NCBI GenBank assembly: GCA_016790175.1 | Contig: JAEUPI010000140.1 | Span: 23,542-87,541, forward strand | Reading direction: 5' to 3' | Source of the DNA: Burkholderiaceae bacterium | Lineage (GTDB): Bacteria > Pseudomonadota > Gammaproteobacteria > Burkholderiales > Burkholderiaceae_C | Length of the DNA stretch: 64,000 nt | Shown here: in pieces, positions 1-64,000 of the stretch | Layout of the letters: every line of letters begins with the position of its first letter | Position numbering within the stretch: the stretch's first letter is position 1 | Notes under the pieces: model-generated | What the model was told of the DNA's origin: nothing | The model's database searches: none | The model's input: the letters and a program-made list of their open reading frames with translations, nothing else | Program-made: the position numbers and the translations under genes

Positions 1-801
1 GTGGCAGTTGCGGTCGACCACGACCACGTCGCCCGGCGCTACCGTGTGGTGCCACACCATCTTGTTGCTGGTGCTGGTGCCGTTGGTGACGAAGAAGCAG
101 TGGTCGGCGTTGAAGATGCGTGCGGCGTTCTTCTCGCTGGCCGCCACCGGGCCGGTGTGGTCGAGCAGCTGGCCAAGCTCGTCGACGGCATTGCACACGT
201 CGGCGCGCAGCATGTTCTCGCCGAAGAACTGGTGGAACATCTGGCCCACCGGGCTCTTCAGGAAGGCCACGCCGCCCGAATGCCCCGGGCAGTGCCATGA
301 GTACGAGCCGTCCTGCGCGTAGTCCACCAAGGCCTTGAAGAAGGGCGGCGCCACGCTGTCGAGGTAGCTTCGCGCCTCGCGGATGATGTGCCGCGCCACG
401 AACTCCGGCGTGTCCTCGAACATGTGAATGAAGCCGTGCAGCTCGCGCAGGATGTCGTTCGGAATGTGCTGCGAAGTGCGCGTCTCGCCGTACAGATAGA
501 TCGGGATGTCGGCGTTGCGCCGGCGGATCTCGCCGATGAAGTTGCGCAGATTCACGATTGCCGTGGCCGGGTTCTGGTCCGGGCCCGGCGTGAACTCCTC
601 GTCGTCGATCGACAGGATGAATGCGCTGGCGCGACTCTGTTGCTGCGCAAACTGCGACAGATCGCCATAGCTGGTGACGCCCAGTACCTCCATGCCTTCC
701 TTCTCGATCGCCGAGGCCAGCGCCCGGATGCCGAGACCGGACGCGTTCTCGGAGCGGAAATCCTCATCGATGATGACGATGGGGAAGTGAAAGCGCAGCA
801 T
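1..801 (-). CDS. Orn/Lys/Arg decarboxylase, N-terminal 267 residues (cut by window edge)
   Basis: This PLP-dependent decarboxylase of the arginine/lysine/ornithine family makes polyamines or diamines in the cytosol. The reverse strand reads open from ATG at 801 to base 1. The N-terminal response-regulator-like wing domain is recognisable (IVIIDEDFRSEN near residues 8-19), followed by GLGIRALASAIEKEG. The start of the PLP domain follows (SWHCPGHSGGVAFLKSP, then HCFFVTNGTSTSNK). The active-site lysine lies outside the window, so substrate choice cannot be judged. GGAG sits about 13 bases upstream of the ATG. The gene is divergent from the NfeD/SPFH pair across 121 bases. Confidence 0.88.
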   Translation of the reverse strand, partial: MLRFHFPIVIIDEDFRSENASGLGIRALASAIEKEGMEVLGVTSYGDLSQFAQQQSRASAFILSIDDEEFTPGPDQNPATAIVNLRNFIGEIRRRNADIPIYLYGETRTSQHIPNDILRELHGFIHMFEDTPEFVARHIIREARSYLDSVAPPFFKALVDYAQDGSYSWHCPGHSGGVAFLKSPVGQMFHQFFGENMLRADVCNAVDELGQLLDHTGPVAASEKNAARIFNADHCFFVTNGTSTSNKMVWHHTVAPGDVVVVDRNCH

Positions 802-858
802 CTGAGTCGTTCTCCGGGGACTGGGGCCGCCGTCGCGGGCAGCGCAGTGTAGGACCGA

Positions 859-886
859 TTGCACCACCGGCCGGGCTGGCTACACT
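859..886 (+). promoter_or_regulatory. Candidate promoter for the nfeD-SPFH pair
   Basis: TTGCAC and TACACT are separated by 16 bases, 37 bases before the NfeD start codon. The -10 lies in the 10-mer GGCTACACTG, which also occurs upstream of the fumarase gene at 31962-31971. Only three of six -35 bases match consensus, so this is a weak prediction. Confidence 0.35.
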
Positions 887-922
887 GCCGATCGCCCGCA
901 TCGCGGGCGGGAGGCCGGCTCG

Positions 923-1363
923 ATGGACTGGAATGCAGCGGTCGGATGGTGGGTTGCCGCCGGCGTGCTGGTGGCGGCAGAGCTGGCCACGGGCACCTTC
1001 TATCTGCTGATGCTGGCGCTCGGTGCGGCGGCAGGCGCGGTAGCGGCGCATCTGGGCACCGGATTCAATGTCCAACTCGTCGCGGCCGCTCTGATCGGCG
1101 GGGGCGCTACCGCGCTGTGGCACCTGAAGCGCTTCCGCAACCCGCAGTCGGCACCGGCCGAAGCCAATCCGGATGTCAATCTAGACATCGGGCAGACCGT
1201 GCGCGTCGAGTCCTGGAATGCCGAGGGATCGGCGCAGGTGCACTACCGCGGCGCGTCATGGTCGGCGGTCTACCGAGGCAGCGGAACTCCGGCACCCGGC
1301 GAGCACACCATCGTGGCCGTGCAGGGCAGCCGGCTGGTGGTGTCGCCGCGCGCCTCGCACTGA
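923..1363 (+). CDS. NfeD-like membrane protein
   Basis: A 146-residue protein with hydrophobic segments around residues 8-30, 34-50 and 52-66, then a soluble C-terminal domain (about 80-143). That domain has the OB-fold pattern of NfeD proteins (GQTVRVESWNAEGSAQVHY, then a W-x-A-x-Y repeat). NfeD proteins pair with SPFH/stomatin proteins in membrane microdomains, and the next gene is exactly such a partner, 28 bases downstream. GGGAGG lies just upstream of the ATG. This is the short NfeD form without the ClpP-like protease domain. Confidence 0.82.
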   Translation: MDWNAAVGWWVAAGVLVAAELATGTFYLLMLALGAAAGAVAAHLGTGFNVQLVAAALIGGGATALWHLKRFRNPQSAPAEANPDVNLDIGQTVRVESWNAEGSAQVHYRGASWSAVYRGSGTPAPGEHTIVAVQGSRLVVSPRASH

Positions 1364-1391
1364 ACAGCAGCAGCCATACAGGAGCCTTCAG

Positions 1392-2303
1392 ATGGAAGTG
1401 GCAGCGATCTTCCTCGTCATCGCCGTGATCTTCATCGCGCGCACGTTCAAGATCGTGCCGCAGCAGCATGCCTGGGTCGTCGAGCGGCTGGGCCGCTTCG
1501 ACCGGACCTTGACGCCTGGACTGAAGTTCGTGATCCCGTTCGTCGAACGGGTCGCCTACAAGCATTCGCTGAAGGAGATTCCGCTCGACGTGCCGAGCCA
1601 GGTGTGCATCACCAAGGACAACACGCAGCTCCAGGTGGACGGCATCCTGTACTTCCAGGTCACCGATGCCATGCGCGCCAGCTACGGCTCGTCGAACTAC
1701 ATCATCGCGATCACTCAGCTGGCCCAGACGACGCTGCGCTCGGTGATCGGAAAGATGGAACTCGACAAGACGTTCGAGGAGCGCACGTCGATCAACACCG
1801 CCGTCGTCAATGCGCTCGACGAGGCGGCGCTGAACTGGGGCGTCAAGGTGCTGCGCTATGAGATCAAGGACCTCACGCCGCCGACCGAAATCCTGCGCTC
1901 GATGCAGGCGCAGATCACCGCCGAGCGCGAGAAGCGGGCACTGATCGCCGCCTCGGAGGGCAAGCGCCAGGAGCAGATCAACCTCGCCGAGGGCCAGCGC
2001 CAGGCGTTCATCGCCAAGAGTGAAGGCGAGCGCCAGTCGGAGATCAACCTGGCGCAGGGCGAGGCCGCAGCGATCACCGCGGTGGCCGAAGCCACCGCCG
2101 ACGCGATCCGAAAGATTGCCGCAGCCATCGAACAGCCGGGCGGCGCGCAAGCCGTGCAGCTCAAGGTCGCCGAGAAGGCGGTCGATGCCTATCAACACCT
2201 CGCCCGCACCAACAACACGATGATCGTGCCGGGCAACATGACCGAGGTGGCGGCACTGATCGCGACCGCGATGGCGCTGATGAAGGGTGGCGCGAAAGGA
2301 TGA
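1392..2303 (+). CDS. qmcA: SPFH/band 7 (stomatin-like, paraslipin) protein
   Basis: A 303-residue membrane-anchored scaffold protein of the QmcA/paraslipin group. One N-terminal transmembrane segment (about 2-17) is followed by the SPFH domain (RLGRFDRTLTPGLKFVIPFV, about 31-50, through about 190). A long Ala/Glu-rich coiled coil follows (about 190-260; repeats such as EGKRQEQINLAEGQRQ). The start at 1392 has AGGAG immediately upstream; the frame stays open to 1218, but that stretch overlaps NfeD. SPFH proteins oligomerise in lipid microdomains and often modulate proteases. The gene forms a two-gene operon with nfeD. Confidence 0.88.
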   Translation: MEVAAIFLVIAVIFIARTFKIVPQQHAWVVERLGRFDRTLTPGLKFVIPFVERVAYKHSLKEIPLDVPSQVCITKDNTQLQVDGILYFQVTDAMRASYGSSNYIIAITQLAQTTLRSVIGKMELDKTFEERTSINTAVVNALDEAALNWGVKVLRYEIKDLTPPTEILRSMQAQITAEREKRALIAASEGKRQEQINLAEGQRQAFIAKSEGERQSEINLAQGEAAAITAVAEATADAIRKIAAAIEQPGGAQAVQLKVAEKAVDAYQHLARTNNTMIVPGNMTEVAALIATAMALMKGGAKG

Positions 2304-2308
2304 GTGGA

Positions 2309-2314
2309 TAGAAT
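2309..2314 (+). promoter_or_regulatory. Candidate -10 element of tRNA-Ser
   Basis: TAGAAT lies 33 bases before tRNA-Ser, just after the SPFH stop codon. The same hexamer precedes tRNA-Arg, cytochrome c and the UPF0114 gene in this window. No good -35 is visible. Confidence 0.35.
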
Positions 2315-2346
2315 CGCCGCGCTGGGTGACCCGTGCGCTCTGCCCA

Positions 2347-2437
2347 GGAGGGATGGATGAGCGGTTTAAGTCGCACGCCTGGAAAGCGTGTGTGGGTTAA
2401 CAGCCCACCGCGGGTTCGAATCCCGCTCCCTCCGCCA
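2347..2437 (+). tRNA. tRNA-Ser (anticodon GGA)
   Basis: Acceptor GGAGGGA (2347-2353) pairs with TCCCTCC (2427-2433), followed by discriminator G and encoded CCA (2435-2437). The anticodon loop carries GGA at 2381-2383, reading UCC/UCU. The long variable arm expected for a class II serine tRNA is present, and the T loop reads TTCGAAT. Confidence 0.96.
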
Positions 2438-2454
2438 GCGACTGCACGAAGACA

Positions 2455-2476
2455 AAGGGCGCCTCGCGGCGCCCTT
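2455..2476. terminator. Bidirectional hairpin terminator
   Basis: A perfect 9-bp stem (AAGGGCGCC / GGCGCCCTT) with loop TCGC sits between tRNA-Ser and the convergent binding-protein gene. It is followed by TTCTTG on the + strand, and the complement of AAAG lies on the other side, so it can serve both transcripts. Confidence 0.75.
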
Positions 2477-2500
2477 CTTGCTTCGTCCTGATCGGCTCGA

Positions 2501-3631
2501 TCAGTTCAGCGGCACCTTCTTGCCACCCTGGTAGTTGTACAGCGTCATGGCGGGATTCTTCAGCTCGCCATCGGCCTCGAAGCCGATGTTGGCCGTCACG
2601 CCCTTGTAGTTCACGGCCGCCAGCTTCGGCAGATAGACCTTCGGGTCCCACGAGCCGGCGTCGATCATCGCCTGCACCAGCACGTGCGTGGCATCGTAGG
2701 TGTAGGGCGAGTAGACCTGGAACTGCTTCGGGTACTTGGCGTCGTAGCGTGCCTTCCAGGCCGTCCCACCAGGCATCTTGGCCAGCGACGCGCCACCCTC
2801 GGCGCACACCACGTTGCCCAGCGTCTTGGCACCGCCCGACAGCTCGGTGAGCTTGTCGGTGCAGATGCCGTCGCCGCCGAAGAACTTCACGTTGGCCAGG
2901 CCGAGCTGTTCCATCTGGCGAAGCATCGGGCCGGCTTGCGGGTCCATGCCACCGTAGAACACGCCGTCCGGGTTCTTGGCCTTGATGGCAGTGAGGATCG
3001 CCATGAAGTCGGTGGCCTTGTCGGTGGTGTATTGCTGATCGACGATTTCAATGCCATTGGCCTTGGCCGTCTTGGCAAACACCTCGGCCACACCCTGGCC
3101 ATAGGCCGTGCGATCGTCGATGACCGCCACCTTCTTCAGCTTCAGGTTCTTTGCCGCGTGCAGCGCCAGACCGGCACCCAGCGCGTTGTCGTTGGCCAGC
3201 ATCCGGAACGTGGTCTTGAAGCCCTGCGTCGTCAGCTTGGGATTGGTGGCCGACGGCGTGACGTGCGGGATGCCGCACTGGTTGTAGACGGCCGACGCGG
3301 GGATCGTGGTGCCGGAGTTCAGGTGCCCCACCACGCCGGCGACCTTCGCGTCACACAGCTTCTGCGCCGCAGCGGTGCCCTGCTTCGGATCGGCCGCATC
3401 GTCTTCCGCCACCAGCTCGAGCTTGACCTTCTTGCCACCGATCGTCACACCCTTGGCGTTGAGATCTTCGATCGCCATGCGGGCGCCGTTCTCGTTGTCC
3501 TTGCCGTAGTGGGCCTGCGGGCCGGAGACCGGACCGACGTGACCGATCTTGACGACCACGTCCTGTGCCGACACCGCGCCGGCGAACAGAGCGGCCGAGG
3601 CGGCCACGATGACGTTCAGTTTGACTTGCAT
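2501..3631 (-). CDS. Branched-chain amino acid-type ABC transporter substrate-binding protein
   Basis: A 376-residue periplasmic binding protein of the LivJ/LivK (type 1 fold) family. A Sec signal peptide ends at about A22 (FAGAVSA|QD). The mature protein starts VVVKIGHVGPVSGPQAHYGK, typical of Leu/Ile/Val or amide binders, and carries the SGTTIPAS and SATNP segments that line the ligand cleft. A strong AGGAGG Shine-Dalgarno sits 8-13 bases upstream of ATG 3631. No permease or ATPase genes adjoin it, so it presumably feeds a transporter encoded elsewhere. Ligand unknown. Confidence 0.93.
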   Translation of the reverse strand: MQVKLNVIVAASAALFAGAVSAQDVVVKIGHVGPVSGPQAHYGKDNENGARMAIEDLNAKGVTIGGKKVKLELVAEDDAADPKQGTAAAQKLCDAKVAGVVGHLNSGTTIPASAVYNQCGIPHVTPSATNPKLTTQGFKTTFRMLANDNALGAGLALHAAKNLKLKKVAVIDDRTAYGQGVAEVFAKTAKANGIEIVDQQYTTDKATDFMAILTAIKAKNPDGVFYGGMDPQAGPMLRQMEQLGLANVKFFGGDGICTDKLTELSGGAKTLGNVVCAEGGASLAKMPGGTAWKARYDAKYPKQFQVYSPYTYDATHVLVQAMIDAGSWDPKVYLPKLAAVNYKGVTANIGFEADGELKNPAMTLYNYQGGKKVPLN

Positions 3632-3792
3632 GAAGAGAACCTCCTGGGGGGATGGGTTGGGAGCGTGAGAGCCTGTTGTTTCTCAGCGGGCGACACGATA
3701 CCCCAAACGTCTGACGCACCATAGCGGGATTCCCGGGGTTTCCCGCAGTTTCCCCACCGGCGCGGGCATCGCCGCCAGCGGCTTCAACGCGA

Positions 3793-4164
3793 CTATGAGT
3801 TGCCGCGATGACGCGCGACCTCCTCGGCCACCGCGCGCGCGACGATTTCTCGCACCGTCATCGCCAACTGCTTGCGCGCCTCGTCCGCCAGGGCCGTGGT
3901 CAGCCGGTTGATGGCCGGCGCCAGGACGTCGCGCATGCGGTGCTCGAACAGCACGTCGATCTGCGGCTGCAGCCGCACGAGCACCTGTTCGGCGATGCGC
4001 GCCTCGTGCACCAGCGCCGCGGCCAGCAAGGGCGTGGGCGCGATATCGCTGTCCGGTCGTAGCGGAGCCTCGGCCGTCACCGCTGCAGCCGCCGGTGGCG
4101 GCACGTCTCTCACGACCTCGGTAAGCGTCGGCACGCGTTGCGGCGGAGGCGGTTCTGGGGTCAT
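3793..4164 (-). CDS. Small Pro/Ala-rich protein of unknown function
   Basis: A 123-residue protein I do not recognise. Residues 1-45 are Pro/Ala-rich and likely disordered. Residues 45-115 look like one amphipathic helical region (ARIAEQVLVRLQPQIDVLFE, then LADEARKQLAMTVREIVARA). It has no signal peptide, and its ATG overlaps the holC stop by 4 bases (ATGA), so it is probably translationally coupled to holC. In Burkholderiales a small protein of this kind often follows holC; I infer but cannot show a link to the DNA polymerase III clamp-loader subunit. Confidence 0.7.
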   Translation of the reverse strand: MTPEPPPPQRVPTLTEVVRDVPPPAAAAVTAEAPLRPDSDIAPTPLLAAALVHEARIAEQVLVRLQPQIDVLFEHRMRDVLAPAINRLTTALADEARKQLAMTVREIVARAVAEEVARHRGNS

Positions 4165-4604
4165 CCGGCAGCGTGGTTCGTCGGGCTCAGGTGCTCGGGC
4201 TTGCAGCCCTGGCTCTCATAGTAGCGCCAGCGCTGCCGACCCTCCTGTCGCTCCAGCGCCTCGGTGCCGACCAACTCGACGATGCGCTCGAATCGCGCAT
4301 AGTCGGCCGCCGGTTGAGGCCCCAGATTGACCAGCACGCTGGCCTGGAGATCGGGGCGGGCCTCGGCGACCAGCCAGATCGGCGTGCGATGCAGTGGCGC
4401 CTCCACCCGCTGGCCGGCCTGCAGGCGCGCATGCGGCACGAACTCCTGCTGCTCGAAAGTCCACAGCAGCGGATCGAGCCGGGCCAGCACGTCGGCCTCG
4501 CCGCGCACCTCGACGCGCCGACCCTGGCGATAGGCTTTGCGCAGCAGGCGGCAGGCGTAGACGAGTTTGTCGGGCAAGCCGGAATGAAAGGCCACGTCGG
4601 TCAC
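4161..4604 (-). CDS. holC: DNA polymerase III subunit chi
   Basis: A 147-residue cytosolic protein, the same length as E. coli chi, which links the clamp loader (through psi) to single-stranded DNA-binding protein. HolC features are present: N-terminal VAFHSGLPDKLVYACRLLRK, a central LDPLLWTFEQQEFVPHA, and the TPIWLV strand. It lies 18 bases downstream of pepA, the classical pepA-holC order, and overlaps the next small gene by 4 bases. Confidence 0.9.
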   Translation of the reverse strand: MTDVAFHSGLPDKLVYACRLLRKAYRQGRRVEVRGEADVLARLDPLLWTFEQQEFVPHARLQAGQRVEAPLHRTPIWLVAEARPDLQASVLVNLGPQPAADYARFERIVELVGTEALERQEGRQRWRYYESQGCKPEHLSPTNHAAG

Positions 4605-4622
4605 GCCAGACCCGTCCGAACC

Positions 4623-6089
4623 TCAGTGGTTCTGCGCCTGCGCCAGCACGAAGTGCGTGAGCAGCCCCACCGGCCTGCCGGTGGCACCCTTGTTGGCCCC
4701 GGAGCGCCAGCCGGTGCCGGCAATGTCCAGGTGGGCCCAGCGCAGCTTGCCGGTGAAGCGCTTCAGGAACATGGCCGCGGTGATGGCGCCGCCCGCCCGC
4801 GGCCCCACATTGGCCATGTCGGCGAAATGGCTCTTCAGCACCTCGTCGTACTCGGCGTCCAGCGGCATGCGCCAGCAGGGATCGAGCGCGGCGTCACCGG
4901 CTGCCAGCAGCTGTTGAGCCAGCTCTTCCTCCGGCGAGAACATGCCGCTGCGATGGTGTCCGAGTGCGATCACGCAGGCCCCGGTCAGCGTGGCGATGTC
5001 GACCACGGCCTTGGGCTTGAGGCGTTCGGCATAGGTCAGCGCATCGCACAGGATCAACCGGCCTTCGGCGTCGGTGTTCAGGATCTCGATGGTCTGTCCC
5101 GACAGGCTGGTCACCACGTCGCCCGGCTTGACCGAGCGACCGCTTGGCAGGTTCTCGCAGGCCGCGATCAGACCCACCAGGTTGACCTTGGCCTTGAGCC
5201 GGACCACGGCGCGCATCGTGCCGAGCACGCTGGCCGCGCCACCCATGTCGAACTTCATCTCGTCCATTTCGGCTGCCGGCTTGATCGAGATGCCGCCGGA
5301 GTCGAAGGTGATGCCCTTGCCGACCAGCACGACCGGCGCATCGTGCGCAGCCGCACCCTGGTAGCGCAGCACGATGAAGCGCGGCGGCTCCTCCGAGCCC
5401 TGGGCCACCGCCAGGAACGAGCCCATACCGAGCTTCTCGATCTCCTTGCGCCCGAGCACGTCGACCTTGAGATCGGCACTGCGCGCCAGCTCCTGCGCCT
5501 GCTCGGCCAGGTGCGTCGGCGTGCAGTGATTGCCGGGGCGGTTGGCCAGTTCGCGGGCCATCGTCACGCCCTCGACGATGGCCGCGCCGCGGCGCAGCCC
5601 CAACGTGACGTCGGGGGCCGCCTTGGCGTCGCTCAGCAGCGTGATCTTCGACAGCCGAGGCGCCGGGCCGGCGCTCGGCTTGGTGTGGCGGTACAGATAG
5701 GCGGCGTCACCGGCCGCGGTGGCCAGCGCCTCGGCATGTGCGGCCGTCGGACCGGACGCGCCGACCAGTGCGACCGCGAGATGCCTCGCCCCCAGCCCCT
5801 TCAACGCGTTCAACGCCGGCACCAGCGCGGCCTTCACCGCCCGCGGCGATTCGTCGCCCGCCACCGCGAACATCACCCGCGGCGCCTTGACGCCCGCGAC
5901 CCGCCCTGCGTAAAGGGTGCGCGACGCCTTCAGCGCCAGGTCACCATGGTGCACGGCGGCGTCGATGGCGCCGGCGATCGGACGCGGCAGCCCCTGAGGC
6001 GGCTTGGTGCCGGTCAGCACGACCAGCAATGCATCGGCATCGGCCTTGGCCAGCGCACCAAGCGCCAGCACCTGATTCCTGAAGTCCAT
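4623..6089 (-). CDS. pepA: Leucyl aminopeptidase (M17, cytosol aminopeptidase)
   Basis: A 488-residue dimanganese/zinc aminopeptidase that removes N-terminal residues, classically Leu, in the cytosol. The N-terminal macro-like domain covers about 1-160. The catalytic domain carries the metal ligands: VGKGITFDSGGISIKP, the KFDMGG motif and the family signature NTDAEGRLIL. The length is normal for PepA. In E. coli PepA also acts as a DNA-binding protein; nothing here tests that. It is the first gene of pepA-holC-small protein and diverges from lptF with only 27 bases between start codons. Confidence 0.95.
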   Translation of the reverse strand: MDFRNQVLALGALAKADADALLVVLTGTKPPQGLPRPIAGAIDAAVHHGDLALKASRTLYAGRVAGVKAPRVMFAVAGDESPRAVKAALVPALNALKGLGARHLAVALVGASGPTAAHAEALATAAGDAAYLYRHTKPSAGPAPRLSKITLLSDAKAAPDVTLGLRRGAAIVEGVTMARELANRPGNHCTPTHLAEQAQELARSADLKVDVLGRKEIEKLGMGSFLAVAQGSEEPPRFIVLRYQGAAAHDAPVVLVGKGITFDSGGISIKPAAEMDEMKFDMGGAASVLGTMRAVVRLKAKVNLVGLIAACENLPSGRSVKPGDVVTSLSGQTIEILNTDAEGRLILCDALTYAERLKPKAVVDIATLTGACVIALGHHRSGMFSPEEELAQQLLAAGDAALDPCWRMPLDAEYDEVLKSHFADMANVGPRAGGAITAAMFLKRFTGKLRWAHLDIAGTGWRSGANKGATGRPVGLLTHFVLAQAQNH

Positions 6090-6116
6090 AATTCGCCCGG
6101 GTTTCGAGGTGGGGCG

Positions 6117-7208
6117 ATGTTATTCGATTCGACTTTGCGCAAGGAGCTTGCGCGCGGCTTCGGAGCGACGCTGGTCGTGATCCTCACCATCGTGATCACG
6201 ATGATGCTGATCCGCACGCTCGGCATGGCCGCCAAGGGCGCGGTCGCGCCCGCCGACGTGGTGCTGCTGATGGGCTACACCGTGCTGGCGCATCTGCCGA
6301 CGATCCTCGCCTTGTCGCTGTTCATCTCGATCGTCGTCACGCTCGGCCGCATGTACCGTGACAGCGAGATGGCGATCTGGTTCGCCAGCGGCCTGGGTCT
6401 GGTGCGCTTCGTGCGCCCCGTGCTGCGCATGGCCTGGCCGGTGCTGCTGGTGGTGGCGTTGCTGGTGCTGCTGGTGTGGCCCTGGGGCAACCGCAGCAGC
6501 GCCGAGCTGCGTGACCGCTACGAGCAACGATCCGACCTGTCGCGCGTGACGCCCGGCGTGTTCCAGACCTCGCGCGACGGCAACCGCGTGTTCTTCATCG
6601 ACAAGGCCAGCGACGAGGCGATGAACGCCCGCGGCGTCTTCGTTCTCGCCAACTCCGACCATGCCGAGTCGCTGACCTCGGCGCGCGGCGGGCACATCGC
6701 GGTCATCGGCGACGAGCGATTCCTGGTGCTCGAGAAGGGCCAGCGTGCGCAGATCGACGCCAGCTCCGGCGAGCGCACGCTGTCCAGCTTCCAGCGTTAC
6801 CAGATCCTCGCCGACGATCGCAGCGTTCGCCGAGCGTCGGCACGCGCGCCGCGAACGATGGCCACGCTCGATCTGATGGTCGAGCCCAATGCGCGCAACC
6901 AGGCCGAACTGGCCTGGCGCTTCGGATTGCTGCTCGGCGCGGTGAACCTGCTGCTGCTCGGCGTCGGGCTCGCGGCGATCAATCCACGCAGGGCCTCGAA
7001 CTGGAACCTGCTGTTCGCGCTGCTCGGGTTCGTTGTCTACTACAACCTGATCAACCTGTCCCAGGCCTGGGTCACGAACGGGCGTCTCGCGCTCGGCCCG
7101 GCACTCGCCCTCGTACATGGCGGTGCCTTCGTGCTGGCCCTGTCGCTGATCTGGTGGCGTGATCACGGCACCGTGCTGCGGCTCTGGCCGCGAGGGGTGA
7201 CGGCATGA
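6117..7208 (+). CDS. lptF: LPS export ABC transporter permease LptF
   Basis: A 363-residue inner-membrane permease (YjgP/YjgQ family) that, with LptG and LptB2, extracts lipopolysaccharide for transport to the outer membrane. Three N-terminal transmembrane segments (about 13-35, 52-76, 98-122) precede a periplasmic beta-jellyroll (about 125-270), then three more (about 275-350). The N-terminus MLFDSTLRKELARGF is typical of beta-proteobacterial LptF. The start at 6117 is the ATG nearest pepA; the same frame stays open far upstream but lies antisense to pepA and is not used. It overlaps lptG by 4 bases. Confidence 0.93.
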   Translation: MLFDSTLRKELARGFGATLVVILTIVITMMLIRTLGMAAKGAVAPADVVLLMGYTVLAHLPTILALSLFISIVVTLGRMYRDSEMAIWFASGLGLVRFVRPVLRMAWPVLLVVALLVLLVWPWGNRSSAELRDRYEQRSDLSRVTPGVFQTSRDGNRVFFIDKASDEAMNARGVFVLANSDHAESLTSARGGHIAVIGDERFLVLEKGQRAQIDASSGERTLSSFQRYQILADDRSVRRASARAPRTMATLDLMVEPNARNQAELAWRFGLLLGAVNLLLLGVGLAAINPRRASNWNLLFALLGFVVYYNLINLSQAWVTNGRLALGPALALVHGGAFVLALSLIWWRDHGTVLRLWPRGVTA

Positions 7209-8326
7209 CGCTGCGCACGGTGCGGCGGCTGCTTTATCGCGACATCGTGTGGTCGGTGGTGTTCGTGTCGGTCGCGTTCCTGTCGCTGTTCTTCTTCATC
7301 GACTTCGTCGACGCGCTCGAAGGCATCGGTCGAAATGGCTACACGGTCTGGCACGCCGCAGCCGGGTCGGCGCTGGAGGCGCCGGGCCACTTCTACGAGC
7401 TGTTCCCGATCTGCGTGCTGATCGGCACCATCTATTCGATGGCGCGGCTGGCGCAATCATCCGAATACACGATCCTGCGCACCGGCGGCCTGGGACCTGG
7501 GCGCGCGCTGGGTTTGCTGACGGCGCTGGGCGTGGCGTTCACGGTCGTCACGTTCACCGTCGGCGACTATCTGGCGCCGATCACCGAACGCGAGGCGGCG
7601 TTGATGAAGGCGGGATTTCGCGGCGGGCTGCAGGTCGAGCGAAGCGGGGCCTGGCTGAAGGAGCGGCGCGGCACGCCGGACGGCGAGCGCAGCATCTCGA
7701 TCAACGTGGCACGCACTGGTGCCCGGGGCCAGCTCGAAGGCGTCCGGATCTTCGAGCTCGACATCGACGGTCGGCTGCGCACGAGGATCGAGGCGCACAG
7801 CGCCCAGGTGTCCGAGGACGGTGTGTGGCAACTCGAGCAGGCCGTCCGTACCGACTGGCCCACGCCGGAGCAAGCCGCGCAGGGCGCGCGGGTCACGGAA
7901 AGCCGGTTCGACACGCTGGCCTGGACCAGTACTCTGAGCGCCAGCGTGGTGGCGGCAGCGGTGCTTCCGGTCAGCACGATGTCGACGGTCGAACTCTGGC
8001 AGTACAGCCGGCACCTGAGCGGGCAGGACCAGGCGGCGCAGCGCCACGAGATCCAGTTCTGGCGCAAGGCCCTGTATCCGCTGGCCTGCGTGGTGATGGT
8101 CGCGCTGGCGCTGCCATTTGCCTATCTGCATGCGCGCTCCGGCGGCGTCAGCCTCAAGGTGTTCGGCGGCATCATGCTGGGCATCAGCTTCGTGCTGCTG
8201 CAGAACGTCTCGGGTCACCTTGGCATGCTGCGCAACTGGACCCCATGGATCGCCGCGGCCAGCCCGGGCATGCTCTATCTCGCGATGTCGCTGGCGGCCT
8301 TCGGATGGCTGGTGCGCTACAGATGA
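7205..8326 (+). CDS. lptG: LPS export ABC transporter permease LptG
   Basis: A 373-residue partner permease of LptF. It has the same architecture: N-terminal transmembrane segments (LYRDIVWSVVFVSVAFLSLF, and about 60-85, 100-120), a periplasmic jellyroll (about 130-275) and three C-terminal segments. The motif FYELFPICVLIGTIY is characteristic of LptG. The start ATGA overlaps the LptF stop, and the end overlaps cbiX by 4 bases, so translation is coupled along lptF-lptG-cbiX. Confidence 0.93.
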   Translation: MTLRTVRRLLYRDIVWSVVFVSVAFLSLFFFIDFVDALEGIGRNGYTVWHAAAGSALEAPGHFYELFPICVLIGTIYSMARLAQSSEYTILRTGGLGPGRALGLLTALGVAFTVVTFTVGDYLAPITEREAALMKAGFRGGLQVERSGAWLKERRGTPDGERSISINVARTGARGQLEGVRIFELDIDGRLRTRIEAHSAQVSEDGVWQLEQAVRTDWPTPEQAAQGARVTESRFDTLAWTSTLSASVVAAAVLPVSTMSTVELWQYSRHLSGQDQAAQRHEIQFWRKALYPLACVVMVALALPFAYLHARSGGVSLKVFGGIMLGISFVLLQNVSGHLGMLRNWTPWIAAASPGMLYLAMSLAAFGWLVRYR

Positions 8327-8691
8327 ACCAGGGACTCCTGCTTTTCGGCCATGGCTCACGCGATCCGGCGTGGGCCGATCCGTTTCGCCGCATTGCCGAA
8401 CACATAGCCGCGGCGAGACCGGGCCTGCCGGTGGCGCTCGCCTTCCTGGAGTTCCTGCCGCCCGACCTGCCCGCCGCGGCCGACACGCTGGTGGACAGCG
8501 GCTGCGCCAAGGTCCACGTGGTGCCGATGTTCCTCGGCACCGGTGGCCATGTGCGGCGCGACCTGCCGCGGCTGGTGGAGCAGCTGCGCGAACGCCATCC
8601 CGGCGTGACCTGGGTATTGCGCCCGCCCATCGGCGACCATCCCGACGTGGTGGCTGCCATGTCGCTGGCTGCCCGCGACGGACTCGAGTGA
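8323..8691 (+). CDS. Short CbiX/SirB-type sirohydrochlorin chelatase
   Basis: A 122-residue single-domain class II chelatase that inserts Fe2+ (or Co2+) into sirohydrochlorin to make siroheme or a cobalamin precursor. The N-terminal GHGSRDP motif carries the metal-ligand histidine, and a second conserved segment VHVVPMFLGTGGHVRRDLP follows. At this length it should act as a homodimer like archaeal CbiXS. It overlaps lptG (ATGA) and is followed 4 bases later by cysB. Because sulfite and nitrite reductases need siroheme, the neighbourhood favours an iron chelatase for sulfur assimilation; that is inference. Confidence 0.85.
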   Translation: MNQGLLLFGHGSRDPAWADPFRRIAEHIAAARPGLPVALAFLEFLPPDLPAAADTLVDSGCAKVHVVPMFLGTGGHVRRDLPRLVEQLRERHPGVTWVLRPPIGDHPDVVAAMSLAARDGLE

Positions 8692-8695
8692 CATC

Positions 8696-9640
8696 ATGAA
8701 TCTGCATCAGTTCAAGTTCGTCCAGGAGGCAGCGCGCCGCAACCTCAACCTCACCGAAACCGCGAAGGCGCTGTTCACCTCTCAGCCCGGGATCAGCAAG
8801 GCGATCATCGAGCTCGAAGAGGAACTGGGTGTCGAGATCTTCGAGCGTCACGGCAAACGCCTGCGGCGCGTGACCGAGCCGGGTCAGCTCGTGCTGTCGG
8901 CGGTGGAGATCATCATGCGCGAGGTGGCCAACCTGCAGCGGATCGGCGAGCAGTATTCGAAGCAGGATGCGGGCACCCTGTCGATCGCCACCACCCATAC
9001 CCAGGCGCGCTATTTCCTGCCCGAGCCGGTGGCGGCGCTGCGCCGGCGGTTCCCCCAGGTGCAAGTGGTGCTGCACCAGGGCACGCCGAAGCAGGTGGCG
9101 CAGATGCTGCGCGACGATGTGGCCGAGCTCGGCCTCGCGACCGAGGCCTTGGCCGAGGAAGACGGACTCGTCACCCTGCCCTGCTACGAGTGGCATCACG
9201 TGGTCGTCGTGCCGGCCGATCACCCGCTGGCCACCGTGGAGCGTCCGACGCTCGAGCAGCTCGCCGCCGAGCCCCTGGTGTCGTATCACCCCACGTTCAC
9301 CGGCCGCACGCGCATCGACGCGGCGTTTGCGCGCGCGCGGTTGAAGCCCACGTTCGCGCTGGAGGCCATCGACGCCGATGTGATCAAGACCTACGTGCGC
9401 GTGGGCATGGGCGTGGGCATCGTGGCCGAGATGGCCGTTCGCGACGACCCGGCAGGCGGCGATCTGGTGTCCAGACCGGTCGGTCATCTGTTCGGCAGCA
9501 ACCTCACGCGGCTGGCCTTCAAGCGAGGCGCCTACCTGCGGCAATTCGTGCTCACCTTCGCCGAATCGCTCGCCGAGCGGCTGAATCGCACGCTGATCCT
9601 CAAGGCGATGAGCGGCGAGCACACCGAGTACGATGTCTGA
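8696..9640 (+). CDS. cysB: CysB-type LysR regulator of sulfur assimilation
   Basis: A 314-residue LysR-family activator. The winged helix-turn-helix spans about 1-60 (MNLHQFKFVQEAARRNLNLTE and a SQPGISKAI recognition helix). It is followed by the linker helix and a periplasmic-binding-like effector domain (about 93-295). The ligand-pocket pattern TTHTQARYFLP (about 99-109) is the CysB/Cbl signature for N-acetylserine or sulfate sensing. It is expected to activate sulfate/thiosulfate uptake and cysteine synthesis genes. It lies in a string after cbiX and overlaps the aminotransferase frame by 8 bases if the first ATG of that gene is used. Confidence 0.92.
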   Translation: MNLHQFKFVQEAARRNLNLTETAKALFTSQPGISKAIIELEEELGVEIFERHGKRLRRVTEPGQLVLSAVEIIMREVANLQRIGEQYSKQDAGTLSIATTHTQARYFLPEPVAALRRRFPQVQVVLHQGTPKQVAQMLRDDVAELGLATEALAEEDGLVTLPCYEWHHVVVVPADHPLATVERPTLEQLAAEPLVSYHPTFTGRTRIDAAFARARLKPTFALEAIDADVIKTYVRVGMGVGIVAEMAVRDDPAGGDLVSRPVGHLFGSNLTRLAFKRGAYLRQFVLTFAESLAERLNRTLILKAMSGEHTEYDV

Positions 9641-10829
9641 GATTCCAACCCTCGCACGCATGACGACCCTGCATCCCCCACGCACGCCGGCCGTGCACTC
9701 CCGCTTGCCCGCGGTGGGCACGACGATCTTCACCGTGATGTCGGCGCTCGCGCAGCAGCATGGTGCGGTCAACCTCGGCCAGGGTTTTCCGGATTTCGAC
9801 TGTGATCCGGCCTTGCTGTCCGCAGTGGAACGCGCCATGCGGGCCGGCCTCAATCAGTACCCGCCGATGGCCGGCGTGCCCGCGCTGCGCGAGGCCATCG
9901 CGGCCAAGGTGTCGACGCTGTACGGACATGCCTACGACCCGGGGACGGAAATCACCGTCACGGCCGGTGCCACGCAGGCGATCCTGACCGCCGTTCTCGC
10001 CATCGTGCATCCGGGCGACGAAGTCATCGTGCTCGAGCCCTGCTACGACAGCTACGTGCCCAACATCGAGCTGGCCGGCGGTCGCGTCGTTCGCGTCGCG
10101 CTGACCCCCGGGACGTTCCGCCCGGACTTCGCCGCCATTGCCGCCGCGATGAGCCCTCGCACGCGCGCCATCATCGTCAACACGCCGCACAACCCGAGCG
10201 CCACGGTCTGGTCGCGCGACGACCTGGAGCGCCTGGCCGCGCTGCTGCGCCCGACCGACATCTTCCTGATCGCCGACGAGGTCTATGAACACATGGTGTT
10301 CGACGGCGTTCCGCACGCCAGCGCAGCCAGTCATCCCGAACTGGCCGCGCGCGCGTTCGTGGTCTCGAGCTTCGGCAAGACCTATCACGTCACGGGCTGG
10401 AAGGTCGGCTACGTGCTGGCGCCGCGACCGCTGACCGACGAGTTCCGCAAGGTGCACCAGTTCAACGTGTTCACGGTCAACACGCCGATGCAGCACGGTC
10501 TGGCCGAGTACATGCGCGACCCGAGACCCTATCTGGAGCTGCCGGCCTTTTACCAGCGCAAGCGCGACCTGTTCCGCGAGGGTCTGTCGCGCACCCGGCT
10601 GCGCCTGTTGCCCAGCCAGGGCAGCTATTTCCAGTGCGTCGACTACTCGTCGGTGAGCGGTCTCGACGAAGAGGCGTTCTGCCGCTGGCTCACCACCGAG
10701 GTCGGCGTGGCCGCCATTCCGCTCGCCGCCTTCTACGAGGATGGCCGCAACCAGCAACTGGCGCGCTTCTGCTTTGCCAAACGCGACGAGACGCTGCTCG
10801 CCGCGCTGGAACGACTGAAGAAGTTGTAG
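9633..10829 (+). CDS. Class I/II PLP aminotransferase (methionine aminotransferase-like)
   Basis: A 398-residue fold-type I aminotransferase close to the YbdL/kynurenine aminotransferase group. NLGQGFPDFDCDP near the N-terminus binds the substrate carboxylate, NTPHNPSAT is the PLP-phosphate/hinge motif, IADEVYEH carries the pyridine-ring Asp, and SSFGKTYHVTGWK holds the Schiff-base lysine (about K249). The likely reaction is transamination of methionine (or an aromatic amino acid) with a 2-oxo acid, in keeping with the preceding cysB. The start may instead be the in-frame ATG at 9660, which avoids the overlap with cysB. Confidence 0.87.
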   Translation: MSEIPTLARMTTLHPPRTPAVHSRLPAVGTTIFTVMSALAQQHGAVNLGQGFPDFDCDPALLSAVERAMRAGLNQYPPMAGVPALREAIAAKVSTLYGHAYDPGTEITVTAGATQAILTAVLAIVHPGDEVIVLEPCYDSYVPNIELAGGRVVRVALTPGTFRPDFAAIAAAMSPRTRAIIVNTPHNPSATVWSRDDLERLAALLRPTDIFLIADEVYEHMVFDGVPHASAASHPELAARAFVVSSFGKTYHVTGWKVGYVLAPRPLTDEFRKVHQFNVFTVNTPMQHGLAEYMRDPRPYLELPAFYQRKRDLFREGLSRTRLRLLPSQGSYFQCVDYSSVSGLDEEAFCRWLTTEVGVAAIPLAAFYEDGRNQQLARFCFAKRDETLLAALERLKKL

Positions 10830-10848
10830 CCGCTCCGCGGCCGAAGTC

Positions 10849-12906
10849 TCAGCCTCGCCGCGGCGGCGCCGGCGGCAGGTCCATGTAGTCGCTTCGCTGG
10901 TCACCGTCAGCGCGTGGCTCTTCGATCGGCAGCGGACTCGTCAGGTCCAGGTCCACCGGCGTGCCATGATCGGTGACGCCGAAACGCTCAGGCTTCACCG
11001 CCGCGTGAAGGACCTCGATCGGCGCCTCGGTCTGGCGGCTCAGCTCGTTGAACGGTCCCAGCGTGGAGGCCGTGATCAGGTGCGGATGGGCCGTCGTCGC
11101 CTCGAAGGTCGGCCCCTCGCCCAGCGGCAGCAACACGTCGATGGTGGTCGACGGACCGCCCTGGTGTTCGGCCAGATCGCGTGCCATAGAGTACAGGAAC
11201 AGCACCTCACGATAGGCCGGCAGCTCGAACAACTCGCCGGCATCGCGCCGGAAGACCAGCGATTCGAGTTCGGCCATCGCGTCGATCGGATTGCTCCAGC
11301 AACGCTGCAGGCGCTGCATCACGCCGGGGTAGTCGTCGAGCGAGCGGCCATGCTGCAGATCGGCATCCCAATCCGGCGCGTAGGCGTTGAAGCGATGGTT
11401 GAATCGCGCACGCGTGCGCTCGTAGCTCTCGCGATCGCCCTGGCGACGATAGATCTCCAGCAACTTCAGGTACGGCAGCGCGCTGGTGCCGCCGCTGCTG
11501 CGGATGTGGCCCATCAGCAGATCGATGGCGGCGTCGTCCTGGCCGAGCACGACGAAGAACTCGGCCTGCTGCTCGAGGTCGATCAACTCTTCGATCGAGA
11601 CATCGCGCGCCGGGGCGTTGGCGGCCATCACCGAATCGGGGAACAGCGTCGAAGCTGACCCGAACGGCCGCGGCGCAGCCGGCGCCGGTCCGACCCGTGG
11701 CGCCGCTGTGCCCGGACGCACAGCTGTCGCGTCGGCCAAATGCGGCGGCAGCGTCATCGGCTGCAGCGTCGGCGGATTCAGCGGTGGCGCGCCGGTCGCG
11801 GCTGCCGCCGCCGCATGCCACTGCGCCCGCTGGTCGGCCTGCGCGCGGCGCAGGCGCCACCAAAGCCAGACCACCATGGCGATCAGCAGCGCAACGGCGC
11901 CGAGCAGCCAGGGCATGTAGCGACGGGCGCTATCGCCCTCGGAGATGCGACCGCGCATCAGCGCCAGCTGCTCGCGATTGCGCTGCGCCTCGAGCTTGAT
12001 GCTCTCCAGGGCCTGCTCCATCGCCTTCAGGCGCTCGGATGCGGCATCGGCGTTGGCCTGTGCCGTGCTGGCCGCCTGCTGCGCGAGCGCGGCACTTGCG
12101 GCAGCGGCGGCCACACGCAGCGCCGCCTCGTCGTGCGCGGCCTGCGCGGCGGACGCCGCCGCGGCGAGCTTCACCGGCTCCAGCGGATCGAGCTTCAGAC
12201 GTGCGGTAGGTGCCGACGCGGCCGCGGGCCGCACCGACGGCGTTTGCCCCCGCGGGCCGCCAGCGACGGCCGTGCGCGGCGCGGCTACGGGCGCCGAGGC
12301 CGCAGACCTTGGCACCGCGGGCCGCGCAAGGCGCCGCGGCGGCGCTGCGGCAGGTGAGGCAGGTGCGGCCGCCGTACTGCGTTCAGCGGCAGGCGCAGGC
12401 AAGGCGCCGCGTTCAGCCGCGGCTGCCACCGGGCTGGCCGCAGGGGCCGCAACCTGAGGGGCGGACGCCGGTTCGGACGCGGGTGCGGGTGCGGGTGACG
12501 GCGGTGACGGCGGGGCCGCGGCCACGGTGACCAGCGGCGGGTCGGCGAAGACAGTAAACCGTCGTTCGATCTTGTTCACGCAACCGAGCGACACCGTGAT
12601 CGAGACCAACGGCTCCTCGATGGCCACGCCGGTGGTCACGCGCACGACGCGTTCGTCGGCTGTCGCACCCGGTTCGATCGCCACGCGCACGCTGCTCGGC
12701 GGCACCCGCAAGTCGCCCTGCTGGACCTCGACCGTCACGCAGTTCGCGATCAGCGATTCGTCGACGCCCATCTGAACGCCGATGGGAAAGTTCAACGGTG
12801 CGCCCAGCGCAACCGTCGACGGTGCTCGGGCAAACCCGATCGCCTGCACGGTCGGCGCCGCCATCAGGGCAAGGCTTGCCACGATCAAAACCTTGCGGGG
12901 CATCAT
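10849..12906 (-). CDS. FimV-like single-span membrane protein with Ala/Pro-rich linker
   Basis: About 685 residues. The start is taken at ATG 12906 (a second ATG follows directly) because a clear signal-like segment follows (KVLIVASLALMAAPTVQA); the frame stays open further upstream without a convincing start. Residues 20-125 form a beta-rich periplasmic domain with N-terminal FimV character (PLNFPIGVQM). A long Ala/Pro/Ser low-complexity stretch spans about 130-230, then a coiled coil (about 240-325) and one transmembrane segment (about 328-347). A cytosolic helical TPR-like region (about 430-600) follows. FimV/HubP proteins organise cell poles and type IV pili or type II secretion. Overall similarity is by architecture, so the function is tentative. 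Confidence 0.6.
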   Translation of the reverse strand: MMPRKVLIVASLALMAAPTVQAIGFARAPSTVALGAPLNFPIGVQMGVDESLIANCVTVEVQQGDLRVPPSSVRVAIEPGATADERVVRVTTGVAIEEPLVSITVSLGCVNKIERRFTVFADPPLVTVAAAPPSPPSPAPAPASEPASAPQVAAPAASPVAAAAERGALPAPAAERSTAAAPASPAAAPPRRLARPAVPRSAASAPVAAPRTAVAGGPRGQTPSVRPAAASAPTARLKLDPLEPVKLAAAASAAQAAHDEAALRVAAAAASAALAQQAASTAQANADAASERLKAMEQALESIKLEAQRNREQLALMRGRISEGDSARRYMPWLLGAVALLIAMVVWLWWRLRRAQADQRAQWHAAAAAATGAPPLNPPTLQPMTLPPHLADATAVRPGTAAPRVGPAPAAPRPFGSASTLFPDSVMAANAPARDVSIEELIDLEQQAEFFVVLGQDDAAIDLLMGHIRSSGGTSALPYLKLLEIYRRQGDRESYERTRARFNHRFNAYAPDWDADLQHGRSLDDYPGVMQRLQRCWSNPIDAMAELESLVFRRDAGELFELPAYREVLFLYSMARDLAEHQGGPSTTIDVLLPLGEGPTFEATTAHPHLITASTLGPFNELSRQTEAPIEVLHAAVKPERFGVTDHGTPVDLDLTSPLPIEEPRADGDQRSDYMDLPPAPPRRG

Positions 12907-13069
12907 GCGTCTGGGCGGAGCGAAACGGTCGAGCGCGGATGGCACAAAAGTAGCGCGGCACTCTAGCATGAAGGCCCGTGCGCACCCGTGAAGGAAGGCG
13001 TCGCCTGGATGCGCCATGCGAGAATGAGGGGGTGAGGCGTCACCACGTTGCGACAACCGGGGACCGACC

Positions 13070-13849
13070 GTGCCGTCCGAGCTGATCACCGAGCGGCAGG
13101 GATCCACGCTGATCCTCACGCTCAGAGACCCGGCCACCCGCAATACGCTCTCGCCCCAGGTCTACGCGGCGGGCGTCGAGGCCTTGAACACGGCCGACGC
13201 CGACGCGTCGCTGCGCGCCGTCGTGCTGCGCGGCGACGGGTCGCATTTTTGCGCCGGCGGCGACCTTCACCGCTTGGCGGGTGCGCGCGAGCGAGGACCG
13301 GACGAACAGGCGCGCAGCATCGACGGCTTTCACGCCTGGGTGCTGGCGATTCGCGATTTTCCGAAGCCGGTCATTGCCGCCGTCGAAGGCCATGCCGCGG
13401 GTGGCGGCTGCTCGCTCGCGCTCGCCTGCGACCTGATCATCGCCGCCGAAGGTGCTCGCTTCACGATGTCCTATGGTCGTGCCGGCTTGTCGCCCGACGG
13501 CGGCGGGCTCTGGCACCTGGCGCGTGCGCTGCCCAGGGCACAGGTGCTGCAGATGCTCTGGTTGCCCGAGCCGATGACGGCCCGCCAGTGGCACGCACTG
13601 GGGCTCGTCAATGCGATTACCGACGATGGGCAGGCCCTGGCCCAGGCGCTGCAGTGGGCCGAGCGCCTGGCGGCCATGGCCGCCAACGCGTTGGCCGGCG
13701 TGAAGTCGCTGGTCGAGCAGGCGCCCGATCGTGATCTTTCATCGGAGCTCGGCGCGGAGCGCGAGCAGTTCATTGCCAACCTGTTCCATCCCAATGGTGG
13801 CGAGGGTCTGGCTGCGTTCTTCGAGAAGCGGCGGCCGAAGTTCGGCTGA
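13070..13849 (+). CDS. Enoyl-CoA hydratase/isomerase family protein
   Basis: A 259-residue crotonase-fold protein starting with GTG. The oxyanion-hole segments are present: LRGDGSHFCAGGDLHRLAGA (about 55-75) and EGHAAGGGCSLALACDLIIA (about 108-128). The third segment FTMSYGRAGLSPDGGG has Asp where classical hydratases have a catalytic Glu, as seen in several isomerase-like or oxepin-CoA forming members. It may therefore be an enoyl-CoA isomerase or another crotonase rather than a strict hydratase. It precedes a Crp/Fnr regulator and two CoA-ester metabolism genes on the same strand, suggesting a fatty-acid or aromatic-acid degradation set. Confidence 0.85.
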   Translation: MPSELITERQGSTLILTLRDPATRNTLSPQVYAAGVEALNTADADASLRAVVLRGDGSHFCAGGDLHRLAGARERGPDEQARSIDGFHAWVLAIRDFPKPVIAAVEGHAAGGGCSLALACDLIIAAEGARFTMSYGRAGLSPDGGGLWHLARALPRAQVLQMLWLPEPMTARQWHALGLVNAITDDGQALAQALQWAERLAAMAANALAGVKSLVEQAPDRDLSSELGAEREQFIANLFHPNGGEGLAAFFEKRRPKFG

Positions 13850-13887
13850 CCCGGCATCGCCTGCCCTTGTCGCCTCAGGGACAAGAC

Positions 13888-14592
13888 ATGTCCAACCCCG
13901 TCCTTACACTCGACGAACAGCAGAGCATCGAATCCGGCGCGTGGTTCTCGAAACTCTCACCGACGCTGCGGGCCGCGATCCTCTCGCGCTCGGTGGTGCG
14001 TCGTCTCGAAGACGGCGCGCCACTGGCCTCGCGCGGCGCACCGGCCGAGCAATGGTGCGGGGTGGCCGGCGGTGCGGTGCGCATATCCACCGTGTCGCTG
14101 TCGGGCAAACAGATCACGCTGACGTACGCCGAGCCCGGCACCTGGTTCGGCGACATCGCACTGTTCGACGGCCTGCCGCGCACGCACGACGCCAACGCCC
14201 ACGGCGCGACGACACTGCTGGTCGTGCGCAAGCCCGACTTCAAGGCCCTGCTCGCACAGCATGTCGAGCTCTACGACGCCTTGCTGCGTCTGAACTGCCG
14301 GCGGCTTCGGCTGATGTTCGACCTGATCGAGGATCTCAATACGCGTCCGCTCGCGGCGCGTCTGGCCAAGCAGATCCTGCTGCTCGCCAGGAGCTACGGC
14401 ATCGAGCAGGGCGAAGAGCTTCGCGTCGGCCTGCAGCTGGCGCAGGAAGACCTGGCGCAGCTGCTCGGCGCCTCGCGCCAGCGGGTGAACCAGGAGCTCA
14501 AGGGCTTCGAACGCGAAGGCGCGGTGCGCGTCGAGCCGACCCGGCTCGTGGTGCTGTCGCGCGAAAAACTGCTTGCCATCGCCTCGCGATGA
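13888..14592 (+). CDS. Crp/Fnr-family transcriptional regulator
   Basis: A 234-residue regulator. The cyclic-nucleotide-binding beta barrel covers about 20-135 (LSGKQITLTYAEPGTWFGDI). A long dimer helix (about 128-155) and a C-terminal winged helix-turn-helix (LAQEDLAQLLGASRQRVNQ, about 183-202) follow. There is no N-terminal cysteine cluster, so it is not an oxygen-sensing FNR. I chose ATG 13888 over an upstream TTG because it begins the usual domain and follows a CAGGGA ribosome-binding site. It sits between the crotonase and the APH/acyl-CoA dehydrogenase pair, so it may control them. Ligand unknown. Confidence 0.87.
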   Translation: MSNPVLTLDEQQSIESGAWFSKLSPTLRAAILSRSVVRRLEDGAPLASRGAPAEQWCGVAGGAVRISTVSLSGKQITLTYAEPGTWFGDIALFDGLPRTHDANAHGATTLLVVRKPDFKALLAQHVELYDALLRLNCRRLRLMFDLIEDLNTRPLAARLAKQILLLARSYGIEQGEELRVGLQLAQEDLAQLLGASRQRVNQELKGFEREGAVRVEPTRLVVLSREKLLAIASR

Positions 14593-14618
14593 AGCGGACC
14601 CGCTGAAGGACCTCGCGC

Positions 14619-15704
14619 ATGGAATCGATGGACCAGTTCATCGGCACTCGCCCGGTCGCGGCCAGCCATGCCTTCGAGGTCGGCGCGCTCGAGGCCTACC
14701 TGCGGCAGCATCTTCCCGGTTTCGAAGGGCCGCTGACCGTGGAGCAGTTCAAGGGCGGACAGTCCAATCCGACCTACAAGCTGGTCACGCCGGCCTGTAC
14801 CTACGCCATGCGCAGCAAGCCGGGGCCGGTGGCCAAGCTGCTGCCTTCGGCGCATGCGATCGAGCGCGAGTATCGGGTGATGAAGGCGCTTGCCGCCACG
14901 CCGGTGCCTGTGGCGCGGATGCACCTGCTGTGCGACGACGAATCGGTGATCGGTCGCGCGTTCTTCGTGATGCAGTTTGTCGACGGCCGCGTGCTATGGA
15001 ACCAGGCGCTGCCCGAATGCACCGCCGATGAGCGCGGCGACATCTACGACGAGATGAATCGCGTGATCGCGGCGCTGCACAGCGTGGATGTCACGGCCGT
15101 CGGGCTGGCCGACTACGGCAAGCCCGGCAGCTACTTCGAGCGTCAGATCGGCCGCTGGAGCAAGCAGTACCTGGCCTCCGAAACGCAGCCGATCGCCGAG
15201 ATGAATCGGCTGATCGAATGGCTGCCGGCGCACCTGCCGGCATCGGCGCGCGACGAATCGCGCCTGTCCATCGTGCATGGCGACTTCCGCCTCGACAACC
15301 TGATCTTCCATCCGAGCGAGCCGCGCGTGGCGGCCGTGCTCGACTGGGAGCTCTCCACGCTGGGCCATCCGCTGGCCGACTTCAGCTATCACTGCATGTC
15401 GTGGCATATCCCCCCCGGCACGTTCCGAGGCATCGGCGGGCTCGACCTCGCCGCTCTGGGCATCCCGAGCGAGCGCGAGTACGTGCGACGCTACTGCGCG
15501 CGCACCGGGCGCGACCATCCCGATGCAGTGATGGCCGACTGGAACTTCTATCTGGCCTACAACCTGTTCCGGCTTGCCGCGATCACGCAGGGCATTGCCA
15601 AGCGCGTGGTCGACGGCATCGCCAGCAGCGCGCAGGCGCGTGCCACCGGCAGCGCCACCCCGACCCTGGCGCAGATGGCCTGGCATTTTGCCGAGGCTGC
15701 CTGA
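14619..15704 (+). CDS. APH-like phosphotransferase (ACAD10/ACAD11 kinase-domain type)
   Basis: A 361-residue protein of the aminoglycoside-phosphotransferase/choline-kinase fold. An N-terminal lobe with [15 protein letters not shown] is followed by the Brenner motif [13 protein letters not shown] (catalytic Asp) and the metal-binding [12 protein letters not shown]. Bacterial genes of this type next to an acyl-CoA dehydrogenase correspond to the two halves of human ACAD10/ACAD11, which phosphorylate 4-hydroxyacyl-CoA so that the dehydrogenase half can process it. The acyl-CoA dehydrogenase gene starts 22 bases downstream, which supports that role. It is not expected to confer aminoglycoside resistance. 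Confidence 0.88.
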
Positions 15705-15726
15705 GCCGTCCCAAGGAGCGACCCGC

Positions 15727-16944
<1,218 letters not shown>

Positions 16945-16947
16945 ACC

Positions 16948-17682
16948 TCAGGCTGGCGACGGGCCGGACCGCACGTCGTCGGGCCAGGCTGAGGCTCGCG
17001 TCGACGTCGGCGCGAAGCCCGAGTCCTGCCACTCGCCGGCGACGCGGCTGGCCTCCTGCGCGGCCAGCACGAACAGCTGCAGCCAGCGCCCCATCGCGTC
17101 GAGATCAGGCGCCGGCATGGCGAGCCGCAGCGTCAGACGCCCGCGCGCGACGGCCAGCACAAAGGGATCCTTCTCCGACAGTTGTTGGCCGGCCGCCAGC
17201 AGCGCCGGCGCCAAGGGTCCCTCGATCCACTGCTGCAACCAGGGCTTGACGCTGGCCACGGCGCCGAAGCGGGCGTCGAGCGTGCGCATCTCGGCGCCGC
17301 TCAGCTTGGGGTACATCACCAGCCAACGGATCTCGGTCGGCGTTTGCGTATCGATGTTCGTCTGCACGCCTTCGATGTACCGTTCGTAGACCATCGATTC
17401 GCTGTGCTCGAGCAGCGTGCGATTGAGCACCAGCACCTGCAGGTCAGGATGCAGCCCCAGCTCGGCCAGGATGCGCAACTCGTTGCCCTGCACGTAGGGC
17501 CGGTGCGAGGCACCCCACTCGATGCGCCAGCGCTGGCCCTTCTGCAGGCCTTCGACGACGAAGCCCTCGCCGTTGCGCACCCGTCGATAGATGGCACCGC
17601 GCGCCTGGGCCCAGTGCTCGATGCCCTGCGGCTTGATCGGGTCCGGCGCGGCACCGAGCCAACGCGACAACTTGCCCAGCAT
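16948..17682 (-). CDS. Conserved protein of unknown function
   Basis: A 244-residue protein without signal peptide or membrane segment. I recognise no named family. It opens MLGKLSRWLGAAPDP, then has a mixed alpha/beta body with several well-formed strands (GEGFVVEGLQKGQRWRIEWG; ELRILAELGL; LQVLVLNRTLLEHSE) and a final Pro/Ala-rich tail. The reading frame, codon choice and start are normal, so it is a real gene. It is monocistronic and divergent from tRNA-Arg. Confidence 0.72.
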   Translation of the reverse strand: MLGKLSRWLGAAPDPIKPQGIEHWAQARGAIYRRVRNGEGFVVEGLQKGQRWRIEWGASHRPYVQGNELRILAELGLHPDLQVLVLNRTLLEHSESMVYERYIEGVQTNIDTQTPTEIRWLVMYPKLSGAEMRTLDARFGAVASVKPWLQQWIEGPLAPALLAAGQQLSEKDPFVLAVARGRLTLRLAMPAPDLDAMGRWLQLFVLAAQEASRVAGEWQDSGFAPTSTRASAWPDDVRSGPSPA

Positions 17683-17900
17683 GTATCAGTGGTTCCGCAA
17701 CGTCACCGACGGCGCCGCCATGGCCCGCGAGTGTATGCCCGGCCAGGAAACCTCAGGCCGGACAGGCGGGCAACAAAGGGCCACCGTCAGATCCCTTCAT
17801 CATCGATGACAGGGAACACGTGACAACATCACTGACGCCGGGCGAAAGTCAGCCAATTCGCTGCAAACCGTCGACCCTGGGTGATCACGCGGCGACTGCC

Positions 17901-17906
17901 TAGAAT
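17901..17906 (+). promoter_or_regulatory. Candidate -10 element of tRNA-Arg / DUF454 transcript
   Basis: TAGAAT sits 26 bases before the tRNA; the context TAGAATCCCGCGG resembles that upstream of tRNA-Ser (TAGAATCGCCGCG). The -35 region is poor. Confidence 0.4.
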
Positions 17907-17931
17907 CCCGCGGCTTGATCAGCAAGCGCCA

Positions 17932-18008
17932 CTGCCCGTAGCTCAGTTGGATAGAGCAGCTGCCTTCTAAGCAGCAGGCCGGGGGTTCGAATCCCTCCGG
18001 GCAGGCCA
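17932..18008 (+). tRNA. tRNA-Arg (anticodon TCT)
   Basis: Acceptor CTGCCCG (17932-17938) pairs perfectly with CGGGCAG (17998-18004), followed by discriminator G and CCA (18006-18008). The D arm is GCTC/GAGC, the anticodon stem GCTGC/GCAGC carries loop CTTCTAA with anticodon TCT at 17966-17968, and the T loop is TTCGAAT. It reads AGA, a rare codon in this GC-rich genome. Confidence 0.95.
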
Positions 18009-18011
18009 GTC

Positions 18012-18431
18012 ATGCCGCCACTGCTCGAACCGCCGCCATTGCCCGACGCGCGCCGCCACCCTGCCTGGGTGCGGGGCCTGTGGCTCGTGTCCGGTGTCGC
18101 CGCACTGGTGCTGGGCGTCGTCGGCATCTTCGTGCCCCTGCTGCCGACCACGCCTTTCGTGCTGCTGGCGGCCTGGTGTTTCTCGCGCGGATGTGCGCGC
18201 TGCGAGGCCTGGCTGCTGGCGCATCCTCGTCTGGGTCCGATGGTGCAGGACTGGCGAACGCGGCGCGCCGTGCCGCTGCGTGCCAAGCAAATGGCCACCG
18301 CGATGATGGCCCTGGGCTGCGCGCTGGCCTGGACCCGGCTGCCCTCGCCCTGGCACTGGGCGCCGCTCGTCGTGTGCGCGGCTGTCGCCACCTGGATGTG
18401 GCGGCTGCCCACGCGTGCGGTGGACAGCTGA
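18012..18431 (+). CDS. DUF454 (YbaN-like) inner-membrane protein
   Basis: A 139-residue protein with three hydrophobic helices (about 22-50, 93-108, 112-130). It has the DUF454 signature: GIFVPLLPTTPFVLLAAWCF, then CEAWLLAHPRLGPMVQDW. The biochemical function of YbaN proteins is unknown. The ATG lies only 3 bases after the CCA end of tRNA-Arg, so any ribosome-binding site (GGGCAGG) would fall inside the tRNA acceptor arm. A later in-frame GTG (18069) is an alternative start but would remove the N-terminus without gaining a better site. Confidence 0.85.
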   Translation: MPPLLEPPPLPDARRHPAWVRGLWLVSGVAALVLGVVGIFVPLLPTTPFVLLAAWCFSRGCARCEAWLLAHPRLGPMVQDWRTRRAVPLRAKQMATAMMALGCALAWTRLPSPWHWAPLVVCAAVATWMWRLPTRAVDS

Positions 18432-18449
18432 TCGCGTCGGTGCGCAGGC

Positions 18450-20276
18450 TCAGGCCTGTTTCAGCTGCGCCTGCAGCTGCTGCAGCGCGCCTTCGTCGAG
18501 GGTCTCGTGCTGCAGCAGGTCCGACGCGCCCTGCTCCAGCACCGTCCGGTTCGTGCGCAGCACATGCCCGGCACGCTCCAGCGCCGAACTCAGCAGCGCC
18601 CGGATCGCGTCGTCGATGCGCTGCTGCGTCTGCTCCGCAACCGGCGGCCGCGGCTGCACCCAGTCGGCCGGTGCGTCGAGCAGCAGGCTGCGCGGCGGCT
18701 CGAAGGTCACCGGCCCGAGCGCGGGCTCCATGCCGTGGCGCATCACCATCTCCCGAGCGAGATCGGTGGCCTTGGCCAGGTCGTCGGCGGCGCCAGTGGA
18801 CGTCTGCTCGAACACCACCAACTCGGCCGCCCGGCCGGCCAGCAGCACGGCGAGCTTGCACTCGAGCGCGTCGCGGGTCAGCAGGTAGCGGTCCTCCGAC
18901 GGCCGCTGGATGGTGTAGCCGAGCGCGCCGATGCCGCGCGGAATGATCGAGACCTTGTGCACCGGGTCGCTGCCCGGCAATGCGAGCGCGACCAAGGCGT
19001 GGCCCATCTCGTGATAGGCAACGATGCGGCGCTCCCGTTCGCCGAGCAGGCGGTTGCGCCGCTCCAGGCCGGCGACGATGCGCTCCACCGCCGCGGTGAA
19101 ATCGGCCATGGCCACGCGCTCGGCCTTGCGGCGTGTGGCCGCGATCGCGGCCTCGTTGACCAGATTCGCCAGATCGGCGCCGCTGAATCCCGGCGTCAAC
19201 GCGGCCACGTCGTCCAGCTTGACGGCCGGATCGAGCGCCACCTTTCGCACGTGCACCCGCAGGATGTCGGTGCGACCGCGCTTGTCGGGTCGATCGACCA
19301 GCACCTGGCGGTCGAAGCGCCCGGCGCGCAGCAGCGCGGGGTCGAGGATCTCGGGACGATTGGTCGCGGCGAGGATGATCAGCCCGGCCGAGGTATCGAA
19401 GCCGTCCATCTCGGCCAGCAACTGGTTGAGCGTCTGTTCCTTCTCGTCGTGGCCGCCGTAGCCGCCGAAGGCCCCGCGTGCGCGGCCCAGCGCGTCGAGC
19501 TCGTCGATGAAGATGATGGCCGGCGCCTTGGCCCGCGCCTGCTCGAACAGGTCGCGCACACGCGCAGCGCCGACGCCGACGAACATCTCCACGAATTCGC
19601 TGCCCGAGATCGAGAAGAACGGTACCCCCGCCTCGCCCGCGACCGCCTTGGCCAGCAAGGTCTTGCCGGTGCCGGGCGGGCCGACCAGCAACACGCCGCG
19701 AGGAATGTGCGCGCCGAGCCGGCCGTATTCCTTCGGATGCTTCAAGAAGTCGACCACCTCCTCCAGTTCCTGCCGCGCCTCGTCGACGCCGGCCACGTCG
19801 GCGAAGGTGACGCCGGTGTCGGTCTCGACATAGACCTTGGCCCGGCTCTTGCCGATCGACATGAAGCCGCCGAGTCCACCGGAGCGGTCGGCCATGCGGC
19901 GGATCACGAAGAACCACAGCCCGAAGAACACCAGCGCCGGCACCACCCACGACAGCAGGTCGCGCAACAGCGTGCTCTCGACGACGCGTGTGTACGGCAC
20001 GTTGTACTTCTCGAGCCGCGCCGCGAGATCGGGTTCGACGCGGTTGGCCACCAGCGTGGTCTTGCGCCCGTCGGGCGATTTCAACCGGCCCGTGATGCTG
20101 CGTTCGGTGATCGTGACCTCGCTGATGCGGCCCTCGGCCAGCGCATGCTCGAACTCGCTGTAGGGCACGGGCTCGATCTGCATTGCGCCGCGGAACAATT
20201 CCTGCGCCCACACCAGGGCCAGCGCCGCGAGGATCCAGTACGCGGCGTTCCAGGTCTGCTTGCGGTCGATCGGCAT
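18450..20276 (-). CDS. ftsH: FtsH-family membrane AAA+ zinc metalloprotease (paralog)
   Basis: A 608-residue ATP-dependent protease of the inner membrane. Two transmembrane segments (about 11-29 and 107-125) flank a periplasmic domain. The AAA module has Walker A GPPGTGKT (199-206), Walker B IIFIDELD (254-261) and the SRH sequence [10 protein letters not shown]. The zinc site HEMGH is at 422-426. All catalytic motifs are intact. It lacks the usual long C-terminal tail, and its neighbours are stress genes rather than rlmE/folP, so it is probably an accessory FtsH beside a canonical copy elsewhere. It follows the universal stress protein with a one-base stop/start overlap (TGATG). Confidence 0.92.
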
Positions 20277-20971
20277 CAGCTGTCCGTGGCGGCGGACTCG
20301 CCGTTGTCGGGCGCGACGCCGACGAGCAGCACCGGCAGACGCGCACGGGCCAACGCGTCCGGATCGGCCAGCGCCAGCGGCATCACGATCAGATCGGCGC
20401 GAGTCTCCGTCAATGCCGCCGCGGCCCCCTGCGTGTCGACCGGGCGTTCGCTGAACGTGCCGCCGATCCGGTGGGCCCAATCGGCCGCCAGCTGCCGTGT
20501 CCGGCCGGCCTGGGGGCCATGGTCCAGCAGGGCCAGCACACGCGGCGGCCCGGGGAATCGCGACGACGCGGGCCGAGGCAGCGCCGGCGCCACCAGCACC
20601 CATGCGGCACCATCGGCCAGTTCGAGCGCGGCCGGCGCCAGCGTGCCCCGCGCCGTGCGTACGCTGCAGCGAACGGCCAGGCGCTGCGCAACGCGCTCGG
20701 CCTGCGCTCGCAGCCGCGCCACCTGCACTCGGTAACCGCGCTCCACGTCGTCGGCATCGAACGACGCCCATTCGGCGCCGGCATGGGGAAGCACCTGGGT
20801 GATCGGCAGCGCGGCGGCACGCAGGGCGAGCGTGCTCTCGACGTACACGATCGCCAGGTCGCCTTGCACCACCTGCGCCAGCGTGCCCGACCATTCGAGC
20901 AGCGTCGACCCGGCTGCAATGTCGTCCAGGACCGCCAGCACCCTGCGCGACGCTGCGTGCCTCGGATTCAC
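20276..20971 (-). CDS. Universal stress protein family (UspA fold)
   Basis: A 231-residue protein with about one and a half UspA-like domains. It begins [20 protein letters not shown], like a Usp beta1-loop-alpha1, and a second segment ([15 protein letters not shown], about 140-155) looks like a second Usp half. The G-2x-G-9x-G-(S/T) ATP loop is not clearly conserved, so ATP binding is doubtful. It starts with GTG overlapping the upstream protease stop (GTGA) and overlaps ftsH, so the three genes are one coupled operon. Confidence 0.75.
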
Positions 20972-23421
20972 GCGCCGGCTCCGGGCAGGTTCCGTGCGCG
21001 CGGGCTGCCGCCGCGGCGACGATGCCGCGTTTCACCACGACGCAGCGCCGAATAGTCCTCCAGCCGGCGGGCGATGCGGCCGTTGGCAGTGGCCGGATCG
21101 GGCCGTGCGGGGTCGCCGGCCGGCAGGCCGGTCAGCAACGCCAGCGCCGCGTCGACATTTGACGCGGCGTGCACCGCGAATCGACCCTCGCGCACCGCCT
21201 GCACCACGTCGTCACGCAGCATCAGCTGCCGGGCGTTTGCCTCGGGCACCAGCACGGCATGCGAACCATCGAGGCCGCGTGCGACGCACAGGTCGAAGAA
21301 GCCTTCGATCTTCTCGTCGACACCGCCCACGGCCTGCACGTCGCCCAGCTGGTTCACCGAGCCGGTCACGGCCATGTTCTGCAGCAGCGGCAGATCGCCG
21401 ATCGAGGAGAGCAAGGCCAGCAATTCGGCCAGCGAGGCACTGTCGCCCTCGACGAGGCCGTAGGTCTGCTCGAACACCAGGCTGGCGGTGATCGCGTGCG
21501 GCCTGAGCCGGGAATAGCGCGACGCCAGGAACGACGACAGGATCAGCACGCCCTTGGCATGCACCGGGCCGGCCATGCGTGTCTCGCGCTGTACGTCGAC
21601 CACCTGCCCATCGCCGATGCGGCTGGTGGCGGTCACGCGCGTGGGAGCCCCGAAGGTCTCGCCCCCGGCTTCATAGACCGTGAGGGCGTTGACCTGGCCG
21701 ACACGACGGCCACGGGTGTCGATCATCAGCAGTTCACGCAGTATCGCGTCGCGATGTCGCTCGTCGACCCGGGCGGCGCGCTCGCGACGCGCGGTGATGG
21801 CGGCCTGAACGTCGGCCGCTTCCACGCTCGGCCGCCCGTCCCGCCGCGCGAGGTGCTCGGCCTCGAGCATCACGTCATGCAGCGACTGCACGTCGGCATC
21901 GAGCCGGCTGGCGTCACCGGCCCGCCGCGCCGCGTGGTCGACCGCCCGGGCCAATGCGCCGGCGCTGGCCGGAAGCAGCTGCCGGGACCGCAGACCCGCG
22001 GCCAGCACGGCCGCCAGCTCGGCCTGGACCTGCGGTTCACGCCGCAGATCGTCGTCCAGATCGGCCTGCACGCGAAACAGGCGCGTGAACTCCGGATCCA
22101 GGCGCTGCAGCAGCTCGCAGATCGAACGTTCGCCGACCAGCACGACCTTGACCGCCAGCGGTATCGGCTCCGGTTCGAGCTGGATCGTCGACACCAGGCT
22201 GACCATCTCGGCCATCGATTCGATGCGGATCTCGCGCCGCATCAACGCCCGCTTGAGCGCGTCCCATGCGAACGGTTGCGTCAACAGCTTCAGCGCATCC
22301 ACCAACAGATAGCCGCCGTTGGCGCGGTGCAGGAGCCCGGGCTTGATCAGTCGAAAGTCGGTCACCAGCGCTCCGAGGCGCGCGAGGTGTTCGACTCGGC
22401 CGACGAGATTGGAATGGGTCGGCAGATCGGCCTCGACAATGGCCGAGCCGTCCTGGCCCGCCGCATCGACCAGCAGGTTGACCTCGTAGCGCGACAGGTC
22501 GGCGCGCAGCTCGCCGAGCGGTTCGCCGCCACTATCGCCGGCATGGGCGCGGAAGTCCTCGGCGTGTTCGACGACGTCGCTGCGCACGGCCTGCAACCAG
22601 GCCGACACGGCCGGAAGGTCGGCATAGAGCTGCAGGGTGTCGCCCACCGCATGCTCGACCGCCACCGATGTCATCGAGCGCACCAGTGCGCGGATGCGAT
22701 CGGCGTGCTCCTTGCGCAGGCGCATCGAGGCGTGCAGCACCTTGACCAGCTGCTCCTGCACCTCGTTGACCGACTTCTGCAGGGCCTCTCGCTGCGGCGG
22801 CGTCAACGCCTCGAACGCCTCGGTCGACAACACCTCGCCGTCCTTCTGCGGCGCAAAGGTGAATCCCACAGGCGTGCGCAACATCGCCAGGCCGCGGCGC
22901 TGCGCCTCCTGACCCACCTCTTCGAGCGCCTGTTCGGCGCGCTCCTTGTACTCCGCATTGATGCGTTCGGCGGCGTTGACGTACTCCTCCGAATCGAACA
23001 TCGCCGGGATCATCGCGCGCAGTTCGTCGACCAGCGCAGCCATGTCGGTGCGCAGCCGGGCGCCGCGCCCGGCCGCCAGCTGCAGCGCGATCGGCCGATG
23101 CGGCTGCTGGAAGTTGTTCACGTACACCCAGTCGAAGCGCGCCACGCCGGAGCGCGCCACGTGCGCCGCGATGGCGCACCGAGCCAATGTGCGCCGGCCG
23201 GCACCTGGCGGTCCGCTGATGAACAGGTGATAGCCCTCGTGCACCATCTCGATCGCGAAGGCCGCCGCCGCACCGGCGCGTTGCTGACCGACGAGCCATT
23301 CAGTTGGCGCGCCGCCGCTGCGCGCGAGCACACCCTGCAGACTGGCCGGGTCGCAGCGTGCCGCGAGCTCGGCCGGTTCGAGGCGGCGTGCCGGCCGCGT
23401 GTCGTGCTGGGGCTGGTCCAT
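20968..23421 (-). CDS. Lon-like AAA+ serine protease (LonB/YcbZ type)
   Basis: An 817-residue ATP-dependent protease of the AAA_32/Lon-C family, lacking the LonA substrate-binding N-domain. The nucleotide loop is GPPGAGRRT (70-78), with Arg in place of the usual Walker A lysine, a substitution common in this subfamily. A coiled-coil insertion (about 150-260) follows. The Lon proteolytic domain begins at about 560, and the Ser-Lys dyad is intact: S661 in EGDSAS and K704 in VDEKIEGFF, with the 43-residue spacing of E. coli Lon. It is the first gene of an operon with a universal stress protein and an FtsH paralog, which suggests a proteotoxic-stress locus. Confidence 0.88.
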
Positions 23422-23505
23422 GCCGCGCAGGCTACGCGCCTCCGCGGGGTGCAGCCTTGACGAATGTCAGGCACGGCGACGGGCGTCTCGTTCGCGCGTC
23501 GAATG

Positions 23506-23528
23506 AAAAAAGGCACCGCTCGGTGCCT
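23506..23528 (-). terminator. Rho-independent terminator of tRNA-Val
   Basis: Read on the reverse strand, a 7-bp stem (AGGCACC/GGTGCCT, loop GAGC) is followed by six T residues, 36 bases downstream of tRNA-Val. It separates the tRNA from the lon-usp-ftsH operon. Confidence 0.85.
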
Positions 23529-23564
23529 GCGCGTCTTGAGGTCTGCGGGCGGGGCCGACAGACT

Positions 23565-23639
23565 TGGTGGGCGGTGCAGGGTTCGAACCTGCGACCCCTG
23601 CCGTGTGAAGGCAGTGCTCTACCGCTGAGCTAACCGCCC
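23565..23639 (-). tRNA. tRNA-Val (anticodon CAC)
   Basis: Reverse-strand acceptor GGGCGGT pairs with ACCGCCC, discriminator A, encoded CCA (23567-23565). The D arm is GCTC/GAGC; anticodon stem CTGCC/GGCAG holds loop TTCACAC with anticodon CAC, reading GUG. T stem GCAGG/CCTGC encloses loop TTCGAAC. Confidence 0.95.
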
Positions 23640-23656
23640 CAACAAAGCGGCCCGGA

Positions 23657-24364
23657 TTATGCCACGCGCTCCCGCCAGACCGTGCGACCGCCGCTGGCCC
23701 TGTCGAGGTCGACCAGCTGTGCCTGGTGCGCCGCAAGCTCCTCGGGGTTCGGTTCGACGACGGGCAAGTCGAAGCGCGACAGGTCGACCGCCTGCACCTC
23801 GTTGGACGCGCCGGCCGCCCCGTCGGTCGGGTCGATCACCAGGCTGTCCTGGCCACGGGTCATGCGGATGTACACCTCGGCCAGCAAGCCCGCGTCGAGC
23901 AAGGCACCGTGCAGGCTGCGGTTGGAGTTGTCGACCTCCAGCCGGCGGCACAGCGCGTCGAGCGAGTTCGACTTGCCGGGATACATCTCGCGCGCCATCG
24001 CCAGCGTGTCGGTCACCCGCGCCACGGCGCGGGCAAACGGCGGCCTGCCGACGCGCTCGAGTTCCTTGTCGAGGAAGCCGACGTCGAACGCGGCGTTGTG
24101 AATGATGATCTCGGCGTTGGCGATGAACTCGAGCAGGTCGTCGGCAATCGCCGCGAACAAGGGCTTGTCGGCGAGGAATTCGTCGCTCAGGCCATGGATC
24201 TTCAGCGCGTCTTCGCTGCTGGGCCGCTCGGGGTTGAGATAGAAGTGCTTGTTGCGCCCGGTGAAGCGTCGATTGACCAGTTCGATGCAGCCGATCTCGA
24301 TCACGCGGTCACCGCTCTCGGGTGACAGGCCGGTGGTTTCGGTGTCGAGGAAGATCTGCCGCAT
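23657..24364 (-). CDS. dnaQ: DNA polymerase III epsilon subunit (3'-5' proofreading exonuclease)
   Basis: A 235-residue DEDDh exonuclease that proofreads for the replicative polymerase. Exo I FLDTETTGLSPESGDRVIEI (about 5-24), Exo II HNAAFDVGFLDKEL (about 93-106) and Exo III SLHGALLDAGLLAEVY are intact. The C-terminal tail (about 190-235) is the region that binds the polymerase alpha subunit. The start is ATG 24364; longer readings run into lgt. It lies 4 bases after the lgt stop, which is an unusual pairing; dnaQ more often follows rnhA. Confidence 0.94.
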   Translation of the reverse strand: MRQIFLDTETTGLSPESGDRVIEIGCIELVNRRFTGRNKHFYLNPERPSSEDALKIHGLSDEFLADKPLFAAIADDLLEFIANAEIIIHNAAFDVGFLDKELERVGRPPFARAVARVTDTLAMAREMYPGKSNSLDALCRRLEVDNSNRSLHGALLDAGLLAEVYIRMTRGQDSLVIDPTDGAAGASNEVQAVDLSRFDLPVVEPNPEELAAHQAQLVDLDRASGGRTVWRERVA

Positions 24365-24368
24365 TGCA

Positions 24369-25175
24369 TCAACCCTTTCGTGCCTTCGTCGCCCAGGCCC
24401 AGATCGCAAATCCGGCGAGCACCATCGGCACACACAGCCATTGCCCCCGGCTCAAGCCGAGGGCCTGCAGCCCGAGAAAGGCGTCGGGTTCGCGAAAGTA
24501 CTCCGCCACGAAACGCAGCGCGCCATAGCCCACGAGAAAGGCGCCGGAGACCTGCCCGGTGGCCCGCGGCCGACGAGCGTAGATCCACAGCAGCGCAAAC
24601 AGCAGCAGACCCTCGAGCGCGAACTGGTACAGCTGCGACGGGTGGCGAGGCACGGTGGTGCCCGACTGCGGGAACACCATCGCCCAGGGCAGCGACGCGT
24701 CGGCCGGCCGCCCCCACAGCTCGCCGTTGATGAAGTTGCCGACGCGACCCGCCGCCAGACCCGTGGGCACGCAAGGCGCCACCAGATCGCTGACCTGCAA
24801 GAACGGCCGCTGCCGCGTGCGGGCAAACAGCGCCAGCGCCGCGATGACGCCCAGCAGGCCGCCATGAAAGGCCATGCCGCCCTTCCAGACCGCGAAGGCT
24901 TCGAGCGGATGCGCCGCGTAGTAGCCCGGCTTGTAGAACAACACGTAGCCCAGGCGCCCGCCAATCACCACCCCCAGCACGCCGTAGAACAGCAGGTCCT
25001 CGACGTCGCGCCGCGTCCATCCGGCCTGTGCATAGGACGCACGCCGCGTCTGCCGGACCGCGAGCCACAGGAACAGGGCGAACGCCGCCAGATAGGTCAG
25101 GCCGTACCAATGGATGGCGAGCGGGATGCCCAGGCGCGACAGATCCAGCGCCACCGGGTCGAACTGCGGATGCAT
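24369..25175 (-). CDS. lgt: Prolipoprotein diacylglyceryl transferase
   Basis: A 268-residue inner-membrane enzyme that transfers diacylglycerol from phosphatidylglycerol to the lipobox cysteine of prolipoproteins. It has seven hydrophobic helices and the family signature [15 protein letters not shown] (about 134-148). HGGLLGV carries the essential histidine, and RHPSQLYQ follows. The start [12 protein letters not shown] is typical for beta-proteobacterial Lgt; an upstream extension of the frame is not Lgt-like. It is divergent from ilvD across 113 bases. Confidence 0.95.
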
Positions 25176-25288
25176 CAGCAACGGCCGGACTCCTGACACA
25201 TGATGGCGTTGATTGTCGCTGCATCGGCCGAGCACCCCTGAGCAGCGGCTACGATACAAGGGCCTGAGAGCCAGCCGAGGATGCCTGC

Positions 25289-26977
25289 ATGAGTGCCCCG
25301 AACCGTCGATCGAAGAACATCACCGAAGGCGTGGCGCGCGCGCCGAACCGCTCGATGTATTACGCCATGGGCTACGAGCCGGGCGACTTTTCCAAACCGA
25401 TGATCGGCGTGGCCAACGGCCACTCGACGATCACGCCGTGCAATTCGGGTCTTCAGCGCCTGGCCGACGCGGCGGTCGATGCACTCAAGGCGGCCGGTGC
25501 GAACCCGCAGATCTTCGGCACACCGACGATCAGCGACGGCATGGCCATGGGCACCGAAGGGATGAAGTATTCGCTGGTCTCGCGCGAGGTGATCGCCGAT
25601 TGCGTGGAAACCTGCGTCGGCGGCCAGTGGATGGACGGCGTGATCGTGATCGGCGGATGCGACAAGAACATGCCGGGCGGCATGATGGGCATCCTGCGCG
25701 CCAACGTGCCGGCCATCTACGTCTATGGCGGCACCATCCTGCCGGGCCACTACAAGGGCCAGGATCTCAACATCGTCAGTGTCTTCGAAGCGGTCGGCCA
25801 GTTCTCGGCCGGCAGGATGAGCGAGGAAGACTTCTGCCAGATCGAGCGCCGCGCGATTCCCGGCAGCGGCAGCTGCGGCGGCATGTACACCGCCAACACG
25901 ATGAGCTCGGCCTTCGAGGCGCTGGGCATGAGCCTGCCGTATTCGTCGACCATGGCCAACGTCGAGAACGAAATCGTCGACAACGTGCGCCGCTGCGCGC
26001 AGACCCTGGTCGAGGCGGTGAAGAAGGACATCAAGCCGCGCGACATCGTCACCAAGAAGGCGATCGAGAACGCGGTGGCCGTGATCATGGCCACCGGCGG
26101 CTCGACCAATGCGGTGCTGCATTTCCTGGCCATTGCCCACGCGGCCGGCGTGCCCTGGACGATCGACGACTTCGAGCGCATGCGCAAGAAGGTGCCCGTG
26201 CTGTGCGACCTGAAGCCGAGCGGCAAGTACCTGGCGATCGACCTGCACCACGCCGGCGGCATTCCGCAGGTGATGAAGCTGCTGCTGAAAGCCGGGTTGC
26301 TGCATGGCGACTGCATGACGATCACCGGCAAGACCGTGGCCGAGAATCTCGCCGACATTCCCGATACACCCCGGGCCAACCAGGACGTGATCCGCCCGAT
26401 CGCCGACCCGATGTATGCGGAGGGTCATCTGGCCATCCTGCGCGGCAACATCGCCCCAGAGGGTTGCGTGGCCAAGATCACCGGCCTGAAGAACCCGGTC
26501 ATCACCGGCCCGGCACGGGTGTTCGACGACGAGCAGTCGGCGCTGGCGGCGATCATGGCCGGGAAGATCAAGCCCGGTGACGTGATGGTGCTGCGCTACC
26601 TGGGCCCGCGCGGCGGGCCCGGCATGCCCGAGATGCTGGCACCGACCAGCGCGCTCATCGGTCAAGGCCTGGGCGAGTCGGTTGGGCTGATCACCGACGG
26701 TCGTTTCTCGGGCGGCACCTGGGGCATGGTGGTGGGCCACGTGGCGCCCGAGGCCTACGAGGGCGGCACGATTGCGCTGATCCAGGAGGGCGACTCGATC
26801 ACCATCGATGCCCACCAGCTGTTGCTTCAGCTCAACCTGGCCGATGCCGAGATCGCTCGCCGCCGTGCCGCATGGCGGGCACCGGCACCTCGTTATACCC
26901 GTGGCGTGCTGGCCAAGTTCTGGAAGAACGCGTCGAGCGCCAGCTTCGGCGCCGTGCTCGACAGGTACGAAAGCTGA
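25289..26977 (+). CDS. ilvD: Dihydroxy-acid dehydratase
   Basis: A 562-residue iron-sulfur enzyme that dehydrates 2,3-dihydroxy-isovalerate or -methylvalerate in valine/isoleucine synthesis. The cluster and Mg-binding signatures are intact: [24 protein letters not shown] and [27 protein letters not shown] lies near the C-terminus. The length is that of the shorter (plant-like, about 560 aa) subgroup, usually a [2Fe-2S] enzyme; the exact cluster type is inference. It converges with a small Trp-rich protein gene. Confidence 0.95.
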
Positions 26978-26993
26978 TTCCTGCGCCGCAAGC

Positions 26994-27401
26994 TCAGCTG
27001 TCCGTCTTCCCCACCGGGGTGTGCACGGGCGGCGGCATCTCCTGCCGGCTCGGCAGGAACGCAGTGAGCACGTCGCGGTTGTGCCGCTCCTCTTCGGTCT
27101 TCTTGGGCACGGCGGCCGGCGGCAGATCGACCTTGCGCTGCTCGCGGATCACCGCGACGCGCTTGGTGCGTCGCCAGTTGATGCCCAGCGCGTCCATCTG
27201 GCGCTGGCGCCGCTCCTCCTTGCGGGCCTCGAGCTTGTCCATCTCGCGGCGTTGCGTCAGCCCGATCGAGTCGGCGAATGCCCACCAAAGAACGGCCAAT
27301 GCGAAGGGCAGCAGGATGATCCACCACGACCAGTCTGCCGCGAAGCCCGTTTCGGCGAGCTTCATTGCCAGCAATGCACACCCGATGACCACGAACCACA
27401 T
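26994..27401 (-). CDS. Small Trp-rich membrane protein (TIGR04438-like)
   Basis: A 135-residue protein with two hydrophobic helices at the N-terminus (MWFVVIGCALLAMKLAETGF and WSWWIILLPFALAVLWWAFA, together six Trp). A highly charged Arg/Glu coiled region follows (about 52-90), then a Pro-rich tail. This matches the small Trp-rich protein family of Burkholderiales, whose function is unknown. ATG 27401 is chosen because the family begins MWFV(V/L). It is divergent from the cytochrome c gene. Confidence 0.82.
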   Translation of the reverse strand: MWFVVIGCALLAMKLAETGFAADWSWWIILLPFALAVLWWAFADSIGLTQRREMDKLEARKEERRQRQMDALGINWRRTKRVAVIREQRKVDLPPAAVPKKTEEERHNRDVLTAFLPSRQEMPPPVHTPVGKTDS

Positions 27402-27459
27402 CGTGCAGCTCCCACGCCACGCCCGGTCTGGCCGAAAGCAGCCTGTCAACCTGACGTCA

Positions 27460-27465
27460 TAGAAT
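27460..27465 (+). promoter_or_regulatory. Candidate -10 of the cytochrome c gene
   Basis: TAGAAT lies 52 bases before the start codon. It is the same hexamer seen upstream of two tRNAs and the UPF0114 gene here; no clear -35. Confidence 0.3.
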
Positions 27466-27517
27466 TTCGTTCGAAGTCACTGTAACCGTCTCCCACACCC
27501 TGCCCTGGAAGGAATCC

Positions 27518-27823
27518 ATGAAAAAGCTCGCTCTCGCGTCAATTCTTGCCATCGTGGCGGCCCCTGCTGCCTTTGCTAACGCCGATCTGGCGCAAAAGAA
27601 GAACTGTCTCGCCTGCCACCAGACCGACAAGAAGCTGGTCGGTCCGTCCTACAAGGAGGTGGCCGCCAAGTATGCTGGCCAGAAGGATGCCGCTGCCAAG
27701 CTCGCCGACAAGATCATGAAGGGCGGCACCGGCGTCTGGGGCCAGGTCCCGATGCCCGCGAACCCTCAGGTGAATGCCGAAGAGGCAAAGACCCTGGCCA
27801 CCTGGGTTCTGACGATCAAGTGA
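27518..27823 (+). CDS. Periplasmic class I c-type cytochrome (c551/c552-like)
   Basis: A 101-residue secreted monoheme cytochrome. A Sec signal peptide ends at about AFA|NADL. The heme is attached at CLACH (about 32-36), and the sixth ligand Met is in VPMPANPQV (about 75). At about 80 mature residues it is the size of cytochrome c551, an electron shuttle to terminal oxidases, nitrite reductase or peroxidase. GGAAGGA sits upstream of the ATG and a strong terminator follows, so the gene is monocistronic. Confidence 0.93.
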   Translation: MKKLALASILAIVAAPAAFANADLAQKKNCLACHQTDKKLVGPSYKEVAAKYAGQKDAAAKLADKIMKGGTGVWGQVPMPANPQVNAEEAKTLATWVLTIK

Positions 27824-27845
27824 TCAGGCAGCGCGCCGATTGAAC

Positions 27846-27875
27846 AAAGGCCCCGCATCGCGGGGCCTTTCGTTT
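27846..27875 (+). terminator. Rho-independent terminator after cytochrome c
   Basis: An 11-bp perfect stem (AAAGGCCCCGC / GCGGGGCCTTT) with loop ATC is followed by CGTTT. It lies between the convergent cytochrome c and acs genes and can serve both, since the other side reads as T-rich on the reverse strand. Confidence 0.85.
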
Positions 27876-27891
27876 GGGGTCGGGCGTGCAA

Positions 27892-29853
<1,962 letters not shown>

Positions 29854-29962
29854 CGTTGTCTCCTGTGGCTCTCCGATGGTGGGGGATGCGGGTCGGGGGG
29901 CAATGTCGCGCACCGCCCTGACGAAGTGCTTACTCTAGCCATGCTCTGCCGCGGCGCGCCAC

Positions 29963-29968
29963 TAGAAT
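29963..29968 (+). promoter_or_regulatory. Candidate -10 of the UPF0114 gene
   Basis: TAGAAT in the context TAGAATCGCCCCG, 58 bases upstream of the start codon; similar to the tRNA-Ser and tRNA-Arg sites. -35 not recognisable. Confidence 0.3.
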
Positions 29969-30026
29969 CGCCCCGCCCTGCAGCCGGGCGGACCTCTCGG
30001 CTGACCGAAAACCGATCGCCCCACCC

Positions 30027-30635
30027 ATGGCCCGCCTGACCGACCCGACCGACGCCCGCCTTCGACCCCTGCCCAACCTGATCTTCGCGAGCCGCTGGCT
30101 GCAGCTGCCGCTGTACCTCGGGCTGATCCTGGCCCAGGGGGTGTACGTCTTTCATTTCTGGGTCGAGCTGGTGCATCTGATCGAGGCAGCGATCGGCAAC
30201 AAGGGCGCGCTCGATCAGCTGGTCACGAGCATCGGCTACAAGAGCGACGCGCAGGTCACCAGCCTGAACGAGACGATCATCATGCTGGTCGTGCTGGCGC
30301 TGATCGACGTGGTGATGATCAGCAACCTGCTGATCATGGTCATCGTCGGCGGCTACGAGACCTTTGTGTCCCGGCTGCGTCTCGAAGGACACCCCGACCA
30401 GCCCGAATGGCTGAGCCACGTGAATGCGTCGGTGCTGAAGGTCAAGCTGGCCACGGCCATCATCGGCATTTCGTCGATCCACTTGTTGAAGACCTTCATC
30501 AACGCGGCCAACTACACCGACAAGGTGCTGCTGTGGCAGACGGTGATCCACATCGCCTTCCTGTTCTCGGCGCTGGCGATCGCACTGGCCGACCGGCTGA
30601 TGTCGCCGGTCGGCGGCGACGCGGGCAAGCACTGA
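30027..30635 (+). CDS. UPF0114 (YqhA-like) inner-membrane protein
   Basis: A 202-residue protein with four transmembrane helices (about 27-47, 83-113, 134-152, 165-188). It carries the family features [20 protein letters not shown] and [20 protein letters not shown]. YqhA proteins are of unknown function; some have been linked to membrane-stress tolerance. It is monocistronic, followed by a long GC hairpin. Confidence 0.9.
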
Positions 30636-30642
30636 GCCCGCG

Positions 30643-30668
30643 CGCGCGACGCCGGAAGGCGTCGCGCG
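30643..30668. terminator. GC-rich hairpin after the UPF0114 gene (possible terminator)
   Basis: An 11-bp perfect stem (CGCGCGACGCC / GGCGTCGCGCG) with loop GGAA lies in the convergent gap before nhaA. There is no T-run on either side, so termination is unproven. Confidence 0.4.
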
Positions 30669-30716
30669 GCTGGCTAAGGACGGCCGGCGATTTCACGCCC
30701 GACGGCGCGGGCAGGA

Positions 30717-31949
30717 CTACCCAGGAGGTTCGGCGGGCGAGTTGTCGGCACGGCCCGCCAGCCAAAGCATGGTGCTGCCGACGAGCCCTGCAATCAACGA
30801 GCCGCACAACACGCCGAGCTTCACCTGGACGTCGTACGACGGTCCCTGCCCTTCGAAGCCCAGCGTACCGATGAACAGGCTCATCGTGAATCCGACGCCG
30901 CACAGCGCCGCGACGCCGGCGATCTGTGTCCAGCCGGCCTGCGCGGGCCGGCGGGCGAGGCCCAGCTGCACCATCAGCCAGACGCTGCCGAAGACACCCA
31001 GGAACTTGCCGACGACCAGACCGAGCACGATGCCGAGCGTCACCGGAGCGGCGAGCGCCGCGACACCGGCGCCCTGTAGCGACACGCCGGCGTTGACGAA
31101 CGCAAAGCACGGCAGCACGCCGAACGCCACCCAGGGGTGCAGGCCGTTCTCGAGCTCGAGCGCGGGTCGGCGATCGCCGGACCCGCGGGTCGGAATCGCC
31201 AGCGCGGTGACCACGCCGGCCAGCGTGGCATGCACGCCGGACTTCAGCACGAACAGCCAGATCACGAGGCCGACGAATACATAGGCCTCCACCCGTTCGA
31301 CACGTGCCGCCCGCAGTGCCGCCAGCGCCAGGATGCCGACCACAGCCCCGGCCAGCATCGTCAACGAGAGCTGCTCGGTGTAGAAGAGCGCGATGACGAT
31401 GATGGCGCCCAGGTCGTCGATGATGGCCACGGCGGTGAGGAACACCTTGAGCGAGATCGGCACTCGCCGTCCGAGCAGGCTCAACACACCGAGTGCAAAG
31501 GCGATGTCGGTGGCCGTGGGGATCGCCCAGCCGCGCAACGCCACGGCGTCGCCCCGGTTGATTGCGGCGTAAATCAACGCCGGCACCGCCATGCCGCCGA
31601 GCGCGGCCACCATCGGCAGCAGGGCCTGCCTGCGGTCGGCCAGCTCGCCCTGCGTCCATTCGCGCTTGATCTCGAGGCCCACGAGAAAGAAGAACACCGC
31701 CATCCACAAGTCGTTGACCCAGACCAGCAACGGCTTGGCAAGCACCAGTGCATCGCCACCGATGCGCACCTCACCCGGCAGCTGGATCCACGCGAAGTAG
31801 TGCGGCGCCCAGGGCGAATTGCTGAGCAGCAACGCCGCAAGCGCCGCGGCGCCGAGCACCAGACCGCCAGACGATTCGTGCTCGAAGAAACGCAGCCACG
31901 CTGGCGTGGTGCGTCCGGCGTCGGAGCCGGTGTCCTTGTCAGCTTGCAT
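30717..31949 (-). CDS. nhaA: Na+/H+ antiporter NhaA
   Basis: A 410-residue inner-membrane antiporter exchanging protons for sodium in pH and salt homeostasis. It has about 12 transmembrane segments. The motif WAIPTATDIAFALGVLSLLG matches the unwound TM IV, and the paired aspartates of the ion site are in TAVAIIDDLGAIIVIALFYT. VFFFLVGLEIKREW matches TM II. The start is placed at ATG 31949 (MQADKDTG); an in-frame ATG at 32030 would add a non-membrane extension not usual for NhaA. It is divergent from the fumarase gene. Confidence 0.94.
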   Translation of the reverse strand: MQADKDTGSDAGRTTPAWLRFFEHESSGGLVLGAAALAALLLSNSPWAPHYFAWIQLPGEVRIGGDALVLAKPLLVWVNDLWMAVFFFLVGLEIKREWTQGELADRRQALLPMVAALGGMAVPALIYAAINRGDAVALRGWAIPTATDIAFALGVLSLLGRRVPISLKVFLTAVAIIDDLGAIIVIALFYTEQLSLTMLAGAVVGILALAALRAARVERVEAYVFVGLVIWLFVLKSGVHATLAGVVTALAIPTRGSGDRRPALELENGLHPWVAFGVLPCFAFVNAGVSLQGAGVAALAAPVTLGIVLGLVVGKFLGVFGSVWLMVQLGLARRPAQAGWTQIAGVAALCGVGFTMSLFIGTLGFEGQGPSYDVQVKLGVLCGSLIAGLVGSTMLWLAGRADNSPAEPPG

Positions 31950-31970
31950 GCAGAACTCGTTGGCTACACT
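31944..31970 (+). promoter_or_regulatory. Candidate promoter of the fumarase gene
   Basis: TTGCAT and TACACT are 15 bases apart, 72 bases before the start codon. The -10 lies in GGCTACACTG, identical to the sequence upstream of nfeD (878-887). It overlaps the nhaA start region on the other strand. Confidence 0.3.
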
Positions 31971-32041
31971 GGAACGGCCCGGCGCATGCGCCGACCTGCC
32001 CATTCGCGCGGCAGCCCGGGGTTCGAACACAGAGGATCCGT

Positions 32042-33568
32042 ATGGCCACCAGCATCTCGCAAAACGATCTGATCGACAGCATCGCCGCCGCGTTGCAGTA
32101 CATCAGCTACTACCACCCGGCCGACTATATCCAGCATCTCGCGCGTGCCTACGCCGCCGAGCAGAGCCCCGCGGCCAAGGACGCGATGGCCCAGATTCTC
32201 ACCAACTCGAAGATGTGTGCCGAAGGCCGGCGCCCGATCTGCCAGGACACCGGCATCGTCAATGTGTTCCTCAAGATCGGCATGGATGTCCGGTTCGCGG
32301 GGTTCACCGGCTCGCTGGCCGATGCCGTGAACGAAGGCGTGCGCCGCGCCTATCTGGACCCCGACAACAAGCTGCGCGGATCGGTGCTCGCCGATCCGCA
32401 GTTCGAACGCAAGAACACCTTGGACAACACGCCCGCGGTGATCCACATGGAGCTGGTGCCCGGCGACACGGTCGATGTCAATGTCGCGGCCAAGGGCGGC
32501 GGCAGCGAGAACAAGAGCAAGTTCGTGATGATGAACCCCAGCGACAACCTGGTCGACTGGGTGCTGAAGACCGTGCCCACCATGGGCGCTGGCTGGTGCC
32601 CGCCGGGCATGCTCGGCATCGGCATCGGCGGCACGGCCGAGAAGGCGATGCTGCTGGCCAAGGAAGTGCTGATGAAGCCGATCGACATGTTCGAGCTGCG
32701 CCGGCGCGGGCCGCAGAACAAGCTCGAGGCACTGCGCATCGAGCTGTGCGACAAGGTCAATGCGCTGGGCATCGGCGCGCAGGGCCTGGGTGGACTGACG
32801 ACCGTGCTCGACGTGAAGATCGCGACCTACCCCACACATGCCGCCAGCAAGCCGGTGGCGATGATCCCCAATTGCGCCGCCACCCGGCACGCACACTTCG
32901 TGCTCGACGGATCGGGGCCCGCGTATCTCGAGCCGCCGAGCCTCGACCTGTGGCCCGACGTGCAATGGCAACCCGACTACAACAAGAGCAGGCGCGTCAA
33001 CCTCGACTCACTCACCAAGGCCGAGGTCGCGAGCTGGAAGCCCGGCGATACGCTGCTGCTGTCGGGCCGCATGCTCACCGGCCGCGACGCGGCCCACAAG
33101 CGCATCCAGGACATGCTGGCCAGAGGCGAGAAGCTGCCGGTGGACTTCAGCAACCGGGTCATCTACTACGTGGGCCCGGTCGACCCGGTGCGCGACGAGG
33201 TGGTCGGCCCGGCGGGACCCACCACCGCGACGCGCATGGACAAGTTCACCGAGATGATGCTGGCGCAAACCGGGCTGATCGCGATGGTCGGCAAGGCCGA
33301 GCGCGGGCCGGTGGCCATCGAGGCGATCCGCAAACACCGCAGCGCGTACCTGATGGCGGTGGGCGGCGCCGCCTACCTGGTGGCCAAGGCGATCAAGGCG
33401 GCCAAGGTGCTCGCCTTCGCCGACCTCGGCATGGAGGCGATCTACGAGTTCGATGTCAAAGACATGCCGGTCACCGTGGCCGTCGATGCCGGCGGCACCA
33501 GTGTGCACGACACCGGCCCGCGCGAGTGGCGCTCGCGCATCGAGAAGATCCCGGTTTCCGCGGCCTGA
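32042..33568 (+). CDS. Class I (iron-sulfur) fumarate hydratase
   Basis: A 508-residue [4Fe-4S] enzyme that interconverts fumarate and malate in the TCA cycle (FumA/FumB type, not homologous to FumC). The N-terminal cluster domain carries ICQDTGIVNVFLK, GAGWCPPGMLGIGIGG and PNCAATRH, whose three cysteines bind the cluster. The C-terminal beta domain begins near residue 330, with SGRMLTGRDAAHKR and TRMDKFTEMMLAQTG. Length and motifs are complete. It converges with the GGDEF-EAL gene across 20 bases. Confidence 0.95.
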   Translation: MATSISQNDLIDSIAAALQYISYYHPADYIQHLARAYAAEQSPAAKDAMAQILTNSKMCAEGRRPICQDTGIVNVFLKIGMDVRFAGFTGSLADAVNEGVRRAYLDPDNKLRGSVLADPQFERKNTLDNTPAVIHMELVPGDTVDVNVAAKGGGSENKSKFVMMNPSDNLVDWVLKTVPTMGAGWCPPGMLGIGIGGTAEKAMLLAKEVLMKPIDMFELRRRGPQNKLEALRIELCDKVNALGIGAQGLGGLTTVLDVKIATYPTHAASKPVAMIPNCAATRHAHFVLDGSGPAYLEPPSLDLWPDVQWQPDYNKSRRVNLDSLTKAEVASWKPGDTLLLSGRMLTGRDAAHKRIQDMLARGEKLPVDFSNRVIYYVGPVDPVRDEVVGPAGPTTATRMDKFTEMMLAQTGLIAMVGKAERGPVAIEAIRKHRSAYLMAVGGAAYLVAKAIKAAKVLAFADLGMEAIYEFDVKDMPVTVAVDAGGTSVHDTGPREWRSRIEKIPVSAA

Positions 33569-33581
33569 GGCGGCTGCGCGT

Positions 33582-33605
33582 CCGTGGCTCAGGCAGGAGC
33601 CACGG
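33582..33605. terminator. Hairpin between convergent fumarase and GGDEF-EAL genes
   Basis: A 9-bp stem (CCGTGGCTC / GAGCCACGG) with a 6-base loop begins 14 bases after the fumarase stop and overlaps the stop codon of the opposite gene. It lacks a T-run, so it is only a possible bidirectional terminator. Confidence 0.4.
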
Positions 33606-36327
33606 CCTGGTGGCGGGCCAGGAATTCGGGCACATCGGCGGCCGGCATCGGCCGCGCCACCAGATAGCCCTGCAACTCGTCGCAGCCCAGTTCGCTCAGT
33701 CGCTGCGCCTGCTCGGGCGTCTCGACACCCTCGGCCACCACCTGCATGTTCAGCGCACGCGCGAGCGCAACGATCGATCGCGTGACTGCCATCGCAGACG
33801 AACTTGTCGCGAGTTCGATGACGAAACTGCGATCCACCTTGAGGATGCTGATGGGCAGTTTCTGCAGGTACGACAGCGACGAGTAACCCGTGCCGAAGTC
33901 GTCGAGCGCGATCTGCACACCCAGCCGGCGTACGGCGCGCAAGGCGGCGATCGCGGGTCCGGAGTCGCCGACGAAGATGCTCTCGGTCACCTCGATCTCC
34001 AAGGCGTCGGGCGGAATACCGGTGCGCTGCAGCGCGGTGGCAATCTGCTCAACGAACGACGGGTCATGCAGCTGCCGAGTCGACACATTGACGGCCACCG
34101 TGCGCAGCGGGAGGTGCCGGGCGCGCCAGGTGGCGACCTGACGGCACGCGGCTTCGATCGCCCAATGACCCACGGGTCCGATGAGCCCGGTTTCCTCGAG
34201 CAGTTGAACGAAGCGCCCTGGCGCCACGAGACCGCGCTGCGGATGCCGCCAGCGCAGCAGCGCCTCGGCCGAGTGGACATCGCCTGAACGCACGCGCTCG
34301 CGCGGCTGGTAGTGCAACTCGAACTCGCCGCGTTCGAGCGCAAATTGCAGGTCGGCCAGGATCTCAGAGCGCTCGCTGATGCGCACGTCCATCTGCGCCT
34401 CGAACCAGGCCGCGCAGTGACCACCACGTGCCTTGGCGCTGTACATCGCCATGTCGGCGCGGCGCAGCAGGTCCGTCACCGAGTGGCCGTCGTCCGGATG
34501 ATGGGCGATCCCTATGCTCGCCGCGACAGCCACCGATCGGCCCTGGATCGACATCGGTTCGGCCAGGCCTCTGACGATCGCCTCGGCCAGTGTCTGCGCC
34601 TCGGCGCGCGCGCCCGGCATCAGCACCACGAATTCATCGCCGCCGGGTCGCGCCACGAGCCCCTGCGCGGGCACTGCCGCGCCCAGGCGCCGAGCCATTT
34701 CGCGCAGCAGATCGTCGCCGGCCTGATGACCCAGCGCGTCGTTGACTTCCTTGAAGCGATCGAGGTCGATGAACAGCAGCGACAACGGAACGGGCGAACC
34801 CATGCCCTGCTCCAGCGCCTCGAGCATGCCACTGCGATTGGCCAGACCGGTGAGGCTGTCGCGCGTGGCGCGTTCGACGAGACGCCGTTCCCGGTCGGCC
34901 GCGGTGAGCGCCACTGCCACGCGCGTGCCGAGCTCGTCGATCTCGCGCTGCGCATCGGACGACGGCATGCCGTCGTCCGCGACAGCCACGACGATCAGCG
35001 CGACCAACGAGCCTTCCATGCGCACAGGCCTCACATGCAGCCGGGCGGCGCCCCAGTCGGTCGACTGCATCAACGCCTGCGGCAAGGCGGCGCAGCGCTT
35101 CAGCTCGTCACCCGGGCCCAGATCGGCGCACAAGGATTCGGCCTGCGGCAGGCTGGCCAGTGTGAAAGCTCCGCTCGCACGATGCAGGCGAGCCAGGCCG
35201 CGCGGCGAACGATCGATCTCCACGACGAGCACGGACGCCCCCGGTATCAGCTGGGTCACGCGTTGTGCCACGCGTTGCAGGATGCCCGGGACATCCAGGC
35301 CATTGAGAATGGCGCGGTCGATGGCTGAATGCACCTCGAAGGCCTCGACCTGTTGCCCGAGGTGTTCGGCCATGTGGTTGAACGACTGCGCCAATTCGCC
35401 GAACTCGTCGGCGCTGTCGTGGTTCACCCGTGCAGAAAAGTCGCGGCCCGACAGCCGCCGCGTGCCGGCGATCAGCCGCTCCAGCGGCACCATGGTGCGC
35501 CTCACCTGCACCAGGCCGAGCATGACCACCAGCAGCAGCGTGGCCAGAACGCCGAGCCCGGCGGTCCGGATCAGCGCAACCGAATCCAGCGACACATCGG
35601 CGGCGCGGTCCAGGTTCATGAACACCCAGTCGTCGACACCGAAATCCGAGCGCAGGAAGAGGCCCCAGCGCGCCGGCTGCGAAACCGCGGCGTCTTCGCC
35701 GGCCGGCGAGGCGCCGACCAGGTTCGACCACGGACAGTAGATGATCTGACCATGCATCGTGAAGACACAGACACGGTGACCGGTCGCATCTGCGCGCAAC
35801 TCGCCGAACAGGAAGCCCGGCTCGACTTCGGCAATCCAGCGACTGCCCGATGGTTCGCGTGGCGGCAGCGCGATCAGCGCCGGCGCCGCCTCGTCACCGG
35901 CCGCGACACCCAAGAACAAGCCGGCCGTCGCGCGGCTGGTCGCCTGCGCCGGGTCGGTCAGGGACTCGCGCCACCGCTCCCACAAGGCCCGGTCGCCGGC
36001 CTCGTACATGCCTTGACCGTCGACCTTCGCGACGTCACGCAGCACGGGCCCTCGCCGTGCGTCGCTCGCCGTCGGGGTCTTGGTGCTGCCCTGATCGGCG
36101 ACGACCTGCAGCAGCGTGCGCGCCACGAGCAGGTTGTCCAGCACCGAGAGTCCGGCGAACTTGGCGGCCTGGACCCGCTGCTTCTGCGCCTGCGTCGCGA
36201 AATGTTCGCTCAGCGCGTCATGGATGAGCCAGCCGAACAGCCCAATCGGCACGGCCGCCGCGATCATCAGGGTCCAGAAGATCCGCCGCCCGGCTCGGCT
36301 GCGCAGGAAGAAGCCGTGGATCCTCAC
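33589..36327 (-). CDS. Membrane sensor with HAMP, GGDEF and EAL domains (c-di-GMP turnover)
   Basis: A 912-residue protein. Transmembrane segments at about 17-37 and 258-280 bound a periplasmic sensor domain. A HAMP linker (about 280-335), a GAF-like region (about 340-490), GGDEF (about 505-665) and EAL (about 680-912) follow. GGDEF is intact (562-566), so diguanylate cyclase activity is possible. No RxxD inhibitory site is seen just upstream. The EAL domain has EALLRW (688-693) and DFGTGYSSL...KVDRSFV, the residues needed for phosphodiesterase activity. The net direction cannot be predicted. A pseudopilin-like gene lies 36 bases upstream on the same strand. Confidence 0.92.
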
Positions 36328-36363
36328 CGGGCTTCACCGTGCGCAGGCGTCATGTCGGCCCGC

Positions 36364-36882
36364 TCAGTAGTCGGCGGCGGGTCCGACGAACTTGCCGTTG
36401 TTGCCGCGCACGATGTCGTCGCGGCTCATCTGTGCGGTCAGCGGCGGCGCCGAGCGCCCGTCGGGGCCCATGCTGTACAGGTCGAAGTCGGTGTTGATCG
36501 GCACCAGCGAATGGTCCTTGCGTGCATGGCCGCGCGCACCGCGCGCGTTCATGTTCAGGTATCGATAGGAATTGCCCCATGGGTCCTTGGGGTCTCCCAG
36601 CCCGACGTCGGCCAGCGACGGCGGATAGTCGCGCGCGTCTTGGAAATAGCGTTCGATCGCGCTTGACATCATCGTGATGTCACGGATCGCCTGGTCGCGT
36701 TTCACCCGCTCGCGATAGCCGTTCCACGCCGGAACGGCCAGGCTCATCAGCACGGCGAAGATCCCCAACGCCACCGCCAACTCGACCAGCGTGAAGCCAC
36801 GCCGCGTTCGCGCGGCCGGCCCGCGGCCGGCATGTTCGATGTGTCGCTCCCGGCGCACAGCGCCGCCCCCCGCGATTTCCAT
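36364..36882 (-). CDS. Type II secretion / type IV pilin-like pseudopilin
   Basis: About 172 residues with a type III (prepilin) signal: RRG|FTLVELAVALGIFAVLMS, cleaved before Phe with Glu at +5, then the hydrophobic assembly helix. The C-terminal part resembles GspG-like pseudopilins (DPKDPWGNSYRYLN and a short acidic segment near the end). The ATG at 36882 gives a long 29-residue leader; an internal GTG gives about 21 and may be the true start, and an upstream ATG at 36915 is also in frame. No other pilus or secretion gene adjoins it, so it is an orphan that must use assembly machinery encoded elsewhere. Confidence 0.82.
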   Translation of the reverse strand: MEIAGGGAVRRERHIEHAGRGPAARTRRGFTLVELAVALGIFAVLMSLAVPAWNGYRERVKRDQAIRDITMMSSAIERYFQDARDYPPSLADVGLGDPKDPWGNSYRYLNMNARGARGHARKDHSLVPINTDFDLYSMGPDGRSAPPLTAQMSRDDIVRGNNGKFVGPAADY

Positions 36883-37007
36883 GGTGCCTGCATTCTCGGC
36901 ACCGAGGACCGGCACTTGAGCGTCAACAGATCACATTCGGTTGCACGTCCTCCGCGCTCGCGGCGGAATGAGCAGTTCCGCACGCACCAGCAATGCAACA
37001 GAGCCGA

Positions 37008-38246
37008 TCAGGCCTGCCGCACCACCCGCTGCGGATACGGAATCTCGACGCCCAGTTCGGTCAGGCACCTCAGCGCAGCCAGGTTCACGTCGCTGCGCAC
37101 GTTGCCCTGGCCGTTCTCGGGGTCGCCGATCCAGAACACGATCGTGAGTTCGAGCCCGTCGGCGGCGAAATTCGACAACTGCACGCCGGGCGCCGGATCG
37201 GCCAGCACCCGCGGCACGCCGGCGACGGCGGCCTGCAACGCCGGCATCACACGATCGAGATCGCTGCCGTAGGCCACCTGCACGGCGGTCGTCGACGCCA
37301 CCTTGGTGTCGGCGAACGAACAGTTCTCGACGCGCTGGGTGATCAGCAGTTCGTTGGGCACGATCGACTCGCGCCCGTTGAGCGCCCGGATCACCGTGTA
37401 GCGTGTGGTGATGTCGGTGATGCGGCCTTCGAAGTTGTCCACGCGCACCACGTCGCCGATGCGCAGGCTGCGCTCGGCCAGGATCACGAAGCCCGACACG
37501 TAGTTGGCGGCCAGCTTCTGCAGGCCGAAGCCGATGCCCACGCCGACGGCGCCGCCGAGCACACCGAGGGCACCGATCGGGATGCCCGCCGCCGACAGCG
37601 CCACCAGCAGGCCGATCAGCATCAGCACCGCGCGCGTGGCGTTGGCCGCGATCTTGCGCAGCGACAGGTTCACGCCGCCAGCCGCGAGCAGCCGCGCCTC
37701 GATCGCCGCCGAGAGCCACAGCACCAGCACCAGCGCGGCCAGCGCGGTGAACGCGCCTTCCAGCAGGCTGCGCAGCGAGACGTTGGTGCCGGCGATCTTC
37801 CACTGCAGCGCGTCGAGTTCGGCCAGCACCAGCGGCAGCAGGTCGGTGATCCACAGCACCAGCATCAGCCAGACGCCCCACGACACCGTGCGCTCGACCG
37901 TGCGCACGACCGGCGACTTCGGAAAGGCCACGTGCAGCACACGCACGACGACGCGAATGATGGCCAGGCTCGCGAGGATCGGCACCGCGAGCTTGAGCAG
38001 CGCGATCGTCAGATGCGGCGCCAGCGCCAGGCGGGCGATCCAGGTCAGAGCCAGCGCCAGCAGCGGGAACAGCGCGCCATCGAAGCCGCGGTCACCGAAC
38101 CAGATGCTGCCTTTGGATCGGCGACGCGTCAGCCGCACCAGGGCCCAGGCGAATGCCACGCAAAGGGCCAGCACGCCCAGCTCTGCCAGCGCGGCGGGGC
38201 GCATCAGCGCGGCGAGCAGCTCGCCGAGGCTTTCCTTGCCGGCCAT
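37008..38246 (-). CDS. MscS-family mechanosensitive ion channel
   Basis: A 412-residue channel with about six hydrophobic segments before the conserved pore helix TM3. The pore region LGVLGGAVGVGIGFGLQKLA shows the Gly/Ala packing pattern of MscS. The beta domain RSLRIGDVVRVDNFEGRITDI and the following RALNGRESIVPNELLI are typical. It opens under membrane tension to release solutes in osmotic downshock. It begins 3 bases after the stop of the deacetylase-like gene, so the two form an operon. Confidence 0.92.
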   Translation of the reverse strand: MAGKESLGELLAALMRPAALAELGVLALCVAFAWALVRLTRRRSKGSIWFGDRGFDGALFPLLALALTWIARLALAPHLTIALLKLAVPILASLAIIRVVVRVLHVAFPKSPVVRTVERTVSWGVWLMLVLWITDLLPLVLAELDALQWKIAGTNVSLRSLLEGAFTALAALVLVLWLSAAIEARLLAAGGVNLSLRKIAANATRAVLMLIGLLVALSAAGIPIGALGVLGGAVGVGIGFGLQKLAANYVSGFVILAERSLRIGDVVRVDNFEGRITDITTRYTVIRALNGRESIVPNELLITQRVENCSFADTKVASTTAVQVAYGSDLDRVMPALQAAVAGVPRVLADPAPGVQLSNFAADGLELTIVFWIGDPENGQGNVRSDVNLAALRCLTELGVEIPYPQRVVRQA

Positions 38247-38249
38247 CGC

Positions 38250-39185
38250 TCAGACGTCGGCCAGCACGCGCAGATGGGCCGCCACGCTGCGCGCCAGCGC
38301 GCTGAGGTTGTAGCCGCCTTCGAGGCACGAGACGATGCGGCCCTGCGCATGGCGGTCGGCGATCTGCTTGATGCGCCGGGTGATCCACTCGTAGTCGGCC
38401 TCCACCAGGCCCAGCTGTCCGAGATCGTCTTCGCGGTGTGCGTCGAAGCCGGCGGAGATGAACACCATGCGCGGCGCGAACTCGTCCAGGCGCGGCATCC
38501 ACATCTCGTCGATCAGGCCACGCAGCTCGGTGCCGCGGGTGTACGGCGCGACCGGCAGATTGACCATGTTGGTGCCCTTGGGCACGGTGCCGCTGCCCGG
38601 GTACAGCGGGTGCTGGAAGAAGCTCGCCATCAGCACGCGCTCGTCGCCGGCAATGATGTCTTCGGTGCCGTTGCCGTGGTGCACGTCGAAATCGATGATC
38701 GCCACGCGCTCGACGCCCAGCACGTCCAGCGCATGCCGCGCGGCGACCGCCACGTTGTTGTAGAAGCAGAAGCCCATCGCCGCATCGCGCGTCGCATGAT
38801 GGCCCGGCGGGCGCACGGCGCAGAACGCCGTGCGGCATTCGCCGCGATGCACGGCATCGGTGGCCGCCACCGCCGCGCCGGCCGCGCGCAGCGCCGCGCG
38901 GCGGGTCTGCGCGCAGGCGATGGTGTCCGGGTCGAACGCTACCCGCTCGCCCTGCGACTCCACCTCGCGCAACTTGTCGTCCAGCTCGAGCAGGTAATGC
39001 TCGGTGTGCGCCAGCAGCAGGTCGTCATGCTCGGCCAGCGGAGCGTCGTGGAACGACAACGCCATGTCGAGACCGGTGGCGCGCAGGTGATCGCTGATCG
39101 CGTCGAGCCGTTGCGGGCATTCCGGGTGGCCCCGCCCCATATCGTGCAAACGGCACTCGGCGTGGGTGAACAGCGCGGTGGTCAT
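38250..39185 (-). CDS. Histone deacetylase-superfamily enzyme (HdaH/AcuC-like)
   Basis: A 311-residue zinc-dependent amidohydrolase of the arginase/deacetylase fold. Metal ligands are in IIDFDVHHGNGTED (Asp and His), and the active-site His pair is in RPPGHHATRDAAMGFCFYNN; the later Asp is in ISAGFDAH. Bacterial members deacetylate acetyl-lysine or acetylpolyamines; the substrate here is unknown. Its neighbour is an MscS channel with a 3-base gap, and it is divergent from the MoxR operon. Confidence 0.9.
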   Translation of the reverse strand: MTTALFTHAECRLHDMGRGHPECPQRLDAISDHLRATGLDMALSFHDAPLAEHDDLLLAHTEHYLLELDDKLREVESQGERVAFDPDTIACAQTRRAALRAAGAAVAATDAVHRGECRTAFCAVRPPGHHATRDAAMGFCFYNNVAVAARHALDVLGVERVAIIDFDVHHGNGTEDIIAGDERVLMASFFQHPLYPGSGTVPKGTNMVNLPVAPYTRGTELRGLIDEMWMPRLDEFAPRMVFISAGFDAHREDDLGQLGLVEADYEWITRRIKQIADRHAQGRIVSCLEGGYNLSALARSVAAHLRVLADV

Positions 39186-39219
39186 TCGGGACTCTTGTCT
39201 TTTCGGGTAACGTCAGCGG

Positions 39220-40149
39220 ATGGCGTCGAAAGAACTCCCCCGCCAGCTCGCCGCTCTGGTGGATCAGATTAGCACGATCATCGTCGGCAAGCGGACGCAG
39301 ATCGAGGACTGCGTGGCCTGCTTGCTGGCCGGCGGCCACCTGTTGATCGAGGACGTGCCCGGCGTCGGCAAGACCACGCTGGCGCACACGCTGGCGGTCT
39401 CGCTCGGACTGAAGTTCTCGCGCGTGCAGTTCACCGCCGACCTCATGCCTTCCGACCTGGTGGGCGTGAGCGTCTACGAGCGCAGCAAAGAGGCTTTCGT
39501 GTTCCACCAGGGACCGGTGTTCGCCCAGGTGCTGCTGGCCGACGAGATCAATCGGGCGGGCCCGAAGACGCAGAGCGCGCTGCTCGAAGCGATGGAGGAG
39601 CACCAGGTTACCGTCGAGAACGAGACCCGTGCGCTGCCGCGGCCGTTCTTCGTGATCGCCACGCAGAACCCGACCGACCAGCTCGGCACCTACCCGCTGC
39701 CCGAGTCGCAGCTCGACCGCTTCTTGATGTGCATCACGCTCGGCTATCCGGACCGTGCGTCCGAGCGCGCGCTGCTGGCGGGCGAGGACCGGCGCGGCGC
39801 GATCGAGCGGCTGCAGCCGCTGATGTCGGCCCAAGCGCTGGTCGCCGCACAACGCGAGGTGCACGGCGTGCACGCATCGCCTGCGCTGCTCGACTACCTG
39901 CAGGCGCTGATCGCGGCGACGCGATCCGGCCAATGGTTCGTCGAGGGCCTGAGCCCGCGCGCCGGCATCGCCTGGCTGCGCGCGGCGCGTGCCCGTGCAC
40001 TGATGGCCCAGCGCGACTATGTGGCGCCCGACGACCTGCAGGCCATCGCGCCGCAGACGATCGCGCACCGCCTGGTGCCGGTGGCCGGCGCCGGCCGCGG
40101 CCGGATCGAGCAGGTGCGCGCCATGATGGAGTCGGTTGCGCTGCCGTGA
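39220..40149 (+). CDS. MoxR-family AAA+ ATPase
   Basis: A 309-residue MoxR ATPase with Walker A (EDVPGVGKTTLAHTL, about 45-59), Walker B (LLADEINRAGPKTQSALLEA, about 106-125) and the conserved MEEHQVTVE. MoxR proteins act as chaperones for partner proteins and are often encoded with DUF58 and transglutaminase proteins, exactly as here: the DUF58 gene overlaps by GTGA. It is the first gene of MoxR-DUF58-TgpA-MltB. Confidence 0.93.
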   Translation: MASKELPRQLAALVDQISTIIVGKRTQIEDCVACLLAGGHLLIEDVPGVGKTTLAHTLAVSLGLKFSRVQFTADLMPSDLVGVSVYERSKEAFVFHQGPVFAQVLLADEINRAGPKTQSALLEAMEEHQVTVENETRALPRPFFVIATQNPTDQLGTYPLPESQLDRFLMCITLGYPDRASERALLAGEDRRGAIERLQPLMSAQALVAAQREVHGVHASPALLDYLQALIAATRSGQWFVEGLSPRAGIAWLRAARARALMAQRDYVAPDDLQAIAPQTIAHRLVPVAGAGRGRIEQVRAMMESVALP

Positions 40150-41087
40150 TCCCGGTCAGGCTTCGTGCGTGGTTCGAGAACCGGCTGCCGGTCAGCGACA
40201 GTCAGACGCTGACCCAGAGCAACATCTACATCGTGCCGACCAAGGCGGGTTTCGCGTTCGCGCTGACGCTGGTGCTGATGCTGGTGGCCTCGATCAACTA
40301 CCAGCTCAATCTCGGCTACCTGCTGACCTTCCTGCTCGCCGGCAGCGCGCTGGTGTCGATGCACCTCACGCATGCCACGTTGCGCGGGCTCACGCTGCGG
40401 GTCAAGCCGCCGGCCCCGGTGTTCCTTGGCGACGGCGCCGAGCTCGACATCGTGCTCACCAACCCGAGCGGCACGCGCCACGGCATCGGCCTGGCGGTGC
40501 GGCATCAGCGGCCGTTCTCGTTCGCCTGGTGCGACGTGCCGGCACAAGGCAGTGCCACGGCCCGGGTGAGCTTCGTGCCGTTGCGGCGCGGTCTCACGCC
40601 GGTGCCGACGCTGATGGCCGAAACCCGCTTCCCGCTCGGGCTGTTTCGGGCCTGGACCATCTGGCGGCCGGCGGCGCAGGCGATGGCCTATCCCAAGGCC
40701 GAGGAGCCGCCGGCGCCGCTGCCGGCGACGAAGCCCGTGCCAGGCACCTCGACAGCCTCGCGCACCAGCGAAGGCGGCGAGTTCGACGGCGTGCGCAGCT
40801 ATCGTCGTGGCGATTCGCTGCGCCGCGTGGTGTGGAAGAAGGCCGCGCGCACCGGCGAACTCGTCAGTCGCGACACCAGCGAAAGCATGAACCGCGAGCT
40901 GTGGCTGGATTTCGAGAGCGCGGGTCTGAGCGACACCGAGGCCCGACTCTCGCGCCTGGCTGCCTGGGTGCTGGCGGCCGACCGGCTCGGCGTGGCCTAT
41001 GGCTTGCGCATCCCGGGCGTCGATCTGGCGCCCGGCCAGGGCGAGGCGCAGCGCCGCACCATGCTCGAGGCGCTGGCGCTGTGGTGA
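40146..41087 (+). CDS. DUF58 domain protein
   Basis: A 313-residue protein with two N-terminal transmembrane segments (about 34-52 and 56-74) and the DUF58 core SEGGEFDGVRSYRRGDSLRR (about 218-237), followed by a vWA-like remainder. GTG 40146 overlaps the MoxR stop, so I take it as the start; the frame stays open upstream but is antisense or shadow there. DUF58 proteins work with MoxR ATPases, probably in cell-envelope assembly; precise role unknown. Confidence 0.88.
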   Translation: MIPVRLRAWFENRLPVSDSQTLTQSNIYIVPTKAGFAFALTLVLMLVASINYQLNLGYLLTFLLAGSALVSMHLTHATLRGLTLRVKPPAPVFLGDGAELDIVLTNPSGTRHGIGLAVRHQRPFSFAWCDVPAQGSATARVSFVPLRRGLTPVPTLMAETRFPLGLFRAWTIWRPAAQAMAYPKAEEPPAPLPATKPVPGTSTASRTSEGGEFDGVRSYRRGDSLRRVVWKKAARTGELVSRDTSESMNRELWLDFESAGLSDTEARLSRLAAWVLAADRLGVAYGLRIPGVDLAPGQGEAQRRTMLEALALW

Positions 41088-41097
41088 GGCGGTCGCG

Positions 41098-43149
41098 ATG
41101 GCGCTGATCCAGGCCGCCTTGCCGCGCTGGCCCGGCTGGCGCAACCTGCCGCGCGACACGCGCGACACGCTGTTCCTGCTCGGCGTGATCGGCTGGACGG
41201 TGCTGCCGCATCTGGATCACCTGCCCTGGTGGTGCATCGCGCTGAGCGCGGTGGTGCTCGTCTGGCGGGCCTACCTGGCCGTCGGCCATCTGCGCATGCC
41301 CGGTCGGCTGCCGATCGCGGTGTTGCTCGGTGCGGCGGTGGTCATGACTTTCTGGACCGAGCAGACGCTGTTCGGCAAGGAAGCCGGGGTCACGATGCTC
41401 GTGGTGCTGATGTCGCTGAAGACGCTCGAACTGCGCGCCCGCCGCGACGCGCTGGTGGTGTTCTTCCTCGGCTTCTTCCTCGTGCTCACGCATTTTCTGT
41501 ATTCGCAGTCGATGCTCACGGCGCTGGCCATGCTGCTGTCGGTATGGGGGTTGATGACGGCGCTGGTGCTGGCCCACATGCCGGTGGGCACGCCGCCGCT
41601 GTGGCAGGCCGGCCGGCTGGCGGCGCGCAGCGCACTGTTCGGCGCGCCGGTGATGGTGGCACTGTTCGTGCTGTTCCCGCGCATCGGCCCGCTGTGGGGC
41701 ATGCCGCAGGACGCGATGGGGCGCACCGGCCTGTCGGGCACGCTGCGCCTGGGCGGCGTGGCCGAGGTGGCCAACGACGACTCGATCGCGCTGCGCGTGC
41801 GCTTCGACGAAGGTCAGGAGCTGCCGCCGGCGTCGCTGTACTTCCGCGGTCCCGTGCTGTCGCGCTTCGATGGCGTCGAGTGGCGCCGGCGCCCGTACGG
41901 CCTGATGGCGGCGAACGGACGCAGCGTGCCCGACCTGCGCACGTCGGGCCTCGCCGTGCGCTACGAGATGACGCTCGAAGCCAGCCGCCTGGCGCTGCTG
42001 CCGCTGCTGGAGCTGACCCCCGATCAGCCGGATTCGGCCCCGAGGCTGGACAGCTGGACGTTCAGCCTGCGGCCCGATCTGCAATGGCAGTCGGACCGCA
42101 TCGTCACCGAGCGCCTGCGCGTCTCGGCCCAGGCGTGGTCGCGATTCGAGTACGGTGGCAGCCTGCCGGAGTTCGAGCGACAGGAGTTCACGCAGCTGCC
42201 CGAGGGCTACAACCCCCGGGTGCGCGAATGGGCATCGGCGTTCCGCCATCGGCCCGAGCATCGACAGGCCGACGCACGCACATTGGCCCAGGCCGTGCTG
42301 GCGCACGTGCGCAGCGCGGGCTTCTCGTACACGCTGGCGCCCGGCACCTACGGCCGAGACGCGATCGACGAGTTCTGGCTCGGCCGGCGCGCCGGCTTCT
42401 GCGAGCACTTCGCGACGGCATTCGTCGTCGTCATGCGGGCCATGGGCGTGCCGGCCCGCGTGGTGACGGGCTACCAGGGCGCCGATCCGCGGCCGGTGGA
42501 CGGCTACTTCGTCGTTCGCCAGAGCCACGCCCATGCCTGGGCCGAGTTCTGGCAGCCGGGCCGCGGCTGGCAGCGGGCCGACCCGACCGCTGCGGTGGCA
42601 CCGGAGCGGGTGAGCATCAGCCGCAACCTGCAGCCGCCGTCGGGCCTGGTGGTCGGCGCGCTGCGCAACGTGAATCCGCAACTGCTGTTCGACCTGCGCG
42701 TGGCCTGGGAGGCCATGAACAACCGCTGGAACCAATGGGTGCTGAACTACTCGCGCACGCAACAGTTCGACCTTTTGCAGCGATTGGGCATTCGCGCACC
42801 GGACTGGCAGGACCTGGGCCTCGTGCTGCTGGCCCTGCTGTCGGGCGGCGCACTCGCCGGCGCGGCCTGGGCCTGGTGGGACCGCCGGCGGCAAGACCCC
42901 TGGCAACGACAGCGCTCGCGCATCCGCGACGCGCTGGCACCGCTGGGCATCGAAGTGTTGCCGCACCATGCGCCGCGCCAGCTGGCACAGCGTGTGCGCG
43001 AACGCCTGGGCGAACGCAGCGACCTGCTCGCCTACGAACTCGAAGCGCTCGAGCGCGCCCGTTACGGGCGCGATGCACTGCGTCGACCCGACGCCGCCTG
43101 GTGGCAGCGCTTCGCGTTCGAAGCCCACCGCTTGAAACGCACGGCCTGA
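41098..43149 (+). CDS. TgpA-like membrane transglutaminase (DUF3488 + transglutaminase core)
   Basis: A 683-residue inner-membrane protein of the TgpA family. About six N-terminal transmembrane segments (within 1-200) carry DUF3488. A periplasmic transglutaminase-like domain (about 380-510) follows, then a C-terminal transmembrane helix (about 575-595) and a cytosolic tail. The triad is intact: C435 in RAGFCEHFATA, H479 in SHAHAWAEFW and D495 in RADPT. The Pseudomonas aeruginosa homolog is essential; its substrate is unsettled. It follows DUF58 with a 10-base gap. Confidence 0.92.
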   Translation: MALIQAALPRWPGWRNLPRDTRDTLFLLGVIGWTVLPHLDHLPWWCIALSAVVLVWRAYLAVGHLRMPGRLPIAVLLGAAVVMTFWTEQTLFGKEAGVTMLVVLMSLKTLELRARRDALVVFFLGFFLVLTHFLYSQSMLTALAMLLSVWGLMTALVLAHMPVGTPPLWQAGRLAARSALFGAPVMVALFVLFPRIGPLWGMPQDAMGRTGLSGTLRLGGVAEVANDDSIALRVRFDEGQELPPASLYFRGPVLSRFDGVEWRRRPYGLMAANGRSVPDLRTSGLAVRYEMTLEASRLALLPLLELTPDQPDSAPRLDSWTFSLRPDLQWQSDRIVTERLRVSAQAWSRFEYGGSLPEFERQEFTQLPEGYNPRVREWASAFRHRPEHRQADARTLAQAVLAHVRSAGFSYTLAPGTYGRDAIDEFWLGRRAGFCEHFATAFVVVMRAMGVPARVVTGYQGADPRPVDGYFVVRQSHAHAWAEFWQPGRGWQRADPTAAVAPERVSISRNLQPPSGLVVGALRNVNPQLLFDLRVAWEAMNNRWNQWVLNYSRTQQFDLLQRLGIRAPDWQDLGLVLLALLSGGALAGAAWAWWDRRRQDPWQRQRSRIRDALAPLGIEVLPHHAPRQLAQRVRERLGERSDLLAYELEALERARYGRDALRRPDAAWWQRFAFEAHRLKRTA

Positions 43150-43202
43150 CAGGGCGAGCGGCGTTCCCATGCACCCGCGCGAGCCGCGCCGATAATCGCG
43201 CC

Positions 43203-44246
43203 ATGCGCCGACGGCAACTGACGATCGCCGTGGCGGGCCTGCTCGGCAGCCCGTCGGTGTGGTCGCGGCGCAGACCACAACGCGACGCCGATGCGGCTGC
43301 ACCGAGCTATCGCCGGCGCGCCGAGGTGGCCGCCGCGGCTCGGATGTTCGCCCAGGAGCACGAACTCGATCCCGCCTGGATCGAGGAGACGCTGGCCCAG
43401 GCGCGCTACGTGCCCAAGGTGGCACAGCTGATGATGCCGCCGGCCTCGCCGAGCGCACGCAACTGGGCTGCCTACCGATCGCGGTTCATCGAGCGGCAGC
43501 GCATCGAGGCGGGGCGCCAGTGGTGGGAGCGCCATGCCGACGTGCTCGACGAATCGGCCCGTCGCTTCGGCGTGCCGGCCGAAATCATCGTCGGCATCGT
43601 CGGCGTGGAGACCTTCTATGGCCGGCTGACCGGCGGGTTTCGCGTGCTCGACGCACTGGCCACGCTGGCCTTCGACTTCCCCAAGGGCCGCAGCGACCGC
43701 AGTCCGTTCTTTCTCTCGGAGCTTGGCCACTATCTCGCGCTCACGCGTCGCGAGGCCTGGCAGCCCGCGGCGGTGATGGGTTCCTATGCGGGCGCGATGG
43801 GCCTGCCGCAGTTCATGCCGAGCAGCCTGCGCAACTATGGTGTCGACCTCGACGACGACGGCCGTGTCGATCTGTTCGCCAGCGCCGCCGACGTGGCAGC
43901 CAGCGTCGCCTACTACCTCGACGAGCATGGCTGGCAGCACGGCATGCCGACGCACTTCGCCGTGGAAGCGCCGGCCGATAGGGTCGATCGGGCCACGCTG
44001 CTCGTGCCCGACATCGTGCCGAGCTTCTCGGCACAGGAGATGCAAGAACACGGCGCGCGTCTGTCCGAGGCCGGGCGCGCCCACGACGACGCGCTGGCGC
44101 TGATCGAACTGCGCAACGGCGACTCGCCGCCGAGCCACGTGGCCGGCACGCGCAACTTCTACGCCATCACGCGGTACAACGCGTCGAGCTACTACGCCAT
44201 GGCCGTCATCGAACTCGGCGCGGCGGTCGCAGCAGCACGAGCCTAG
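43203..44246 (+). CDS. mltB: Lytic murein transglycosylase B
   Basis: A 347-residue MltB-type (GH103) enzyme cutting the glycan strands of peptidoglycan with formation of 1,6-anhydro-MurNAc. The catalytic glutamate is about E136 in GIVGVETFYGRLTGGFRVLD. The substrate motif MGSYAGAMGLPQFMPSSLRN and the NFYAITRYNASSYYAMAV tail are conserved. The N-terminus (RRRQLTIAVAGLLGSPSVWS) resembles a twin-arginine or Sec signal, but I see no lipobox. It joins MoxR-DUF58-TgpA in one direction and shares its stop-codon region (CTAG) with the convergent transglutaminase gene. Confidence 0.92.
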   Translation: MRRRQLTIAVAGLLGSPSVWSRRRPQRDADAAAPSYRRRAEVAAAARMFAQEHELDPAWIEETLAQARYVPKVAQLMMPPASPSARNWAAYRSRFIERQRIEAGRQWWERHADVLDESARRFGVPAEIIVGIVGVETFYGRLTGGFRVLDALATLAFDFPKGRSDRSPFFLSELGHYLALTRREAWQPAAVMGSYAGAMGLPQFMPSSLRNYGVDLDDDGRVDLFASAADVAASVAYYLDEHGWQHGMPTHFAVEAPADRVDRATLLVPDIVPSFSAQEMQEHGARLSEAGRAHDDALALIELRNGDSPPSHVAGTRNFYAITRYNASSYYAMAVIELGAAVAAARA

Positions 44247-45136
44247 TCCTGAACGCCAAGCGGCGACACCGTCACGGCCACCGTCGGTCGCGCCGTCGAG
44301 CCGCCCCGGATGACGCCGCGCAGCGGTGCCACGTCGGCGTAGTCGCGGCCCCAGGCCAGCGTCACATGATCGGCACCGGCCACCACATTGTTGGTCGGAT
44401 CCAGGTCGACCCAGCCTTCGCGCGGACACCACACGGCCACCCAGGCATGCGAGGCGTCGGCCCCGACCAGCCGCGGTTGACCCGGCGGCGGCTGCGTCAG
44501 CAGGTAGCCGCTGACATAGCGTGCCGCCAGCCCCAACGTGCGCAACACGGCGATCATCACATGCGCGAAATCCTGGCAGACGCCGCGCCGCAGGCCAAGC
44601 GCGACCAGCGCGTCGGTGGCCACATCGGTGGCCGCGCTCTGGTACGCGAATTCGCCGTGCACCTTGTGCATCAGGGCGCGGGCCGCGTCGATCAGCGGAC
44701 GGTTCGGCGCGAAGAGCTCGCCGGCGAATTCGGCAAACGCCGGTGCACGCGGTGCGAACGGCGAGCCGAGCGCGAATTCGCAGGCCTCGGGCATCACCGC
44801 GCCGGCACGGTAGCGCAGCGCCGCAGCCACCTGCTCCCACGGCAGGCCCGGGCCGACCGGCGCCGGCGGGCCCATGTCAGCAACGAAGCTCGACACCACC
44901 TGCAGTTGCTCGTGCACGGCGGCATGGCTGAAGGTGTGACGCCAGTTGCCGAAGACGTCGAGGCCGGCGTCAATACCGGTTTCGCCGCCGTCGGGCGCCG
45001 GCAGGACCTGGAGCCGCCAATCACGCACCGACTGCCGGGCCGTGTCGCGCGGCCGCAAATGCGCCAGGTGGTGCGCCAGCAGCACCGGTGCACCGTAGGC
45101 ATAGTGGGTCTCGTGCTGAACCTGCAGTGTGGCCAT
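44243..45136 (-). CDS. Transglutaminase-like family protein (copy A)
   Basis: A 297-residue cytosolic transglutaminase-fold protein with the N-terminal beta domain LQVQHETHYAYGAPV (bacterial transglutaminase N-region). The core has C187 in RRGVCQDFAHVMIAVL, the His in GADASHAWVAVW and the Asp in DLDPTNN. It is likely a peptidase or amide-forming enzyme acting on peptides rather than a protein cross-linker. I start at ATG 45136; a GTG at 45145 would overlap the upstream stop (GTGA) and is also plausible. It is the last gene of the eight-gene reverse cluster and has a paralog at 53689-54645. Confidence 0.9.
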   Translation of the reverse strand: MATLQVQHETHYAYGAPVLLAHHLAHLRPRDTARQSVRDWRLQVLPAPDGGETGIDAGLDVFGNWRHTFSHAAVHEQLQVVSSFVADMGPPAPVGPGLPWEQVAAALRYRAGAVMPEACEFALGSPFAPRAPAFAEFAGELFAPNRPLIDAARALMHKVHGEFAYQSAATDVATDALVALGLRRGVCQDFAHVMIAVLRTLGLAARYVSGYLLTQPPPGQPRLVGADASHAWVAVWCPREGWVDLDPTNNVVAGADHVTLAWGRDYADVAPLRGVIRGGSTARPTVAVTVSPLGVQD

Positions 45137-45141
45137 CGTCG

Positions 45142-47751
45142 TCACTGCCACACGCTGTGGTCGCTCACGTGCACGAACAGGCGGCGGCCGATCGCATCGG
45201 CCAGCGTGCGCACGCCGTCCACGCAACCGTGCAGCAGGCGAACGAGTTCGGTCGGTACGCCGTCCGCGTCCAGCGCGGCGCAGGCCTCCAGGCTCCACAG
45301 CTCGGGCGCCGGGGCGGAGGCGATCATCTCGTCGGCCCAGGCCGCATCGTGCCGCGCGAGCTTGCGCAGACGCTCACGCATCGTGCGCGAGACCCAGGCG
45401 AGCGAACGCGGGTTGTCGGTGTCGAACACCAGCAGGTGCAGCAGCGGCATCGGTTCGCGCCGGGCCTGGAATCGGGCCCGGTAGGTGATCAGGCTGTCGG
45501 CCAGCGACAGCAGCAGCGCGAAGCCTTCGTCGCTCTCGTGCAGTCGCAGTTCCAGTCCCCGGGCGAGCGCATGGCACAAGGTGTCGAGCCGCTCGATCTG
45601 TCGTCCCACCGACTGCAAGCGCCAGCCGTCGTCGCGCACCATGCGGTCGGCCTGCGCGCCGGTTTCCGCGCTCAGATGCGTGGACGTGCGTCCCAGCAGA
45701 CCGAGCGCGTCGGCCACCGGCGCCACGCCGCCTTCGCCGCCGGCCGCCAGCACCGCGGCCATGTGCTGCTCGAAATGGTTGTCCAGGTCCTGGATCAGCC
45801 GCCAGTGGTCGGGCGACAGCCGCTCGCGCAGCGCCTCGGCGCAGGTGACCACGGCGCGCAGGTTGAAGCCCACGCTCGTGCAGCCGGCCGACGCCGGCAA
45901 TGCATGCACCAGCGCCCGCTCGAACACGCGCAGACTCTGCATGGGCGACGGCGTGCCCTCGGGCACCAGGCCATGCCAGGCCGCCAGCTCGCCGAGCAGC
46001 ACGCGCAGCGGCTCGCCGGCCGAGCGCAGCGACTCCAGCGTCAGGCGCGCCAACGAGACCACGAATTCCGAACGCTCGGTATAGCGGCCGAGCCAGAACA
46101 GGTTCTCGGCGGCGCGACTCGTCACCGTGCGCTGCTGGGCCTGCAGGTCACCGGCCGACAGGGGCGCGCGCAGCAAGGACGCCGCGTTGACATCACCACC
46201 GGCGATGACCCAGGTGTCCGCGCTTGCGCTGCCATGCTGCATCGACAGCCAGGGGTCGAGCAGCCGATCGCGGCGCGCGGCCACGCGCGCCATGCCGCCA
46301 GGCAGGACCTGCCAACCGCCTCGGCCGTCGGCCAGCGCGAACACCCGCAACACGGCAGGCCGCGGCTCGACGGCGCCGCCCTCCCAGGCCGGGGTTTCCG
46401 AGGGCCGCACGCGGGCCTGCAAGGTATAGGCCGCCGGCTCGGCATCGATGCGGCCTGCCAGCGCGGCACGTTGCACCGGATCGAGGTAGGCGGCAACCAC
46501 GGCTTGCACGCCGGCCTCGCCGCCCGGCTGGGGAAAGGTCGGTGCGACGACGAAGTCGGCCAGCCGCGTGCGTTGGGCCTGCCACACCGAATCCTCGCCG
46601 CACCACCAGTGCGTGGACGCGGGCAGCAGCAGCTCCTCGCCCAGCAGGTGCTCGGCCACCCCGGGCCAGAACGCGGCAAGACCCGGGCTTTCCAAGACGC
46701 CGGAGCCCGGCGCATTGGCCAGCACCAGCTGGCCGGCGCGCAGCGCCTGCAGCAGCCCCGGCACGCCGAGCGCCGAATCGGCCCGCAGCTCCAGCGGATC
46801 GAGCCATTCGTCGTCGACCCGCCGCAGCACCACATGCACGCGCTCGAGGCCCTGCATGGTCTTCAGGAACAGCTGGCGATCGCGCACGGTCAGGTCGCCC
46901 GCCTCGACCAACGTGAGGCCGAGATAACGCGCAAGGAACACCTGCTCGAAATAGGTTTCGTGCAGCGGGCCCGGCGTGAGCAGCACGATGCGGGCTCCCT
47001 CGCCCGCCGGACTCAGCGCACGCAGGTCGTCGAGCCAGCGCTGGAACGATGCGCCGACCCGCTGCACCCGCAACGCGGCGAAAGCCTCGTGCATCTCCTG
47101 CGCCACGATGAGGCGGTTTTCCAGCAGGTAGCCCAGGCCCGAGGGCGCCTGGAGCCGTTGGGCCAGCACCCACCAGCGCCCCTCGGGCCCTCGCGCGAGG
47201 TCAAACGCGGCCACGTGCAGGTACACGCCGCCGGGCGGCACCAGGCTGTGCATCGGGCGCAGGTACTGCGGATGGGCGAACACCAGCGAGGGCGGCAGCA
47301 CGGCCTCGCGCAGCAATGTCTGCGCCCCGTAGATGTCGGCCAGCGTCGCGTTGAACATGCGGGCCCGTTGCGCCACACCGGCTTCGATGGCCGGCCATTC
47401 GTCGGCCGACAGCAGGAACGGCAGCGGCTGCAGCGGCCAGGCATGTACGGCATCGGTACCGGCGCCGTGCACGTGATAGGTCGCGCCGTCCTCGCGCACG
47501 CGGCGCTGCACGCGCGCGGCGCGCGAGGCGATGTCGGCCGCGTCGACGGTGCCGTCGGGCTGCAGGGCCTCGAAGAATTGCTGCCACATGCGAACCACCG
47601 GTTCCAGCGGGGCCGCCGGCTCGGCGAGCCGGCCACGCAGCTCGTCGAACCGCCCGTTGGACGCCGGCCCGAGGGCACGCGACAACGCCAGGTCCGGAGG
47701 CGGCTCGGCGGTCGGATCGTCGTCGGTCGAGGCCGTCATGCTTGCCATCAT
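45142..47751 (-). CDS. Circularly permuted ATP-grasp / alpha-E fusion protein (copy A)
   Basis: An 869-residue fusion. Residues about 40-530 align by motif with the stand-alone permuted ATP-grasp of this cluster (APSGLGYLLENR; VLLTPGPLHETYFEQVFLAR; VVLRRVDDEWLDPLEL). Residues about 545-869 are an alpha-E domain (SRAAENLFWLGRYTERSEF). The Lys/Gly-rich loop KEVHGAGGYG of the stand-alone protein is not found at the matching place, so ATP binding may be altered or lost. ATP-grasp/alpha-E proteins are predicted amide-bond-forming systems; substrate unknown. The gene sits 48 bases after the DUF2126-A stop and overlaps or abuts transglutaminase A. Confidence 0.88.
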   Translation of the reverse strand: MMASMTASTDDDPTAEPPPDLALSRALGPASNGRFDELRGRLAEPAAPLEPVVRMWQQFFEALQPDGTVDAADIASRAARVQRRVREDGATYHVHGAGTDAVHAWPLQPLPFLLSADEWPAIEAGVAQRARMFNATLADIYGAQTLLREAVLPPSLVFAHPQYLRPMHSLVPPGGVYLHVAAFDLARGPEGRWWVLAQRLQAPSGLGYLLENRLIVAQEMHEAFAALRVQRVGASFQRWLDDLRALSPAGEGARIVLLTPGPLHETYFEQVFLARYLGLTLVEAGDLTVRDRQLFLKTMQGLERVHVVLRRVDDEWLDPLELRADSALGVPGLLQALRAGQLVLANAPGSGVLESPGLAAFWPGVAEHLLGEELLLPASTHWWCGEDSVWQAQRTRLADFVVAPTFPQPGGEAGVQAVVAAYLDPVQRAALAGRIDAEPAAYTLQARVRPSETPAWEGGAVEPRPAVLRVFALADGRGGWQVLPGGMARVAARRDRLLDPWLSMQHGSASADTWVIAGGDVNAASLLRAPLSAGDLQAQQRTVTSRAAENLFWLGRYTERSEFVVSLARLTLESLRSAGEPLRVLLGELAAWHGLVPEGTPSPMQSLRVFERALVHALPASAGCTSVGFNLRAVVTCAEALRERLSPDHWRLIQDLDNHFEQHMAAVLAAGGEGGVAPVADALGLLGRTSTHLSAETGAQADRMVRDDGWRLQSVGRQIERLDTLCHALARGLELRLHESDEGFALLLSLADSLITYRARFQARREPMPLLHLLVFDTDNPRSLAWVSRTMRERLRKLARHDAAWADEMIASAPAPELWSLEACAALDADGVPTELVRLLHGCVDGVRTLADAIGRRLFVHVSDHSVWQ

Positions 47752-47799
47752 GCCTGCAACCGGCCGCGGCCGTCCGCACGCACCGTCCCCGCCAATGTG

Positions 47800-50700
47800 T
47801 TATCCGCGGCGCAGATCGAGCGTGAACGGGAACTCCAGGCTGCGCTCGGGCATCGGCAACAGATTGCCGCCCGGCACGATGCCCGGCGTGTGGTTCAGCG
47901 CGAAGAAGCGCGCGAGCCGCCGGCTCTCGGCTTCATAGGCATTGACCGGGAACGTGTCGTGGCTGCGGCCGCCCGGATGCGACACGTGGTACTGGCAACC
48001 GCCGAGCGAGCGCTGCATCCAGCGATCCACCAGGTCGAAGGTCAGCGGCGCATGCACGCCGATCGTCGGATGCAGCGCCGACGGCGGCTGCCAGGCGCGA
48101 TAGCGCACGCCGGCCACGAACTCGCCGGCGCGGCCGGTGGGTTGCAGTGTGGCGACGCGGCCGTTGACGGTGACCACATGCCGCGGTTCGACGAGACCGC
48201 TGACGCGCAACTCCAGTCGCTCGAGCGAGGAATCGACATAACGCACTGTCGTGCCGACCGCACCCTCCTCGCCCATCACATGCCACGGCTCCAGCGCATG
48301 GCGCAGCGTGAAATGCACGCCGCGCGCGTTGACCTCGCCGATCTTGGGGAAGCGGAACTCGAAATGCGGCGCGAACCAGGCGGCCTCGAAGGCGTGGCCG
48401 GCGCGGCGCATCTCGTCGATCACGTCCTCGAAATCCATCCACACGAAGCTGGGCAGCAGGAAGCGGTCGTGCAGCTCGGTGTCCCAGCGCACCAGGCTCG
48501 CCCGGTAGGGCTCGCGCCAGAAGCGTGCCACCAGCGCGCGCAGCAGCAACTGTTGCGCGATGCTCATGCGTGCATGCGGCGGCATCTCGAAGGCCCGCAA
48601 CTCCAGCAGCCCGAGCCGGCCGGTGGCGCTGTCGGGCGAGTACAGCTTGTCGATGCAGAACTCGCTGCGGTGCGTGTTGCCGGTCACGTCGACCAGGATG
48701 TTGCGCAGCGTCCGGTCCACCAGCCACGGCGGCAATTCGCGACCGTAGACGCCCTTGTTGCGCTCGATCTCGGCCAGCGCGATCTCGAGCTCGTAGAGCT
48801 GGTCGTTGCGTGCCTCGTCGACACGTGGCGCCTGGCTCGTCGGGCCGATGAACAGCCCGCTGAAAAGATAGCTCAGCGACGGATGGTTGTGCCAGTAGGC
48901 GAGCAGGCTGGCCAGCAGATCGGGCCGACGCAGGAACGGGCTGTCGGCCGCCGTCGCACCCCCGAGCACGAAATGGTTGCCGCCGCCCGTGCCGGTGTGC
49001 CGGCCGTCGAGCATGAACTTCTCGGTCGACAGGCGCGAGCGCCAAGCCGCGTCGTACAGGAACTCGGTGTGCTCGACGAGCTCGGCCCAGTCGTGCGCCG
49101 GGTGGATGTTCACCTCGATCACGCCGGGGTCGGGCGTGACCTGCAGCAGCTTCAGGCGCGGATCACGCGGCGGCGGATAGCCCTCGAGCACGATCTTCAC
49201 GCCGAGTTCGGCCGCCGTGGCCTCGACGGCGGCGAGCAATTGCAGATAGTCCTCCAGCAGCTGCAGCGGCGGCATGAACACATACAGCACGCCGCTCGCC
49301 TCGCCCTGCGCCTCGGCCTTCGGACCGTTTGCGCGGCGCGGATCGCGGGCTTCCACCACCACGGCCGTGCGTGTGATCCAGTAGGCCGACTCGAAACGCT
49401 GCGGCATCTTTGCCAGCGTGGTGACGTCCAGCGGCTTTCCCGGGCCGACGCGCCCTGCCGTGCCGCCCACCCCGGTGGACAGCCCCGGCTGCGCCTGCAT
49501 CGCGACGGTGCCGCCCTCGGCAAAGCCGCCACCCACCGCATGCGGCGCGTACTGGCCGCGGATGCGCGCCGCGCTCGGCAACGCGCCGCGCGGCGCGAAC
49601 GGATCGGCCTCCACCTGGTACGGATAGTCGCCGGCACTGACCCAGGGCAGGGAATCGAGCGGCAGGCGGTAGCCCATCGGCGAATCGCCAGGGAACAGAT
49701 ACATGCGCTCGTCGCGGAAGAACCAAGGCCCGGTGACCCAGGCCGGACCCGACAGGGCGACGCCACGCTCGCGCCGGAGCGGCAAGGCATAGCCCACCAC
49801 GGCACTCAGGCCCTGCTCGAACACCCGGCGCAGGCGCAGGCGCTCGAGTTCGTCGTCGAGCCGCGCGTCGAACGGGTCCACGTTCACCGGCAGCCGGCGC
49901 TCGCGCCACAGGAAGTACCAGGTGTCTTCGTAGCCCGGCTGGACATGTTCGTCGGTCAGCCCCAGCCGGCGCGTCAGCGTTTGGATGAATCTTCTCGCGT
50001 CGTCGCTCGTGTAGGCATGACGCTCGCGCTCGTCGGCGAAGAGCGACGGATCGTGCCAGCAGGCTTCGCCGTCGGCGCGCCAGTACACGCTGAGCGCCCA
50101 GCGCGGCAGCTGCTCGCCGGGATACCACTTGCCCTGCCCGTAGTGCAGGAAGCCGCCCTGGCCATAGTGCGCGCGCAACCGCTGCACCAGATCCTGCGCA
50201 AGGATGCGCTTCGTGGGGCCCAGGGCATCGGTGTTCCATTCCGCACCGTCGCGGTCGTCCACGCTGACGAAGGTCGGCTCGCCGCCCATCGTCAGGCGCA
50301 CGTCGCCGGCATTCAACTCGGCATCGAGGCGCTCGCCCAGCGCCAGCATGGCCTGCCACTGGCCGTCGGTATAGGGCTGCGTGACGCGCGGTGACTCCCA
50401 CACGCGCGTGATCTGCATCGTGTGGCCGAACGTGACCTCGGACTCGTCCACCTCGCCGGATACCGGCGCCGCACTGGAAGGCTGGGGTGTGCAGGCCAGC
50501 GGAACATGGCCTTCGCCCGCCAGCAAACCGCTGGTGGGGTCGAGCCCGATCCAGCCGGCGCCCGGCAGGTAGACCTCGCACCAGGCATGCAGGTCGGTGA
50601 AGTCGACTTCGGTGCCGCTCGGTCCGTCGAGCGCTTTCACATCGGGTTTGAGTTGAATCAGGTAACCTGACACGAAGCGCGCCGCCAGACCCAGGTGTCG

Positions 50701-51273
50701 CAGCGTCTGCACCAGCAGCCAACCGGTGTCGCGGCACGAGCCGGCGGCCCGGTCCAGCGTCTGCTCCGGCGTCTGCACACCCGGCTCCATGCGGATCAGG
50801 TAGCGAACCTCCTTCTGCAGCCGCTGGTTCAGGGCGACCAGGAAATCGATCGTGCGTTGCTCGTGGCGGTCGACCGACGCGAGGAAGGCGGCAAATCGCT
50901 CCGTGGCCGCCTCTCGCGCGAGGTACGGCGCCAGCTCGTCCAGCGTGGCGTCGTCGTAGCGGAACGGAAAGCGCTCGGCTGCCGGCTCGAGGAAGAAGTC
51001 GAACGGGTTGTAGACCGACATCTCGGCCACCAGATCGACGGTGACCTTGAACTCGGTGGTCTTCTCCGGAAAGACGAGCCGCGCAAGGTAGTTCGAGAAC
51101 GGGTCCTGCTGCCAGTTGATGAAATGGCCGCCCGGCTCGACCTTCAGCGAGTAGCTCAGGATCCGGGTGCGGCAGTGCGGCGCCGGCCGCAGCCGCACGA
51201 TCTGCGGCGACAAACCGACACGACGGTCGTATCGGTAGTGGGTGATGTGGTTCAGGGCGACATGAATGCTCAT
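47800..51273 (-). CDS. DUF2126 protein with N-terminal transglutaminase-like domain (copy A)
   Basis: A 1157-residue protein. Residues 1-290 form a transglutaminase unit ([17 protein letters not shown] start, C180 in [12 protein letters not shown], His and Asp in [20 protein letters not shown]). DUF2126 follows from about 300 to the C-terminus ([54 protein letters not shown]). A Gly-rich variable linker lies at about 571-611. No signal peptide. The start ATG overlaps the alpha-E stop (ATGA). The DUF2126 domain is of unknown function; its conserved His/Asp/Glu clusters suggest an enzyme. Paralog at 57306-60842. Confidence 0.9.
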   Translation of the reverse strand: [1157 protein letters not shown]

Positions 51274-52226
51274 GCCGGCACCAGAAAGTCGCGGCTGATT
51301 CCCGCACCGATGTCGTTCACGCGGTCGAGAAACTGGGTGAGATAGGCATGCAGGCCGGTGGCAAGGATCTCGTCGATGCGGCCGAACTGCAGATCCGAGC
51401 GCAGCCGCCCTGCCCGGCGCTGGGTTTCGCTGCTCTGCTCGTTGGCCACCAGGCGCAGATTCTCCACCACGCCGTTCATGCAGCTGGCCAGCGAACGCGG
51501 CATGTCGGGCCGCAGGATCAGCAGCTCGGCCACACGTTCGGGCACGATCACGTTGCGGTAGACCTTGCGATAGATCTCGAAGCCCGACACCGAGCGCAGG
51601 ATCGCCGACCAGTGATAGAAGTCGATCTCCGGCGGATCGTCGGCACGGTGTCGGCCGAAGTAGTCGCCGGCGAGCGCATGGAACTTCACGTCGAGCAGAC
51701 GCGCGGTGTTGTCGGCGCGCTCCAGGAAGGTGCCGATGCGGATGAAATGCAGCGACTCGTCGTGCAGCATCGTGCCGACCGTCACGCCGCGCGACAGGTG
51801 CGAGCGGAACTTCACCCATTCGAACACCGTGCCCGGGTCGCGCTCGAAGTGGCCTTCGCGCAGCATGCGGTTGAACTCGAGCCAGGTCTGGTTCGTCGTT
51901 TCCCACAGTTCGGTCGTGATGGTGCCGCGCACGGCACGGGCGTTCTCGCGCGCCGCCTTCAGGCACGACACGATGCTCGACGAATGCGTCTCGTCGCCGA
52001 CCATGAAGGTCATGACCCGCCGCGCGTCGATCTTGCCGTGCCGCTTCTCGTAGGCCTCGGTCAGCTCGCTGATGCCGAGCATGCCGCGCCAGCCCTGCAG
52101 GGCGCGGTCGGCCGACTGCGGCAGCAGCGACGTCTGGTAGTTCACGTCGAGCATGCGCGCGGTGTTCTCGGCCCGCTCCATGTATCGAGCCATCCAGAAC
52201 AGGTGATCGGCGGTGCGCGAGAGCAT
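51270..52226 (-). CDS. Stand-alone alpha-E domain protein (DUF403)
   Basis: A 318-residue all-helical protein opening MLSRTADHLFWMARYMERAE, the alpha-E signature, with EHxH/ERxxR-like charged helices throughout. Alpha-E proteins accompany permuted ATP-grasp proteins almost invariably and may form a complex with them; no activity is established. It starts 2 bases after the ATP-grasp stop and overlaps DUF2126-A by 4 bases. Confidence 0.9.
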   Translation of the reverse strand: MLSRTADHLFWMARYMERAENTARMLDVNYQTSLLPQSADRALQGWRGMLGISELTEAYEKRHGKIDARRVMTFMVGDETHSSSIVSCLKAARENARAVRGTITTELWETTNQTWLEFNRMLREGHFERDPGTVFEWVKFRSHLSRGVTVGTMLHDESLHFIRIGTFLERADNTARLLDVKFHALAGDYFGRHRADDPPEIDFYHWSAILRSVSGFEIYRKVYRNVIVPERVAELLILRPDMPRSLASCMNGVVENLRLVANEQSSETQRRAGRLRSDLQFGRIDEILATGLHAYLTQFLDRVNDIGAGISRDFLVPA

Positions 52227-52228
52227 GG

Positions 52229-53665
52229 TCAGACCTCCAGCACCCAGGTGTCCTTGGTGCCACCGCCCTGCGACGAATTCACCACCAGCGAGCCCTCTTT
52301 CAGCGCCACCCGCGTCAGGCCGCCAGGCACCATCTGCACCGACTGACCCGAGAGCACGAAGGGCCGCAGGTCGATGTGGCGCGGCGCGATGCCCGATTCC
52401 ACATAGGTCGGACAGGTCGACAGCGCGAGCGTGGGCTGCGCGATGTAGTTCGAGGGCTTCGCGATCAACGCGGCGCGAAACGCCTCGATCTCGGCCTTGC
52501 TCGCCGCCGGCCCGACCAGCATGCCGTAGCCGCCGGCGCCGTGCACCTCCTTGACGACCAGCTCGCCCAGGTGGTCGAGCACGTACTTCAGGTCGTCCGT
52601 CTCGCGGCAGCGGTAGGTGGGCACGTTCTGCAGGATCGGCTTCTCACCGAGGTAGAACTCCACCATCTTCGGCACGTAGGGGTAGATCGACTTGTCGTCG
52701 GCCACGCCGGTGCCGATGGCGTTGCACAAGGTGATGTTGCCGCGGCGATAGGCATCGAGCAGTCCGGCGCAGCCGAGCGTGCTGTCGGGCCGGAAAGCCT
52801 GCGGATCGAGGAAGTCGTCGTCGACGCGGCGGTAGATCACGTCGACCCGGCGCGGCCCCTGTGTCGTGCGCATGTAGACGAAGCCGTCCTTGACGAACAG
52901 ATCCTGGCCCTCGACGAGTTCGACGCCCATCTGCTGCGCCAGGAACGCGTGCTCGAAGTACGCGCTGTTGTACATGCCCGGCGTGAGCACCACCACGGTG
53001 GGCTCGTTCACGGCGGCCGGTGCCACCGCACGCAGCGTCTCGAGCAGCAGGTCGGGGTAGTGCGCCACCGGTTCGACCCGGTTGTCGGCGAACAGGTCGG
53101 GGAACAGCCGCATCATCATCTTGCGGTTCTCGAGCATGTAGCTCACGCCGCTGGGCACGCGCAGGTTGTCCTCCAGCACGTAGTACTCGCCGCTGCCATC
53201 CGCGTTGCCGGCGCGCACGATGTCGATGCCGCTGATGTGCGAGTAGATGTTGCCCGGCACGTTCACGCCCAGCATCTCCTTGCGGAACTGCGCGTTGTTG
53301 AGCACCTGGTCCTTGGGCACGACGCCGGCCTTGAGGATTTCCTGCCCGTGGTACACGTCGTGGATGAAGCGGTTGAGCGCCGTCACGCGCTGGCGCAGGC
53401 CTTCTTCCATGCGCGCCCATTCGGCGCCGGGGATCACCCGCGGCAGCAGGTCGAAGGGGATGAGGCGCTCGGTGCCGGCGCCGTCCTCGTCCTTGGCGCC
53501 GTAGACCGCGAAGGTGATGCCCACGCGCCGGAAGATCATCTCGGCCTCGTGGCGGCGGCTCGTCATCACGTCGCCACTCTGCTGCTTGAGCCACGCGTCG
53601 TAGGTGCGGTAGTGCTCGCGCACCGCCTGGCTGGCGGTGTGCATTTCGTCGAAGGGGGCCTTCAT
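52229..53665 (-). CDS. Stand-alone circularly permuted type 2 ATP-grasp protein (DUF404/DUF407)
   Basis: A 478-residue predicted ATP-dependent amide ligase. Motifs: EDNLRVPSGVSYMLENRKMM, VVVLTPGMYNSAYFEHAFLA, VDVIYRRVDDDFLDP, NAIGTGVADDKSIYPYVPKM. The nucleotide-binding loop KEVHGAGGYG is at 372-381, and SVQMVPGGLTRVA lies near the C-terminus. All expected ATP-grasp motifs are present, unlike in the two fusions. ATG 53665 follows AGGAG and lies 23 bases from the transglutaminase-B stop. It and the alpha-E gene form the central pair of the cluster. Confidence 0.92.
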   Translation of the reverse strand: MKAPFDEMHTASQAVREHYRTYDAWLKQQSGDVMTSRRHEAEMIFRRVGITFAVYGAKDEDGAGTERLIPFDLLPRVIPGAEWARMEEGLRQRVTALNRFIHDVYHGQEILKAGVVPKDQVLNNAQFRKEMLGVNVPGNIYSHISGIDIVRAGNADGSGEYYVLEDNLRVPSGVSYMLENRKMMMRLFPDLFADNRVEPVAHYPDLLLETLRAVAPAAVNEPTVVVLTPGMYNSAYFEHAFLAQQMGVELVEGQDLFVKDGFVYMRTTQGPRRVDVIYRRVDDDFLDPQAFRPDSTLGCAGLLDAYRRGNITLCNAIGTGVADDKSIYPYVPKMVEFYLGEKPILQNVPTYRCRETDDLKYVLDHLGELVVKEVHGAGGYGMLVGPAASKAEIEAFRAALIAKPSNYIAQPTLALSTCPTYVESGIAPRHIDLRPFVLSGQSVQMVPGGLTRVALKEGSLVVNSSQGGGTKDTWVLEV

Positions 53666-53688
53666 GGTCTTGTCCGCTCCTGTCGCGG

Positions 53689-54645
53689 TCACTGTAGCAA
53701 GCCGCGTTCCGGCTTCGTTTCCGGCGGGATGACGCGTGTGCGCACGCCCACCGTCAGCGTGTGGCTGCCGCCGCCGCGGATCACGCCGCGCAGCGGCGTC
53801 ACGTCGCCGAAGTCGCGGCCCACGGCCACGCGCACGTGGCCGGTGCCGGGGATGATGTCGTTGGTGGGGTCCAGGTCCAGCCAGCCGGCGTCGGCACCCT
53901 CGCCCGGCACGCCGGGGGTGCCGGGGCACCACACCTGCACCCAGGCGTGCGAGGCGTCGGCGCCCTGCATCTCGCGGCCTTGCCCGTCGTCGCCCTCGGG
54001 CGCGCGCGTGAGCAGGTAGCCGCTCACGTAACGCGCGGGCAGGCCGTGCATGCGCAGCGCGCCGGCCATCAGGTGCGCAAAGTCCTGGCAGACGCCGCGT
54101 TTGTGCTCGAACACGAGCGCCAGCGGGGTTTCGATCTCGGTGCTCTGGCTCTGGTACCTGAAGTCGGCGTGGATGCGGTGCATCAGCTCGATGGCCGCGG
54201 CCGCCACGGGGCGTTCCGGCGTGATGCTGGCCGCGCCGTAGCGCCGCAGCTCGGCCAGGCGCGGCACGTAGGGCGAAGGCAGCGCGTGCTGCACCGCCGG
54301 CAGGTAGGGCGCGCCGGCCACGTAGCGCAGGCGCATGGCCAGTTCACCGCAGCGCGGGCCCGCTTCGGGCTGCAGCGCCGCAAAACGCGGCGCCAGCTGC
54401 ACGCGGCTGGCCGCCCTCACCAGCAGCTTCTGGTGCGGCTGCACGAGCGAGAAGTGGCACTGCGTGTTGGCGAAGGCGTCTGCGCTGTCTTCGCGCTGCG
54501 CGGGTGGCGGGTCCAGCGTCAGCTGCCAGCTTTGCACCTGCTGGTGCGCATCGTGCAGCGGCTGCAGGTGCGCCAGGTGGTGGGCCAGCGTCACGGGCGC
54601 TGCGTAGGCGTAGCGGGTTTCGTGGACCACTTCCAACTGCGTCAT
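53689..54645 (-). CDS. Transglutaminase-like family protein (copy B)
   Basis: A 318-residue paralog of the 44243-45136 protein. It has the same N-terminal beta domain (LEVVHETRYAYAAPVTLAHH), C186 in KRGVCQDFAHLMAGAL, His in GADASHAWVQVW and Asp in LDLDPTND. It carries an extra short insertion (APEGDDGQGREMQ) in the loop after GYLLT. The start is ATG 54645 (MTQLEVV); an in-frame upstream ATG would include a hairpin-containing spacer and is unlikely. It is 70 bases downstream of fusion B, the widest gap inside the cluster. Confidence 0.9.
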   Translation of the reverse strand: MTQLEVVHETRYAYAAPVTLAHHLAHLQPLHDAHQQVQSWQLTLDPPPAQREDSADAFANTQCHFSLVQPHQKLLVRAASRVQLAPRFAALQPEAGPRCGELAMRLRYVAGAPYLPAVQHALPSPYVPRLAELRRYGAASITPERPVAAAAIELMHRIHADFRYQSQSTEIETPLALVFEHKRGVCQDFAHLMAGALRMHGLPARYVSGYLLTRAPEGDDGQGREMQGADASHAWVQVWCPGTPGVPGEGADAGWLDLDPTNDIIPGTGHVRVAVGRDFGDVTPLRGVIRGGGSHTLTVGVRTRVIPPETKPERGLLQ

Positions 54646-54647
54646 CT

Positions 54648-54717
54648 GGCCCCCAAGACGCTTCGCGTCGTCCCCCCGCGGGGGAGCGAACGCCTTCGGA
54701 GCGGCCGCGCGGCGTTC
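54648..54717. repeat. Double-hairpin spacer inside the cluster
   Basis: The gap between fusion B and transglutaminase B has two hairpins: GACGC-TTC-GCGTC (54657-54669) and TCCCCC-CGC-GGGGGA (54671-54685). Similar C-run/G-run palindromes recur between genes in Comamonadaceae genomes, from general knowledge. It may be an intergenic repeat, an RNA-processing site or an attenuator. Confidence 0.45.
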
Positions 54718-57295
54718 ATACGCGTTGGTCCATGCCATGGGCGAGCGTGAAGTAGCGCTCGCCGATCTGGTCGGCCAGCAGCGCGGCAGCGCTGCCGAGT
54801 TCCACGCTCAGCATCAGGAGGCGCTCGGCGATCTGCGCTTCACCCGCGCCGCGCAGGTCTTCCAGCGTGAGGCCGGCGCCCACCGGCGGCAGCAGCGCCA
54901 GCAGCGGCTCATGGCTTTCGGCGCTGCCGGGCAGCTTGGAGAGCTCGGTGCGCAGCCGCCTCAGCACGCCGGCGTAGGCGCGCGGGTTGGTGCTGTCCAG
55001 CACCAGCAGGTCGGCGATGGCCAGCAGGTCTTCGTGCCGCTGGTAGCGGGCGCGGAAGGTGATGGTGCTGTCGAAGAGCTCCAGCACCAGCTCCACGCCG
55101 CTCACGGTGGCCAGGGCCTCGTGGCGCAGGAAGAGCTCCAGGCGCAGCGCCAGGCCCTGCAGGCGCTCCAGCAGGCGGCCCACGGTGAGCAGGCGCCAGC
55201 CGTGGTCGCGTGTCATGCGGTCGGTCTGCGCGCCGGTGGCCGCTGCCAGCTGCAGCGCCAGGCGGTCCAGCGGCGCCAGCACCTGCTGCAGCGTGGGCAG
55301 CTCACCCGACGGCACTTCGAGTGCGCGTGTGAAGCTCTCGCCCATGCTGCGCACCAGGCCCCACTGCTCGGGCGACAGGCGCTCGCGCAGGCCCATGGCC
55401 GCACGTTCGAGCGCGCCCAGGTTGTAGGCCACGCTGCCGCCCTTGGCATCGGCCAGGCCGGCCAGCACGGCACGCTCGAAGTTGCGCGCGCTCTGCACGA
55501 GCGTGGGCACACCCAGTGGCGCCAGGCCGGTGCGCACGGCCAGCTGCGAGAGCGCCTGGCGCACCGAGGCCGGCGTGTCGGCGCCGGCATCGGAGATGGC
55601 GTCGATGAGCGCCAGCGTGGCGCGCGCCTGGCGCACCAGCTGCTCGGTGCGCTCGGTGTAGCGGCCGAGCCAGAACAGGTTCTCGCCGGTGCGGCTGCTC
55701 ACGGGGCGGTGGCGGTGCAGCAGGTCGTCGACCTGCAGCCGCTGCGGCAGCATCGTGAAGGCGTCGACCTCGCCCTCGGTGAGCACCCAGGTGTCCAGGC
55801 TGGTGCCGCCGCGCTGCATGCTGATGCTGCTGTCCTCGCGCTGCGCCACGCGTGTCATGCCACCGGGCAGCACGTGCCAGCGGCCTTCACCCTGCGCGAT
55901 GGCGTACACACGCACCAGGGCCGGGCGCGGCGTGACCGCGCCCTCGCCCCAGATGGGTGCACGCGAGAAGCGTTTGCGCTCCTGCACGGTCCAGGCGTCG
56001 GGGTCGTCGTGCACGGCCGCCTCGGTGCGGTCGAAGACCTGCGAGGTGCGCCCGTCGCGCGGGAAGGTGCTGCGCAGCAGCTTGTTGCCGAGATCGGCCT
56101 TCACGTTGGCCCAGGCCGCCGGCTCGCCGCACCACCAGGTGGGCAGCGCGGGCAGCAGCAGGTCCTGCCCGCTGAGTTGCTGCGCGATGGCGGGCAGGAA
56201 ACCCTGGATCGCCGGTGTCTCCAGGAAGGCACTGCCGAGCGCGTTGGCCATCACCACGTGGCCGCTGCGCGCGGCCTGCAGCAGGCCGGGCACACCCAGG
56301 GCGCTGTTGGGGCGCAGTTCGAGCGGATCGCAGTAGTCGTCGTCCAGCCGGCGCAGCAGGCCATGCACCGGCTCCAGGCCCTCCACGGTCTTGAGGAACA
56401 GGCGCTGGTCGCGCACCGTGAGGTCACCGCCTTCCACCAGCGGCAAGCCGAGGTAGCGCGCGAGGTAGGCGTGTTCGAAGTAGGTCTCGCTGTAGGGGCC
56501 GGGCGTGAGCAGCACGATGCGCGGCGTGCTGTTGCCGGCCACCTGCGCGGCGCGTGCTTCCAGCGCGTCGAGCAGCATGCGGTAGCTGCTGGCGATGCGC
56601 TGCGCGCGCAGCTCGCGGAAGGCCTCGGGGAACTGGCGCGCGATGACGAGCCGGTTGTGCAGCACGTAGCCCAGGCCGCTGGGGCCCTGCGTGCGCTGCG
56701 ACACCAGCCACCACCGGCCTTCGGGGCCACGCGCGAGGTCGAAGGCCACGATCATCAGCCGCTGCCCGCCCGCCGGCTGCACACCCAGCATCGGCCGCAG
56801 GAAGCCGGGGTGGCGCAGCATCAGCGCCGGCGGCAGCAGGCCGCGCTGCAGCAGCGTCTGCGGGCCGTAGAGGTCGGCCAGCATGCGTTCGAGCAGCTCG
56901 GCGCGCTGCTGCACGCCGGCTTCGATGGCGGCCCAGTCGGCGGGCTCGATCAGCTGCGGCAGCAGCTGCAGGCTCCACGGGCGCGCGGCCACGCCGCCCT
57001 CGCCGAACACGTTGTGCGTGACACCGTCCAGCCGGATGCGCTGCTCCACCTGTTCCACGCGGCGGTTCAGGTCCTCGGCCATGGTCAGGCCGCCCTGCGG
57101 CTCGGGCAGGCAGCGCGCGAAGGTCTGCCAGGGCGTGCGCAGCGCCCCGCCGGGGTTGCGCAGCTCGTCCCACACGCCGGCCTCGGCCGGCATGGCATGC
57201 GCGGCAAAGGCATGCTCGGCCGCACCCTGCGCCGAGGCGCCGCCCTCGAAGGGCAGCATGCCTTGGCTCTGGGACTGGCTCTGCTGCTGCGTCAT
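54716..57295 (-). CDS. Circularly permuted ATP-grasp / alpha-E fusion protein (copy B)
   Basis: An 859-residue paralog of 45142-47751. The ATP-grasp-like part (about 45-520) has GPSGLGYVLHNRLVIARQF, VLLTPGPYSETYFEHAYLAR and LLRRLDDDYCDPLELR. The alpha-E part (about 535-859) begins SRTGENLFWLGRYTERTEQ. As in copy A, the Lys/Gly-rich KEVHGAGGYG loop is not recognisable. The N-terminus is a Gln/Ser-rich tail (TQQQSQSQSQG). It begins 10 bases after the DUF2126-B stop, so the two are surely cotranscribed. Confidence 0.88.
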   Translation of the reverse strand: MTQQQSQSQSQGMLPFEGGASAQGAAEHAFAAHAMPAEAGVWDELRNPGGALRTPWQTFARCLPEPQGGLTMAEDLNRRVEQVEQRIRLDGVTHNVFGEGGVAARPWSLQLLPQLIEPADWAAIEAGVQQRAELLERMLADLYGPQTLLQRGLLPPALMLRHPGFLRPMLGVQPAGGQRLMIVAFDLARGPEGRWWLVSQRTQGPSGLGYVLHNRLVIARQFPEAFRELRAQRIASSYRMLLDALEARAAQVAGNSTPRIVLLTPGPYSETYFEHAYLARYLGLPLVEGGDLTVRDQRLFLKTVEGLEPVHGLLRRLDDDYCDPLELRPNSALGVPGLLQAARSGHVVMANALGSAFLETPAIQGFLPAIAQQLSGQDLLLPALPTWWCGEPAAWANVKADLGNKLLRSTFPRDGRTSQVFDRTEAAVHDDPDAWTVQERKRFSRAPIWGEGAVTPRPALVRVYAIAQGEGRWHVLPGGMTRVAQREDSSISMQRGGTSLDTWVLTEGEVDAFTMLPQRLQVDDLLHRHRPVSSRTGENLFWLGRYTERTEQLVRQARATLALIDAISDAGADTPASVRQALSQLAVRTGLAPLGVPTLVQSARNFERAVLAGLADAKGGSVAYNLGALERAAMGLRERLSPEQWGLVRSMGESFTRALEVPSGELPTLQQVLAPLDRLALQLAAATGAQTDRMTRDHGWRLLTVGRLLERLQGLALRLELFLRHEALATVSGVELVLELFDSTITFRARYQRHEDLLAIADLLVLDSTNPRAYAGVLRRLRTELSKLPGSAESHEPLLALLPPVGAGLTLEDLRGAGEAQIAERLLMLSVELGSAAALLADQIGERYFTLAHGMDQRV

Positions 57296-57305
57296 GCGGT
57301 GCGGC

Positions 57306-60300
57306 TCAGCGCCTCAGGTCGAGCGTGAAGGGGTGTTCCAGGCTCGGCGCCGCCGGCTTCACGTCGATCTCGCCCGGCGTGTGGCCAAAGCGGAAGAAAC
57401 GCGCCAGGCGGCGGCTTTCGGCTTCGTAGCTGTTGACCGGGAACACGTCGTAGTTGCGGCCGCCCGGGTGCGCCACGTGGTAGCGGCAGCCGCCCAGGCT
57501 GCGGCGCTGCCACCGATCGACCACGTCGAAGGTCAGCGGTGCGTGCACGCCGATGGTGGGGTGCAGCGCCGAAGGCGGCGCCCAGGCGCGGTAGCGCACG
57601 CCGCAGACGAACTCGCCCACGCGCCCGGTGGGCTGCAGCGGCAGCCCGCGGCCGTTGACGGTGAGCACGTGGCGGTTGCCGTTGAGGCCGCTGACCTTCA
57701 GCTCCAGCCGCTCCAGCGATGAGTCCACGTAGCGCACCGTGCCGCCCGGCGCGCCCTCCTCGCCCATCACGTGCCAGGGCTCGAGCGCGTTGCGCAGCGT
57801 GATGTCCAGGCCCTGCACCTGCAGATCACCCACCAGCGGGAAGCGGAAAGAGAAGTGCGGTGCGAACCAGGTGGCGTCGAAGGCGAAGCCGGCCTGTTTC
57901 AGGTCGGCCACCACGTCCTCCATGTCCATCTGCACGAAGGTGGGCAGCATGAAGCGGTCGTGCAGCCCCGTGCCCCAGCGCGTGAGCCGCGTGGCGCCGC
58001 GGCCGCGGTAGGGCTCGCGCCAGAACCAGGCCACCAGCGCCCGCAGCAGCAGCTGCTGCGCCAGGCTCATGCGCGCATGCGGCGGCATCTCGAAGCCGCG
58101 GAACTCCAGCAGGCCCAGGCGGCCGGTGGGGCCGTCGGGCGAGTACAGCTTGTCGATGCTGAACTCGGCGCGGTGGGTGTTGCCGGTGGCGTCGATCAGC
58201 AGGTTGCGCAGCGTGCGGTCCACGAGCCAGGGCGGGCACTGGCCATGAAGGCCGATCTGGCGGTCGATCTCGTTCAGCGCCACCTCGACCTCGTAGACCT
58301 GGTCGTCACGCGCTTCGTCGATGCGGGGGTGCTGGCTGGTGGGGCCGATGAAGAGGCCACTGAACAGGTAGCTCAGCGCCGGATGGTTCTGCCAGTAGGT
58401 GATGAGGCTGGCCAGCAGATCAGGCCGGCGCAGGACGGGGCTGTCGGCCGGTGTGGCGCCGCCGAGCACGAAGTGGTTGCCGCCGCCGGTGCCGGTGTGG
58501 CGGCCGTCGACCATGAACTTCTCGGTGCTCAGGCGGCTTTCGTGGGCGGCCTGGTACAGGAACTCGGTGTGGTCGACGAGTTCGTTCCAGTCGTGCGCGG
58601 GGTGGATGTTGACCTCGATCACACCAGGGTCGGGCGTCACCTGCAGCAGCTTCAGGCGGGGGTCGCGCGGGGGCGGGTAACCCTCGAGCACGATCTTCAT
58701 CTGCAGCTCGGCGGCGGTGGCTTCCACGGCGGCGAGCAGCTCGAGGTAGTCCTCCAGGAAACGCAGCGGCGGCATGAAGACGTAGAGCACACCGCTCTTG
58801 CCGCCATGTTCGCGCTCGGCCTTCGGGCCGTTGCCCCGCTGCGGGTCACGCACCTCCACGCACAGCGCGGTGCGTGTGAGTTCGCCGGCGGATTCGAAGC
58901 GCGCGGGCGCCAGCAGCGGGTTGCGCGGGTGCGGCACTTCGGGGTCGTGTTCGGTGCCCAGCATGCGCGGCTGGCCGGGGCCACCGCCAAAGCCGCCGCC
59001 TTCGCCCACCATGCCGTTGCCGACGTAGCCACCTGAACCACCGTCGGCGCCAAAGCCGTCGTGGTCGAGCCCGGTTTCGCCATGCGGCTCACCGCTGCCC
59101 GGGCCGAAGGCCGTGGCCTGCTGCAGCCGCAGCGCCGCCGCCGAAGGCAGCGCGGGCTTGGGCGCAAACGGGTCGGCAGCCAGCGTCCAGGGCCTTTCGC
59201 CGCTGGCGGCCCAGGGCTGCGAATCGAGCGGCAGGCGGTAGCCCATCGGCGAATCGCCGGGCATCAGGTACAGGCGTTCGTCGCGCAGGAACCAGGGCCC
59301 GGTGACCCAGGCCGGGCCCGCGGTGCCCACGCGCCATTCGCGCTTCAGCGGCAGCAGGTAGCCCACCACGGCCGAGAGGCCCTGCTGGAAGACACGGCGC
59401 AGGCGCGCCCGCTCCAGTTCGTCTTCCAGCCGCGAGTCGAAGGGATCGACGTTGCCCGGCAGCCGCCGCTCGCGCCAGAGGTAGTACCAGGTGTCCTCGT
59501 GGCCGGGCTGCACGAAGCGCGGATCCAGCCCCAGCCGGCGCGTGAGCGTGCCGATGAAGGTCTGCGCGTCGGCGGCGGTGTAGCGGTGGGTGTCGCGTTC
59601 GTCGGCGAACAGGCTCGGGTCGTGCCAGCAGGGCTGGCCGTCGGCGCGCCAGCAGATGCTCAGCGCCCAGCGCGGCAGCTGCTCGCCCGGGTACCACTTG
59701 CCCTGGCCGAAGTGCAGGAAACCGCCGGCGCCGTACTTGGCGCGCAGCTTGTGCACGAGCTCGGTGGCCAGGCCGCGCTTGGTGGGGCCGAGTGCGTCGG
59801 TGTTCCACTCGGCGGCGTCGCGGTCGTTCACGGCCACGAAGGTGGGCTCGCCGCCCATGGTCAGGCGCACGTCCTGCTGCGTGAGCTGGGCATCCACCGC
59901 ATGGCCCAACTCGACGATCTTCGACCACTGCTGGTCCGTGTACGGCAGCGTCACGCGCGGCGATTCGTGGATGCGCGTGACCTGCATGTGGTGCGCGAAC
60001 TGCACCTCGCATTCGTCGACAGCGCCGCTCACCGGTGCGGCACTGCTGGGCTCGGGCGTGCAGGCCACGGGGATGTGGCCTTCGCCGGCCAGCAGGCCGC
60101 TGGTGGGGTCGAAGCCGATCCAGCCGGCGCCCGGCAGGTAGACCTCGCACCAGGCGTGCAGGTCGGTGAAGTCGACTTCGGTGCCGCTGGGGCCGTCGAG
60201 CGCCTTCACGTCGGGCTTGAGCTGGATCAGGTAGCCCGAGACGAAGCGCGCCGCCAGCCCCAGGTGGCGCAGCGTCTGCACCAGCAGCCAGGCGGTATCG

Positions 60301-60842
60301 CGGCACGAACCGCTGCCGCGCGCCAGCGTCTGCTCCGGCGTCTGCACGCCCGGCTCCATGCGGATCAGGTAGCCGATCTCCTTCTGCAGCCGCTGGTTCA
60401 GGTGCACCAGGAAGTCGATGCTGCGCTGGCGCTTGCGCCCGATGCTGGCGACGAAGGCCGCAAAGCGCGGCGTGGCCTCGCACCGCGCCAGGTAGGGCGC
60501 GAGGTCGTGTGCGAGATCGGCCCCGTAGTCGAACGGAAACTGCTCGGCCTGCGGTTCGAGGAAGAAGTCGAACGGGTTGAGCACCGACATCTCGGCCACC
60601 AGGTCGACCGTGACCTTGAATTCGCGCGTCGGTTCGGGAAAGACCAGGCGCGCCAGGTGGTTGGCGAAGGCATCCTGCTGCCAGTTGATGAAGTGCTGCG
60701 CCGGTTCGATGCGCAGGCTGTAGCCGAGGATGCGGGTGCGCGAATGCGGGGCCGGCCGCAGGCGCACGATCTGCGGCGACAGCGTCACGCGCCGGTCGTA
60801 GCGGTAGTGCGTGACGTGGTTCAGCGCGACGTGGATGGCCAA
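57306..60842 (-). CDS. DUF2126 protein with N-terminal transglutaminase-like domain (copy B)
   Basis: A 1178-residue paralog of 47800-51273. The transglutaminase unit has C180 in [12 protein letters not shown] and the same His/Asp motif ([20 protein letters not shown]). The DUF2126 segments [20 protein letters not shown] and [14 protein letters not shown] are retained. The variable linker (about 580-640) is expanded and strongly Gly-rich. The start is TTG 60842: it gives the family N-terminus [18 protein letters not shown] and follows AAAAAGGAGCCGCCC, while no ATG fits. It lies 22 bases after comEC. Confidence 0.88.
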   Translation of the reverse strand: [1178 protein letters not shown]

Positions 60843-60864
60843 GGGCGGCTCCTTTTTTTCGGCT

Positions 60865-63375
60865 CTAGCGTGGCTGGGCTGGTTCCGCGTATGCAATCCC
60901 CGCGCCAGGGGCCGCCTGATGATGCCAGTATCGGCGCCCCGCCTCGCGCGCGCAGGCCGCCGCGCCGTCGACCGCCAGCGTGAGGGCGCCGCACTGGTCG
61001 CTGCGCGCCACGGCGACGCCGGCGGCCGCGTAGCGCGCCAGCACCTCGGGCGCCGGGTGGCCGTAGCGGCTGCGGTAGCCGGCCTGCACCACCGCCATGC
61101 GCGGCGCCACGGCGGCGATGAAGGCCGCGCTCGAGGAGGTGCGGCTGCCATGGTGCGGCACCAGCAGCAGTTCGGCGCGCAGTGCCGGCGCGTCGGCGCC
61201 GCCCGCGGCGCGGGCCAGCAGGGCCGCCTCGCCGGCCGCTTCCAAATCGCCGGTGAGCAGGGCCCGGGCCTGGGTACCGGCGATGCGCAGCACGCAGCTC
61301 AGAGCATTGGCATTGGCCGCAGCGGCCCGGTCGGCGGGCGTGGGATGCAGCACCTGGAAGTCCACGCCGTCCCATTGCCAGCTCTGGCCGGCCTCGCAGT
61401 GCTGGTGCGGCACGCCGCGCGCCAGCAGTTCATGGTCGGGTTCGAGCGAGGTATGCAGCTGCGCCACCGGCAGCGCCGCCAGCAGCGCCGCGGCGCCACC
61501 GGTGTGATCGCTGTCGCGGTGGCTCAGCATCAGGCGGTCGATGCGGCGCTCGCCGCGCGCCCGCAGCAAGGGCAGCAAAAGGCGGCCGCCGGCATCGGCT
61601 TCGGGCGAGAACCCGGGTCCGCTGTCGTAGACCAGCAGGTGCCGGCGCGTGCGCACCAGCACCGCGGTGCCCTGGCCGACGTCGGCCGCCACCAACTCGA
61701 AGCGGCCCGGCGGCGGCGGCGCCAGAGGCGGCGCCAGCAGCGGCAGCAGCAGCGGCAACGCCAGCGCCCGCAGGCGCCAGGGCAGCGGGAGCACGGCGAG
61801 CGCAGCCCCCAGCAGGCCCGCGGCCACGGCCCAGGGCGGCGCGGCCGCGGCCGTCCACACCGCCCCCGGCCAGGCCGCCAGGGCGTGCAGCAGGACCGCC
61901 AGACCCTGCAGCACCGCGGCCGCCGCCTGCCACAACCAAGGCCACAGCATGCCGCCCAGGGCCAGCGGCGTGATGACCAGCGTGACGAGCGGAATCGCCA
62001 CCAGGTTGGCGACAAAACCGACCAGCGACAACTGCTGGAAGAACACCAGGCTCAGGGGCGCCAGGCCGACGGTGGCCACGGCCTGCTGGCGCAGCGCGGC
62101 CGACCCGGCCATCCGCAGCCGGTAAGCCCAGGCGGCGCCGCGTGGCACCGGCGGCGGCGACGGCCCCGCCTGCGGGTGCGGGGCCTGGGCCTCGTGCAAC
62201 GCCGCGTGCAGCGCCGGCTCGGCCGCCGCCAGCAGGCCCACTGCGGCAAACGAGAGCCAGAAGCCGGGCTGCAGCAGCGCCCAGGGGTCGAGCGCCACCA
62301 CCGCCAGCGCTGCGGCCAGCAACACCGCATGCAGCGGCCAGCGCAGTGCCGCGCTGCGCAGCAGCGCCACCACCGCCAGCATCACCACCGTGCGCTGCGC
62401 CGGAACGCCCCAGCCGGCCAGCAAGGCATAGGCCGCGGCCGCCGCCACCCCGCCCCAGCGCGCCGCCAGCGGCGCGTTCAGCCACAGCATCAGGCGCGGG
62501 CTGCGCCGCCACAGCCACCCCAGCAGCGCCGCCGCCAGCCAGGCGAACATCGTCACGTGCAGGCCGGAGATGCTCATCAGGTGCGCGATGCCGGTATCGC
62601 GGAACAGCGCCCAGTCGTCGCGCTCGATCGCCCCCTGGTCGCCCACGGCCAGGGCCGCCAGCACGCCGGCGCGCGCGCCATCGTCGACATGGCGCGCGAT
62701 GGCGTCGCGCACGGCCTGGCGCGCGCGCTCGACCGGTGCCCCGGCGCGTTCGGCCAGCGGCTGCGCCAGATCGCCCGCGCGGCTGCGCACGTAGCCGGTG
62801 GCGCCCACGCCCTGCTCGAACAACCACAGTTCGGCATCGAAGCCGTGCGGATTGAAATTGCCATGCGGCTGACGCAGCCGCACCGTGAAGCGCCAGCGCT
62901 GGCCGGCACGCACCTCGACGGCGGGCCCCAGCAGCAGGGCATCGGGCTCGATCCCGCGATGCCAATGCAGCAGCAGGCGCGGCGGCACGCCCGTGGCGTT
63001 GGCGCTCTCGACCTCGAAGACGAAGCGCGGCCCTTGCAGGCCCTGGCGCGGCAACTGCGCAACGATGCCGGCGACGACGAGGTCGCGCCCCTCCAGCGCC
63101 GCCGGCAGGCGTTCGGCCAGGCGCGCCTGCGCGCGCCCATCGGTGCTGCCGAAACCGGCCAGCGCCGCCGCCAGCACCAGCATCGCCACCGCGCTACGTG
63201 GCGCGTGCCGACCCAGCCCCCAAGCCAGCCCCAGCAGCGCCGCGGCCAGCGCGAGCAGCGCGGCCAGTCCCGGCGCCGGCAGCAGCTCGGGCCGCTGCAG
63301 CTGCACGGCCACGCCGGCCAGCCAGCCCAGCGCCAGCCCGGCCAGCACCCCGCCGCGCCACGGCCCTGCCCTCAT
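60865..63375 (-). CDS. comEC: ComEC/Rec2-type DNA uptake channel
   Basis: An 836-residue inner-membrane protein that brings single-stranded DNA into the cytosol in natural transformation. An N-terminal hydrophobic region and OB-like domain (about 80-190) precede the Competence domain with many transmembrane segments (ISGLHVTMFAWLAAALLGWL, about 230-500). The C-terminal metallo-beta-lactamase-like domain (about 570-800) has LSHRDSDHTGG and LLVPHHGSRTSSSA. The fold is complete. ATG 63375 is chosen as the first start giving the membrane N-terminus; earlier in-frame codons cross into ridA's upstream region. It is divergent from ridA (64 bases) and upstream of the DUF2126-B operon. Confidence 0.92.
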   Translation of the reverse strand: MRAGPWRGGVLAGLALGWLAGVAVQLQRPELLPAPGLAALLALAAALLGLAWGLGRHAPRSAVAMLVLAAALAGFGSTDGRAQARLAERLPAALEGRDLVVAGIVAQLPRQGLQGPRFVFEVESANATGVPPRLLLHWHRGIEPDALLLGPAVEVRAGQRWRFTVRLRQPHGNFNPHGFDAELWLFEQGVGATGYVRSRAGDLAQPLAERAGAPVERARQAVRDAIARHVDDGARAGVLAALAVGDQGAIERDDWALFRDTGIAHLMSISGLHVTMFAWLAAALLGWLWRRSPRLMLWLNAPLAARWGGVAAAAAYALLAGWGVPAQRTVVMLAVVALLRSAALRWPLHAVLLAAALAVVALDPWALLQPGFWLSFAAVGLLAAAEPALHAALHEAQAPHPQAGPSPPPVPRGAAWAYRLRMAGSAALRQQAVATVGLAPLSLVFFQQLSLVGFVANLVAIPLVTLVITPLALGGMLWPWLWQAAAAVLQGLAVLLHALAAWPGAVWTAAAAPPWAVAAGLLGAALAVLPLPWRLRALALPLLLPLLAPPLAPPPPGRFELVAADVGQGTAVLVRTRRHLLVYDSGPGFSPEADAGGRLLLPLLRARGERRIDRLMLSHRDSDHTGGAAALLAALPVAQLHTSLEPDHELLARGVPHQHCEAGQSWQWDGVDFQVLHPTPADRAAAANANALSCVLRIAGTQARALLTGDLEAAGEAALLARAAGGADAPALRAELLLVPHHGSRTSSSAAFIAAVAPRMAVVQAGYRSRYGHPAPEVLARYAAAGVAVARSDQCGALTLAVDGAAACAREAGRRYWHHQAAPGAGIAYAEPAQPR

Positions 63376-63439
63376 CGCCTGCAGTGTAGGATGCGCCGCC
63401 CCAATTTCCACGGGCGCGCGCGCCGCGCCGACGAACGCC

Positions 63440-63901
63440 ATGAGCATCAAGGACCGCCTGCAAGCCCTGGGTATCGCGCTGCCGCCGCTGGCCGTGCCCG
63501 CCGCCGCTTACGTGCCCTACGTGCGCACCGGCAACCTGTTGTTCATCTCCGGCCACATCGCGCGGCGCGAGGGCAAGCCCTGGGTCGGCCAACTCGGCGG
63601 CAGCATCGGCACCGAGGAAGGCAAGGCCGCCGCGCGTGCGGTGGCGATCGACCTGATGGGCACGATCGCCGCCGCCCTGGGTGGCGACCTGGAGCGCGTG
63701 AAGCGCATCGTCAAGGTCATGAGCCTGGTCAACAGCACCCCGAGCTTCACCGAACAGCACCTGGTCACCAACGGCTGCAGCGAACTGCTGGGCGAGGTCT
63801 TCGGCAAGGAAGTCGGCGCGCATGCCCGCAGCGCCTTCGGCGTGGCGCAGATTCCGCTCGGCGCCTGCGTCGAGATCGAGCTGATCGCCGAGGTTCAGTG
63901 A
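63440..63901 (+). CDS. RidA family protein (YjgF/YER057c/UK114)
   Basis: A 153-residue protein of the RidA superfamily, longer than canonical RidA (about 128 aa). This is the group with VRTGNLLFISGHIARREGKP and a C-terminal QIPLGACVEIELIAEV. Canonical RidA hydrolyses reactive enamine/imine intermediates from PLP enzymes via an Arg that corresponds roughly to the R in this C-terminal region; here I do not see that Arg (GACVEIE), so the deaminase activity may be absent, as in other RidA subfamilies. Divergent from comEC; the next gene overlaps it (GTGA). Confidence 0.88.
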   Translation: MSIKDRLQALGIALPPLAVPAAAYVPYVRTGNLLFISGHIARREGKPWVGQLGGSIGTEEGKAAARAVAIDLMGTIAAALGGDLERVKRIVKVMSLVNSTPSFTEQHLVTNGCSELLGEVFGKEVGAHARSAFGVAQIPLGACVEIELIAEVQ

Positions 63902-64000
63902 GCGTGCCGGCCCTGCCCGGCCGGATCGGGCCGCGCGCCTGGCTGGCGCTGGTGGCGCTCGGTTGTGTCGCGGCCCTGGCCGCGGCGCTGGTGTCGCAGC
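63898..64000 (+). CDS. Start of a membrane protein, probably disulfide bond formation protein B (cut by window edge)
   Basis: GTG 63898 overlaps the ridA stop. The 34 codons present read MSVPALPGRIGPRAWLALV followed by ALGCVAALAAALVSQ, a first transmembrane segment like that of DsbB, which oxidises DsbA with ubiquinone. The diagnostic CPWC motif lies beyond the window, so the identity is provisional. Confidence 0.5.
   Translation, partial: MSVPALPGRIGPRAWLALVALGCVAALAAALVSQ

Follow-up and report, generated by a model that had tools for sequence, protein, structure and literature searches.

Gene content of the array and its flanks

The window, as we call the whole 64,000-nucleotide stretch of the Burkholderiaceae MAG (G000) that was analysed, carries eight successive reverse-strand genes at 44243-60842 that are built from four part types. 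This layout, described in the initial annotation, was confirmed by Pfam profiles and ORF coordinates, and all Pfam matches across the eight proteins lay well over the cut-off. In the order of transcription, H (57306-60842; 1178 aa counted from a TTG start) encodes a transglutaminase (TG)-DUF2126 fusion, G (54716-57295; 859 aa) a degenerate circularly permuted ATP-grasp (CPATG) fused to alpha-E, both recognised by Pfam, F (53689-54645; 318 aa; PF01841, PF08379) a stand-alone TG-like protein whose reading frame is open up to 54738, E (52229-53665; 478 aa; PF14403) a stand-alone CPATG with retained active-site residues, and D (51270-52226; 318 aa; PF04168, 334.7 bits) a stand-alone alpha-E. They are followed by a second TG-DUF2126 fusion, C (47800-51273; 1157 aa; PF09899, PF01841, PF08379), a second degenerate CPATG-alphaE fusion, B (45142-47751; 869 aa; PF14403, PF04174, PF04168), and a second stand-alone TG-like gene, A (44243-45136; 297 aa; PF01841, PF08379). 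The four part types thus stood, but the two DUF2126 genes proved to be fusions whose N-terminal Bact_transglu_N and Transglut_core domains had gone unnoticed, so that the array holds four transglutaminase-fold proteins instead of two.

The genes are tightly spaced, as had been described, with a 4-base overlap of C and D and remaining gaps of 2 to 70 bases. A single transcription unit of about 16.6 kb, which had been proposed from this spacing, is unsupported, as each half is an end portion of an ordinary operon with five genes. The ComEC gene ends 22 bases upstream of H, so H cannot be taken with confidence to open a transcription unit. Neither a precursor-peptide gene nor an exporter was recognised among the genes (small ORFs were searched unsystematically), in agreement with the initial annotation. 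NCBIfam gave a family for none of the eight proteins, and the PADLOC defence-system search gave no match for the five that were tested. Upstream of H lie a ComEC/Rec2-type competence gene (60865-63450, reverse strand; PF03772), which is not of the genus type, and a RidA/YjgF-like gene (63443-63901, forward strand, start codon unset; PF14588, PF01042); both are second copies in this MAG. The left flank carries a genus-typical TgpA-like transglutaminase gene (40999-43149, forward strand; PF11992, PF01841), and its MoxR and TgpA are 95% and 78% identical to those of the genus-mate G213.

Operon orders in relatives and the affinity switch inside gene E

In this Burkholderiales family the conserved locus reads RidA - ComEC - [operon] - TgpA, and the five genes of the operon come in either of two orders. 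Type I is CP-AE-DUF-CPAE-TG and type II is DUF-CPAE-TG-CP-AE (CP, CPATG; AE, alpha-E; DUF, DUF2126; CPAE, the fusion). Each order occurs singly, and both operon types were observed adjoining ComEC or TgpA. DUF2126 was present in 251 of 399 genomes, with two full-length copies only in this MAG and in none of its genus-mates.

We then compared the two halves of the array with these operons. C and B grouped with type I operons from the genus of the MAG (C with G212, support 100/97; B with G212 and G210, 100/100), and H and G fell in a type II clade from other genera (100/100 and 100/99, respectively). The remaining genes were placed by their matches: A was closest to G213 (74%), D was 94% identical to the same genus-mate, and the top matches of F were a Rubrivivax MAG locus (L075), G346 and L101. 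We therefore refer to A to C as the type I side and to F to H as the type II side. The initial annotation implied a tandem duplication within one lineage, with divergence of the two modules after the copying event. The part order is indeed alike in both halves and C and H are 76.5% identical; against this, B/G and A/F are just 47% identical, with many single-operon genomes at least as close, and C and B are nearest to genus-mates while H and G are nearest to other genera. The trees contradict such a duplication, which could be upheld only if all genes in one half had been exchanged horizontally, and we regard it as highly improbable.

The two affinities meet inside gene E, which is a mosaic with a type II-like 5′ third and a type I-like 3′ part. 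Among 71 relatives, bases 1-492 of E were best matched by type II G346 (80.7%), with G213 at rank 48, and at bases 813-1437 G213 came first (88.9%), with G346 at rank 46. Between them, at bases 560-813, the type II row L075 (90.1%) was narrowly ahead of G213 (89.7%), so the junction could sit further left. The affinity change probably falls within a conserved 68-base stretch at 53106-53173, where the window is identical to C189, another contig of the same MAG; identity of the two contigs is 74.6% before this stretch and 85.8% after it. The stretch is conserved by nature, as L123 matches it fully, G213 has a 68-base exact run offset by 3 bases, and relatives share a mean identity of 93.8%, with 34 of 2485 pairs identical. 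The reading frame of E is unbroken across the junction.

Composition, a second contig and the origin of the doubled set

The right 10.8 kb of the window has a foreign composition that extends to the contig end, as C224, the contig that contains the window, stops at window base 64000. Tetranucleotide distances of the right 10 kb were 6.23-6.49, compared with 3.30-4.88 for 16 native 10-kb pieces, 4.85 for the left half and 3.81 for the piece of C189 that bears the genus-type ComEC. Similarly, the GC content of the right 10 kb was 0.727, compared with 0.666-0.706 in 22 of 23 sampled stretches and 0.695 in the left half.

C189 carries RidA (90% to G213), ComEC (69% to G213) and the start of a CPATG gene that is cut by the contig end. 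It holds the genus-type counterparts of the window's RidA and ComEC; the window's RidA has its own top match in a type II locus. The window ComEC is 57-59% identical to those of G213, G212 and C189 and 63% identical to those of the type II loci L080 and L101; by bit score the type I locus L049 came first (60%), L080 second and C189 third, so this ComEC is not clearly type II. Two full ComEC copies were found only in this MAG of 60 genomes. No second match was found in the MAG to a gyrB/parE-family gene carried by C189. The gyrB/parE pair would normally give two matches, and the single match therefore points to MAG incompleteness rather than proving C189 native. The CPATG of C189 was closest to that of G213 until base 492 (85.6%, rank 1) and then ranked it second (87.4%). 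This loss of the lead hints at a reciprocal cross between C189 and the type II parent, but the tail of the C189 CPATG shows no specific type II affinity. Its bases 561-813 are 14% different from the window, which rules out that C189 supplies exactly the half lacking from the type I operon of the window; a third source or a second switch is required.

Taken together, the doubled cluster is very probably an assembly chimera of two lineages' ordinary five-gene operons, joined inside E. The contig would start in a type II genome, on its RidA/ComEC side, run through H, G, F and the first third of E, and cross at about 53106-53173 to a genome of type I from the same genus as the MAG, which would supply the rest of E, D-C-B-A and TgpA. 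Since each parent would have one CPATG and one alpha-E, the seemingly doubled set encloses a single CP-AE pair. That the joining took place in the computer and not in the cell is what we infer here; the switch, the composition, the second RidA/ComEC and both orders were observed directly. Counting against a chimera, the contamination listed for this MAG is only 0.56%, and a search for the type II donor did not find it, with 78% as the best DNA match (399 genomes, 71 of them unscored).

The alternative is that type II DNA recombined naturally, within the CPATG gene, with a type I operon already resident there, giving a real eight-gene operon in which two DUF2126 ligase modules have one CPATG and one alpha-E in common. 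Such an event is consistent with the intact frame of E, with a junction in a conserved stretch and with parental operons of both types next to ComEC or TgpA, and a recent transfer by double crossover would equally account for foreign composition and for a conserved switch site. However, allelic replacement would have eliminated the genus-type RidA-ComEC-CPATG start that persists on C189, the foreign portion reaches the contig end, and the arrangement was absent from every other genome examined. We consider a natural recombinant of this kind unlikely, and quite unlikely that the contig is correct as it stands, with type II and type I operons recombined in nature inside CPATG at the ComEC-TgpA locus. 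If it were, the result would be a 16-kb operon, perhaps sigma-54-driven, with two diverged transglutaminase-DUF2126 ligases that have one working ATP-grasp and one alpha-E in common. Each DUF2126 ligase would have its own catalytically dead ATP-grasp-alphaE partner, and these fusions would set which module the common ligase serves.

Returning to the assembly chimera, the set that had been read as doubled within one genome is not borne out, as the halves are not mutual duplicates in the trees and two lineages are very probably joined in the contig. The parallel modules or single assembly line that the initial annotation suggested are unsupported as well, given that both five-gene orders are single in relatives and the eight-gene order was found in 0 of 128 loci compared. 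A probably false 'doubled assembly line' is thereby removed, and a duplicate ComEC/RidA, a composition break and an affinity switch within one gene together make a simple chimera check. What stays real is an operon of the predicted kind with five genes, CPATG/alpha-E/transglutaminase/DUF2126.

Active sites, proposed function and possible control of the five-gene operon

Iyer et al. (2009) reportedly predicted amidoligase neighbourhoods of CPATG, alpha-E and transglutaminase, for which we know of no product. The window has the matching domain families in one tight operon, with CPATG, alpha-E and transglutaminase encoded together, a combination that recurs in related loci; it differs in its two joined gene orders, its degenerate fused ATP-grasp and a sigma-54-like site upstream.

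Residue conservation was then compared across the related loci, with ATP-grasp and GS-like roles assigned from what we take to be the catalytic positions. The stand-alone CPATG kept E165, N167, R169, S175 and K372 in 84 of 84 rows. In the fused CPATG-alphaE proteins the equivalents of E165, N167, R169, S175 and K325 were found in 0 of 116, G378 in 5% and G381 in 4%, and K372 was kept in 66 of 116 and D282, D283 and D287 in all. These losses, with residue roles inferred from sequence, speak against an active ATP-grasp in the fusion, and the DUF2126-linked fusion looks like a conserved pseudoenzyme. The TG proteins kept Cys in 120, His in 124 and Asp in 123 of 124, and all 127 DUF2126 proteins kept the linked TG triad together with E743, N745, H790, R891, E893, E913 and R915. 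Candidate catalytic residues are thus retained in stand-alone CPATG, TG and DUF2126, although which of them are catalytic is presumed. With the fusion looking like a pseudoenzyme, the candidate ligases for assay are DUF2126 and the stand-alone CPATG.

E had a full-length match (741 bits) to PDB 3n6x, a putative glutathionylspermidine synthase CPATG, presumably from Methylobacillus flagellatus. The fused proteins also align with it (385 bits), but without the E-D-N and S residues kept in the stand-alone proteins. The DUF2126 model was poor (pLDDT 64.8); solved-structure matches at E <= 0.001 (3isr, TgpA) and profile matches covered only its N-terminal TG domain, so that neither confirmed a GS-like fold. 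The alpha-E model was good (pLDDT 86.7) and had no PDB match at E <= 0.001 and no sequence match.

Sigma-54-like and NtrC-like sites were searched with patterns that we took to be the consensus. One sigma-54-like site, a consensus match only (TGGCGCGGGGATTGCA, 60892-60907, reverse strand), lies 65 bases upstream of H, counted from its first base. Of 128 related loci, 43 have such a site ahead of a DUF2126 or CPATG gene, against a background of 0.0033 per 200 bases. By downstream gene they were found at 34/126 DUF and 11/86 CP, and at 0/77 AE, 0/115 CPAE, 0/109 TG and 0/60 ComEC; by operon type, however, they were found in 0/15 type II and 5/27 type I loci. NtrC-like palindromes occurred before CP (14/86, about 1.3 expected), DUF (9/126, about 1.9) and TG (6/109, about 1.7), and none was found upstream of H; we place no weight on these palindromes. 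The sigma-54-like sites before DUF2126/CPATG and the loss of four canonical residues in the fused ATP-grasp may be new details, and the upstream site and the pseudoenzyme-like fusion are two testable points on a widespread operon.

The membership in predicted amidoligase or peptide-modification neighbourhoods that had been proposed is supported by the Pfam domains and by excerpts of PMC3597751, PMC6376114 and PMC5666114. Tentatively, the five-gene operon may form and cleave amide bonds and be induced when nitrogen is limiting, via NtrC/sigma-54 in Burkholderiales. Stand-alone CPATG and DUF2126 would act as ATP-dependent ligases and the transglutaminase domains as amidases or peptidases of the Cys-His-Asp type, with the ATP-grasp-alphaE fusion as a non-catalytic or altered partner. 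In the literature search DUF2126 was not mentioned among the matches listed.

Alternatively, the operon might mark substrates to be degraded, the role proposed for Anbu operons, instead of making metabolites or peptides. Anbu operons likewise hold CPATG, alpha-E and TG and are also induced by nitrogen limitation (excerpts of PMC6376114, PMC5666114 and PMC7801951). However, a protease subunit is absent from the array genes, and the sole proteasome-family match in the MAG (PF00227, 22 bits) lies away from the array on contig C3, with no relatives of the eight array proteins found around it. We regard this reading as somewhat unlikely. In the P. putida Anbu operon (PP_2685-2688; Anbu, TG, alpha-E, CPATG), the last three parts are common to the window, which has DUF2126-TG and CPATG-alphaE fusions instead of an Anbu subunit.

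Another likeness by description is B. cenocepacia I35_5080-83, with DUF404/407, DUF403 and transglutaminase genes and a 'large protein containing transglutaminase-like domain' (excerpt of PMC5491218). Two Burkholderia loci among our relatives (L073, L077) have this order, CP-AE-TG-DUF, with CPATG about 62% identical to E and alpha-E 35-36% identical to D; L076 has the same order with CP out of view. In strain H111 these genes (BCAM1233-1236) are described as common sigma-54 and NtrC targets (excerpt of PMC5491218), with which the sigma-54-like sites in related loci are consistent. The rlo operon (PMC12239564) and Caulobacter NtrC (PMC10274813) were set aside, as the excerpts concern other loci. 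In P. putida, excerpts report PP2685-2687 as raised under nitrogen limitation (PMC3325844) and PP_2686-2688 as 11- to 37-fold up, with NtrB/NtrC as the putative regulator; the latter genes were still 14- to 20-fold up in an rpoN mutant, which argues against that relative being strictly controlled by sigma-54 (PMC7801951).

Gene content and single-operon relatives of the cluster

Eight genes, all on the reverse strand, were found at 44243-60842. With CPATG for circularly permuted ATP-grasp and TG for transglutaminase, their transcription order is H (TG-DUF2126), G (CPATG-alphaE), F (TG), E (CPATG), D (alphaE), C (TG-DUF2126), B (CPATG-alphaE) and A (TG). Pfam assigned four part types, namely the TG core with its bacterial N-terminal domain, CPATG, alpha-E and DUF2126; the parts list of the initial annotation therefore held, except that it had missed the TG domain of both DUF2126 genes. 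The tight spacing that it described was confirmed by the gene coordinates, with gaps of 2 to 70 bases and a 4-base overlap between C and D. A ComEC gene ends 22 bases upstream of the start of H, a RidA/YjgF-like gene lies beyond it, and the contig ends at the right edge of the window. The left flank, TgpA and MoxR genes, is genus-typical (78% and 95% to the genus-mate G213, respectively). The MAG comprises 3.93 Mb in 283 contigs, with a listed completeness of 82.3% and contamination of 0.56%.

The corresponding genes of the two halves share 76.5% (C/H), 47.5% (B/G) and 47.4% (A/F) identity. We built trees from 41 DUF2126 and 41 fused CPATG-alphaE proteins, selected from the 127 and 116, respectively, that had been collected. 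C was placed beside genus-mate G212 (100/97), and B joined both G212 and a second genus-mate, G210 (100/100), while H (100/100) and G (100/99) fell within clades that G346 forms with Rubrivivax-like MAG loci. As judged from these identities and trees, the two halves are not duplicates of each other.

Gene order was compared at 128 loci with a DUF2126 match, taken from L006-L125 and L135-L174 after leaving out own-genome loci, the duplicates L161-L169, the split G213 loci L136/L137 and DUF2126-less loci such as L175. The type I order with ComEC (ComEC-CP-AE-DUF-CPAE-TG; CP, CPATG; AE, alpha-E; DUF, TG-DUF2126; CPAE, the fusion) occurred at 12 loci, and the same order with ComEC out of view at 15, one locus in each group having an additional TG. 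The type II order (ComEC-DUF-CPAE-TG-CP-AE) occurred at 10 loci, one with an additional TG, and with ComEC out of view at three, two more ending after CP. The eight-gene order was found at none of the 128 loci, and L006 carries an additional short DUF2126-like match (258 aa, 39%). Each of the two orders occurs singly in relatives. The loci of genus-mates G212 and G213 are of type I, that of G213 being divided between two contigs. In genus-mate G210 (L175, G210:C1:30000-49999) the order is ComEC-CP-AE-CPAE-TG with no DUF2126 match, indicating that the fused protein can persist without DUF2126. Across the 128 loci, ComEC lay within 400 bases of CPATG on the same strand 36 times and within 400 bases of DUF2126 12 times on the same and 36 times on the opposite strand; it was out of view at 66.

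DUF2126 was matched in 50 of 150 genomes of the order, in 39 of 60 and, in an overlapping sample, 251 of 399 genomes of the family, and in three of six of the genus. Among the matches listed for these samples, the window's MAG alone has a full-length pair. In the 399-genome scan, in which no more than two candidates were scored for each genome, 12 other genomes had two matches among those listed; in 11 of them these were partial and jointly made up about one gene. The overlap between the partial matches is about 200 profile positions in G206 and about 77 in G337, and these two genomes may therefore hold an additional partial copy. G354 and G199 each have a normal full gene and a divergent second homologue (G354:C71:7361-9361, open frame of 739 aa; L138, G199:C38, 5351-7594, open frame of 748 aa); the G199 stretch showed no relative of the window's other cluster proteins.

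A change of affinity within gene E

Gene E was compared segment by segment with 71 relatives. Bases 1-492 were nearest to type II G346 (80.7%), G213 ranking 48th (74.8%); bases 813-1437 were nearest to G213 (88.9%), G346 ranking 46th; and bases 560-813 gave a near tie between type II L075 (90.1%) and G213 (89.7%). The switch point is likely at 53106-53173. Another contig of the same MAG, C189 (L132:1-3777), encodes RidA and ComEC (90% and 69% to G213, respectively) and the start of a CPATG gene truncated by the contig end; by these matches it is a second, genus-type version of the locus at the right of the window. Window and C189 are identical over the 68 bases of 53106-53173, with 74.6% identity before and 85.8% after. 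This identity is, by comparison with relatives, less special than it appears: mean identity there is 93.8%, 34 of 2485 other pairs are also identical, and G213 shares an exact run of 68 bases, offset by three.

The window's RidA best matched type II L080 (83%), with the genus rows and C189 at ranks 17 to 48 of 52. Its ComEC shares 57-59% identity with G213, G212 and C189 and 63% with L080 and L101; in bit score, L080 was second and C189 third, behind type I L049 (60%). Judged by these rankings, this ComEC is clearly not genus-type and not clearly of type II origin, and the window's RidA and ComEC belong to another lineage than those of C189. Two full ComEC copies occurred only in the window's MAG of 60 family genomes; four others had fragments as additional or sole matches and five had no match. 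For a gyrB/parE-family gene carried by C189, the MAG gave no second match, which is compatible with C189 being native or foreign.

GC content at 53.17-64 kb is 0.727; 22 of 23 sampled MAG stretches gave 0.666-0.706 and one, evidently masked, 0.000. By tetranucleotide distance, the right part stood at 6.23-6.49 and the cluster's left half at 4.85; 16 native 10-kb pieces ranged over 3.30-4.88, and the piece of C189 that includes that contig's own ComEC gave 3.81. This measure is only suggestive between close genera because the same locus elsewhere spans 4.36 to 8.82 (4.68 and 5.06 in genus-mate L135).

These results very probably reflect two orthologous loci that were joined during assembly, within a conserved gene and close to a contig end. 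It is awkward for a simple chimera that C189 and the window's type I half are not identical beyond the junction, so that either an additional switch or a third source must be invoked. A natural crossover is a possible origin of the eight-gene arrangement; it would have displaced the genus-type RidA-ComEC-CPATG start, yet C189 still has such a start. An assembly join is the simplest account, and the doubled cluster is probably not a real feature. The single operon belongs to a kind that has already been predicted, and two of its details, both testable, may be new.

Conserved residues, folds and possible nitrogen control

E matched PDB 3n6x from end to end, and stand-alone CPATG proteins kept E165, N167, R169, S175, K372 and the glycine-rich loop in 84 of 84 cases. 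Among 116 fused CPATG-alphaE proteins, equivalents of E165, N167, R169, S175 and K325 were present in none, the loop glycines G378 and G381 in 5% and 4%, and K372 in 66, while D282, D283 and D287 were invariant. Since canonical residues are missing, the fused ATP-grasp domain is predicted to be dead or altered, with residue roles as we infer them. The fused domains (45142-47751 and 54716-57295) have motifs of their own, including W-W-C-G-E, invariant in 24 aligned proteins. The TG triad residues were present in 120-124 of 124 proteins, and DUF2126 residues E743, N745, H790, R891, E893, E913 and R915 were invariant or nearly so (n=127). The alpha-E model was confident and all-helical (pLDDT 86.7), with no PDB match at E <= 0.001; in the poor model of the DUF2126 protein (pLDDT 64.8) the TG domain alone was recognised.

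We scanned 200 bases upstream of each match for sigma-54-like sites by consensus (expectation 0.0033 per 200-base window). Sites were found at 43 loci, upstream of 34 of 126 DUF2126 and 11 of 86 CPATG genes, and upstream of none of the 77 alpha-E, 115 fused, 109 TG and 60 ComEC genes. Among 114 loci with the fusion, which are not independent because the rows are related, sites occurred at 25/36 divergent, 5/27 type I, 0/15 type II and 8/36 other loci. H has one site at -65 (60892-60907).

The B. cenocepacia cluster I35_5080-83 is listed among the targets that NtrC and sigma-54 have in common (PMC5491218), and in marine metagenomes these domains vary together with urea metabolism (PMC3597751). 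Both would favour nitrogen control. The P. putida evidence (PMC7801951) is mixed: PP_2686-2688, which lie in an Anbu operon putatively regulated by NtrB/NtrC, rose 11- to 37-fold under nitrogen limitation and PP_2685 1.1- to 4.8-fold; in an rpoN mutant PP_2686-2688 still rose 14- to 20-fold, which speaks against strict sigma-54 dependence in P. putida and lowered our confidence in the mechanism proposed here. Nitrogen regulation of the operon's relatives is supported. We tentatively propose that, under nitrogen limitation, the two ligases would form amide bonds on a peptide or small-molecule substrate, the TG domains would trim or release the product and the dead ATP-grasp-alphaE fusion would act as an adaptor. 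Elsewhere in the MAG, a 242-aa frame at G000:C3:14175-14678 (L126) matched the proteasome family PF00227 at only 22 bits; it is a candidate bacterial proteasome homologue rather than HslV.
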